Origin: Lytechinus variegatus
Lineage: Eukaryota; Echinodermata; Echinoidea; Temnopleuroida; Toxopneustidae
NCBI RefSeq assembly: GCF_018143015.1
Contig: NC_054751.1
Span: 22,148,425 to 22,212,424 of the forward strand
Length of the DNA: 64,000 bases
Direction: 5' to 3'
Shown: positions 1 to 64,000 of the stretch, one piece after another
How the letters are laid out: every line of letters begins with the position of its first letter
Position numbering within the stretch: position 1 is the first letter of the stretch
The notes under the pieces: generated by a model
Databases searched by the model: none
Told to the model about the DNA's origin: nothing
The model's input: only the letters and a program-made list of their open reading frames with translations
Made by a program: the position numbers and the translations under genes

Positions 1-61
1 CAGGTAGGACTATGATATGCCAATGTTGTACAGAGCACACACTTTAAAAAATCATTAATAT

Positions 62-233
62 AGGAATAACGCATTCCGCAGAGTTGTTTAGCGAATATGC
101 AGTGCACGAGAGGTTTCTTCTGAGCATGCGCACTCCACACGAGCCGAAGGCGAGTGTGGAGTGTGCATGCGAAGAAGAAACCTCGAGTGCACTGCATATC
201 GCTGAAAAACGACGGGTAAAATGCGTTATTCCT
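62..233. mobile_element. Palindromic MITE-like element
   Basis: AGGAATAACGCATT at 62-75 is mirrored by AATGCGTTATTCCT at 220-233. The arms stay complementary almost to the centre (GTGCACGAGAGGTTTCTTCT against AGAAGAAACCTCGAGTGCAC). It sits inside family A DNA that is continuous in the copy at 63.3 kb, so it is an insertion. It has no ORF of its own; the short ORFs across it are products of the palindrome. Confidence 0.75.
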
Positions 234-234
234 T

Positions 235-467
235 TTATAAGATGGCTAAGTAATTTCGATCGCAATTTTAAGCACCTTATATGAGAAAGAAATAATGAAA
301 TAGATCTAAATCAAATATCAAAAATTTTGAAATTGCACTTACCGTGGGTTAGACAATTTGGGTGCGCGAAATTTGCACGGGCGTGCAGGGATAGACACTT
401 TTCGCGAATGATCACGTGGTACGCTTTGACCAATCAGCAAGCTGCAAATTATTTAGCCATCTTATAA
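235..467. mobile_element. MITE with 22-bp TIRs
   Basis: TTATAAGATGGCTAAGTAATTT at 235-256 is matched by its near-perfect reverse complement at 446-467. It abuts the palindromic element at 62-233. Both lie in the interval missing from the sister copy of family A near 63.36 kb, so they arrived together or in tandem. Non-coding and unclassified. Confidence 0.7.
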
Positions 468-866
468 AATATCACATTTGTGACCAAAATTACTAATTTC
501 CATACAGTTGCAATTTATTTTTCAATAGTAACTTGGGAATAATTTTTGTATACACCAGAGCGCTCAAAAACTTAAATTTTTGGCATATTTTTTGGTACGC
601 CCTCTATTGGTGGAAAGTGATATGGCAAGAAAATTCTCATTTTTTATCTCTATTTTTAATTGAGAAAAAATAATTTAAATAATCAAATTTAAATAATAGT
701 CAAGTTGTATGAATAATAGGTGTAATGGAAACTGTCAGTGTAAAAAAATCAAGCATTTGCCCCAAAGAAAAAGAGAAAATAAGCCAAACATTGCCACCCT
801 TATTTTGTCACACATGGAGATATAAGTGAGAACAAGGTTATATCATAACCTTGTTCATTGAATGAG

Positions 867-3560
867 TGATGTAGGCTATGACTTTCCCTTGGACAAAAGT
901 AAATTCCTTTGTAGAAAGCCAAGGGTTTTGTGGGCTTTGTTGGCTGTTTTATCCACTTGTTCCCTCCATGATAATTCATTGTCCAGCTAAACCCCAACAT
1001 GCCCAAGATATTGATGGGACGTTGTCTTTTTTAACACCTGTCCACAAAAAGTATAATTCCTGAGGATCTTGCCGTCAATGTGGTAACTACCATGACTACC
1101 GGTAGTAGCGGTACCGGCATCTCTTGAATCATGTGAATTGGGTTTGTAATTGTATACCGTATTCCATGAATATTTTGTGAACAAATTTAAGCTTGATGAA
1201 TTTTTGAAAAGTCCATACGTGTGAGTGGTGTTAGACTAGAGGCCTAACAAACAAATGAAATAAACATTTTGTAAAGTAAGATCTGGAAAACTTTGACTCG
1301 AGTCCAACTTTATTAAAATTAATTTAAGATTTTGTTCTTACCCTCAACAGCACCGCACAAAAATTCAGATGCAAACATGATTCATATTCAAGAGCAACAT
1401 CAACTGACTAAGTAAGTGACTTGTTCTGAAAGTTAAATCTTGGTTTTTGTGCTAGTAGATACCCAGTCGTTTTGACAGAAGCAGATACACATACAGTACC
1501 GTATCCACTCTCCTGCTCGCTCCTAACGTCAGGCCGGCCTACGCCTAGGCCCTAGCCGATCGGCTGAACTCGGACACAATCACTCAATCAGACTCGACTC
1601 GAGACGTCGAGCATGTCGAGTCAGACGATTTATGAAGTCAACTTCTTATTCTTGGTATGATTGAATCCAGCATCTGTTCGCTTGAAAGACAATAATATCA
1701 TCGAATCTGTAGTAGGAGTGGATGTGATATGAGAAGAATTCTAGAAATCATTCATCTTAATTCTTAAACAGTTCCGGAACTGCCTAAAACCAGTTCTCGT
1801 CGTGTGTGTGGACAAGATCGATCGACTGCACTGTACACAGTACACTCGTAAATCCTTGGCTTTTAGACAACTCGGCCCAGAATGAAATGTATACTAAAAA
1901 AATCGAACCACTAGATTCATTGAAAATTACTTTCAACATTTCATTCGAAATCAAAGTTCATATAACGAAATAAACAGAAGGAACCAAAGAAAACCACAGG
2001 AAGGCCCATAGAACCTACACATGTTTTATATTTTATGAAGTTATCTTAAAAACACAAGGTGCCTGAAGAACCGTAGAGAGACAAATTTTCGCCCGTGACT
2101 AGTACAGGGCTGCTTCACCACTACACTAATGTTTCATGAATATTCACCGGTTTTATAGGCCCTATAGGCGTAGTCCATAGTTATATACATCTCTATGGCG
2201 TAGTCTGACTCGAATATCCTAATTCTCACCGCCCTCTCGCGTTGGGTGCGCAAGTACTGACGAAGTCCCCCCACACTGATCAGTGCCCCCCCCCCCCCGC
2301 CAACAGCGGTGGACCGTTTTTTTGTAATGATAGTCATAAACGCCTATATTTTTTTTCATATCTACAGTTTCCTCTTCACCCAGGTGTAGTAAATGGGTAC
2401 CCGGGTATGAAGGAAGGAAGCTCCTTGAATACTGGTGCCCGATCAGGATCAGCATTTGTTTTTATTAAGTGCTATAATAATTATCATTTTTATAATGAGA
2501 GGCCTATATACATACGCGGTATAGTCAGTTGCTCCACGGTTTACTTCGTAAATCAGCTGACACGTGCTTTTGATTCTCCCTCGGTATGTCTCCTTGTGGG
2601 AAGTCGAAGTGATGATCAGGGGCTGATCAAGGATTTTCCAGGGGGGCATTTTTAGAGGAAAATTTTGACAACCCCCCCCCCACTAAAGAGAGAAGATCTT
2701 CACTTCACCATGTACACCGTTCGTGGTTTATTTTGTTCCAAGAAAAATATGACAATTAAAAAAAATGAATTTAATTAGTCAATGCATCAATCCACCCTGG
2801 ATGTTCAAGTTTGACGCTGACCCACCAGGACATGATCCGTCCGAGGAGAAGGAATTTGGAGCTGAATACAGAGTCATAATGACTTCGTTCAGCCATTAGG
2901 TATCCAGAAGTAAAAAGTCATCATGCACTGGCCTATAATGTAATGCATGGCCTATTCTGATTATCATTATTATTCCATTTTTTTTAGTGTGCCTCTCAAA
3001 TCCGCCACTTAGGATGATGGCGGTGATTTACAGCATTATAGGCCCTAACCTATAGATTCATATTTCTTTTTATGACGTCAGTTGCCCGAGTTGCTGCATC
3101 ATAATGAATGATTATATGCAATCTAATTCCAGAAAATAAATTGATTCGGAAAAAGGAATTTGAAAAAAATCGGTTCTTTCGATGCTATTGAGTTTCAGTT
3201 TTTTTTTCTTCTATAAAATCAGTTACATAACAACGCATCATATAGCCTATATAGGCCTCTGATATAAGGATAATTTTATAGGCCTACTGAAATCACAAGT
3301 ACGTCATTCAATAATTTACTACAAAAATAATTTCAGTCATAAATCGGAATTAATGAATATTGTTATCTATATGACATAATAGACCTCAGAATGACCACAT
3401 CATTCACCTTTTTTTTTCTGGCGTATATCGCCAATATTTTGGACAGAGGCTGTCTTCTATTATTTTTATCGAAAACTTTGGAGGAAAGGAGGGGTGAGTG
3501 AGCCAAAAAGAAAGAGACGGGGGAGGCCCAGGGGAGGAGAGAGGGTGTGGGGATACTATA
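867..3560. other. Non-coding stretch, no gene recognised
   Basis: Only short ORFs without recognisable domains are present. 1530-1625 is GC-richer and dense in short palindromes (GGCCGGCC, CCTAGG, CGATCG, CTCGAG), which could be an old promoter or CpG remnant but has no attached exon I can support. Poly-C and poly-G tracts occur near 2285 and 2670. The word TAGGCCTATA recurs, as in other intergenic parts of this window. Confidence 0.5.
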
Positions 3561-4351
3561 CAGTGCGTCCCAGAAAAAACGAAACCGAGATTTAGCGAAG
3601 ATTTTATCATACCTTAATCATACAATAGACAAATGACCTACCAATTTAAAGCTGAGAATCTCCTCTTTCAATTCATATTACTTAGATTATTTCTCATTCA
3701 CGCATGAGTGAGCAAAAACAATTCGAAGAAAGGATGCCAAAAAGTCATTTGGCGGGGGGTATCTGAATTTCAAAAAGAAAATCACATGACTAAAAAGTTC
3801 AGTATCTGCGCTTTTGTTTGATACCTTAATCACAGAAAATGGTCAAGAAGAAAAAAGTTATGATCCTTCGAAACAATGCTTGTATTTCCATAATCTCATT
3901 AAAATAGTGTGTTTTCACCGGTTTCCCACAGAAGCTATCGCATGGTTATCGTCAACTAAACGGAGTGTCGAGTGACTCGGAACGCTAGCCTGTAAAAACC
4001 TCTTCATTTTATGAAATTATTGAAATTCAGGCTTTATTTAAAAAACCAGAACTTTGTTATTTCTTGCCATTTTCTGTAATTTAGGTATCAAATTAAAGAG
4101 CAGATATTGAACTTTTTAAAAATGTGGTTTTCTTTTTAAAACCCAGATACGGCCCGCCAAGTGACTTTTTGGTTTCCCTTTTTCAAATTGTTTTTGCTCA
4201 CTCATGCGTCCATAAAAATAATCTAAGTAATTTCAGATGAAAAAGGAGATTCTAAACATTAAAATGGTAGGTCATTTGTCTACTGTTTCTGTGATTAAGT
4301 TATAATAAATCATCGATAAATTTCGGTTTCGTTTTTTTGTGAGACGCACTG
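3561..4351. mobile_element. Long-TIR non-autonomous DNA transposon (CAGTGCGTC family)
   Basis: The left end CAGTGCGTCCCAGAAAAAAC and the right end ...GTGAGACGCACTG are inverted. Complementarity continues for more than 200 bp inward: 'aatagacaaatgacctacca' near 3625 against 'tggtaggtcatttgtctact' near 4265, and 'gcatgagtgagcaaaaacaa' against 'tttttgctcactcatgcgt'. There is no transposase ORF. The end sequence and a possible TA at the left flank suggest a Tc1/mariner-like or related cut-and-paste family, but the assignment is inference. Confidence 0.8.
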
Positions 4352-4691
4352 TTTATGGTGCCGGGCTATTGTGATAAAAATCGCGAAGAGCAAATTCGTT
4401 CGGAATATCATTGTACCGATATTTTCGCGGACGAGTTGTTTAGTGTCTACACAAGAGACACTTCGGCGACTCGATTATGATTCTTGTGGTCAGGCCTCGG
4501 AAGGTTGTAAACAAAGATCAAAGGAGGATGGTATGCATGTAACGGACCACGGATTGTAAACAAAACAAAAATAAAGACAACATAAAAAAAGACCACTCTA
4601 CACTGTATGAGTTTTTTTGTATGGTAAAACCATAGAGCTAAAAGCTCTATCGTAAAACGAAATATTTCTCTTCTTCTTAGACAGCGGAACT

Positions 4692-4880
4692 TACCTATCT
4701 ATCTATCTATATATCTATCTGATCTATCTATCTATCTATATCTATCTATATATGCTATCTGTCTAGGTTATCTATCTATCTAGGCTATCTATCTATCCAT
4801 CCATCCATCCATCCATCCATCCATCCATCCATCCATCCATCCATCCATCCATCCATCTATCTATCTATCCATCCATCTAT
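4692..4880. repeat. Compound tetranucleotide microsatellite (CTAT)n-(ATCC)n
   Basis: Runs of CTAT/CTATAT units pass into an uninterrupted ATCC run at about 4796-4856 and back into CTAT. Read directly from the sequence. Confidence 0.95.
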
Positions 4881-6060
4881 CTACACGTACGCCTATTATC
4901 CAGGAGCTGATCCACATTTTTATCAGAAGGGAGGCCGGAAAAAAAGCCCTGAAGAAAGTCATGAAAGTGTCATCAAACAGTACCCCTATCGGGAGCTCAG
5001 AAGAGCTAAATCATTCTGGAGGGGGTGGGGGTCGTCCTAACTGACTGGAGGTTTAGATTTATCCTCATTGGCACTCAGCAGTTGCATAATGAGCTCTTAA
5101 CAATTTTGAGGGGGCAAGATATAATAACGAATATAGAGTAAAAGTTCTAGATTTGAGCAAGCGCCAAGCAAATCTTTCACCTTTTAAAAATCGAATTATT
5201 GGACAGATTTTGACATGATCTCATTCTTTCCCGATCTTTTCCTTTTCTCCCTCTTTTTATTTTGTTTTGGTCCGTGAACATTTATGGGGAGGAGGCATTG
5301 TTCCCAAAGCCCCCATCTAGTGTTTTGTCCATGAGAGAGGACATTAAGCCTTAATTAGTCCTCTGGTTGCTGGATGACAAGCATTCATGCTTTATATTAG
5401 CAACTCTGTTTAAAATCACAACCGATACCATTGTGACCTACTTGAAAGGTTGCCATCCCCCCTAATCTCATTTTCTTCACTTTTTCTCCATCCTTTCATT
5501 TTTTTCTCCTTCTTCTTCTTTAAAGTATATTCATCCCCTTTCTCTTTTTTTTGTGGGGGGGGGGGGGTGCAGACAGACAATAGGCGCCGTGGCTTTAGGC
5601 CCTGAATCTACATGTAATATTTCTCTTTATGATCTATTTATTCAGTAGGGTAAAGACTTTTTAGCTCCTAGATTAATCACAACAAATTTTGTGGAGAAAA
5701 AAAAAACATCAACTGATGTTTTTTTTAAAATCCTTTTATGATCTATATTTCGGCCAATTAATTTCCTTTCCCCACTAGTTTTGCTATATTGTCATTGCGG
5801 AGGGTAGCGTGTAGGGCCGTTTCGTTTTGCCACGGTCCCTTTCTTCCCCTCTTAATTTTTTTTTATTTCTCTTCCTTCCCCCTTATCTTCTCTCTCCTTT
5901 TCTCCATCCCCTGGGCTCCCTCCCTTTCTCTCCTTGTGTTAAGGGAGGGGGCCTATGCAAAAGTATAACTGCAGGTTGATTACGGAATCCACACCGTAAT
6001 ATTCATATCACAGCGAAACCCCCCACACCATAAATTAGAGGAATATAGCACAAGACACAT
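4881..6060. other. Non-coding stretch, mostly unassigned
   Basis: No gene seen. It holds a SINE 3' fragment (5325-5408), pyrimidine-rich tracts near 5480-5550 and 5840-5940, and a poly-G tract near 5560. These poly-G and 'ggggcggag' patches resemble the decayed palindromic G-rich elements found elsewhere in the window. Confidence 0.45.
5325..5408 (+). repeat. 3' fragment of a tRNA-derived SINE
   Basis: The order 'gaggacattaagcc', 'gtcctctggttg', 'acaagcattcatgct', 'tagcaa' parallels the 3' part of the fuller SINE at 54943-55150 ('gaggaccttaagatg', 'gtccgctggttg', 'caagcattgatgct', 'tagcaa'). The tRNA-like head is missing. Confidence 0.6.
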
Positions 6061-6067
6061 AAACCCA

Positions 6068-6145
6068 CCAATCAAACTTTACAAGCGTTATATTCAATAT
6101 TTTTATATGACATAGAACAATTTTTTTCTATTTTGAAAAGTAAAC
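6068..6145 (+). repeat. Short dispersed repeat shared with 8450-8525
   Basis: 'accaatcaaactttacaagc' followed by an AT-rich stretch with 'atgacatagaacaa' matches 'aacaatcaaactttacaagc' and 'atgatacagacaaaa' near 8456. Degenerate beyond the first 22 bases. Function and family unknown. Confidence 0.45.
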
Positions 6146-6436
6146 AGTACCGTTAAACAATTACATTTGATTGGTGATCTTCCGGGAGGGCCGGGGGGGG
6201 GGGTCCAGGGGCCTAACAGGGGTCGGTGGTCAAGAGCCAAAAATTTTCCTGGTCATATCATGGTATGAACAGGCAGTGGCGTAATGAGGCCAAAAATTTC
6301 CCTTTAGTGAAAATGATATCTTATACTTTTCCTTTGCTTTTCTTTCTTTCCTCATTTCCTATTTTTTCTTGGTTGTAAATCTTGTTGGGGTCATGGCCCA
6401 AATCCTTCCATCTGTACACCAGTGCTAAGCGGCAGG

Positions 6437-6535
6437 AGTCCGGGGCGGAGACCCCTGGAATCTCTTGATATTAAAGCCATTTTAAATCTTACAGATGGTC
6501 GCTATTTTTAATCAAATTGTGGATATATAGCTTTT
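6437..6535 (+). repeat. Dispersed repeat 'ggggcggagnccc' copy 1
   Basis: The order GGGGCGGAG, CCC(C/T)GGAA, TCNTGATATT, CAGATGG, 'tttttaatca', 'ggatatatag' is repeated at 27739-27830 with the same spacing. Copies are diverged. Non-coding. Confidence 0.6.
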
Positions 6536-7764
6536 ACACAACACTTTCATTCGATGCAGTTGCATAATAAACCGAATATTTTTGAGGGGACACAACATAC
6601 CAGATGTCGGAACGTCGCGACAGCGAGCCAGAAAAAGAAATTGAGCTTTTGAAATGAAATTCTATTTGTGATAGATTTTTTTAAAATTTTATTCAGCAAA
6701 TCATATTCATTTTTCCTTCATTCTCTTGGCTGTGGAAATAAGCCCCCAAGTAGATTTGGATATCTAGTCAAAGCAAACCTTAAAGGCCTTTTAAGAGGCT
6801 TTTTAACTCTTGCCAGCGTGAAGATTTACAAAGGTAGTGACATAACCGTGGATATGTCTAGCCTATGGCTAAATACTTCAGTTTTGTCCCGATGACGACC
6901 GTTCTTTCAAAACATTTAGCAAGCTTATAGACTTCATATACAATATTTTATGCCATCTTTCTTCCCGTTCTTTATTTTCATTCCTCGGCTGCCCGGTCGT
7001 GATATTAACTTCAGCTCTTTTCTTCATTTTCCGATCTAACTTTTGGATCATTCCATTCTACCTTCATTTCCCAATTATTATTTTGCCATCTTTTAATTCA
7101 TTTCCCTTTCGTATAAGTATTTCGAGATGGTTTGTTCTTTCCTTCCGTTTTCCTTTTTTATGTCTTTTTTCGTAATTTCTGTTCACTTCTTCTTTTTCCT
7201 TTCCTCCTTTTCTTTCCCTTTCTCTTTCTTACTTTCCCCTTGTTTTTTTATTTTCCCGGTGAAATCCTCCAGGGGGGGGGGGGGGAGACCTTGTCTCTAG
7301 TATCAGATCATATTCAATTGACTTTGCTGAGATTAGTGGTTTTCGATTGTGAACACGCAAAAAAAGAGATAAGGAGGGAATGAATATAATTCTATTATTA
7401 CTATTTCATTTATGTATTTATTATTATTTTTTTTGGGGGGGGGGGAGGAAGATGTGTAATTTCGTGGATTTATATTACAAGAAAATCAAACCCTCGGAAC
7501 AAGCCATCTTGTGTAAAAGCATAAAATAAAGGAGTATGCGTAAATGAAAGATTGAGAACAATTAGACAAACAAGAATATTATGAGCATTTGAACGCTGGT
7601 ATATCATGAGTATCATGGAGATCCTCCTATTGCAACCAAGATTTGTGATGTCACACTTGTACAACTCTCCCCTTAATACACTGAAAATATACCCAAACAT
7701 GCATTTCTGTTCATTCTGACAGTACAAACTCTTGTCTATTACATGCCCTACTATATGGAAAGAA
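6536..7764. other. Non-coding stretch with pyrimidine and poly-G tracts
   Basis: A T/C-rich run at 7130-7255 generates a Phe/Leu-rich ORF that I regard as spurious. Poly-G tracts lie at about 7272-7286 and 7433-7447. No domain, splice-supported exon or RNA gene is recognised. Confidence 0.5.
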
Positions 7765-8010
7765 GGGCCCTGTCTTACAAAGAGTTACGATTGATTCGAT
7801 CAATCATAACTCTATGGAAATCCATGAGTGTCATGACAATGTACTTTGTATGCAAAGAGAAGTGCAATGAATTTTCAAGAAAAGAATGAATGCAAGAATA
7901 TACATCATAGCTAATAGTTTGAACAAATATGCATAATAGATGTTGACGTTGCTGGCTGTCCATAGTTGCGATTGATCGGATCAATTGTATCTCTTTGTAA
8001 GACGGGGCCC
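7765..8010. mobile_element. MITE, GGGCCC-TIR family, copy 1
   Basis: The left end GGGCCCTGTCTTACAAAGAG and the right end CTCTTTGTAAGACGGGGCCC are inverted. The TIRs extend inward through GATTGATTCGATCAAT. A second copy lies at 9889-10161 with the same ends and the same internal phrase 'gttgctggct'. No ORF. Superfamily not determined. Confidence 0.85.
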
Positions 8011-8954
8011 AGTGGATAGACGTGACAAAAATGAGAACTTGAAGTAAATTAATCAACACCACAATAATCACTATCATCACCACCACCACATTCATCACCA
8101 ACATCAACATTATCACTACCACTGCAATTTTCATTTTTCAATGGTAGTACCAAATAGATATCTGTTCCAAGATGCAGAATCACAATCATCATCACTCTCA
8201 TCAATTAACTATAATTACATTAGTATCATTACAATCATGGTCATCACTATCACAATGATCATCATTCATTGCTGCAACTACACTTATAACAGCATAACCA
8301 TCACCATTACTGCATCATAACCAGCACTGTAATTTATGGTAACTATAACATTTGTTCAGATGCAAGAGTCAGTTTCAATCTGTTTTATCAAAGTGAAAAA
8401 TCAAACCCCTAAAAAAATCAGAGAAATGTAGCAAAAGAAAAACAAACAAACAAACAAACAATCAAACTTTACAAGCATTTATTTAAAGTTTTCACATGAT
8501 ACAGACAAAATATTTTTCTTCACATTCATAAACTTTAGAAGTTTCATTTACATCTGTTCTGTGCAGGTTGGAGAACAAGGCCCAAATCATAAATACAACT
8601 ACTTTGAGCAGTATTAAAAGTCTAAAATCACCCAAACTATCTCACGATTCAAGCACTGCAGTTTTTCTGTCATGATCTGAGATGAAATAACTGGGTGAAG
8701 TATAAATTGCATTTTCATTCAGTGAATACAAACATTTTTTTTTCATTATATAACTTGAAAAGTACAGAGAACTTTAAGGTAATTGCATTAAATCAATGGG
8801 TTTAATCCATTACTAATATCGAAATTCAATTACAGCCCAACTTATCTGGATTCCTGGAATAAAGTGTTGGATTTTCTGGTAAGTTTCCTATTCATTCTTC
8901 ATCCAAATTTGAAAACCCTTTTATTTTATCTTATCCAAAGAACCACATACATAC
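8011..8954. other. Non-coding stretch with degenerate trinucleotide DNA
   Basis: 8050-8340 is a degenerate (ATC)n/(CAC)n-rich tract ('atcatcaccaccaccacattcatcacc'-like order). Around 8430 there is a short (AAAC)n run followed by the repeat shared with 6068-6145. No gene seen. Confidence 0.55.
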
Positions 8955-9218
8955 GGGTCGTGTGGTCCAGTGGTTAGAGCATTGGACTCATAATCGCAAG
9001 GTTGTGAGTTCGAATCCCAACTCTGCAATTGTCTCCACTTTGATAAAAAGGCCCAAGAGTGATATCTGTCGTCTATTACGTCAGCCACTATGACTATCAA
9101 CCTAGACGTAAAATGTTTCCAAGGTAACTGGTTCTATACCAGCTTGGCGTTTACCAGCAATAATTGCTGTCCTGCCGAGTTCCTACGGGAGTTAACCACA
9201 AACAGAAACAGAAATTGT
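8955..9218 (+). mobile_element. tRNA-derived SINE
   Basis: The head resembles a tRNA with RNA polymerase III box A (TGGTCCAGTGGTTAGAGC) and box B (GAGTTCGAATCCC). The anticodon stem does not pair well and there is no intact acceptor stem, so it is not a functional tRNA gene. An unrelated body follows, ending in an A-rich 'aacagaaacagaaa' tail. Plus orientation. Confidence 0.8.
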
Positions 9219-9888
9219 TGATACTTTAATTACAATTATCCACAATGCCAAGGAAATAGATTTTAAAGACATATTGAAATAGACTCCAGTACACAGTAAA
9301 TTTTCATAGAAAGTGTACCTCTACCTCACTCTCATATACCCGGCAGGATTAATTCATTGAATGCATGAGCGGCATATTGAGCTACAGCCGGGGTAATAAT
9401 AATAATAGGGATGCCAGAAAAGGGCCTGAAAATCACCTAGAATACAATATTTTGTACACAAAAATGCTAGAACTATGGCCTGAAAATAAATTGCCACAGA
9501 ATGAATTCAGGCTTTTGTCTGAAAACTGGCATCCCTTGAACAATAACACACATCTGAATAAAATATTTCTAGATAGATGGCGCTATATAAATGGCTATTA
9601 TAATTATTATATGATAAAGTAACATAATATCTAAAATCAACTAACTTTAAGATGATTTCATGCATATTTTTGTTTAAAATGCTGAACACAAACTAATGAT
9701 GTCATGGAAGTAATCATTCATTATGTCTGAGCTGAAATTGCAACAATTTGTAACTATCAAAGCAGTTTGGATTATAAAAGAAACAATTGGCACAATTAAC
9801 CGATGATTGTCACTGTCAAGATAGTCAAGATCACAATTGCAAGCATTCATCATTCCAATATCTGTTGTATGGTTGTCTTTGCAAGACA
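9219..9888. other. Non-coding stretch with a SINE-like tail
   Basis: The 85-codon ORF at 9365-9622 has no recognisable domain and includes (AAT)n at 9395 and 'gatggcgctatataaatggc' near 9575. The latter resembles the tail repeated at 10536-10620 ('gatatggcactttccatatc', then ATT repeats). I therefore read it as retroposon debris. Confidence 0.45.
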
Positions 9889-10161
9889 GGGCCATGTCTT
9901 ACAAAGAGTTACAATTGATCCGATCAACCTCAAGTATATGGAATTCCATCAAAATCATATTTTTTTAATCAGGAAATTTGCACAATGTTGTTTGTAAACA
10001 AAGAGAAGCACACTGAATTTTCAGAAAAATATAGATGTATAAATATACATCATATCTCAAAAACATTATGAACAAATATTTTAGATGTTGATGTTGCTGG
10101 CTCTCCATAGTTGACTTGTGGTTGATTAGATTAATCATAACTCTTTGCATGACGGGGGCCC
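9889..10161. mobile_element. MITE, GGGCCC-TIR family, copy 2, abutting the GATD3 3' end
   Basis: The left end GGGCCATGTCTTACAAAGAG and the right end CATAACTCTTTGCATGACGGGGGCCC mirror copy 1 at 7765-8010. The element begins 5 bp beyond the likely GATD3 poly(A) signal and 31 bp beyond the stop codon (in the direction of GATD3 transcription). The cleavage site and any longer 3'UTR would therefore be inside the MITE. Confidence 0.85.
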
Positions 10162-10166
10162 AGAAC

Positions 10167-10172
10167 TTTATT
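10167..10172 (-). promoter_or_regulatory. Candidate poly(A) signal of GATD3
   Basis: Minus-strand AATAAA begins 20 nt after the TGA stop at 10193-10195. If used, the 3'UTR is only about 40-50 nt. No transcript evidence is available, so a later signal inside or past the MITE remains possible. Confidence 0.5.
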
Positions 10173-10192
10173 TGAACTCTTTAAGAGGGGTT

Positions 10193-10500
10193 TCAGCAAA
10201 GTTTAAGGACTCCGTTGACCATGCTTCCAACGCTGTCAAAGATCTCATGAACCTTGGTTTCACACATGAATGCAGGGGCTGTCACAATCTTGTTCTCCTC
10301 ATCGACATGGGCTTCGTACAAACAAAACAATAGTCAAGGAAGATGGTCATGTTTGTAGAATTTCAGTTCCATCAGAATGACACACTACAATGTGACAAAC
10401 CCGTATGAAGCAATCATGTTTTACAAAAAGGCTGAATATCTCTTAATCGTTCCTTGCTTCATTATCAGTATATTTGCACTTCTTTCTTTCTTTCTTTCCT

Positions 10501-10532
<32 letters not shown>

Positions 10533-13500
10533 TCAAAGCACCTTGGGCACTCTGCGTAGTGGATATGGCACTTTCCATATCCCATCTATTATTATCATCA
10601 TTATTATTGCATCTAGTACCATAATGCCCTGTACTATCATAAACAAGATTAACCTTTCAATTGATATTACTTTTAGGTCTCATGCAGAAAATAAACTGAA
10701 AAGTAATATAATTGAATTAAAGATTTGATTGTATCTCGTTAAGTGACAGGGCACTGAATAACAAAGAAAGCCTGAAAGATTAGAACAATGCATCAAAGAT
10801 GAGTACAACAATATGTATTACATAAGATAATAAATGTGTGAAAAACAGTGGTGAAATGATTATATCTAGGATATGAGATAAATAAGCATGATATGACCCC
10901 CATCTTTTCTATCTTTTAAATGTACACTACACTGGATATTTAAACAACTTTTCAAAGAGTTCAAACTGGACATACTTAGAATTGCATCAACAGGATAAAA
11001 AGTGATCAATAGAAATATGCAGAATGTCTACCCCTCATTTATATCACTGTTAATGAAGAAGTATCTTTAGATTGCAAGAAAAAACAACAAACAAAACCTA
11101 ACCATATACTACAATGAAAGGATATTGTGACATCTTTGGCAACATGCTTTGCCCCCATCTCTTGTATTGCTTTAGCTGTTCCACCGTATGGCCACCTTCC
11201 GCCTTCCTCAGATTCGTGGCCAACCGTTACACTACAGCCTGGGATAACCTTGGCAGCAAGGACTGGTGAAATGCAGCACAGACTATGAAGTATAATCAAT
11301 GGCATAAAGATCATTAATCCTTACATTACATAATTAAAAAAGCCCCAAAGTTACACGAAGTCAATTACTGAATAGAATCAACCTGTGCTAGGTATCGTGA
11401 GACCAGTTTCTGCTTGGAGATTATTTTTTTCAAGATTAGCTTAAAGACTAACAAGGACACTCCTTTTGTGTGAAAATTATTATAAGCATTTATGTCCTTT
11501 CCAGATGAAGAATATTAAAGCAAAAATGTCTACTGCACAGATTGTTTTTGAGTTGCTTCACCATTCAGGCTGTGGCCAAATAAAGCAGCTGAAATATTTA
11601 GGCTGAAATCCCATTTATGCATTTTTGTGTGATGTGCATTTGACACTCATTTTTTTGTCAATTCGGTAAGCTCCATTCTTACTGCTTATGCATTTCTTTG
11701 GTGCATTATTATCAACATGTTCCTAATCCTTCTGATTGTTTAAAAAATGAGTAAGACCACTTGTAATTCCCCTAACAAATAACTGCTTAGAGTCATAGTC
11801 AAAATACTTTTAATGACAAATACACAAAAATATTTATTCTGTTCGTAGAGTAAACATAGATTGTATTACCCAATTGGTTTTTTAGCTTGGTGGAACTCCT
11901 TAAGAACCCTTTCAACATCTGTATTTACGGTACAGCCAGCCCCGTTCACTGCAAAATCACTCCTAGAAGAAAAACAGCCTACAAAGTGAGTTTATCTATT
12001 TTCAAGAGGATTAATCTTTACATTTTCAACAGAAAAATAATACAAAAATCATTACACAGTTTACATTCAATAGCAATCTGCAGCTGATGAAATGTATTGA
12101 TTCTTCCAACTGACAACAATAACACATTTGATCTGTTCCTTTCTGAATTAACACAATGAAGTCTCTGAAAGCAGTGCATATATTTATATACATTGAGAAG
12201 GTGATTGAAAATTTAACTTTGATGGTTGCAGAATCACTCTTCCCACTGAATGATGCATTACTCGGGCATTTCAGTTGTATCTAGATCATGATATTCTTCA
12301 TGTTTCCATCCACTACTGAATAATCTATTTCTACTTCAAAGTGCTCAGACATGAAAACTGAGCATTGATATCATTTCATTCTATTATTTTATCTTTCCTA
12401 GCAAGCTTCTCCAAATAGATGCAATATGTGTGTCAACAGCTATTAGGCTAATTTACAGATATTTCTTTGAGGGTCTTATTCAAAAGCAATTGAAAAATAC
12501 ATAAAATGAAGAGTAATTGCAATAAAGGGGTGAATGATGATGACGTCAGGATGAATAGACTTTGATACACTTACAAGTTCTTGGCAGCACCAAATCCACC
12601 TGGGAAGACCACAGCATCAAAGTCACCACTGCTGAGCCCGGAAAGAGCAGCAATCTTTCCCCGAGCAATACGTGCAGACTCCACCAATACATTCCTACAT
12701 GAAGGATAGATGTCCATGAAAGAAACAAATTTCAAGTGGATTTCCTTGGCCAATTAAAATGTTCATTTATAACTGATCAGGCTGTCCACTTACAAATACA
12801 TTAGACATATCATAAATTTCAGTAACTCACTACTTGATACTTTATTGATCAACTTATATTCCTATTATCAGCAATATCAATATCACCACTGCTGCACTTT
12901 GCCTTTTAAAGTTCATACAAAATAATAAAGGGATTGATATGAATTTCTCAATTGGTGTGATTTTTACAATTTCATTGTATTGCCAATTTGAGAATTTTAG
13001 TGATTATTTTCCTTCATTTTTGTCTCACCTGCATAGCAGAGTGAGACTATAGGCAACGCTTTTCCGTTGGCGATGGCAACGACAGTGTCAACACCAAATC
13101 TCAAACGAAGGTTAAGTTTTTGAAAGTATATGGACCTGTTTCATGAAACTTGGCCATAAGTTTGATCTCATAGGCTTAAAAAGTGGATAAACATAGTTAT
13201 TCTTGAAAAAATAAACCCAGAGATTGAATACTTGGTCTCAACACACTCATAAATTCCCCTCTACATTTTTGGCTATCCACTGTAGTCTTTACATCACTGA
13301 CATGACCAAATTGGACCTTTCTGATGTAATGATTGGGTCATAGACACTAATATATTTTTGGTGTTTGCTGAGATCAAAATATTAATTTCCAAGTACCTTC
13401 TATAAAAAAACATTAATTATCGTTCTTGAAGTCAATATGAAGCACTTAAAGGCGTTGTGTTGAATAAAAATTGTCAATCACTATCATCATTATTAATGGG

Positions 13501-16500
13501 TTACATTATCTCACCTTGTTTCATTCTCACTTGGCTCTCCTTTGGTGTGGTTTATAACATGCATCTGAGTAACATCTGGAGCAAAGAATGATACGTCAGC
13601 TCCACCCCGACTAAGGTGAACCCATACACTGCAACGGAAAAACATTCCCATGGTCAAATTTGGACACCACTTGAGATTTCCTATCATGTAAACTACAATG
13701 ATTATAGTATTACATCACATCTTTGATTGTTCTTCTTTCATAGAGTTTGAAGTCTATTTTTTAACAAACATGAATTACATTTACTGTTTTGCATAACACA
13801 TCAGATAGCTAAATACAATATATCCTCAGAGTTTCAGCCAATTCCACACTGACAAGTGGTTTGAAATATGCAATTATATTTTGTTAAATTTCAAAAAGTT
13901 TATCCGAGAAAACATGTATTCAGTTAATCCTCTATAGTCAACAACATAATACACATTGTAATGATTTGGAACAGAGTTATTCACACTTTTTTTTTGGGGG
14001 GGGGGTGGGTGTTACCAAAACTGGCTTGTAAGTAATTTTACTTGCAAGCCGTATGCATAACTTTTGTAAAAACTAGAGGGATCTTACGCTGAAGCCTCAT
14101 GAACTTCACTGCCATCATAGACTCCTGATCCTGATAAAACCTGGAAAATATAATAACACTGATTGTAGAAATTAAACTTAAAACATAATGGGTGATTTCA
14201 AGTATTGTGTTGGGGTTGGAAGCATTAATTGGATTATGTTTCCTACCTCTAAAACCTACTCTTAGTTTACACAAACAATCCAGTTTACAATATTGACAGC
14301 TGTATAAACATCCTTTGACTGAATGACTATCTTTATTTTATGTTTGGTTTTATACTCATGTAAAATTGACTTAACGCTAGTAACACCAACACCAAAACAA
14401 AAAGGTGTAGGCGCCTCCACCGCATTGACGAGTGGACATCACGCGTGTCCAAAGAAACATGTAAAAAGGGTATCTTTTTCAAGATAGGGCTCGTTACGTA
14501 CGTAAACTGATAAGGGTGTAAAAAACACTAAAGCACTGAAAGGTACATGTATTGATGTACATGTTTTGCTAGGAAAGCTATGTGTTTACGGTCCAATTTG
14601 CGAGGGTATGAAAATAAAGGGTGCACATTTTGCGCCAAAACTCAGATCAACAGAGGCACTCGACCAAAAAAGTAGTAGGTATGTGCCCAGGCGAGACAAA
14701 AAAAAACAGGGGCCTTGGAGCGGGCTTATTGTAAAAAGGAGGGTCCTCGGAACTACAAATGATTGTGAAAATGGGGGTCCGTGCATGGTGGCACAGGCGG
14801 GGGGTGCGCTAGCACAGAGGCGTTGGTCGGAAAGCGCTCTGCGGCCGCTTTTCACCATAATTGCAGCTCATTGTAGCAGATCAATACGGCCGGAACGGCG
14901 TAAAGGAAAAATATGCCAAGCTTTGGAGCGGATTTCTTACTTCTTTTTTCTCGATAAGATGCTATGCTTTGGAGCGGCTTTCTTTGTTCTTTTAAGACAA
15001 AAATGTTATGCATTGTAACAGAAATTTGTTATTTTGAGTGTAAAAATGGGGGTCCCCTTGGTGGCACATACCCACTTACTATTTTATACTGAGTGCCCTC
15101 CCCCCCTCCAGTCTGCAGTATGGGCCTAGTAGCTAGTACATACACTGGAATAACCGTCATTTCTAAATTCTGGGGATTTATTTAACATTTTCTGACATTT
15201 TACTATTATTATGACATTAATATCATTGACATGAGTCATGAGTGGAGGCTGGAGCCAGTGTAGTTCAGCTGTGAAACAACAAGAGACTGAGAAGCTTGTT
15301 TTGGTCTACTCGATCTCGAGTAACTTGACTCACCAATTCACTTGAGTGCAAAGTTAATCAAACAAGCTACGTGTTAAATCCGGTGATTTTGTTCCCGTGT
15401 AATTTGAACTAATGTTTCACAAAATCGTGATATCCTTATTTGACATGTGTGCAAAAAGATTGCATGCACCGGTGAATGAAAATGTACTGATGGTGGGCCC
15501 CAAGTCTGCGCACCTAACAATTTGAGTTCAGATTTAACATGATTTTTTTCTTATTACACAAAATCTTTGAGTTGATAATGTTCCTTATATTATTAAGAGT
15601 AAGTGTACCAAATTTCTCATTAAATATAAAAGAAAATATAGGATTTTCTTGAAAAAACTGCGGGCAGTCATTTTCAGATTGAAAAAACAATCTACCCCAT
15701 GTCTGCGCACTCATTCACTTTGCACACGTTTCGGGGATTTTGATGACAAAGGCTGCATTTTTTAGGCTGTCACATGAAATGCCCTGAATTTATTATTTTT
15801 CCACCATTTTGAGTCGGATTTTTTAATGAATACCTGCCTATGTAACCGGCGTGAAGTTGGTTGGATATTCGATATTCGATATTCAAACTGTGAAGTTGGT
15901 TGGATATTCAGGTTCGATATTCAAACGCGCGTGAAGTTGGACAGATATTCAATATTCGATATTCAAAAATTAGGGGTTTTGAAAGCTAGCTAGGGGGTTT
16001 AAAAGGTGGAGAACGTCTCGGGCAACCATAAAATAGCTGGCTTGCCCTAATACGAGGGTTTTTTAGGGGACAAAAGTCATTGAATAAAAGGGTTGGAAAT
16101 TTCTAGTTTAATTTTTTAATTGACCATTTTTTAATTAAAAAAAGTATTTTTTTCAAGGGGCCCCCAGGGATATCCCGACGGCCTAGCCAGGGTAACCAAC
16201 TATCCTAACTTGTAGAACTTGATTCGGGCAACAAGATAAACACCTGCTTGACCCGGCGCATGCACGGTAAGGTGGCTCAAATTAACAAAATTAAAGGGAA
16301 TAAAGGGCTATTTAGACCATTTTTTAATTTAAAAAAAGTATTTTTTTCAAGGGGCCCCCAGGGATATCCCGACGGCCTAGCCAGGGTAACCACCTATCCT
16401 AACTTGTAGAACTTGATTCGGGCAACAAGATAAACACCTGCTTGACCCGGCGCATGCACATTAAGGGGGCTCAAATTAACAAAATTAAAGGGAATAAAGG

Positions 16501-19500
16501 GCTATTTAGACCAATTTTTAATTAAAAAAAGTATTTTTTTCAAGGGGCCCCCAGGGATATCCCGACGGCCTAGCCAGGGTAACCACCTATCCTAACTTGT
16601 AGAACTTGATTCGGGCAACAAGATAAACACCTGCTTGACCCGGCGCATGCACATTAAGGGGGCTCAAATTAACAAAATTAAAGGGAATAAAGGGCTATTT
16701 AGACCATTTTTAATTAAAAAAAGTATTTTTTTCAAGGGGCCCCCAGGGATATCCCGACGGCCTAGCCAGGGTAACCACCTATCCTAACTTGTAGAACTTG
16801 ATTCGGGCAACAAGATAAACACCTGCTTGACCCGGCGCATGCACATTAAGGGGGCTCAAATTAACAAAATTAAAGGGAATAAAGGGCTATTTAGACCATT
16901 TTTTAATTAAAAAATGTATTTTTTTCAAGGGGCCCCCAGGGATATCCCGACGGCCTAGCCAGGGTAACCACCTATCCTAACTTGTAGAACTTGATTCGGG
17001 CAACAAGATAAACACCTGCTTGACCCGGCGCATGCACGGTAAGGTTGCTCAAATTAATAAAATTAAAGGGAATAAAGGGCTATTTAGACCATTTTTTAAT
17101 TAAAAAAATATTTTTTTCAAGGGGCCCCCAGGGATATCCCGACGGCCTAGCCAGGGTAACCACCTATCCTAACTTGTAGAACTTGATTCGGGCAACAAGA
17201 TAAACACCTGCTTGACCCGGCGCATGCACATTAAGGGGGCTCAAATTAACAAAATTAAAGGGAATAAAGGGCTATTTAGACCATTTTTTAATTAAAAAAA
17301 GTATTTTTTTCAAGGGGCCCCCAGGGATATCCCGACGGCCTAGCCAGGGTAACCACCTATCCTAACTTGTAGAACTTGATTCGGGCAACAAGATAAACAC
17401 CTGCTTGACCCGGCGCATGCACGTTAAGGGGGCTCAAATTAACAAAATTAAAGGGAATAAAGGGCTATTTAGACCATTTTTTAATTAAAAAAATATTTTT
17501 TTCAAGGGGCCCCCAGGGATATCCCGACGGCCTAGCCAGGGTAACCACCTATCCTAACTTGTAGAACTTGATTCGGGCAACAAGATAAACACCTGCTTGA
17601 CCCGGCGCATGCACATTAAGGGGGCTCAAATTAACAAAATTAAAGGGAATAAAGGGCTATTTAGATCATTTTTTAATTAAAAAAAGTATTTTTTTCAAGG
17701 GGCCCCCAGGGATATCCCGACGGCCTAGCCAGGGTAACCACCTATCCTAACTTGTAGAACTTGATTCGGGCAACAAGATAAACACCTGCTTGACCCGGCG
17801 CATGCACATTAAGGGGGCTCAAATTAACAAAATTAAAGGGAATAAAGGGCTATTTAGACCATTTTTTAATTTAAAAAAGTATTTTTTTCAAGGGGCCCCC
17901 AGGGATATCCCGACGGCCTAGCCAGGGTAACCACCTATCCTAACTTGTAGAACTTGATTCGGGCAACAAGATAAACACCTGCTTGACCCGGCGCATGCAC
18001 ATTAAGGGGGCTCAAATTAACAAATTTAAAGGGAATAAAGGGCTATTTAGACCATTTTTTAATTAAAAAAAGTATTTTTTTCAAGGGGCCCCCAGGGATA
18101 TCCTGACGGCCTAGCCAGGGTAACCACCTATCCTAACTTGTAGAACTTGATTCGGGCAACAAGATAAACACCTGCTTGACCCGGCGCATGCACATTAAGG
18201 GGGCTCAAATTAACAAAATTAAAGGGAATAAAGGGCTAATTAGACCATTTTTTAATTAAAAAATGTATTTTTTACAAGGGGCCCCCAGGGATATCCCGAC
18301 GGCCTAGCCAGGGTAACCACCTATCCTAACTTGTAGAACTTGATTCGGGCAACAAGATAAACACCTGCTTGACCCGGCGCATGCACGGTAAGGTTGCTCA
18401 AATTAATAAAATTAAAGGGAATAAAGGGCTATTTAGACCATTTTTTAATTTAAAAAAAGTATTTTTTTCAAGGGGCCCCCAGGGATATCCCGACGGCCTA
18501 GCCGGGGTAACCACCTATCCTAACTTGTAGAACTTGATTCGGGCAACAAGATAAACACCTGCTTGACCCGGCGCATGCACATTAAGGGGGCTCAAATTAA
18601 CAAATTTAAAGGGAATAAAGGGCTATTTAGACCATTTTTTAATTAAAAAAAGTATTTTTTTCAAGGGGCCCCCAGGGATATCCTGACGGCCTAGCCAGGG
18701 TAACCACCTATCCTAACTTGTAGAACTTGATTCGGGCAACAAGATAAACACCTGCTTGACCCGGCGCATGCACATTAAGGGGGCTCAAATTAACAAAATT
18801 AAAGGGAATAAAGGGCTAATTAGACCATTTTTTAATTAAAAAAATTTATTTTTTACAAGGGGCCCCCAGGGATATCCCGACGGCCTAGCCAGGGTAACCA
18901 CCTATCCTAACTTGTAGAACTTGATTCGGGCAACAAGATAAACACCTGCTTGACCCGGCGCATGCACGGTAAGGTTGCTCAAATTAATAAAATTAAAGGG
19001 AATAAAGGGCTATTTAGACCATTTTTTAATTTAAAAAAAGTATTTTTTTCAAGGGGCCCCCAGGGATATCCCGACGGCCTAGCCGGGGTAACCACCTATC
19101 CTAACTTGTAGAACTTGATTCGGGCAACAAGATAAACACCTGCTTGACCCGGCGCATGCACATTAAGGGGGCTCAAATTAACAAATTTAAAGGGAATAAA
19201 GGGCTATTTAGACCATTTTTTAATTAAAAAAAGTATTTTTTTCAAGGGGCCCCCAGGGATATCCCGACGGCCTAGCCAGGGTAACCACCTATCCTAACTT
19301 GTAGAACTTAATTCGGGCAACAAGATAAACACCTGCTCGACTCGGCGCATGCACATTAAGGGGGCTCAAATTAACAAAATTAAAGGGAATAAAGGGCTAA
19401 TTAGACCATTTTTTAATTAAAAAATGTATTTTTTTCAAGGGCCCCCAGGGATATCCCGACGGCCTAGCCAGGGTAACCACCTATCCTAACTTGTAGAACT

Positions 19501-22500
19501 TGATTCGGGCAACAAGATAAACACCTGCTTGACCCGGCGCATGCACGGTAAGGTTGCTCAAATTAATAAAATTAAAGGGAATAAAGGGCTATTTAGACCA
19601 TTTTTTAATTTAAAAAAATATTTTTTTCAAGGGGCCCCCAGGGATATCCCGACGGCCTAGCCACGGTTACCACCTATCCTAACTTGTAGAACTTGATTCG
19701 GGCAACAAGATAAACACCTGCTTGACCCGGCGCATGCACATTAAGGGGGCTCAAATTAACAAAATTAAAGGGAATAAAGGGCTATTTAGACCATTTTTTA
19801 ATTAAAAAAAGTATTTTTTTCAAGGGGCCCCCAGGGATATCCCGACGGCCTAGCCAAGGTAACCACCTATCCTAACTTGGAGAACTCGATTCGGGCAACA
19901 AGATAAACACCTGCTTGACCCGGCGCATGCACATTAAGGGGGCTCAAATTAACAAAATTAAAGGGAATAAAGGGCTATTTAGACCATTTTTTAATTTAAA
20001 AAGTATTTTTTTCAAGGGGCCCCCAGGGATATCCCGACGGCCTAGCCAGGGTAACCACCTATCCTAACTTGTAGAACTTGATTCGGGCAACAAGATAAAC
20101 ACCTGCTTGACCCGGCGCATGCACATTAAGGGGGCTCAAATTAACAAAATTAAAGGGAATAAAGGGTTATTTAGACCATTTTTTAATTAAAAAAGGATTT
20201 TTTCGAGGGGCCCCCAGGGATATCCCGACGGCCTAGCCAGGGTAACCACCTATCCAAACTTGTAGAACTTGATTCGGTCAACAAGATAAACACCTGCTTG
20301 ACCCGGCGCATTCACATTAAGGGGGCTCAAATTAACAAAATTAAAGGGAATAAAGGGCTATTTAGACCATTTTTTAATTAAAAAAAGTATTTTTTTCAAG
20401 GGGCCCCCAGGGATATCCCGACGGCCTAGCCAGGGTAACCACCTATCCTAACTTGTAGAACTTGATTCGGGCAACAAGATAAACACCTGCTTGACCCGGC
20501 GCATGCACATTAAGGGGGCTCAAATTAACAAAATTAAAGGGAATAAAGGGCTATTTAGACCATTTTTTAATTAAAAAAAGTATTTTTTTCAAGGGGCCCC
20601 CAGGGATATCCCGACGGCCTAGCCAGGGTAACCACCTATCCTAACTTGTAGAACTTGATTCGGGCAACAAGATAAACACCTGCTTGACCCGGCGCATGCA
20701 CATTAAGGGGGCTCAAATTAACAAAATTAAAGGGAATAAAGGGCTAATTAGACCATTTTTTAATTAAAAAATGTATTTTTTTCAAGGGGCCCCCAGGGAT
20801 ATCCCGACGGCCTAGCCAGGGTAACCACCTATCCTAACTTGTAGAACTTGATTCGGGCAACAAGATAAACACCTGCTTCACCCGGCGCATGCACGGTAAG
20901 GTTGCTCAAATTAATAAAATTAAAGGGAATAAAGGGCTAATTAGACCATTTTTTAATTAAAAAATGTGATTTTTTCAAGGGGCCCCCAGGGATATCCCGA
21001 CGGCCTAGCCAGGGTAACCACCTATCCTAACTTGTAGAACTTGATTCGGGCAACAAGATAAACACCTGCTTGACCCAGCGCATGCACGGTAAGGTTGCTC
21101 AAATTAATAAAATTAAAGGGAATAAAGGGCTAATTAGACCATTTTTTAATTAAAAAATGTATTTTTTTCAAGGGGCACCCAGGGATATCCCGACGGCCTA
21201 GCCAGGGTAACCACCTATCCTAACTTGTAGAACTTGATTCGGGCAACAAGATAAACACCTGCTTGACCCGGCGCATGCACAGTAAGGTTGCTCAAATTAA
21301 TAAAATTAAAGGGATTAAAGGGCTATTTAGACCATTTTTTAATTTAAAAAAATATTTTTTTCAAGGGGCCCCCAGGGATATCCCGACGGCCTAGCCAGGG
21401 TTACCACCTATCCTAACTTGTAGAACTTGATTCGGGCAACAAGATAAACACCTGCTTGACCCGGCGCATGCACATTAAGGGGGCTCAAATTAACAAAATT
21501 AAAGGGAATAAAGGGCTATTTAGACCATTTTTTAATTAAAAAAAGTATTTTTTTCAAGGGGCCCCCAGGGATATCCCGACGGCCTAGCCAGGGTAACCAC
21601 CTATCCTAACTTGTAGAACTTGATTCGGGCAACAAGATAAACACCTGCTTGACCCGGCGCATGCACATTAAGGGGGCTCAAATTAACAAAATTAAAGGGA
21701 ATAAAGGGCTACTTAGACCATTTTTTAATTAAAAAAAGTATTTTTTACAAGGGGCCCCCAGGGATATCCCGACGGCCTAGCCAGGGTAACCACCTATCCT
21801 AACTTGTAGAACTTGATTCGGGCAACAAGATAAACACCTGCTTGACCCGGCGCATGCACGTAAGGTTGCTCAAATTAATAAAATTAAAGGGAATAAAGGG
21901 CTATTTAGACCATTTTTTAATTTAAAAAAATATTTTTTTTCAAGGGGCCCCCAGGGATATCCCGACGGCCTAGCCAGGGTAACCACCTATCCTAACTTGT
22001 AGAACTTGATTCGGGCAACAAGATAAACACCTGCTTGACCCGGCGCATGCACATTAAGGGGGCTCAAATTAACAAAATTAAAGGGAATAAAGGGCTATTT
22101 AGACCATTTTTTAATTAAAAAAAGTATTTTTTTCAAGGGGCCCCCAGGGATATCCCGACGGCCTAGCCGGGGTAACCACCTATCCTAACTTGTAGAACTT
22201 GATTCGGGCAACAAGATAAACACCTGCTTGACCCGGCGCATGCACATTAAGGGGGCTCAAATTAACAAAATTAAAGGGAATAAAGGGCTATTTAGACCAT
22301 TTTTTAATTAAAAAAAGTATTTTTTTCAAGGGGCCCCCAGGGATATCCCGACGGCCTAGCCAGGGTAACCACCTATCCTAACTTGTAGAACTTGATTCGG
22401 GCAACAAGATAAACACCTGCTTGACCCGGCGCATGCACATTAAGGGGGCTCAAATTAACAAAATTAAAGGGAATAAAGGGCTAATTAGACCATTTTTTAA

Positions 22501-25500
22501 TTAAAAAATGTATTTTTTTCAAGGGGCCCCCAGGGATATCCCGACGGCCTAGCCAGGGTAACCACCTATCCTAACTTGTAGAACTTGATTCGGGCAACAA
22601 GATAAACACCTGCTTGACCCGGCGCATGCACGGTAAGGTTGCTCAAATTAATAAAATTAAAGGGAATAAAGGGCTAATTAGACCATTTTTTAATTAAAAA
22701 ATGTGATTTTTTCAAGGGGCCCCCAGGGATATCCCGACGGCCTAGCCAGGGTAACCACCTATCCTAACTTGTAGAACTTGATTCGGGCAACAAGATAAAC
22801 ACCTGCTTGACCCGGCGCATGCACGGTAAGGTTGCTCAAATTAATAAAATTAAAGGGAATAAAGGGCTAATTAGACCATTTTTTAATTAAAAAATGTATT
22901 TTTTTCAAGGGGCCCCCAGGGATATCCCGACGGCCTAGCCAGGGTAACCACCTATCCTAACTTGTAGAACTTGATTCGGGCAACAAGATAAACACCTGCT
23001 TGACCCGGCGCATGCACATTAAGGGGGCTCAAATTAACAAAATTAAAGGGAATAAAGGGCTATTTAGACCATTTTTTAATTAAAAAAAGTATTTTTTTCA
23101 AGGGGCCCCCAGGGATATCCCGACGGCCTAGCCAGGGTAACCACCTATCCTAACTTGTAGAACTTGATTCGGGCAACAAGATAAACACCTGCTTGACCCG
23201 GCGCATGCACATTAAGGGGGCTCAAATTAACAAAATTAAAGGGAATAAAGGGCTAATTAGACCATTTTTTAATTAAAAAATGTATTTTTTTCAAGGGGCC
23301 CCCAGGGATATCCCGACGGCCTAGCCAGGGTAACCACCTATCCTAACTTGTAGAACTTGATTCGGGCAACAAGATAAACACCTGCTTGACCCGGCGCATG
23401 CACATTAAGGGGGCTTAAATTAACAAAATTAAAGGGAATAAAGGGCTATTTAGACCATTTTTTAATTAAAAAAAGTATTTTTTTCAAGGGGCCCCCAGGG
23501 ATATCCCGACGGCCTAGCCAGGGTAACCACCTATCCTAACTTGTAGAACTTGATTCGGGCAACAAGATAAACACCTGCTTGACCCGGCGCATGCACGGTA
23601 AGGTTGCTCAAATTAATAAAATTAAAGGGAATAAAGGGCTATTTAGACCATTTTTTAATTTAAAAAAATATTTTTTTTCAAGGGGCCCCCAGGGATATCC
23701 CGACGGCCTAGCCAGGGTTACCACCTATCCTAACTTGTAGAACTTGATTCGGGCAACAAGATAAACACCTGCTTGACCCGGCGCATGCACATTAAGGGGG
23801 CTCAAATTAACAAAATTAAAGGGAATAAAGGGCTATTTAGACCATTTTTTAATTAAAAAAAGTATTTTTTTCAAGGGGCCCCCAGGGATATCCCGACGGC
23901 CTAGCCAGGGTAACCACCTATCCTTACTTGTAGAACTTGATTCGGGCAACAAGATAAACACCTGCTTGACCCGGCGCATGCACATTAAGGGGGCTCAAAT
24001 TAACAAAATTAAAGGGAATAAAGGGCTATTTAGACCATTTTTTAATTAAAAAAAGTATTTTTTTCAAGGGGCACCAGGGATATCCCGACGGCCTAGCCAG
24101 GGTAACCACCTATCCTAACTTGTAGAACTTGATTCGGGCAACAAGATAAACACCTGCTTGACCCGGCGCATGCACATTAAGGGGGCTCAAATTAACAAAA
24201 TTAAAGGGAATAAAGGGCTATTTAGACCATTTTTTAATTAAAAATGTATTTTTTTCAAGGGGCCCCCAGGGATATCCCGACGGCCTAGCCAGGGTAACCA
24301 CCTATCCTAACTTGTAGAACTTGATTCGGGCAACAAGATAAACACCTGCTTGACCCGGCGCATGCACGGTAAGGTTGCTCAAATTAATAAAATTAAAGGG
24401 AATAAAGGGCTATTTAGACCATTTTTTAATTTAAAAAAATATTTTTTTCAAGGGGCCCCCAGGGATATCCCAACGGCCTAGCCAGGGTTACAACCTATCC
24501 TAACTTGTAGAACTTGATTCGGGCAACAAGATAAACACCTGCTTGACCCGGCGCATGCACATTAAGGGGGCTCAAATTAACAAAATTAAAGGGAATAAAG
24601 GGCTATTTAGACCATTTTTTAATTAAAAAAAGTATTTTTTTCAAGGGGCCCCCAGGGATATCCCGACGGCCTAGCCAGGGTAACCACCTATCCTAACTTG
24701 TAGAACTTGATTCGGGCAACAAGATAAACACCTGCTTGACCCGGCGCATGCACATTAAGGGGGCTCAAATTAACAAAATTAAAGGGAATAAAGGGCTATT
24801 TAGACCATTTTTTAATTTAAAAAGTATTTTTTTCAAGGGGCCCCCAGGGATATCCCGACGGCCTAGCCAGGGTAACCACCTATCCTAACTTGTAGAACTT
24901 GATTCGGGCAACAAGATAAACACCTGCTTGACCCGGCGCATGCACATTAAGGGGGCTCAAATTAACAAAATTAAAGGGAATAAAGGGTTATTTAGACCAT
25001 TTTTTAATTAAAAAAAGTATTTTTTCGAGGGGCCCCCAGGGATATCCCGACGGCCTAGCCAGGGTAACCACCTATCCAAACTTGTAGAACTTGATTCGGG
25101 CAACAAGATAAACACCTGCTTGACCCGGCGCATTCACATTAAGGGGGCTCAAATTAGCAAATTTAAAGGGAATAAAGGGCTATTTAGACCATTTTTTAAT
25201 TAAAAAAAGTATTTTTTTCAAGGGGCCCCAGGGATATCCCGACGGCCTAGCCAGGGTAGCCACCTATCCTAACTTGTAGAACTTGATTCGGGCAACAAGA
25301 TAAACACCTGCTTGACCCGGCGCATGCACATTAAGGGGGCTCAAATTAACAAAATTAAAGGGAATAAAGGGCTATTTAGACCATTTTTTAATTAAAAAAA
25401 GTATTTTTTTCAAGGGGCCCCCAGGGATATCCCGACGGCCTAGCCAGGGTAACCACCTATTCTAACTTGTAGAACTTGATTCGGGCAACAAGATAAACAC

Positions 25501-28500
25501 CTGCTTGACCCGGCGCATGCACATTTAGGGGGCTCAAATTAACATAATTAAAGGGAATAAAGGGCTATTTAAACCATTTTTCAATTTAAAAAAGTATTTT
25601 TTTCAAGGGGCCCCCAGGGATATCCCGACGGCCTAGCCAGGGTAACCACCTATCCTAACTTGTAGAACTTGATTCGGGCAACAAGATAAACACCTGCTTG
25701 ACCCGGCGCATGCACATTTAGGGGGCTCAAATTAACACAATTAAAGGGAATAAAGGGCTATTTAAACCATTTTTCAATTTAAAAAATATTTTTTTCAAGG
25801 GGCCCCCAGGGATATCCCGACGGCCTAGCCAGGGTTACCACCTATCCAAACTTGTAGAACTTGATTCGGGCAACAAGATAAACACCTGCTTGACCCGGCG
25901 CATGCACATTAAGGGGGCTCAAATTAACAAAATTAAAGGGAATAAAGGGTTATTTAGACCATTTTTTAATTTAAAAAAGTATTTTTTTCAAGGGGCCCCC
26001 AGGGATATCCCGACGGCCTAGCCAGGGTAACCACCTATCCTAACTTGTAGAACTTGATTCGGGCAACAAGATAAACACCTGCTTGACCCGGCGCATGCAC
26101 ATTAAGGGGGCTCAAATTAACAAAATTAAAGGGAATAAAGGGCTATTTAGACCATTTTTTAATTAAAAAAGTATTTTTTTCAAGGGGCACCCAGGGATAT
26201 CCCGACGGCCTAGCCAGGGTAACCACCTATCCTAACTTGTAGAACTTGATTCGGGCAACAAGATAAACACCTGCTTGACCCGGCGCATGCACATTAAGGG
26301 GGCTCAAATTAACAAAATTAAAGGGAATAAAGAGCCATTTAGAGCATTGGGAACTACTGCCCCGACTTCCTCCCTATCTCTTAGTGCCGGCAATGGGAAG
26401 AGTAGAAAAAAAAAGGAAAGGGAGAAAATGAAATAGAAGATATCATTTATTCTACTCTTTTTATTTACTTGTATTAATTATATTTGATTTTTTATACAAA
26501 ATTATGAAAAAACATTAAAAACTTTAAAAGAAAAAAAAATAGAAGAGAGAGAAGGGAAAGGGACTCGGAGAGAGAGCAAAGAAAAGGAGGGGGGAATAGA
26601 TAGAAAAATAGGGAGAACGGAGAGGTCATATTGTATGAACAGGATATTTTAGGATTGTGCCCCGAGCAACTTTGAGATTGTTTTAGACATGGTGTGCAGA
26701 AAATGAACATCATATATCTTTCATCTTCCTTTCCTTTCTTTCCTTTTGTCATTTCTTTTTTGTTCCCAGTTTCAGAACTTTTTAGGGGACTTGGGGCAGT
26801 GTTATCGGATGGGGTCCGGAACAATAATGGCACAAGGGTTTTTATCCTATAAGGAGGCAAAATAACATTCTCGGTGGGGGGGGGGGTGACACACAATTTT
26901 TTTAAATCGAGCGAGAAGTGCGAGCTAATTTCATTTCAAAATAATAGTGTCCCTCCTGACTTGAAAAGCGACCTGTTAAGGACTAGCTGTTTGCATTAAT
27001 TGGGTCATGAAGATGACCCCTCCATTCTTCTTATGATATATAATTGCGTTGATTCAATTATATCTAATGATATTGATTATATTGATTTAATTTGACATGT
27101 ATGTTAATTTATATTTAGATTACTTTCAAATATGTATTTTTTTTCTTCCAATATTGAATTTTGTTCATGCTATTGTTTATTTAAATTGAATCAATCTATT
27201 TTGTACTTATTTGTATCATTTTGAAGAATGAAAATAAATTTGAATTGAATTGAATTGAATATCTCACCAAATAAATAGTGTGAGCGCGAAGGGATGATAC
27301 CTGGACGTTCTAAGCACTTTTTGTCATCATGAACTGAATGGGTATCTAATTCGCTGAAAATATTTCAGTTATGAAAATTGTGGACACGCAGGATATGTAT
27401 CTCGCTAAAACAAATAACGAAAACTCTAATGACATTGGATTTTTAAGACCAATGTAAATAGATAATTTACTTATTTCAATTATTAGTTACTGCGGGCGCG
27501 TAGCGCGAGCGACATCGTGAATTTTATATAATGACCTGAGAGATTTATGTTAGTGACCACAATTGTCGGGAGCTAAATGCTAACGGTGAATGGATGAGAA
27601 AATTTTCAAAATTTTAAGAACAAAAAAAAAGTTTTGGAGAATTATGACAATGTTTACTAAACATTTTTTTCTTCAAAATTTCGGGGGGGGGGGGGGGGGC
27701 AACTCACTGGGCCTCATCCTTTGGTGCCACCACTGGTCTGGGGCGGAGCCCCCGGAACCTCGTGATATTTTAAAACTTTGCAGATGGCCAACATTTTTTT
27801 ATCATATCGCGGGTATATACACCACATATTATATTAAAGGGATGGTCCGGGCTGAAAGTATGTATAGCTTAATAAATAGAGTAAAATTCAATTAGCAAAA
27901 TGCCAAAAATTTCATCAAAATCGAATAACAAAGAAGTTTAAATTTTAGCAATGTTTTGTGAAAACAGTATGGTCATGAATATTCATTAGGTGGGCTGATG
28001 ATGTCACATCTCCACTTGTTCTTTTGTATTTTACTATATGAAATTAGGTCTATTCAAATTTTTTCCTCCAAGAGCTACAAAAATTGGATTGTCCATTGAT
28101 TTATTGCATTTGATATTATTTTATTGCTGCAACTTATTTCACTATAAGGGAGACATTATTCACACAAGTATGAAATAAGGGGGAAAAAATTATGTATTAA
28201 CACGTTAAGAAAAATGAAAGTTGAGATGTAACATCCACAGCCCATCTAATAAATATTCATGATGATTGTTTTCACAAAATATTGCTAAACTTTAAACTTG
28301 TTTGTTTGTTTTATTTCATAACAATATACATAAGAGATACATACAATAACGGAGGATCACCCAATTCAGCTGTATTTGCAAAATACTGCTGTTCTTCCTT
28401 GGGGTCCTACATTTACCAAACAAAGTAATATACACCATTAAAAATACTAAAAGAAAAAATTTCCAAGTAAAATACATTGACAGAAAAGTGTTCAAAAAAA

Positions 28501-31500
28501 CTGCTCAATCTAAATAATCATAATAGAGTATGAAAGGAACTTAAAGTTGGTACATTATGAATTTCATTGGGCAATTGATTATAAATTGATATCCCCGATA
28601 GAAAAATGTCCTTTTACAATTGTTAGAATTTGGCTTGGGTAAATTAATAACAAATACTTTAGTATTTGTTATCCGATTTTAATGAAATTTTTGGCATTTT
28701 GCTCAGTGAATACCACTCTATGTATCAAAATATAAATATTTTCAGCCCGGACCATCCCTTTAAGTTCAAAGCAGTTCAGTGCGGATAATAAACGAAATAT
28801 ATTAAAGCAGCAAAACATAGCAAAAGTGGAAAATTTGTATAAGTCACCAGCGAGCGAAGCGAGCTAGAAAATCTTGGCCTTTTAAAAAGATTTTAAATAT
28901 AAATTCAAATTATGTGATGGTCGCATTGGGAATTTAGCCAATCAATCAATCAATAATTAGTCACGCGATATCGTATAAAAGAGACATGTTAATTCATAAT
29001 ACAATTATTTTTTAGGGGTATAACTCCGTCCTTGTTGATTAATTGAATTGAAGGCTACACGTGCAATAGAAAATGTCTCCTGAGAATTATTTGAAGATTA
29101 GAGGAACGTTAAACTCATATTTTATATTTCAACAAGACGTTTTGTATCGACATACGGCCCCATATTTTCTCGGTATGCCTATATTCTGCAAGAGCATGCA
29201 GATATGCCGATCTACAAGAGAAGGTTAAAGATATTCGTTCGACCCAACCCATTCTCATTTTTCTTACTTTGTAATCTGATTACAAAAAAGTAAGTATGTA
29301 TAATGATAAGACTGATTCGAGAAAAAAAATATGGGTAACAACTGAACAAACTTTGTGCAAATAAAACAAAATACATGTATCACTCGGTTTTCGGAACTAT
29401 GTTAGTGGCGGAGGAATTAGGACTGAGTGTCATTAATGAAAAAATCTGCTGATGAGATGCTTTATCGAGTTACCCCTAAATGTGCATGCGCCGGGTCAAG
29501 CAGGTGTTTATCTTGTTGCCCGAATCAAGTTCTACAAGTTAGAATAGGTGGTTACCCTGTCTAGGCCGTCGGGATATCCCTGGGGCCCCTTGAAAAAAAT
29601 ACTTTTTTTAATTAAAAAATGGTCTAAATAGCCCTTTATTCCCTTTAATTTTCTTAATTTGAGCCCCCTAAATGTGCATGCGCCGGGTCAAGCAGGTGTT
29701 TATCTTGTTGCCCGAATCAAGTTCTACAAGTTAGGATAGGTGGTTACCTTGGGTAGGCCGTCGGGATATCCCTGGGGGCCCCTTGAAAAAAATACTTTTT
29801 TTAATTAAAAAATGGTCTTAATAGCCCTTTATTCCCTTTAATTTTGTTAATTTGAGCCCCCTAAATGTGCATGCGCCGGGTCAAGCAGGTGTTTATCTTG
29901 TTGCCCGAATCAAGTTCTACAAGTTAGGATAGGTGGTTACCCTGGCTAGGCCGTCGGGATATCCCTGGGGGCCCCTTGAAAAAAATACTTTTTTAAATTG
30001 AAAAATGGTTTAAATAGCCCTTTATTCCCTTTAATTATGTTAATTTGAGCCCCCTAAATGTGCATGCGCCGGGTCAAGCAGGTGTTTATCTTGTTGCCCG
30101 AATCAAGTTCTACAAGTTAGAATAGGTGGTTACCCTGGCTAGGCCGTCGGGATATCCCTGGGGGCCCCTTGAAAAAAATACTTTTTTAAATTGAAAAATG
30201 GTTTAAATAGCCCTTTATTCCCTTTAATTATGTTAATTTGAGCCCCCTAAATGTGCATGCGCCGGGTCAAGCAGGTGTTTATCTTGTTGCCCGAATCAAG
30301 TTCTACAAGTTAGAATAGGTGGTTACCCTGGCTAGGCCGTCGGGATATCCCTGGGGGCCCCTTGAAAAAAATACTTTTTTTAATTAAAAAATGGTCTAAA
30401 TAGCCCTTTATTCCCTTTAATTTTCTTAATTTGAGCCCCCTAAATGTGCATGCGCCGGGTCAAGCAGGTGTTTATCTTGTTGCCCGAATCAAGTTCTACA
30501 AGTTAGGATAGGTGGTTACCTTGGCTAGGCCGTCGGGATATCCCTGGGGCCCCTTGAAAAAAATACTTTTTTTAATTAAAAAATGGTCTTAATAGCCCTT
30601 TATTCCCTTTAATTATGTTAATTTGAGCCCCCTAAATGTGCATGCGCCGGGTCAAGCAGGTGTTTATCTTGTTGCCCGAATCAAGTTCCAGAAGTTAGGA
30701 TAGGTGGTTACCCTGGCTAGGCCGTCGGGATATCCCTGGGGGCCCCTTGAAAAAAATACTTTTTTAAATTGAAAAATGGTTTAAATAGCCCTTTATTCCC
30801 TTTAATTATGTTAATTTGAGCCCCCTAAATGTGCATGCGCCGGGTCAAGCAGGTGTTTATCTTGTTGCCCGAATCAAGTTCTACAAGTTAGAATAGGTGG
30901 TTACCCTGTCTAGGCCGTCGGGATATCCCTGGGGGCCCCTTGAAAAAAATACTTTTTTTAATTAAAAAATGGTCTAAATAGCCCTTTATTCCCTTTAATT
31001 TTCTTAATTTGAGCCCCCTAAATGTGCATGCGCCGGGTCAAGCAGGTGTTTATCTTGTTGCCCGAATCAAGTTCTACAAGTTAGGATAGGTGGTTACCTT
31101 GGGTAGGCCGTCGGGATATCCCTGGGGCCCCTTGAAAAAAATACTTTTTTTAATTAAAAAATGGTCTTAATAGCCCTTTATTCCCTTTAATTTTGTTAAT
31201 TTGAGCCCCCTAAATGTGCATGCGCCGGGTCAAGCAGGTGTTTATCTTGTTGCCCGAATCAAGTTCTACAAGTTAGGATAGGTGGTTACCCTGGCTAGGC
31301 CGTCGGGATATCCCTGGGGGCCCCTTGAAAAAAATACTTTTTTAAATTGAAAAATGGTTTAAATAGCCCTTTATTCCCTTTAATTATGTTAATTTGAGCC
31401 CCCTAAATGTGCATGCGCCGGGTCAAGCAGGTGTTTATCTTGTTGCCCGAATCAAGTTCTACAAGTTAAAATAGGTGGTTACCCTGGCTAGGCCGTCGGG

Positions 31501-34500
31501 ATATCCCTGGGGGCCCCTTGAAAAAAATACTTTTTTAAATTGAAAAATGGTTTAAATAGCCCTTTATTCCCTTTAATTATGTTAATTTGAGCCCCCTAAA
31601 TGTGCATGCGCCGGGTCAAGCAGGTGTTTATCTTGTTGCCCGAATCAAGTTCTACAAGTTAGAATAGGTGGTTACCCTGGCTAGGCCGTCGGAATATCCC
31701 TGGGGGCCCCTTGAAAAAAATACTTTTTTTAATTAAAAAATGGTCTAAATAGCCCTTTATTCCCTTTAATTTTCTTAATTTGAGCCCCCTAAATGTGCAT
31801 GCGCCGGGTCAAGCAGGTGTTTATCTTGTTGCCCGAATCGAGTTCTCCAAGTTAGGATAGGTGGTTACCTTGGCTAGGCCGTCGGGATATCCCTGGGGGC
31901 CCCTTGAAAAAAATACTTTTTTTAATTAAAAAATGGTCTTAATAGCCCTTTATTCCCTTTAATTATGTTAATTTGAGCCCCCTAAAGGTGCATGCGCCGG
32001 GTCAAGCAGGTGTTTATCTTGTTGCCCGAATCAAGTTCTACAAGTTAGAATAGGTGGTTACCCTGTCTAGGCCGTCGGGATATCCCTGGGGGCCCCTTGA
32101 AAAAAATACTTTTTTTAATTAAAAAATGGTCTAAATAGCCCTTTATTCCCTTTAATTTTCTTAATTTGAGCCCCCTAAATGTGCATGCGCCGGGTCAAGC
32201 AGGTGTTTATCTTGTTGCCCGAATCAAGTTCTACAAGTTAGAATAGGTGGTTACCCTGGCTAGGCCGTCGGGATATCCCTGGGGCCCCTTGAAAAAAATA
32301 CTTTTTTAAATTGAAAAATGGTTTAAATAGCCCTTTATTCCCTTTAATTATGTTAATTTGAGCCCCCTAAATGTGCATGCGCCGGGTCAAGCAGGTGTTT
32401 ATCTTGTTGCCCGAATCAAGTTCTACAAGTTAGAATAGGTGGTTACCCTGGCTAGGCCGTCGGGATATCCCTGGGGGCCCCTTGAAAAAAATACTTTTTT
32501 AAATTGAAAAATGGTTTAAATAGCCCTTTATTCCCTTTAATTATGTTAATTTGAGCCCCCTAAATGTGCATGCGCCGGGTCAAGCAGGTGTTTATCTTGT
32601 TGCCCGAATCAAGTTCTACAAGTTAGAATAGGTGGTTACCCTGTCTAGGCCGTCGGGATATCCCTGGGGGCCCCTTGAAAAAAATACTTTTTTTAATTAA
32701 AAAATGGTCTAAATAGCCCTTTATTCCCTTTAATTTTCTTAATTTGAGCCCCCTAAATGTGCATGCGCCGGGTCAAGCAGGTGTTTATCTTGTTGCCCGA
32801 ATCAAGTTCTACAAGTTAGGATAGGTGGTTACCTTGGGTAGGCCGTCGGGATATCCCTGGGGGCCCCTTGAAAAAAATACTTTTTTTAATTAAAAAATGG
32901 TCTTAATAGCCCTTTATTCCCTTTAATTTTGTTAATTTGAGCCCCCTAAATGTGCATGCGCCGGGTCAAGCAGGTGTTTATCTTGTTGCCCGAATCAAGT
33001 TCTACAAGTTAGGATAGGTGGTTACCCTGGCTAGGCCGTCGGGATATCCCTGGGGGCCCCTTGAAAAAAATACTTTTTTAAATTGAAAAATGGTTTAAAT
33101 AGCCCTTTATTCCCTTTAATTATGTTAATTTGAGCCCCCTAAATGTGCATGCGCCGGGTCAAGCAGGTGTTTATCTTGTTGCCCGAATCAAGTTCTACAA
33201 GTTAAAATAGGTGGTTACCCTGGCTAGGCCGTCGGGATATCCCTGGGGCCCCTTGAAAAAAATACTTTTTTAAATTGAAAAATGGTTTAAATAGCCCTTT
33301 ATTCCCTTTAATTATGTTAATTAGAGCCCCCTAAATGTGCATGCGCCGGGTCAAGCAGGTGTTTATCTTGTTGCCCGAATCGAGTTCTCCAAGTTAGGAT
33401 AGGTGGTTACCTTGGCTAGGCCGTCGGGATATCCCTGGGGGCCCCTTGAAAAAAATACTTTTTTTAATTAAAAAATGGTCTTAATAGCCCTTTATTCCCT
33501 TTAATTATGTTAATTTGAGCCCCCTAAATGTGCATGCGCCGGGTCAAGCAGGTGTTTATCTTGTTGCCCGAATCGAGTTCTCCAAGTTAGGATAGGTGGT
33601 TACCTTGGCTAGGCCGTCGGGATATCCCTGGGGGCCCCTTGAAAAAAATACTTTTTTTAATTAAAAAATGGTCTTAATAGCCCTTTATTCCCTTTAATTT
33701 TGTTAATTTGAGCCCCCTAAATGTGCATGCGCCGGGTCAAGCAGGTGTTTATCTTGTTGCCCGAATCAAGTTCTACAAGTTAGGATAGGTGGTTACCCTG
33801 GCTAGGCCGTCGGGATATCCCTGGGGCCCCTTGAAAAAAATACTTTTTTAAATTGAAAAATGGTTTAAATAGCCCTTTATTCCCTTTAATTATGTTAATT
33901 TGAGCCCCCTAAATGTGCATGCGCCGGGTCAAGCAGGTGTTTATCTTGTTGCCCGAATCAAGTTCTACAAGTTAGAATAGGTGGTTACCCTGGCTAGGCC
34001 GTCGGGATATCCCTGGGGGCCCCTTGAAAAAAATACTTTTTTAAATTGAAAAATGGTTTAAATAGCCCTTTATTCCCTTTAATTATGTTAATTTGAGCCC
34101 CCTAAATGTGCATGCGCCGGGTCAAGCAGGTGTTTATCTTGTTGCCCGAATCAAGTTCTACAAGTTAGAATAGGTGGTTACCCTGGCTAGGCCGTCGGGA
34201 TATCCCTGGGGGCCCCTTGAAAAAAATACTTTTTTTAATTAAAAAATGGTCTAAATAGCCCTTTATTCCCTTTAATTTTCTTAATTTGAGCCCCCTTAAT
34301 GTGCATGCGCCGGGTCAAGCAGGTGTTTATCTTGTTGCCCGAATCGAGTTCTCCAAGTTAGGATAGGTGGTTACCTTGGCTAGGCCGTCGGGATATCCCT
34401 GGGGGCCCCTTGAAAAAAATACTTTTTTTAATTAAAAAATGGTCTAAATAGCCCTTTATTCCCTTTAATTTTGTTAATTTGAGCCCCCTAAATGTGCATG

Positions 34501-37500
34501 CGCCGGGTCAAGCAGGTGTTTATCTTGTTGCCCGAATCAAGTTCTACAAGTTAGGATAGGTGGTTACCCTGGCTAGGCCGTCGGGATATCCCTGGGGGCC
34601 CCTTGAAAAAAATACTTTTTTAAATTGAAAAATGGTTTAAATAGCCCTTTATTCCCTTTAATTGTGTTAATTTGAGCCCCCTAAATGTGCATGCGCCGGG
34701 TCAAGCAGGTGTTTATCTTGTTGCCCGAATCAAGTTCTACAAGTTAGAATAGGTGGTTACCCTGTCTAGGCCGTCGGGATATCCCTGGGGCCCCTTGAAA
34801 AAAATACTTTTTTTAATAAAAAAATGGTCTAAATAGCCCTTTATTCCCTTTAATTTTCTTAATTTGAGCCCCCTAAATGTGCATGCGCCGGGTCAAGCAG
34901 GTGTTTATCTTGTTGCCCGAATCAAGTTCTATAAGTTAGGATAGGTGGTTACCTTGGCTAGGCCGTCGGGATATCCCTGGGGGCCCCTTGAAAAAAATAC
35001 TTTTTTTAATTAAAAAATGGTCTTAATAGCCCTTTATTCCCTTTAATTTTGTTAATTTGAGCCCCCTAAATGTGCATGCGCCGGGTCAAGCAGGTGTTTA
35101 TCTTGTTGCCCGAATCAAGTTCTACAAGTTAGGATAGGTGGTTACCCTGGCTAGGCCGTCGGGATATCCCTGGGGGCCCCTTGAAAAAAATACTTTTTTA
35201 AATTGAAAAATGGTTTAAATAGCCCTTTATTCCCTTTAATTATGTTAATTTGAGCCCCCTAAATGTGCATGCGCCGGGTCAAGCAGGTGTTTATCTTGTT
35301 GCCCGAATCAAGTTCTACAAGTTAGAATAGGTGGTTACCCTGGCTAGGCCGTCGGGATATCCCTGGGGGCCCCTTGAAAAAAATACTTTTTTAAATTGAA
35401 AAATGGTTTAAATAGCCCTTTATTCCCTTTAATTATGTTAATTTGAGCCCCCTAAATGTGCATGCACCGGGTCAAGCAGGTGTTTATCTTGTTGCCCGAA
35501 TCAAGTTCTACAAGTTAGAATAGGTGGTTACCCTGGCTAGGCCGTCGGGATATCCCTGGGGCCCCTTGAAAAAAATACTTTTTTTAATTAAAAAATGGTC
35601 TAAATAGCCCTTTATTCCCTTTAATTTTCTTAATTTGAGCCCCCTAAATGTGCATGCGCCGGGTCAAGCAGGTGTTTATCTTGTTGCCCGAATCAAGTTC
35701 TACAAGTTAGGATAGGTGGTTACCTTGGCTAGGCCGTCGGGATATCCCTGGGGCCCCTTGAAAAAAATACTTTTTTTAATTAAAAAATGGTCTTAATAGC
35801 CCTTTATTCCCTTTAATTTTGTTAATTTGAGCCCCCTAAATGTGCATGCGCCGGGTCAAGCAGGTGTTTATCTTGTTGCCCGAATCAAGTTCCAGAAGTT
35901 AGGATAGGTGGTTACCCTGGCTAGGCCGTCGGGATATCCCTGGGGGCCCCTTGAAAAAAATACTTTTTTAAATTGAAAAATGGTTTAAATAGCCCTTTAT
36001 TCCCTTTAATTATGTTAATTTGAGCCCCCTAAATGTGCATGCGCCGGGTCAAGCAGGTGTTTATCTTGTTGCCCGAATCAAGTTCTACAAGTTAGAATAG
36101 GTGGTTACCCTGTCTAGGCCGTCGGGATATCCCTGGGGGCCCCTTGAAAAAAATACTTTTTTTAATTAAAAAATGGTCTAAATAGCCCTTTATTCCCTTT
36201 AATTTTCTTAATTTGAGCCCCCTAAATGTGCATGCGCCGGGTCAAGCAGGTGTTTATCTTGTTGCCCGAATCAAGTTCTACAAGTTAGGATAGGTGGTTA
36301 CCTTGGGTAGGCCGTCGGGATATCCCTGGGGGCCCCTTGAAAAAAATACTTTTTTTAATTAAAAAATGGTCTTAATAGCCCTTTATTCCCTTTAATTTTG
36401 TTAATTTGAGCCCCCTAAATGTGCATGCGCCGGGTCAAGCAGGTGTTTATCTTGTTGCCCGAATCAAGTTCTACAAGTTAGGATAGGTGGTTACCCTGGC
36501 TAGGCCGTCGGGATATCCCTGGGGGCCCCTTGAAAAAAATACTTTTTTAAATTGAAAAATGGTTTAAATAGCCCTTTATTCCCTTTAATTATGTTAATTT
36601 GAGCCCCCTAAATGTGCATGCGCCGGGTCAAGCAGGTGTTTATCTTGTTGCCCGAATCAAGTTCTACAAGTTAGAATAGGTGGTTACCCTGGCTAGGCCG
36701 TCGGGATATCCCTGGGGGCCCCTTGAAAAAAATACTTTTTTAAATTGAAAAATGGTTTAAATAGCCCTTTATTCCCTTTAATTATGTTAATTTGAGCCCC
36801 CTAAATGTGCATGCGCCGGGTCAAGCAGGTGTTTATCTTGTTGCCCGAATCAAGTTCTACAAGTTAGAATAGGTGGTTACCCTGGCTAGGCCGTCGGGAT
36901 ATCCCTGGGGGCCCCTTGAAAAAAATACTTTTTTTAATTAAAAAATGGTCTAAATAGCCCTTTATTCCCTTTAATTTTCTTAATTTGAGCCCCCTTAATG
37001 TGCATGCGCCGGGTCAAGCAGGTGTTTATCTTGTTGCCCGAATCGAGTTCTCCAAGTTAGGATAGGTGGTTACCTTGGCTAGGCCGTCGGGATATCCCTG
37101 GGGGCCCCTTGAAAAAAATACTTTTTTTAATTAAAAAATGGTCTAAATAGCCCTTTATTCCCTTTAATTTTGTTAATTTGAGCCCCCTTAATGTGCATGC
37201 GCCGGGTCAAGCAGGTGTTTATCTTGTTGCCCGAATCAAGTTCTACAAGTTAGAATAGGTGGTTACCCTGGCTAGGCCGTCGGGATATCCCTGGGGGCCC
37301 CTTGAAAAAAATACTTTTTTTAATTAAAAAATGGTCTAAATAGCCCTTTATTCCCTTTAATTTTGTTAATTTGAGCCCCCTAAATGTGCATGCGCCGGGT
37401 CAAGCAGGTGTTTATCTTGTTGCCCGAATCGAGTTCTCCAAGTTAGGATAGGTGGTTACCTTGGCTAGGCCGTCGGGATATCCCTGGGGGCCCCTTGAAA

Positions 37501-40500
37501 AAAATACTTTTTTTAATTAAAAAATGGTCTAAATAGCCCTTTATTCCCTTTAATTTTGTTAATTTGAGCCCCTAAATGTGCATGCGCCGGGTCAAGCAGG
37601 TGTTTATCTTGTTGCCCGAATCAAGTTCTACAAGTTAGGATAGGTGGTTACCCTGGCTAGGCCGTCGGGATATCCCTGGGGGCCCCTTGAAAAAAATACT
37701 TTTTTAAATTGAAAAATGGTTTAAATAGCCCTTTATTCCCTTTAATTGTGTTAATTTGAGCCCCCTAAATGTGCATGCGCCGGGTCAAGCAGGTGTTTAT
37801 CTTGTTGCCCGAATCAAGTTCTACAAGTTAGAATAGGTGGTTACCCTGTCTAGGCCGTCGGGATATCCCTGGGGCCCCTTGAAAAAAATACTTTTTTTAA
37901 TTAAAAAATGGTCTAAATAGCCCTTTATTCCCTTTAATTTTCTTAATTTGAGCCCCCTAAATGTGCATGCGCCGGGTCAAGCAGGTGTTTATCTTGTTGC
38001 CCGAATCAAGTTCTATAAGTTAGGATAGGTGGTTACCTTGGCTAGGCCGTCGGGATATCCCTGGGGGCCCCTTGAAAAAAATACTTTTTTTAATTAAAAA
38101 ATGGTCTTAATAGCCCTTTATTCCCTTTAATTTTGTTAATTTGAGCCCCCTAAATGTGCATGCCCGGGTCAAGCAGGTGTTTATCTTGTTGCCCGAATCA
38201 AGTTCTACAAGTTAGGATAGGTGGTTACCCTGGCTAGGCCGTCGGGATATCCCTGGGGGCCCCTTGAAAAAAATACTTTTTTAAATTGAAAAATGGTTTA
38301 AATAGCCCTTTATTCCCTTTAATTATGTTAATTTGAGCCCCCTAAATGTGCATGCGCCGGGTCAAGCAGGTGTTTATCTTGTTGCCCGAATCAAGTTCTA
38401 CAAGTTAGAATAGGTGGTTACCCTGGCTAGGCCGTCGGGATATCCCTGGGGGCCCCTTGAAAAAAATACTTTTTTAAATTGAAAAATGGTTTAAATAGCC
38501 CTTTATTCCCTTTAATTATGTTAATTTGAGCCCCCTAAATGTGCATGCGCCGGGTCAAGCAGGTGTTTATCTTGTTGCCCGAATCAAGTTCTACAAGTTA
38601 GAATAGGTGGTTACCCTGGCTAGGCCGTCGGGATATCCCTGGGGGCCCCTTGAAAAAAATACTTTTTTTAATTAAAAAATGGTCTAAATAGCCCTTTATT
38701 CCCTTTAATTTTGTTAATTTGAGCCCCCTAAATGTGCATGCGCCGGGTCAAGCAGGTGTTTATCTTGTTGCCCGAATCGAGTTCTACAAGTTAGGATAGG
38801 TGGTTACCTTGGCTAGGCCGTCGGGATATCCCTGGGGGCCCCTTGAAAAAAATACTTTTTTTAATTAAAAAATGGTCTAAATAGCCCTTTATTCCCTTTA
38901 ATTTTGTTAATTTGAGCCCCCTTAATGTGCATGCGCCGGGTCAAGCAGGTGTTTATCTTGTTGCCCGAATCAAGTTCCAGAAGTTAGGATAGGTGGTTAC
39001 CCTGGCTAGGCCGTCGGGATATCCCTGGGGGCCCCTTGAAAAAAATACTTTTTTAAATTGAAAAATGGTTTAAATAGCCCTTTATTCCCTTTAATTATGT
39101 TAATTTGAGCCCCCTAAATGTGCATGCGCCGGGTCAAGCAGGTGTTTATCTTGTTGCCCGAATCAAGTTCTACAAGTTAGAATAGGTGGTTACCCTGTCT
39201 AGGCCGTCGGGATATCCCTGGGGGCCCCTTGAAAAAAATACTTTTTTTAATTAAAAAATGGTCTAAATAGCCCTTTATTCCCTTTAATTTTCTTAATTTG
39301 AGCCCCCTAAATGTGCATGCGCCGGGTCAAGCAGGTGTTTATCTTGTTGCCCGAATCAAGTTCTACAAGTTAGGATAGGTGGTTACCTTGGGTAGGCCGT
39401 CGGGATATCCCTGGGGGCCCCTTGAAAAAAATACTTTTTTTAATTAAAAAATGGTCTTAATAGCCCTTTATTCCCTTTAATTTAATTAATTTGAGCCCCC
39501 TAAATGTGCATGCGCCGGGTCAAGCAGGTGTTTATCTTGTTGCCCGAATCAAGTTCTACAAGTTAGGATAGGTGGTTACCCTGGCTAGGCCGTCGGGATA
39601 TCCCTGGGGGCCCCTTGAAAAAAATACTTTTTTAAATTGAAAAATGGTTTAAATAGCCCTTTATTCCCTTTAATTATGTTAATTTGAGCCCCCTAAATGT
39701 GCATGCGCCGGGTCAAGCAGGTGTTTATCTTGTTGCCCGAATCAAGTTCTACAAGTTAAAATAGGTGGTTACCCTGGCTAGGCCGTCGGGATATCCCTGG
39801 GGGCCCCTTGAAAAAAATACTTTTTTAAATTGAAAAATGGTTTAAATAGCCCTTTATTCCCTTTAATTATGTTAATTTGAGCCCCCTAAATGTGCATGCG
39901 CCGGGTCAAGCAGGTGTTTATCTTGTTGCCCGAATCAAGTTCTACAAGTTAGAATAGGTGGTTACCCTGGCTAGGCCGTCGGAATATCCCTGGGGGCCCC
40001 TTGAAAAAAATACTTTTTTTAATTAAAAAATGGTCTAAATAGCCCTTTATTCCCTTTAATTTTCTTAATTTGAGCCCCCTTAATGTGCATGCGCCGGGTC
40101 AAGCAGGTGTTTATCTTGTTGCCCGAATCGAGTTCTACAAGTTAGGATAGGTGGTTACCTTGGCTAGGCCGTCGGGATATCCCTGGGGGCCCCTTGAAAA
40201 AAATACTTTTTTTAATTAAAAAATGGTCTAAATAGCCCTTTATTCCCTTTAATTTTGTTAATTTGAGCCCCCTAAATGTGCATGCGCCGGGTCAAGCAGG
40301 TGTTTATCTTGTTGCCCGAATCAAGTTCTACAAGTTAGGATAGGTGGTTACCCTGGCTAGGCCGTCGGGATATCCCTGGGGGCCCCTTGAAAAAAATACT
40401 TTTTTAAATTGAAAAATGGTTTAAATAGCCCTTTATTCCCTTTAATTATGTTAATTTGAGCCCCCTAAATGTGCATGCGCCGGGTCAAGCAGGTGTTTAT

Positions 40501-43500
40501 CTTGTTGCCCGAATCAAGTTCTACAAGTTAGAATAGGTGGTTACCCTGGCTAGGCCGTCGGGATATCCCTGGGGGCCCCTTGAAAAAAATACTTTTTTAA
40601 ATTGAAAAATGGTTTAAATAGCCCTTTATTCCCTTTAATTATGTTAATTTGAGCCCCCTTAATGTGCATGCGCCGGGTCAAGCAGGTGTTTATCTTGTTG
40701 CACGAATCAAGTTCTACAATTTAGAATAGGTGGTTACCCTGGCTAGGCCGTCGGGATATCCCTGGGGGCCCCTTGAAAAAAATACTTTTTTTAATTAAAA
40801 AATGGTCTAAATAGCCCTTTATTCCCTTTAATTTTGTTAATTTGAGCCCCCTAAATGTGCATGCGCCGGGTCAAGCAGGTGTTTATCTTGTTGCCCGAAT
40901 CAAGTTCTACAAGTTAGGATAGGTGGTTACCTTGGCTAGGCCGTCGGGATATCCCTGGGGGCCCCTTGAAAAAAATACTTTTTTTAATTAAAAAATGGTC
41001 TAAATAGCCCTTTATTCCCTTTAATTTTGTTAATTTGAGCCCCCTTAATGTGCATGCGCCGGGTCAAGCAGGTGTTTATCTTGTTGCCCGAATCAAGTTC
41101 CAGAAGTTAGGATAGGTGGTTACCCTGGCTAGGCCGTCGGGATATCCCTGGGGGCCCCTTGAAAAAAATACTTTTTTAAATTGAAAAATGGTTTAAATAG
41201 CCCTTTATTCCCTTTAATTATGTTAATTTGAGCCCCCTAAATGTGCATGCGCCGGGTCAAGCAGGTGTTTATCTTGTTGCCCGAATCAAGTTCTACAAGT
41301 TAGGATAGGTGGTTACCCGGCTAGGCCGTCGGGATATCCCTGGGGGCCCCTTGAAAAAAATACTTTTTTTAATTAAAAAATGGTCTAAATAGCCCTTTAT
41401 TCCCTTTAATTTTGTTAATTTGAGCCCCCTAAATGTGCATGCGCCGGGTCAAGCAGGTGTTTATCTTGTTGCCCGAATCGAGTTCTACAAGTTAGGATAG
41501 GTGGTTACCTTGGCTAGGCCGTCGGGATATCCCTGGGGGCCCCTTGAAAAAAATACTTTTTTTAATTAAAAAATGGTCTAAATAGCCCTTTATTCCCTTT
41601 AATTTTGTTAATTTGAGCCCCCTAAATGTGCATGCGCCGGGTCAAGCAGGTGTTTATCTTGTTGCCCGAATCAAGTTCTACAAGTTAGGATAGGTGGTTA
41701 CCCTGGCTAGGCCGTCGGGATATCCCTGGGGGCCCCTTGAAAAAAATACTTTTTTTAATTAAAAAATGGTCTAAATAGCCCTTTATTCCCTTTAATTTTC
41801 TTAATTTGAGCCCCCTAAATGTGCATGCGCCGGGTCAAGCAGGTGTTTATCTTGTTGCCCGAATCAAGTTCTACAAGTTAGGATAGGTGGTTACCTTGGC
41901 TAGGCCGTCGGAATATCCCTGGGGGCCCCTTGAAAAAAATACTTTTTTTAATTGAAAAATGATTTAAATAGCCCTTTATTCCCTTTAATTATGTTAATTT
42001 GAGCCCCCTAAATGTGCATGCGCCGGGTCAAGCAGGTGTTTATCTTGTTGCCCGAATCAAGTTCTACAAGTTAGAATAGCTGGTTACCCTGGCTAGGCCG
42101 TCGGGATATCCCTGGGGGCCCCTTGAAAAAAATACTTTTTTTAATTAAAAAATGGTCTAAATAGCCCTTTATTCCCTTTAATTTTCTTAATTTGAGCCCC
42201 CTAAATGTGCATGCGCCGGGTCAAGCAGGTGTTTATCTTGTTGCCCGAATCAAGATCTACAAGTTAGGATAGGTGGTTACCCTGGCTAGGCCGTCGGGAT
42301 ATCCCTGGGGGCCCCTTGAAAAAAATACTTTTTTAAATTGAAAAATGGTTTAAATAGCCCTTTATTCCCTTTAATTATGTTAATTTGAGCCCCCTAAATG
42401 TGCATGCGCCGGGTCAAGCAGGTGTTTATCTTGTTGCCCGAATCAAGTTCTACAAGTTATGATAGGTGGTTACCCTGGCTAGGCCGTCGGGATATCCCTG
42501 GGGCCCCTTGAAAAAAATACTTTTTTTAATTAAAAAATGGTCTAAATAGCCCTTTATTCCCTTTAATTTTGTTAATTTGAGCCCCCTAAATGTGCATGCG
42601 CCGGGTCAAGCAGGTGTTTATCTTGTTGCCCGAATCGAGTTCTACAAGTTAGGATAGGTGGTTACCTTGGCTAGGCCGTCGGGATATCCCTGGGGCCCCT
42701 TGAAAAAAATACTTTTTTTAATTAAAAAATGGTCTTAATAGCCCTTTATTCCCTTTAATTTTGTTAATTTGAGCCCCCTAAATGTGCATGCGCCGGGTCA
42801 AGCAGGTGTTTATCTTGTTGCCCGAATCAAGTTCTACAAGTTATGATAGGTGGTTACCCTGGCTAGGCCGTTGGGATATCCCTGGGGGCCCCTTGAAAAA
42901 AATACTTTTTTTAATTAAAAAATGGTCTTAATAGCCCTTTATTCCCTTTAATTTTCTTAATTTGAGCCCCCTAAATGTGCATGCGCCGGGTCAAGCAGGT
43001 GTTTATCTTGTTGCCCGAATCGAGTTCTCCAAGTTAGGATAGGTGGTTACCTTGGCTAGGCCGTCGGGATATCCCTGGGGGCCCCTTGAAAAAAATACTT
43101 TTTTTAATTGAAAAATGGTTTAAATAGCCCTTTATTCCCTTTAATTATGTTAATTTGAGCCCCCTAAATGTGCATGCGCCGGGTCAAGCAGGTGTTTATC
43201 TTGTTGCCCGAATCAAGTTCTACAAGTTAGGATAGGTGGTTACCCTGGCTAGGCCGTCGGGATATCCCTGGGGGCCCCTTGAAAAAAATACTTTTTTTAA
43301 TTAAAAAATGGTCTAAATAGCCCTTTAATCCCTTTAATTTTGTTAATTTGAGCCCCCTTAATGTGCATGCGCCGGGTCAAGCAGGTGTTTATCTTGTTGC
43401 CCGAATCGAGTTCTCCAAGTTAGGATAGGTGGTTACCTTGGCTAGGCCGTCGGGATATCCCTGGGGGCCCCTTGAAAAAAATACTTTTTTTAATTAAAAA

Positions 43501-46500
43501 ATGGTCTAAATAGCCCTTTATTCCCTTTAATTTTGTTAATTTGAGCCCCCTAAATGTGCATGCGCCGGGTCAAGCAGGTGTTTATCTTGTTGCCCGAATC
43601 AAGTTCTACAAGTTAGGATAGGTGGTTACCCTGGCTAGGCCGTCGGGATATCCCTGGGGGCCCCTTGAAAAAAATACTTTTTTAAATTGAAAAATGGTTT
43701 AAATAGCCCTTTATTCCCTTTAATTATGTTAATTTGAGCCCCCTAAATGTGCATGCGCCGGGTCAAGCAGGTGTTTATCTTGTTGCCCGAATCAAGTTTT
43801 ACAAGTTAGAATAGATGGTTACCCTGGCTAGGCCGTCGGGATATCCCTGGGGGCCCCTTGAAAAAAATACTTTTTTTAATTAAAAAATGGTCTAAATAGC
43901 CCTTTATTCCCTTTAATTTTGTTAATTTGAGCCCCCTTAATGTGCATGCGCCGGGTCAAGCAGGTGTTTATCTTGTTGCCCGAATCGAGTTCTCCAAGTT
44001 AGGATAGGTGGTTACCTTGGCTAGGCCGTCGGGATATCCCTGGGGGCCCCTTGAAAAAAATACTTTTTTTAATTAAAAAATGGTCTTAATAACCCTTTAT
44101 TCCCTTTAATTTTCTTAATTTGAGCCCCCTAAATGTGCATGCGCCGGGTCAAGCAGGTGTTTATCTTGTTGCCCGAATCAAGTTCTACAAGTTAGGATAG
44201 GTGGTTACCCTGGCTAGGCCGTCGGGATATCCCTGGGGCCCCTTGAAAAAAATACTTTTTTAAATTGAAAAATGGTTTAAATAGCCCTTTATTCCCTTTA
44301 ATTATGTTAATTTGAGCCCCCTAAATGTGCATGCGCCGGGTCAAGCAGGTGTTTATCTTGTTGCCCGAATCAAGTTCTACAAGTTAGAATAGGTGGTTAC
44401 CCTGGCTAGGCCGTCGGGATATCCCTGGGGGCCCCTTGAAAAAAATATTTTTTTTAATTAAAAAATGGCCTAAATAGCCCTTTATTCCCTTTAATTTTCT
44501 TAATTTTAGCCCCCTAAATGTGCATGCGCCGGGTCAAGCAGGTGTTTATCTTGTTGCCCGAATCGAGTTCTCCAAGTTAGGATAGGTGGTTACCTTGGCT
44601 AGGCCGTCGGGATATCCCTGGGGGCCCCTTGAAAAAAATACTTTTTTTAATTAAAAAATGGTCTAAATAGCCCTTTATTCCCTTTAATTTTGTTAATTTG
44701 AGCCCCCTAAATGTGCATGCGCCGGGTCAAGCAGGTGTTTATCTTGTTGCCCGAATCAAGTTCTACAAGTTAGGATAGGTGGTTACCCTGGCTAGGCCGT
44801 CGGGATATCCCTGGGGGCCCCTTGAAAAAAATACTTTTTTAAATTGAAAAATGGTCTAAATTGCCCTTTATTCCCTTTAATTTTGTTAATTTGAGCCCCC
44901 TTAATGTGCATGCGCCGGGTCAAGCAGGTGTTTATCTTGTTGCCCGAATCAAGTTCTACAAGTTAGGATAGGTGGTTACCCTGGCTAGGCCGTCGGGATA
45001 TCCCTGGGGGCCCCTTGAAAAAAATACTTTTTTTAATTAAAAAATGGTCTAAATAGCCCTTTATTCCCTTTAATTTTGTTAATTTGAGCCCCCTTAATGT
45101 GCATGCGCCGGGTCAAGCAGGTGTTTATCTTGTTGCCCGAATCAAGTTCTACAAGTTAGGATAGGTGGTTACCTTGGCTAGGCCGTCGGGATATCCCTGG
45201 GTGCCCCTTGAAAAAAATACTTTTTTAAATTAAAAAATGGTCTAAATAGCCCTTTATTCCCTTTAATTTTGTTAATTTGAGCCCCCTAAATGTGCATGCG
45301 CCGGGTCAAGCAGGTGTTTATCTTGTTGCCCGAATCAAGTTCTACAAGTTAGGATAGGTGGTTACCCTGGCTAGGCCGTCGGGATATCCCTGGGGGCCCC
45401 TTGAAAAAAATACTTTTTTTAATTAAAAAATGGTCTAAATAGCCCTTTATTCCCTTTAATTTTCTTAATTTGAGCCCCCTTAATGTGCATGCGCCGGGTC
45501 AAGCAGGTGTTTATCTTGTTGCCCGAATCGAGTTCTCCAAGTTAGGATAGGTGGTTACCTTGGCTAGGCCGTCGGGATATCCCTGGGGGCCCCTTGAAAA
45601 AAAATACTTTTTTTAATTAAAAAATGGTCTAAATAGCCCTTTATTCCCTTTAATTTTGTTAATTTGAGCCCCCTTAATGTGCATGCGCCGGATCAAGTAG
45701 GTGTTTATCTTGTTGCCCGAGTCGAGTTCTACAAGTAAGAATAGGTGGTTATCCTTGCTAGGCCGTCGGGATATCCGTGGGGGCCCCTTGGAAAAAATAC
45801 TTTTTTAAATAAAAAAATGGTCTAAATAGCCCTTTATTCCCTTTAATTTTTTTAATTTGAGCCCCCTAAATGTGCATGCGCCGGGTCAAGAAGGTGTTTA
45901 TCTTGTTGCCTGAGCCGAGTCCTACAAGTTAGGATAGGAGGTCACCCTGGCTAGGCCGTCGGGATATCCCTTGGGGCCCCTTGAAAAAAAATTAAACTAG
46001 AAATTTCCAACCCTTTTATTCAATGACTTTTGTCCCCTTAAAAACCCTCGTATTAGGGCAAGCCAGCTATTTTATGGTTGCCCGAGACGTGCTCCACCTT
46101 TTAAACCCGGCCCCCTAGCTAGCTTTCAAAACCCCTAATTTTTGAATATCGAATATTGAATATCTGACCAACTTCACACGCGTTTGAATATCGAACCTGA
46201 ATATCCAACCAACTTCACAGTTTGAATATCGAATATCCAATATCCAACCAACTTCACGCCGGTGCCTATGTATTGCATTCGTAAAGTTCGTGCTCGTTGC
46301 GTATCTTCTTTAACTAGAATCGCGCAGATACGCGGGTGCGCAGACTTGGGAGACCGCGCAGACATGGGGGAACTGACCATACTGAGCAGTGCAGAGTGCC
46401 CCATTATGTACCCTCATTTCCCTCTTACCACAGCTACACGATTTCCACTCATTTCTCTGGTAAGATGAATTGATCGTGACAATACTTTGGAGACCTCAGT

Positions 46501-46545
46501 AAAATGGGAAGCCCGTCGAAATGAATAATTAATGATTTTTAGCAT
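10193..46545 (-). CDS. GATD3: ES1/GATD3-like protein (mitochondrial ElbB homologue), 7 coding exons
   Basis: Seen: minus-strand exons 46429-46545, 14088-14140, 13515-13628, 12575-12694, 11870-11962, 11126-11282 and 10193-10315 join in frame into 258 aa, close to the human ES1/GATD3 length. Landmarks in order are [79 protein letters not shown] (candidate nucleophile Cys168 or Cys169), [11 protein letters not shown] and [15 protein letters not shown]. Residues 1-31 are Arg/Ser-rich with few acids, as in a mitochondrial presequence. An in-frame TAA (46558-46560) 12 nt upstream fixes the first ATG; Met32 could start a cytosolic form. Known: the family has the class I glutamine amidotransferase/DJ-1 fold, and bacterial ElbB has reported glyoxalase activity; the physiological role in animals is unsettled. 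Introns are GT-AG except the last, which is AT-AC. Intron 1 is ~32.3 kb because of a giant foldback element. Divergent from the SGPP gene. Confidence 0.93.
10484..10534. repeat. (TTTC)n microsatellite
   Basis: A near-perfect run of TTTC units inside the U12-type intron. The Leu/Phe/Ser-rich ORFs over it are spurious. Confidence 0.95.
10536..10620 (+). repeat. SINE-like tail
   Basis: 'aaagcaccttgggcactctg', 'ggatatggcact' and a run of ATT/ATC triplets have the layout of a retroposon 3' end that recurs as 'gatggcgctatataaatggc' near 9575. No tRNA-like head precedes it here. Confidence 0.45.
13018..13460 (+). repeat. Dispersed repeat in GATD3 intron 3
   Basis: Begins 'tttgtctcacctgcatagca' and contains 'gagtgagactataggc' and 'tttccgttggcgatggcaac'. 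I recall this phrase as a common interspersed repeat in echinoderm and other marine invertebrate genomes, but that is memory, not a search. No intact ORF. The right edge is approximate. Confidence 0.5.
14141..15835. other. Left remnant of GATD3 intron 1
   Basis: Host intron DNA between exon 2 and the giant element. The 150-codon plus-strand ORF at 14566-15018 overlaps an element with inverted ends and 'ttggagcgg' sub-repeats, and I do not regard it as a gene. The 15.1-15.8 kb part is AT-rich with two copies of CCCCA(A/T)GTCTGCGCAC. Confidence 0.7.
14653..15098. mobile_element. Putative element with imperfect inverted ends
   Basis: 'gaggcactcgaccaaaaaag' plus 'tagtaggtatgtgccc' at 14653-14688 is the imperfect inverse of 'gtggcacatacccacttac' plus 'tattttatactgagtgccct' at 15061-15099. 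Inside are three copies of TTGGAGCGG near 14716, 14925 and 14960 with a shared T-rich follow-on. No flanking target duplication was identified. Confidence 0.45.
15836..15844 (+). repeat. Target-site duplication, left copy
   Basis: GCCTATGTA directly precedes the element end ACCGGCGTG. The identical 9-mer directly follows the other end at 46264-46272. A 9-bp duplication is typical of Mutator-like and Drosophila-type foldback transposition. Confidence 0.93.
15845..16112 (+). repeat. Left terminal inverted repeat of the giant element
   Basis: Starts ACCGGCGTGAAGTTGGTTGG. Its outer ~120 bp are three tandem ~40-bp subunits, each opening GTGAAGTTGG (15851, 15890, 15931) and filled with GATATTC words. 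Compared with the right TIR I count about five substitutions and one 5-bp indel (about 98% identity), so the insertion is young or the ends have been corrected against each other. Confidence 0.92.
16113..26346 (+). repeat. Left satellite array, about 53 units of ~193 bp
   Basis: Each unit carries GGGATATCCC about every 193 bp (first at 16168, last at 26194). Main variants are 'cacattaagggggctc' and 'cacggtaaggttgctc'; the second occurs about a dozen times here and not in the right arm. A 3-unit (580 bp) block repeats at 18.0, 18.6 and 19.2 kb; a 25-unit (4822 bp) block links 20.2 and 25.0 kb; a 9-unit (1737 bp) step links 20.96 and 22.70 kb. No ORF of 60 codons occurs on either strand. Confidence 0.96.
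27165..27262 (+). repeat. Non-LTR retrotransposon 3' tail (probable)
   Basis: An AT-rich stretch with AATAAA ends in a short tandem 'gaattgaattgaattgaat' run, the type of end seen in several LINE clades. No coding region precedes it. Confidence 0.45.
27739..27830 (+). repeat. Dispersed repeat 'ggggcggagnccc' copy 2
   Basis: Same ordered words as 6437-6535 (GGGGCGGAG, CCCGGAA, CTCGTGATATT, CAGATGG, 'gggtatata'). It lies directly upstream of the TTAA-flanked MITE. Confidence 0.6.
27838..28759. mobile_element. TTAA-flanked MITE, Kolobok- or piggyBac-like
   Basis: Ends AGGGATGGTCCGGGCTGAAA and TTTCAGCCCGGACCATCCCT are perfect inverses flanked by TTAA at 27834-27837 and 28760-28763. The arms remain complementary inward ('aaaatgccaaaaatttcat' against 'atgaaatttttggcatttt'). 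The right arm is interrupted by a retroposon piece at about 28301-28664. A TTAA duplication is known for Kolobok and piggyBac; the AGGG start favours Kolobok (inference). Confidence 0.88.
28301..28664 (-). mobile_element. 3' end of a non-LTR retrotransposon nested in the MITE
   Basis: On the minus strand it reads from a truncated start through 'aggaccccaaggaagaacag' to AAATAAAACAAACAAACAAG, the layout of a 5'-truncated LINE 3' end (CR1/L2-like by appearance only). The MITE's left arm is continuous at the equivalent place, so this is a later insertion. Boundaries are approximate. Confidence 0.6.
29472..45990 (-). repeat. Right satellite array, about 86 units of ~193 bp, inverted
   Basis: Same unit as the left arm in reverse complement; GGGATATCCC occurs from 29571 to 45961 about every 193 bp. 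Characteristic variants are 'aaattgaaaaatggtttaaat', 'cctgtctaggcc', 'ccttgggtaggcc', 'gttaaaatagg' and 'cgaatcgagttctcc'. Blocks recur at 9 units (31465/33201), 16 units (34928/38012) and 43 units (31465/39755). The outermost units (about 45.67-45.99 kb) are the most diverged, as at many satellite edges. No ORF of 60 codons. Confidence 0.96.
45991..46263 (-). repeat. Right terminal inverted repeat of the giant element
   Basis: Reverse complement of 15845-16112, with the same three ~40-bp subunits at the outer end, finishing CCAACTTCACGCCGGT. It contains one extra 5-bp stretch near 46106 relative to the left TIR. Confidence 0.92.
46264..46272 (+). repeat. Target-site duplication, right copy
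   Basis: GCCTATGTA, identical to 15836-15844. Host intron sequence resumes here, 156 bp before the GATD3 exon 1 donor (46273-46428). Confidence 0.93.
46429..46545 (-). CDS. GATD3: GATD3 exon 1 (presequence and first residues of the fold)
   Basis: A 117-nt exon too short for ordinary ORF lists. It runs from ATG at 46545 to a GTAAGA donor at 46428 and encodes 39 residues beginning [15 protein letters not shown] and ending MSGNRVAV. It joins in phase 0 to exon 2, which starts [10 protein letters not shown]. The result [18 protein letters not shown] fits the ElbB/ES1 N-terminus, and the Arg-rich residues before it fit a mitochondrial signal. It lies on the far side of the 30-kb element from all other exons. 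Confidence 0.85.
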
Positions 46546-46727
46546 AATGTAAATGAGTTACAAGTACAACAGCACTCCACTGACGATCGTGAGAGCAAGC
46601 TGGAGGCCGATGCTTTGAAAGATAGGTCACTTATGTGTGGAGGAAGTGATTCATCTTCCCTACGGTATACCTCCTTGGGTGTACCCCCTTTGCTATTTCA
46701 TAATTCAGTTGACGCTGGCGCTGCACT
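46546..46727. promoter_or_regulatory. Bidirectional promoter/5'UTR between GATD3 and SGPP
   Basis: Only 182 bp separate the two divergent start codons, so both 5'UTRs and core promoters must overlap here or in neighbouring coding DNA. Visible motifs are an ETS-like AGGAAGTG at 46641-46648 and a nuclear-receptor-like AGGTCA near 46624; such short matches are weak evidence. No TATA box is clear at a sensible distance. Confidence 0.7.
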
Positions 46728-49700
46728 ATGGAGGCAGAAAAGGGATGGCTGTATAACTCAGAAACTGTTGCAAAAATACAGCTTTTCTTTGGATTAGAAT
46801 GTGTACCAGTTAAAGAGATACAAGAGGAAGAATCACTTCGAACCACCGTAAAAGAAAACGGTTCTGACAGTGACAATTACCTGTCAAACGGGATAAAACA
46901 CAGACATGTTTCATTGCAACAGGGAGGCAATCGGACATCACACGAACCGGGAAGTTCTGGGGACGAGGAGCTGCGGCTTGGTGACCCCGACGCCACTGCT
47001 GCAGCGGCTCCCATTGACTATCGGGTGCACAACAGATTTTGGTACTACCTTTTCGCTTTTGGAGCTGCTTTAGGAGATGATATTTTCTATTACACCGTTT
47101 ACCCCTTCTGGTTCTTCAATATATCATCCTGGGTTATTCGGAGAGTGGTTCTCATGTGGGGATTACTGATGTATGTGGGGCAGTCAAGCAAAGAGGTGAA
47201 TATAATTTATTGAAGTTAGAATAGATGTACGAAGTTTGTAAAGCATTCTCAGACTCAGATCTACATGTATGTTATGAACTATGGATACAGGATGATAGAA
47301 AGGAATATTAGGTACTTGGTTGTCTGTGTTTGGTTCTGAACTTCTGATAATAGACAAATGATTAAAAGGAGAAAGAGAATAATGATTTCGAAAATTGTAA
47401 CTTACATGTATGTGTGATTTGTGTTCAGCTTGTGGGTTCGCATATTTTTTTATATTGAGTGATGTGGCTCAATTAAATGAGTTGAATACTTAAATCAATG
47501 TTGCAAACTTGCAATGTCTTACTTCATCTGACTCTTAAACATGGCCTGGTCAGGTTAACTTCATCTTAAGAACACAGATGATGATTTTTAGCCTAAAACT
47601 CTCATTAGGCTCTATCGGCCTTAGCAAATAATGGGCTGGCCACTACATGTAAGTTCCCTCTTTTCAATTTACCCCTTTAAATTATCATGAAGGGAATCAA
47701 GATTTTAAAGCAGGGTTGGCTGATTTAGATCACGTTGATTTAAATCGCAAATTACTTAAATCACTTGATTAAAAAAAAAATCATTGATTTACATGTAAAT
47801 CACTTCCATTGAAACTTTACAAGTGATTGATAGTTTTTCTATTTGTGGCAGTTTTATTTTTTACTAAAAATAGAAAGATTTTATCAATTTTATATCATCA
47901 AAACATAAATAAATCCTTCATATCTACTAAAAACAATTGAAATCACATCAATAAAATCAGGTTGATGATCTTGCAATGTAGCCTATAAACGGTTTAACAC
48001 TTAGGCCCCTACTCCACTTTTACTATGATTTTTTTTAAATCATTGATTACTTCCATCAAGATATGTACATATGATTGACAATAGTTTATTTGTAGCTGTT
48101 TTATTTTTATTTTTACTCAAATTAGAAAGAATAGATCAATGTTATAAAAAAAACATGAATAAATCCTTCATAAGCAGTTTACACTAAGCCCCCTACTCCA
48201 CTTTCACTATGATAAAAAAAAAATCGTTGATTTAATTCACTTCCACTGAAACATGTGCAAATGATTGACAATATTTTTATTTGTTGCAGCTTATTTATTT
48301 TTTACTCCAAGTAGAAAGATTTTATCAACTTGATATCATCAAAACATGAATAAATCTTAAGCGGTTAACACGTAGCCCCCTACTCCACTTGCACTAAGGG
48401 CTGAAATCTCTCCCCAAAGGTCGGGGGACAATTGGCAGGAAAATTTGACAAGCAAATTAAATTTTAGAATAAAAAAAACTGTTTTAAAGACAAAATAAAT
48501 CTTCCCATTAATCATTTTGTAAATCTGCAGATCATCAAATGGCCCCGCCCCCTTTCGCCTCCAGCTGCACCTCTGGAAAGACGATACTTCCAAGAATATG
48601 GGATGCCTTCCACCCATGCTATGGTTGGAACTTTGGTTCCCTTCACAGTCTTAGTAGTTACTTGGGACAAAGTTGAGGTAAATAATGTCAATGTTAAAGG
48701 GTGTGTTTACATTTGGAATACAATTTTTCTTCATAACTTCTTAAAGTATGTCTTGAATTTAAATTTTCATGGCATTTTTTCTAAAGAATTTATATGTCAT
48801 TCTCAAAATGCAAACATACAGTTACAGACTTACAGTGCTGCATTGAATTAGTATTACTTTGAGCTATAAATATGTTTATTTTAGAGATGTTCATGTCTTT
48901 TTTTTATTTTTATAATCGGACCTTTAAATAAACCCACCCTTTTCCCATTTTCCATAATATGATTTTTTTTATGTCATATTGTATTCAATTTTATGTCCAT
49001 CATGATTATTGTTGATTCAATATATCACAAAATTAAAAGAAATGATTTAAACATACATGTACAAGCTCAGAACATAGGGCCCAGGGTAAGGTAAAGCTCA
49101 ATGTAAAAGCATATGGCAAGAAAACACCAAATCACTGATTCGTATTATCAATATTGAATGAAAAAATTGATTGTAGATTTAAAAACAATTTTTTTATCAG
49201 AATTTATCAAAATAAACTTTTGAATCTCCTTTGAGATCATGACTTAGAGTGAAGACATAGAACTGGTATGGATCTGGCTTGTTTCATTTACTTGTGATTT
49301 ATTACTTACTTTACCTACCTATTACCTATTTTACTCCTGTTTAAAATGGACTTTTCTCTGTGCAGTATCCAAAAGAGATTGGAATTATATTAGCTACTTT
49401 CTACACCCTCCTAGTGTGTATGAGCCGACTGTACAAGGGCATGCATTATATTTTGGTAAGTAGATTTTAAATCAACATGTTCTTCATTTATGTTATGAGC
49501 ATGCTCTGAATGCAGAATCTTAAATTTTCTATTATAAGTGGAAGAGGGGTAATTATTTAAATTCATGCTCAGATGTAGACTACAGGGGCCGCGGGACCGG
49601 GGGGCTGGGGGGGCTTCAGCCCCCCCCCCACTTTTTTCCAAAATCGTGTACAAAAACGTGAAATTGACCATATGATTGTGATTCTTAGCAGCCCCCCCCA

Positions 49701-50959
49701 CTTTGAAAACCGTTCCGCAGCCCCTGGACTATGTGTTTATTCATGTGCTATACTGTACTGTATAGATAATAAGAAAAATAAACACCAGATATTGATTGCA
49801 TTTTTAATAACTGAATATACATGGGGCGTGTGAGCTCTATTTATTATAAGGTGCTCAAGAAAAACCTAATATTCACTCAATTCACCAAACATGACATCAA
49901 AAATATTCCTGAGAATTTTTAAAAACAACAATTTTCCTTAAATTTGTAGGTATGCCAGAAATGACTTGAAAGATTGATCTATTTAGATATTAACTTTCAC
50001 TATTAAGTGTTCACAACTTTGTGATGAATTTAGTGTGATTGAAAGTTCTCAATAATTAAGAACAGGGTATTTATCATTCATGTTTCATTTCACCTATTTC
50101 AAAATTTAATTTATGTGTACATTTTCCAATAAATCATGTTTTTTCAGACATTCCCAATAATTCCTTGTGACTAGTCTTTTCAGATATTACCATTGGAGTA
50201 AAAAAAAGGTGCATTTTAATTGACGAACCACCAACAAGTCTAATTGAATTTAATTAATAGGGTAATAATAATTGGTTTGAAGGTCGTAAATGTAGATAAG
50301 AAGATGATTAGAAATATATTTAGCGACTTCCTCTTTAATGTACCTTTATGTCATGGAGTGTTCCTTGAATTACTTTTGATGATCATATCTTTTTCTTCTT
50401 AAAAAAAAATTGTGTACAGGACATCATCATGGGCATTGTTATTACAGCGATCTTGATGGCTGTTGTATTCCAATTCTTGGAATCTTTAGATGCATTCCTC
50501 ATCACCCATCGGTATGCACCTCTATTCGCCATGGCAACAGCCTTCTTTCTCAGCATCATCTACCCCACCCAGGATGGTTGGAGTAGCACCCGTGGTGACA
50601 CCATCGTCATCATGGGGGTAACTACCGGTATCTACTCCTCATTATGGCTGTGTCACCAACAGGGCATCCCTCCCATTTACGATGAACTCCCGCCCACGCA
50701 AATTAACTGGCCAGGCCCATACAGCATTTTCCTCATGATCTGTCGACAGGTAATCGGGTTAACACTGATGGGTCTTTCACATCTCACATTCAAAACAATC
50801 ATCCTTGGAATACTCTCGACCATAAATGGGGAGAAGATAACGGAAGAGACGAAAAGGAAATCATGGATTGAGATACCTTATAAATACATCACTTATTTTG
50901 CGATATGTGTTGCTTCTAATTATCTGTCACCATTGGCATTTCAAAAGGTTGGGTTGTAA
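46728..50959 (+). CDS. SGPP1: Sphingosine-1-phosphate phosphatase, 4 coding exons
   Basis: Seen: exons 46728-47195, 48531-48677, 49366-49455 and 50420-50959 join in phase 0 into 414 aa (human SGPP1 is 441). The PAP2 motifs are complete: KEIIKWPRP (KX6RP, residues 155-163), PSTH (182-185) and SRLYKGMH (SRX5H, 225-232), with the expected catalytic His185 and His232. Several hydrophobic segments follow, and the C-terminus has IPYKYITYFAICV, close to vertebrate LPYRYITYGM. An in-frame TGA at 46710-46712 supports this ATG. All introns are GT-AG. Known: SGPPs are ER multi-pass enzymes that dephosphorylate sphingosine-1-phosphate to sphingosine. The N-terminal ~100 residues are variable and polar, as in the family. 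Whether it is SGPP1, SGPP2 or a pre-duplication orthologue cannot be decided here. Confidence 0.95.
47770..48400 (+). repeat. Three tandem ~190-250-bp repeats in SGPP intron 1
   Basis: The ordered words 'cattgattta', 'cttccattgaaac', 'tgattgaca', 'tagaaagattttatcaa', 'aacatgaataaatcct' and 'ccccctactccact' occur three times, in units of about 47770-48020, 48030-48205 and 48217-48400. Copies are diverged. No target duplication or coding content is seen. The third copy ends about 130 bp before exon 2. Confidence 0.8.
49583..49726. mobile_element. Short palindromic G-rich MITE in SGPP intron 3, copy 1
   Basis: Ends CAGGGGCCGCGG and CCGCAGCCCCTG are inverted and flanked by GACTA on both sides (49578-49582, 49727-49731), a likely 5-bp duplication. 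The interior has poly-G/poly-C tracts and the phrase 'aaaaacgtgaaattgaccat'. A related copy in opposite orientation is at 62296-62457. Non-coding; the 96-codon minus ORF over it is spurious. Confidence 0.75.
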
Positions 50960-53092
50960 GAAAAGGGCATATTAGAGTTCAAATTATGTTAAAGGTGACA
51001 GGGTCATTATCTTTCTTGAGATTGGGTATTTATAACACATTCAAGGTCGAATTAAGTGCTGTAATAACCAAAGGAAAAAGTGCTATATTTTGTAATTTGT
51101 CATTAAATGGTTTCTTAAGTATACATGAATATTTTGTATCTGTTGCAATGGGCCATTTCACTATGCTGATCTTGCTTTGATTTAGCAACCTACAGATTAA
51201 GCAGGATCGGGAAGATTTACCTTTTATATAGAGTTAGTGGAAAAATACTTTGCATAACAATTTTTTTTAAGTGGAAAGGGGGCATAATTAGTCCTTGTGT
51301 TTCTGTTAGTACATCTGGAAAGACATAATTGTGACTTTTTTCCCAAAACAATGGGTGATCTAAAATATTATAATGAATTACTCCTAGGTATGAAGTATAT
51401 ATGAGAGTATGATAATTTCACATCCATTTGACATTGAGAAAATTCAACATTCACTGTCGTTTAAATATTTTGGGGGCCTCTCAGATGCTATTAAACCTGG
51501 GCACAGACTCATTCTAGTGACTGAATAATTTTGCAAAATATATTCTCTAGTAGTAGTAATTTGGAATTTTGAGTCATATTTCTTCACCTCTGTTGAATTC
51601 AGATTTATGAGTATTTATTTTTATAACCTCATGTAAGACAATGTTTCACCAAAATAATTTTAGTACTATTGAGTTGGAGTGGACTACAATGATATTCTTG
51701 TGCAGGTATATACAAATTAACATGATCAGCCATTGCAGGTCTATACTAACTTGTTGCTGACAAAGTAGATTGTTTATTTCATCCCAAGCTATTATAATTT
51801 TTCCAAGATAGGGAAGTCCTACAGCATTGCATAATGATGTACATGTAAGATCATGTGTCTTTTCTTTTAACCCTATATTATTGTTATTTAAAGATGTATT
51901 TTTTTTTCATTTTATCCCAAAAGGACAGTATTTATATACATGTAGCTCAGTCATGTTGAAAACTGCTGCAAAACATATTATATGGCAAGTAGATATTTTT
52001 TAAAATGTAGACTTGAACCTCATGCATGGATCTATCTGGACTTGAAGTACACAGACATGAAGGAGCCGACTACTGTTATTCATTGTACATGTAGTTTATG
52101 ATTGCATGTTCTGTGTATTAAAGAGGTCTTTACTTCTCTGTGCTCACACTTTGGTACAGTTTAGAGAACTTTTTAAGGACTTGGTCAATACTGCATCTAT
52201 TAGGAGAAGATAAACTGAGTGTTGTGTTTAAGTGTTAATGCCTTAGTGTGTCAGAACCTTGTTATCTGGAAAGTAAACATATTACACTGATAACAAGTTT
52301 GTAAAAAGTTCAGTGTACAGTTATTCTAAGTTCTCATTATGTACATTGTAGAATTGGATGTACTGGAACACTACACTTCCTTCATGCCACTGTTGTACAG
52401 TTGTAGGAGTGTGAGGAGGGCATACATGTATGTTCAATGTGGTATATTGGTTTGAAGAAAATACCACCAAATATAATCTAGAATTCTAGACCATACTTTT
52501 CGAATGTAGTATATTAGGGCATGGTATTAAAAATGTACTAATTTATTTATTTATTCCAGCATGGTGAACTACAGTGTATTTGATTACCAGAGTTAAAGCA
52601 GGGTTGATGATATCCAAATTTATTGGAACTGGAAACCTAATAGAGAGCAAATTACTTGCTATTTGTGCTATGGACATTGTGTTGTAATGAATAATCATTA
52701 CAAAATAATTATTGCTGGTTAAAATGCAAATTGATATTATGAATTATATAACCTTGTTAATGTGTATTCTTTAACAGTATTGTACTCCTTGCCTTCCATA
52801 TGTTCTGATTCTTTCTCTTTTTGTTATGTTATCCCTCCAAAAAAATATTGTTATTATCAATTTAAATCATTAGCATTGTTATGAACCTGTTTGTGGTTAT
52901 AAATAATTAATGTTGACAAAATATGTGGGCAGATCGTTGGATTTTTTTTTTCAAACATCAATTAATTCCAAAGTTATACCAACCTTTTACATGTTATTGA
53001 TATTTAGTTAACCGTTGATTATATATAATTTAAACTAACAAAGTAGAGTCTGATGTAGGTCTATTCAACTAGGATTCCTTTTTTGTGAAAGA

Positions 53093-53261
53093 CCTGGTGG
53101 ATGTTTCATATAGCTGTTTGCAAATTAAGAGCCACTTGTGAACCTTTCTTAGTTTAATCAAAATCACCAATGAACATTTAATGGTGAATATCAAACCAAA
53201 AGAAAGGATCACCTGTCGTTCTAAAAGTCATAGTCAAACAGCTTATGAAACAGCCTCCAGG
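53093..53261. mobile_element. Palindromic MITE downstream of SGPP
   Basis: 'cctggtggatgtttcatata' with 'gctgtttg' at the left is inverted against 'aaacagcttatgaaacagcc' and 'tccagg' at the right. The centre is also partly self-complementary ('gaacctttctta' against 'aagaaaggatc'). If the long SGPP 3'UTR is real, this would fold into a hairpin in the mRNA. Confidence 0.7.
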
Positions 53262-54808
53262 TAATAAATAGACTGGTAATTTCCATTTTGTATGGTTTTA
53301 TACAATATTTTTATTTTTATAGTTTGAAATCCACCTTATTTTTATCTGATTATTTTTTTGAATCTGAATTGGTTGCTCACTTGTAGTTAGCTAGTTAGCA
53401 TTAGGAGAGATGCAATTACTTGTTTTCTAATTTTCTCCTACATGTAAGTTCTTGGTTCTATTTGTTTATCTAGATGGTTAGTTTGACCATCCACTCACTG
53501 GACTTTGGACTATCTTTTATAAAACTTTTTGTCAAATTAATGATTTAATTTTCTCCCAGTTGTTATGGTCTGCTTTAACACCAAAGTCAGTACATAGAGT
53601 CATGATTGATTCATTATGCTATTAATTATGTATTAATTCCATCTGCTATATTATTTGATTAATCATCCTTTGAATGAAGTAATATATGTAATATTGTCAA
53701 ATGCAGTATATGTTATGTATTTGCTATTTTCTTTAGAAAATGAGTTCTCAATATTTGTGAATTAATATTTCATTTTGTCTCCTCACAGTTTTTATTCGGA
53801 CAAGATTTGCAAACTGCAAAGTATCTGTTTCAGAGCCTGTCTAAATAAACTTTTCTTTTCTTCAGTTTACACTGAAAAATTACATTCAATTTCCAACATC
53901 TCAGAAAATATGATTGGTTCTTAATAGAATCAGTATCTTTGTCTAAACATACTACATGTATATCAATTCTTATCATTTGTCATTGTTATTTATTATGCAT
54001 TGTTAACATTATTGCTTACTTATAATTAACAGTTTCTGTTTGTAGGGTCTGGTCACTCTGGTGTGATATAATGTTGTTTGCTTTATTGTACATGATTTCC
54101 AGGGGAACCAAACAATATTTAAACTGTTTACACAATTGTTTTATTCTTTGGAAATATAGCAGCATTCTATATGTTTATATTAGTTTATTATCTGGTATAA
54201 GAGTTATGTTCGTATAAAAGTTATGTTCGTGTAAATGGTATAACATCTTAGTTAAATAAGACGGTCCTGGTATGATGTGAACTGAGTTGTATGCAGTATA
54301 AATACTGATCTCTTTATCTTTTGATCTGATCATGAATTTGTAGCTTGAATGTCATGGAATAATTCTGATTACCAGTATGACATTTGAACCAATCTTTCTT
54401 GTTTCTGTAGGTTTTCAATTAAAATTTGTACCAAATTAGATGCGAATTGTCCCCTTTTTAACTGAAAATTTTTTTTATTTCAAAGAACACTTGAGATGAT
54501 TGAACACAAATTCAAGTGAGAAATCAGCTATACCGGTATACCTCAGATACCCAGACACTTCATTGTTTTGTGGATTCTTAGAGAGGTTGAGAGATTGATG
54601 ACTATATCAAACATATTAATGTACATTTATTTTCTTACAATGGGAAAAAGTTAATAATGTGAATATTTTATGGAAGGATATTTATATGTACTTCTTTGTC
54701 GCCATGAATTCCAAGGACCGGCTACATTGGACATACATGTTAAGAGTTACTATATGACAGCCATACTATTGAGGTTGGTTTGATAATGTGCTTTTTCTTT
54801 CTGAATTT

Positions 54809-54814
54809 AATAAA
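54809..54814 (+). promoter_or_regulatory. Candidate distal poly(A) signal of SGPP
   Basis: AATAAA within 'aatttaataaatgttatttg', followed by a T/G-rich segment. An alternative AATAAA is at 53844-53849. Not confirmed by transcripts. Confidence 0.35.
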
Positions 54815-54942
54815 TGTTATTTGCTACTTAAAGGAAAATATTGCTGCATATACACTATAGAAGGTTCAAATCACACTAAAAATCATACAGCTGAAGGATG
54901 TTCCCCAGTTTTGTTTGTGTGTATACCTATCTGCGCATATGA

Positions 54943-55150
54943 GATGGGGCGATAGCTCAGTCGGTAGAGGGGGGGGGGGTTCGTATTTCAGTAGCCCGGG
55001 TTTGATCCCATTTGATGCATTAGTGCCCTACGGTATTAAGGCATTTAAATCCTCGTACCAGGTCCTGTGGAGAGGACCTTAAGATGTTGGTCCGCTGGTT
55101 GATTGCGTACAAGGCAAGCATTGATGCTTTTTTTAGCAATTAGGTAAAAA
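54943..55150 (+). mobile_element. tRNA-derived SINE
   Basis: The head 'gatggggcgatagctcagtc' with 'ggtagag' is a box A, and 'cgggtttgatccca' is a box B. A poly-G run replaces much of the anticodon arm, so it is no tRNA gene. The body ('gtggagaggaccttaagatg' to 'caagcattgatgct') matches the fragment at 5325-5408. It ends in T/A-rich sequence. Confidence 0.8.
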
Positions 55151-56021
55151 AATTACTACCATTTACCATATTTTATGGCATACGCGTTGCCGTCATTGAA
55201 CAGGTGAGTAATCAACTACAGAAATCAGTTGATTTTTCCAGTCATCTGCAGTTTAACAGCAAATCTAGATGTTTAATGTTCACAAATCTTTAATATACCT
55301 TTCTCTACAACCAAGCGAAATTTGGTGAAAATGACATGGGTTTTGAATAAAGCTACTGTAGACTGTACTTCTTAAATTTGTTATGAAGTTCAAATATTTT
55401 AGATACATGTATGTTTTTTTCATCTTTCACATCGGTTTTCAAAATTGAAGATGCTGCTGCTCCTCAATGATCAAGCAAAAAGCAATATGAGTAGATTCTT
55501 TATCTTTAAAGTATATAATTCTGAACTATCATGTGAAATTTTCTAAAATTTAGAGGGATTTTGACTGAATAATGGAGATTTCAACTCAACTTTGTGATCT
55601 TGTGGGGTCTAAAAATGCAAAATTATTTTTATTGCATATTTCTCGTGACCTTTCAAATGGGTGAACTTCAGAGCTCGATAGCAAAAAATCCAGCACATTA
55701 ACTCATGTTAATTTTTGCATATTTGGAATAATTAGGTGCTCACTGAAAAATTGGATGAAAATGACATGGATTTCATTTTAACCTGTCGAATGTCTGTGTA
55801 TGTCATATTCAGTGTTAACATCTTGGTGAGGTCTATAAGATGTGTTTAATTTAGATGATTTCTTATGATTTTTAATTTAAAGTCAACTGTATGATAATAA
55901 TACTACAATAAACTGATCAATAAACTAATACTATAGTTATCAATCAGTGTTCCAAATTTTAATTATTTTCTTAATTTCAATTTGTCATTTTGTGTACTTA
56001 GAAATATGTGTGTCTCACTGT

Positions 56022-56058
<37 letters not shown>

Positions 56059-56712
56059 GTTTTTCCATATTTATGGAATAATATATAGAAAAATATAAGT
56101 ATATTATATATATACATATACATCAATGCATCCATGCACTTACAAGAAAATTATACAATAAAAGTAATGGCATATATGAGATATATTTATTGATGTGGGA
56201 TCAATAGCAAGAGAAACAAGGGAATAAAAAAAGGATAGACATATGAGTAGGCCTATATGTCATAATACACTTGACTGTTGCCTTGAAACAAAGGATATCC
56301 ATTGAAAAATGCAGTAACTCGATCTGTCTTAACACTTGATTTATAAAAAAATTGCCTGATCCTGATTCTTTGAAATGTTACGTCCTGTCTTTCTTATTTT
56401 TAGAAACTTTACAGACCGGCAACTAGACCTAGGTGTTTAAGCATTATGAAAGATTTCTGCCTAAATGAGACAGAAAATCGTGTACAACTCTTGAACGCAC
56501 ACACAGGTCACGGAGTGACACTGAGTGCAAACAGCTGACTGTGTTACAACTTAGGGGTGATACATTTTCACAATAGGGGTGATCAAACTTACTGGAGGGA
56601 CTTTAATTCACTTATAACAAAGAAATGTGTACTCCAGTACTCCTGTTTAATGCTCTGATGAAAATTATGAGTTTCACATTCATTTGAACGGGAGGACAAG
56701 ATTATTGTATAT
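55151..56712. other. Non-coding stretch, no gene recognised
   Basis: AT-rich without usable ORFs. A (CA)n-(TA)n microsatellite lies at about 56022-56060, followed by more TA-rich DNA to about 56115. The word TACATGTA recurs. Nothing else is identified. Confidence 0.6.
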
Positions 56713-57474
56713 ATCGAGTGCAGGCGCCTAGCCAGGGGGGGCGGTGGGGGCGGTCGCCCCCCCCCCAAACGTCCCCAAAAAGAAAAAAAAAGAAGGGAAA
56801 AGAGAGAGGAGAAAAGGAAAAGGGAAGGGAGGAAAGGGAAGAAAGGTAGCATTGTTTTTTTTTTCTTTTTATTCTTTATTTTTTTCTCAAAAGAGAAACT
56901 CCTTCACTCTTCTTGCTCTAAATTCATATATGAATTTTGCTTCCGCGCTGTGCGCGGTTAAATGACAATATTGAAGTTCTCCATTGTTCCCCCACCTTTT
57001 CTCTAACCATGTTTTTCCACCTCAGCTATGTGCTTCTTGCCAGTTAAAGTTAAAATTGTATACATTAGGGCATGAATTTGAGTAAGGTTAGGCCGAAGTA
57101 AATATATGAAGTTATCTTTTTTTTCAATTGATCGCGCAACTTCTGGTCTGGTCGGCTCCGAGCGGGTAAAATCTTTATATCAGTTTCTGCCGTCACCTCC
57201 ATAAAGTCAGCTTCTCCCGCTTTTCAGCTCATTACTATAAACAACCATAATTTGGGGGCAAACAGGTTCCTAATTTAAAAAGAGGAAGGTAGGGAATTCG
57301 TGTCGTATTAAATAAAAAAGTACAATATCTTTTATCAAATTGTATTAAACTTCATGTCATTTCCCTGTATACATTCATCTCCTGTCCTGTTTTGCGCCCT
57401 CAGTTTGAAATTTTGAATGACACTTAAGTTTCTTTATATTAAAAATGAAGCGCTTCAGGATAAGTCAAAAAAAT

Positions 57475-60025
57475 GGTTACACTTCGTAATTCCGAAGCTT
57501 CGTAATTCCGAAGGTTCTTTATTCCGAAGGTTCGTAATTCCGAAACACGTAAATTGCCTATACCTCGATGTTCGTTAATCCGAAAACGAAAAAGGGTTCG
57601 TTAATCCGAACATTTGTGGCGTAATTCCGACGATTCGTTATTCCGAAGGTTCGATAATCCGAAAACGAAATAAGGTTCGTTGTTCCGAAGGTTCGTTAAT
57701 CCGAAAACGAAATAAGGTTCGTTGTTCCGAAGGTTCGTTAATCCGAAAACGAAAAAAGGTTCGTTATTCCGAAGGTTCGTTGATCCGAAAACGAAATAAG
57801 GTTCGTTTTTCCGAAGGTTCGTTAATCCGAAAACGAAATAAGGTTCGTTTTTCCGAAGGTTCGTTAATCCGAAAACGAAATAAGGTTCGTTAATCCGAAA
57901 ACAAAATAAGGTTCGTTAATCCGAAAACAAAATAAGGTTCGTTAATCCGAAAAATGAAAACCGGGAAAGCAGAGGCAGAGGCAAGGGGCGGGGGACACTG
58001 TTGCCGTTCAATTATCATATGAGGATGGGAAGGCAAGGGCGGCCGAACAAACGAAATGGGCACTTTGGTGATATTTTCACCTTAAGATTATCATCTGCTT
58101 GAAGTCATTGTGTGTTTGATAGTGATTAAGAAGAGAAAAACTTTTTTGAAGTGACTTCTTATTATGGCAAAATGTATATTTAGGCTTTATTTTTCGGGAG
58201 AGAGTATAATGGGAGAGCGGCTTGGTAAAACAAATTCAAAGGTGAAGTTGTATAACGTTTTTTTGTGGTCAATTATTCTTAAAATGGCATTATTGCGAGG
58301 TGTTGCGAGCGTGAATCACAAGCTAAACCTTAGGTTATTTCAATGAAAAATGAAAATTAGTTTTTAAAAATCTGAGCAGATTTCTGCTGTCATTAAAAAA
58401 GATGTGCATCTAACTAAAGAATTAACACGAGCGCAAAACGCGAGCTTAAACATACTGACCAGAAAAGGAACCTGTTAAAGAAAGCATTTAGTGACCTCTT
58501 TAGGATGAATATTTCACCAATCGAATGAGAGTGCGAAGCGCAAGCTGAAATTTTTCAATATTCCAGCCTGAAAACTTAACTTAACTTGTATACTTTAAAA
58601 AGAGTATTTTATTTCGAAAAAAACATGAAGAAGGGCATATTTGTTTTTTAGAATGATAATATTGATATAGATATCATTTACCCAGGGAAGCCACTTCAGT
58701 TCTGAAAACTATTCTCCCAGCTATTATTATTTTTTTTACAAGAATGCTTAGAATGTCCAGTTTTCAGGTTGGAAAATCGGAAAAATTTGGCTCACGTTTC
58801 TCGCTCGCATCAAGTATTGTTTATTGAGGAACTCATTCTATTTCTGGTTACAAAAAAGAAGTATGAAATGTCCAGTTTTCAGGTTGGAATATCACAAATT
58901 TTAAGCTTGCGGTTCGCGCTCTCATTATTTAGTTCGTGAGATATATATTCTATTCATGAGTCACTAAATGCAGTCCTTAAAAGATTACTTTCTGAAGGCT
59001 GTTGCATAAAACTTTTTACCTGAGAAAACTCTGGTAAAAACTGAAAACTAAGGTTAGTCTGATTTCCGCCTATGACTTTAGAGTTTAGTACAGGGCAAAA
59101 ACTCCTGTAAAAACAACCTGAGTTTTCTCAGGTAAAAAGTTTCATGCAACGGGCCCCTGGTCAGTATATAAACAAATTACAGCTCGCCCTTGCATTAATT
59201 CTTTAGAAAGATACACATCTTTCTCACGATTACAAAAAATGCTCCGAATGCTCACTTCATGTCTTGTTACATGAAATGTCTACTAGTTTCAGCTTGCGAT
59301 TCGCGCTTTCAACATTTCACAAGGATCATTATTAGTATTATTTTTATTTTTATTACCAGCAGAAGCTGTTATTAAAATGACATCCCCTCCAATACAAATC
59401 CTATTATGTAGAGGTTGCTCGCACGCTTCCAACACACTTGATCCCCTGCATCTTTAATGAAACCATTTGCTTATAGGCAGCAATTGCTCAGATAAAATCG
59501 AAATTAGCCTATGCTTGATCAGGGCGCCATTCTTAATGAAATACATGCTTTGGCCCCAACACACGCATGTATAATCGATCGTTATTACTATCATTGCATA
59601 ATATCGTGTAATCTTGTAATGACAACATCGTTTTTGTTACCAAAATGAATTATTTTCATTTTCGGATTAACGAACCTTATTTCGTTTTCGGATTAACGAA
59701 CCTTATTTCGTTTTCGGATTAACGAACCTTATTTCGTTTTCGGATTAACGAACCTTCGGAATTACGAACCTTATTTTGTTTTCGGATTAACGAACCTTCG
59801 GAATTACGAACCTTATTTTGTTTTCGGATTAACGAACCTTCGGAATTACGAACCTTATTTTGTTTTCGGATTAACGAACCTTCGGAATTACGAACCTTAT
59901 TTCGTTTTCGGATTGACGAACCTTCGGAATTACGAACCTTCGGAATTACGAACCTTCGGAAATACGAACCTTCGGAATAACCGAACCTTCGGAATTACGA
60001 AGCTTCGGAATTACGAATGTATGCG
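57475..60025. mobile_element. Foldback-like element 2 with inverted tandem arrays
   Basis: 57483-57954 is a tandem array of short units built on TTCGTTAATCCGAAAACGAA and TTCGTAATTCCGAAGG. 59653-60017 is the same array inverted (TTCGGAATTACGAACCTT, TTCGGATTAACGAACC). The outermost sequences mirror one another (TTCGTAATTCCGAAGCTTCG). AAAAAAAT flanks both sides (57467-57474, 60026-60033) but is too simple to prove a duplication. The 1.7-kb middle is non-coding, rich in repeated words such as 'gtccagttttcaggttgga' (twice) and 'agcttgcgattcgcgct'. The plan resembles the 30-kb element, but the subunits are unrelated. Confidence 0.85.
59001..59160. mobile_element. Palindromic MITE inside foldback element 2
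   Basis: 'gttgcataaaactttttacc' with 'tgagaaaactc' at the left is the inverse of 'gagttttctca' with 'ggtaaaaagtttcatgcaac' at the right, the latter followed by GGGCCCCTGG. Non-coding. It shows further nesting: MITE in foldback element in a third element. Confidence 0.75.
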
Positions 60026-60750
60026 AAAAAAATTAATCATCCTTTATTATATAGATAGATAATTTCAATAAATCACAGAAGTTTCAACTTTATGCGCACT
60101 ATTTTCCTTGTAATGAAGTTCAATAATCTTAGAAATTCAATTGAATTAGAGACGATTGGGTATTAGAGATATTGATTAAACGACCGTTCTTTGAAATTTC
60201 AGAGTTTCATTGCTCTGCGCGGGGAGGAATATCTTCCTCTACCAATCTTCTCCTCTGTTTTGCAAGTTAAAACTATGCACTGATGATAAATTGTTTGTAA
60301 TCAAATCTGATCTTTCCAAAGAAAGTTTTAATATATCTTTGAGAATACCCTTTTCTCGGGACCCTTTTTATGGCAAGAAAAATTGATAAAACACTTTAGC
60401 TTCCGCGCTTCGCGCGGAGTTATTATCATTTTAATTTCCTCCATTGTATACCTCTTTTGTGCGTTCACAATCACTTTTGAAAACAAGGTTCACAAATCGC
60501 AATATAGTCAACCGAATTGGAGGTACTAGAGACAAGAGAAACGGCTCCTTTTCATTTTAATTTATGAAACACTAAAAGCTTCGCGCGGGAGGGGGAAACT
60601 CCCCCTCCCTGCACCCACCCCCTAGGGAGCGCGCTCTGTAAGTGTTGGCACGCTTTGCGTGCATTTACCGCCCCCTCCAAAATGAAATCCTGGCTACGCG
60701 GTTGATCGAGTGCATTATGCATAAATCATACTACCATTGTGACCCCTGCG

Positions 60751-61590
60751 CGGCCGGCGCGTTTCCGTTTTACACCCTGGCGAAGGCATTTTCCGGAAAA
60801 GTAGCCAAAAAGCGACTAGTGAAGAGTCTACACACGTCGCTGGTTGCATGCAGCGTGCGACACAGGCGAGTCCACCACCGCATGCAATTTGCACAGTTAC
60901 TGATCAGAGCACAGAGTTCCTCGGCACTTCATGTACAGCATGTACAGAGAGCGGCAGTCAGAATCGAGTGAAATCCGAACATGCTTTTGCAGTCGCGTTG
61001 TTTATGATAGTTTTTTTTTCTAAATATAAATTATTAACTAAATGAATAGAATGACAGACAAAATCAAAATAAACAGATACTTATAATGGAAAGACAAATT
61101 GAAGTTTGATGGATTGATACACTTAGAAGCTGCCGAAAGATAGATATAGAAGACTGATAAATATAGATAGAGACAAGATAGACAGATAGATAGAAATAGA
61201 GAGAGAGACAGAGAGAATTTGAGATAGATGATGTTAGCTAAAGAATGAGAGAGACAGAGAAGATTATTAGATAGATAGATTCTGCAGTTACATAGATAGA
61301 TAGAGATAGAATTTGAGAGATAGATATATAGACAGATAGAGAGAAAGACAGACATCAGCAAATCGGCAAGGCAAATGATCAAGGCAAACATTCATATTGA
61401 ACCTGGAAAGTATAAGCTCAGCTGCATTTGCAAGTATGTTCTGCGGATAACTTCGGTGCGGACTTTGGATCGCGCGCCCAGCTGATAATGTAAACAAACG
61501 TAGACGTAGACTCTTCACTAGTCGCTTTTTGGCTACTTTTCCGGAAAATGCCTTCGCCAGGGTGTAAAACGGAAACGCGCGCCCGGCCGA
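60751..61590. mobile_element. Element with ~80-bp inverted repeats
   Basis: 60751-60831 (from CGGCCGGCGCGTTTCCG to 'gtgaagagtctac') recurs inverted at 61506-61590 with only a few differences. The left arm can be read as a fragment of an ORF (60642-60971) and the right as another (61288-61662), which explains the shared peptide FPFYTLAKAFSGKVAKKR in both. The 670 bp between contain a GATA/GAGA microsatellite and no domain. No target duplication was found. Confidence 0.75.
61136..61350. repeat. Degenerate (GATA)n/(GAGA)n microsatellite
   Basis: Runs of GATA, GACAGA and GAGA units; Ser/Tyr/Leu-rich minus-strand ORFs arise from it and are spurious. Confidence 0.9.
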
Positions 61591-62295
61591 TGGTTCAGGC
61601 ATGACGATCCTGAGTGACGTCACCGATAGAGACCTCAAATGCCAGGAGAGCAGATTCGACAACTAACTTTATCGAAAAAACACGTACTGAAGATAACATC
61701 CAATGGGGGAATGATTTTCGTGAAATATACATTCCATTCTTAGATAAATCTTTCACCTCGTCGTTAACTGCCCAGTCATTCTCGAGCAATGGGGGAATGA
61801 ATACAGAGTGTCTCAAAGTTTGTGTGAAAAAAAGGTGCATTTTCCATAGAACTTTTGCCAAAAAGCAATGCGTAAGGGAAAGATTAGCCCCAAAACACGA
61901 ATAGATGAGTTAATCAAATGGGATGAATCATGAAAATCAGTGAAATATAGTTTCTCCTGTACTCATTACTGAATACCCCGACTGGTACGATTGATTTTCC
62001 CCCCTCTCCATCAACTTTAAAGAAAAAGGGTGCATATTTTCATAAAAATATCATGTGTTATATCGACGGACGCCCGTGCGTGCGAGCAGGAGGAAGCCAA
62101 ATGTCTCGTATTTTTCATAATGGAACCCCTACCATATGAATTAGAAATAAAACATACCTGTTAATGTGGGGGGGGGGGGGTCGTTTTTCTAGCTAGAGGA
62201 AGTCAGAGAGGTCAGAGAATGAGGATCAGCAGTGACGACTCAATGGAGGAGGATCGAGAATGAGAAAAGTAGGGGGTAGAAAGAAAAGAGGATCA
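61591..62295. other. Non-coding stretch, no gene recognised
   Basis: Contains a CRE-like TGACGTCA near 61615 and a 96-codon plus ORF (61614-61904) opposite an 88-codon minus ORF, neither with a recognisable domain. A poly-G tract lies near 62167. Confidence 0.4.
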
Positions 62296-62457
62296 CAGGG
62301 GCCGCGGAATGGTTTTCAAAATTGGGGGGGGGGGGAGGGGGGCGCTGACCATGCAAAAATCACAAACTTATAGTTATTTTTACGCTATTGTACACAGTTT
62401 TGGAAAAAAAAAGTGGGGGATTAAAGCCCCCCCTCCCCCGCCTCCGCGGCCCCTCTG
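62296..62457. mobile_element. Short palindromic G-rich MITE, copy 2
   Basis: Ends CAGGGGCCGCGGAATGG and CCGCGGCCCCTCTG are inverted. Internal 'gtacacagttttggaaaaaa' corresponds to 'tttttccaaaatcgtgtac' of copy 1 at 49583-49726, in opposite orientation. Spurious Gly/Pro-rich ORFs cross it. Confidence 0.75.
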
Positions 62458-63199
62458 TATCACTATCACTAATCAGGCAGGGGCCGTACCGTGGGTACGT
62501 AACCTTTTTTTTTATTTAATCGCGCTGCACACCGACGCGACCGGCACGCGCGCCTCTACGGCACACTCAGGAGCAGACGATTTTTTTCATTTGCCGTAAG
62601 AATATTTGCCTCGTATGTTTCACTTTCAGTGAATATAATAGACCATTACTTTACTGAATTTTCAATAACAATTCTTCCCGAAGTATGTTTTGGCACAAAA
62701 TTGTGAAAGAATGTGTCATTTTAGTATGATTGAACGTAGGATAAATTTGAGAAGTTTGCGAGTAAAGCTGAGGCGAGGGGCATTACAGGATCCCACGTAT
62801 TGTCTATTGAGTTTGATGTAGGTGTAATTGCGCAGTGGCGCTTCTCACTCTCCGACTCAGTCGGGCATCTCAGTGGTCAAACACACACGTTGGGAGGGAC
62901 ATTGCCTTCATGTAAATAAAATGCCCGTAATTTCCTGCTGATTGATGGTGAATCAACCTGATGACCATGCAAAGATTGAAATCTGAGATTCTGACAATTT
63001 ATCACAAAATAAAATGTAAAACTTTTTACTTTTTAGCAAGGAAACAATTGAATTAGACCAAAAGCTTCAGTCTGTATTTTGGTTGTTCCGCTGAACTGGG
63101 ATAAATGCTTGATTTTCTTACACTGTCAGTTTTCATTACAGCTATTCATCTTATAACTTGGCTCTTACGTGAATTTGATTCTTTACATTATATTTTTCT
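62458..63199. other. Non-coding stretch, no gene recognised
   Basis: 62520-62580 is GC-rich with 'gcgctgcacaccgacgcgac'. The rest is AT-rich. No exon, RNA gene or repeat boundary could be supported. Confidence 0.5.
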
Positions 63200-64000
63200 T
63201 ATTCAAAAATAGAGATTGAAACATGAAAATTTTCTTGCCATATTACTTTCTACCAATAGACACTTGTTCACTGCTACCACCCACTTGTTCACTGCTACCA
63301 TCTGGCCTGTGGAGAATCTACAGGTAGGACTATGTATGCCAATGCTGTATAGAGCACACACTTTAAAATATCACTTTTATGACCAAAATTACTAATTTCC
63401 ATACATTTTTCATTTATTTATCATTAGTAATGCGGGAATAATTTTTGTATTCACCAGAGCGCTCAAAAACTTGAATTTTGGGCATATTTTTGTGTACGCC
63501 CTCTATTGGTGGAAAGTAATATGACAAGAAAATTTTCATTTTTTGATCTCTATTTTTAATTAAGAAAAAATGATATAAAGAATCAAATTTAAATATGAGC
63601 CAAGCGGTATGAATTAACAGGTCTAATGGAAACTGTCGGTGTAAAAAAATCAAGCATTTGCCCCAAAGAAAAGAGAAAAATGAGCCAAACATTGCCACCC
63701 TTATTTTGTCACACATGGAGATATAACTGAGAACAAGGTTATATTATAACCTTGTTCATTGAATGAGTGCTACCACCCTGCCTGTGGGGAATCTAGATTC
63801 CCCACAGGCAGGGTGGTAGCACTCATTCAATGAACAGGTGAATAAAAAAATTATTCCCAAGTTATTAATGAAAAATAAATTGCAACTGTATGGAAATTAG
63901 TAATTTTGGTCACAAAAGTGATATTTTAATGATTTTTCAAAGTGTGTGCTATGTACAGCATTGGCATACCATAGCCCTACCTGTAGATTCCCCACAGGCA
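63200..64000. repeat. Cluster of family A repeat copies in both orientations
   Basis: 63200-63262 is an inverted fragment ('tattactttctaccaataga' against 'ctattggtggaaagtaatat' at 63502). 63318-63794 is a near-full copy parallel to 1-866. 63795-64000 is an inverted partial copy. The last two meet at a perfect ~41-bp-arm palindrome centred on CTAG at 63793-63796. The motif GCCTGTGG(G/A)GAATCTA bounds the copies and also ends the window. Unclassified, non-coding. Confidence 0.8.

Follow-up and report, generated by a model that had tools for sequence, protein, structure and literature searches.

A 30-kb foldback-like element in Lytechinus variegatus with satellite-like arrays in both arms

Introduction

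FB of Drosophila melanogaster and TU of sea urchin are foldback transposons with tandem subunits in their inverted repeats, and both the subunits and the arms of these elements are shorter than those described below. Foldbacks of the same two organisms are mentioned in the work on Tetris, a foldback transposon of Drosophila virilis that carries tandem units of ∼220 bp in its TIRs and is flanked by TSDs of 8–10 bp (PMC4079207; this and the other papers given by number are cited for the portions of their text that were available). The TIR-220 arrays of Tetris, with as many as 66 units (at ∼220 bp each, about 14.5 kb), have been proposed as seeds of satellite DNA. Its units are described as expanded into long arrays, and fiber-FISH shows two TIR-FD signals flanking such arrays; the TIRs reach 1,735 bp, and the left arm of one described copy holds three or four units (PMC4079207). 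Because the Tetris work proposes it, the seeding of satellites by foldback transposons is already published. Foldback-seeded satellites are listed in reviews (PMC9659126; PMC12628747 cites the Tetris work), and in the available text of PMC12910113 Tetris appears once, in the reference list. A second system, Tm1, is a Mutator/Foldback family of root-knot nematodes, one member of which encodes a Phantom-type Mutator transposase (PMC3169594).

Here we describe an element of 30 kb that shares with Tetris an outer TIR domain followed by tandem units and a middle without protein-coding capacity, a likeness of anatomy as described (PMC4079207). The unit-TIR likeness reported below likewise has a counterpart in Tetris, where a 37-bp stretch of the outer TIR is ∼80% like the tandem unit (PMC4079207). 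With Tm1 the element shares composite TIRs, variable numbers of tandem repeats, two TIRs that are unequal in size, and TSDs that in Tm1 are mostly 9 bp, whereas the Tm1 subunits are ∼14 bp, the Tm1 elements described in the available passages are 1,080 and 2,593 bp, and the transposase of the one Tm1 member has no counterpart seen here (PMC3169594). No precedent closer than Tetris was found in the mostly open-access literature searched. The element looks like an unusually large example of already described foldbacks whose end repeats grow satellite-like. An initial annotation of the same DNA had placed its arm lengths far beyond those of known foldbacks; since the TIR-220 arrays of Tetris reach 66 units (PMC4079207), an array of such length does not greatly exceed known ones, and that claim is not upheld. 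What the locus adds is two fully assembled arms, with 53 and 86 units, enclosed by a single intact TSD, whereas the available portions of PMC4079207 do not report the long Tetris arrays (up to 66 units) from a single TSD-bounded copy in which both arms were resolved.

Results and discussion

Bounds and organization of the element

The window, which is the whole 64-kb stretch of DNA that was analyzed, contains no N, and only three open reading frames of at least 150 aa are present across it, which gives it a eukaryotic look. The element occupies 30.4 kb at positions 15845–46263 and is bounded by inverted repeats and a perfect 9-bp direct repeat. Its parts, with positions in the window, are the following.

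15836–15844, no strand: TSD, left copy, GCCTATGTA, by string match and count
15845–16112, + strand: left TIR, 268 bp, with subrepeats and three GTGAAGTTGG motifs in the outer ∼123 bp
16122–26348, + strand: left array, 53 units of ∼193 bp, by TRF and anchor count
26349–29472, no strand: core, 3,124 bp, six frames without a Pfam match
29473–45990, − strand: right array, 86 units of ∼193 bp with multi-unit block duplications, by TRF, anchor count and run test
45991–46263, − strand: right TIR, 273 bp
46264–46272, no strand: TSD, right copy, GCCTATGTA, by string match and count

The start of the TIR, ACCGGCGTGAAGTTGGTTGG, has a single match on the + strand, at 15845, and a single reverse complement, at 46244–46263. 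GCCTATGTA, at 15836 and 46264, directly abuts both ends of the element and occurs only these two times in the whole window, counting both strands; from base composition, the chance of a 9-bp identity at one given junction pair is ∼6e-6. The two TIRs (268 bp on the left versus 273 bp on the right) differ by five substitutions and one 5-bp indel, and the aligned ends are identical at 263 of 268 positions (98.1%). TRF with period 193 reported 53.0 copies in the left array and 85.7 copies in the right array, with 96% matches each. An anchor taken from the unit matched at 53 places in the left array and, after reverse complementation, at 86 places in the right one (139 in total), at spacings of 191–194. 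These values agree with the initial annotation, which had described ∼98% identical TIRs, a perfect 9-bp target duplication, and about 139 copies of a ∼193-bp unit in two opposed arrays around a 3.1-kb core. Its arms of 10 and 16 kb stand if an arm is taken as TIR plus array; the TIR proper is only ∼270 bp, and inverting one array does not give a collinear copy of the other.

Several features of foldback elements are present: the long inverted repeats are made of tandem subunits, a perfect 9-bp TSD lies at the ends, and the arms are unequal within one copy (53 versus 86 units, with array lengths of 10.2 kb on the left versus 16.5 kb on the right). Both arrays are also long, homogeneous and head to tail, which is one trait of satellite DNA. 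Because the arms of this TIR- and TSD-bounded element consist mostly of tandem subunits, the satellite-like array and the foldback-type transposable element are physically one thing here, as had been proposed from the first reading.

Relationship between the 193-bp unit and the inner TIR

In each TIR the outer ∼123 bp consists of about three subrepeats of ∼39–41 bp. The motif GTGAAGTTGG is found in three exact copies per TIR, with no further exact copy in the window. When up to one mismatch was allowed, seven matches were found in the window, the seventh at 58242; shuffled controls gave a mean of 3.15 over 100 shuffles, and at least seven matches were reached in 3 of 100.

The inner part of each TIR is weakly similar to the 193-bp unit, in the following segments.

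16007–16092, + strand (that of the left array): inner left TIR, weakly like the unit, nhmmer E 0.3, second of 8 matches
46011–46097, − strand (that of the right array): inner right TIR, weakly like the unit, nhmmer E 0.092, first of 8 matches

The search was performed by nhmmer with a profile of the unit against the window with both arrays masked. The likeness had first been spotted by eye and the rotation of the profile was picked after that; the figures given are from the rotated profile, which yielded 8 matches, and the unrotated profile yielded 14. The top two matches outside the arrays are the inner TIRs; both share the strand of the array next to them and lie, by hand count, within about 20 bp of its register. 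Since one TIR is a copy of the other, these do not count as two independent matches. In shuffle tests with loose scoring, an equal score was reached in 10 of 300 shuffles for the right TIR and 3 of 300 for the left; with strict scoring the likeness was not significant, equal scores being reached in 41 of 300 (right) and 57 of 300 (left). Because the inner TIR weakly resembles the unit, the unit may derive from the TIR, and we regard this descent, read from sequence likeness, as probable but not proven.

Under a different origin, capture, the 193-bp unit would belong to an unrelated satellite of the genome that was taken up by a TIR element. The weakness of the unit-TIR likeness speaks for such an origin, as does a review noting that MITEs and Helitrons capture tandem repeats (PMC12628747). 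Arrays in mirror image would, however, require either two captures or one capture plus duplication of the arm, and the first two matches to the unit outside the arrays are the TIRs themselves, on the right strand and close to register. Capture is in our estimation a rather improbable source of the arrays.

Growth of the two arrays

Of the 139 units, 137 (52 left, 85 right) were compared with each other, since splitting at the anchor loses the last unit of each arm. The mean p-distance is 3.2% between units of the left arm, 3.2% between units of the right arm, and 4.1% when units from different arms are paired. At column 102 of the unit alignment, 50 of 52 left units carry A and 72 of 85 right units carry T; at column 148, A is carried by 31 of the 85 right units and by two of the 52 left units (L49 and L50). 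The right arm contains 11 collinear runs (at least 3 units with at most one difference each) versus a mean of 0.9 when unit order was shuffled, and none of 100 shuffles reached 11. The longest run in this arm is six units, the shuffle maximum being four, and its longest perfect direct repeat spans 860 bp, with the copies spaced 6,554 bp apart. Collinear runs in the left arm are not above shuffles (one run, equalled in 14 of 100); this arm contains a perfect repeat of 492 bp whose copies are spaced 2,509 bp apart.

The units farthest from the consensus (n = 137) are R02 (8.2%), L30 (7.2%) and R01 (6.2%). R02 is the second unit counted from the right TIR and L30 sits inside the left array; the left-edge unit, L01, is at 4.1%. 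Diverged edge units are therefore present on the right only.

When three or more units with no more than one difference each were required, no collinear run linked left to right in either direction, and the arms are therefore not mirror images. With at most two differences, one 3-unit run was found per direction, a number that 18 and 15 of the 100 shuffles also gave.

Mis-assemblies are known to include inverted arrays, and the lengths of arrays in assemblies are uncertain. The locus might on these general grounds be an artefact of the assembly or the library, namely a foldback chimera whose second array is only the first one read in reverse complement, giving a false palindrome. Against such a chimera, the arrays measure 10.2 versus 16.5 kb and differ in their variant spectra, left-right runs are absent at one difference and only shuffle-like at two, the TIRs are distinguished by five substitutions plus the indel, and the 9-bp TSD lies outside both TIRs. 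An assembly mirror is unlikely from these sequence features, and we leave it no more than a slight probability; the array lengths may be off by some units even with the structure right.

Variants are mostly arm-specific, with a few long perfect matches between the arms, of which the longest is the following.

25395–25737, + strand: 343-bp stretch of the left array identical to the right arm, from the end of L48 to part of L50, a possible trace of exchange

In a list of the best 12 inter-arm matches, the perfect ones of >300 bp group into two clusters. The first places left-arm positions 25.33–25.4 kb (L49–L50) against several sites in the right arm, with matches of up to 343 bp; the other places right-arm positions at ∼45.17 kb, near the right TIR, against several sites in the left arm, with matches of up to 311 bp. 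Because perfect matches of >300 bp stand against a mean divergence of 4.1%, they suggest limited sequence exchange between the arms. The long matches could instead be units retained from before the arms diverged. The divergence of the TIRs (5/268, 1.9%) is no safe date for the insertion if the arms exchange sequence.

Classification

No Pfam match was obtained in the 3,124-bp core at E up to 0.5 when all six frames were translated with X at each stop. A transposase hidden in the core was rejected on this result, and the 30-kb element is apparently non-coding. The perfect 9-bp TSD lies within the range of Mutator elements, including Phantom (about 8–11 bp, most often 9, a range that draws in part on the descriptions of Tm1 and Tetris); a MULE transposase, which also characterizes Mutator elements or their relatives with the same TIR, was not found, no Pfam family being matched in the six core frames. 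The assignment to a superfamily rests on TSD length, because no transposase is seen, and for want of the MULE transposase the element is filed as probably moved by Mutator and not as a member of Mutator. Foldback architecture alone leaves the superfamily unfixed, because the foldback Galileo belongs to the P superfamily (PMC4079207). Exact-match scans of the viral and prokaryotic collections viral_contigs and genome_contigs with one unit pattern and one TIR pattern gave no match, which says little because eukaryotic DNA is not expected in such collections.

A Helitron or Helentron with central tandem repeats is ruled out by the ∼270-bp TIRs and perfect 9-bp TSD, which are not known as Helitron features; these elements are defined by the lack of a TSD and of a long TIR. 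Helitron-associated satellites are common in the Pacific oyster (PMC8268682), but two antiparallel arrays are unlike the Helitron layout in the available description, and the probability of this explanation is negligible.

Proposed mechanism

Taken together, we conclude with good confidence that the locus is a non-autonomous foldback element, expanded in both arms and probably moved by a Mutator-like transposase acting in trans. The transposase, most likely Mutator-like to judge from the 9-bp TSD, would recognize the repeated motif of the outer TIR and would have mobilized the element by a cut-and-paste route; the combination of TIR and TSD points directly to such an insertion. The unit would have been born when the inner TIR was duplicated in tandem. 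Each array would then have grown on its own, through unequal exchange or replication slippage and perhaps with the help of the hairpin-forming structure, while gene conversion occasionally passed between the arms; we infer this growth and conversion from the block duplications and the shared tracts.

With one copy known, it is likelier, as a matter of judgement only, that a shorter foldback landed and that its arms grew mostly after insertion than that 30 kb were transposed. It is possible, if doubtful, that the entire 30 kb transposes as a unit with its arrays fully grown; a transposase could then set down complete satellite arrays of opposite orientation at new sites, here possibly just upstream of a gene. 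The locus provides a base-by-base, TSD-bounded case in which the interiors of foldback arms have grown into two satellite-scale arrays. Together with more copies and individuals, it could help to decide between satellite spread by transposition of long arrays and growth after insertion, and could help to show how often opposed arms exchange sequence.

Other features of the core

Structured RNAs were sought in the window, and no Rfam family reached its gathering score. The core contains a nested element, which has TTAA at 27834–27837 and at 28760–28763.

27834–28763 (TTAA included), no strand: nested small inverted-repeat element in the core, with 99-nt arms that are 87% alike

Sequences to the right of the element

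Two ORFs are located to the right of the 30-kb foldback-type element:

46728-47213, first ORF
50429-50959, second ORF

We take both to resemble exons of a sphingosine-1-phosphate phosphatase. No match was obtained with Pfam in the three forward frames of 46264-52000, or in a PDB search with the second ORF. The right end of the element is separated from the first ORF by 464 bases, and the insertion may therefore lie in the promoter region of this putative phosphatase gene.

Features within the core

The core between the two arrays of the 30-kb element contains a nested inverted-repeat element:

27834-28763, ends AGGGATGGTCCGGGCTGAAA, TTAA at either side

We presume it to be piggyBac- or Kolobok-like, as judged by its target duplication only. 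The core presumably formed first and then received this insertion. An AT-rich stretch at 27030-27265 ends in TTGAA/ATTGA repeats; by eye, it resembles a 3' tail, as from a fragment of a LINE or SINE.

A second foldback-like structure

The window holds another foldback-like structure, a 2.5-kb stretch at 57483-60017. Both of its ends are inverted arrays with units of 16, 26 and 42 bp of the TTCGTTATTCCGAA type, and its arms agree at ∼88% of 371 aligned positions. Inspection by eye revealed no target duplication around the structure. Nested within it is a small inverted-repeat element (59001-59150) with 35-bp ends that are 94% alike.
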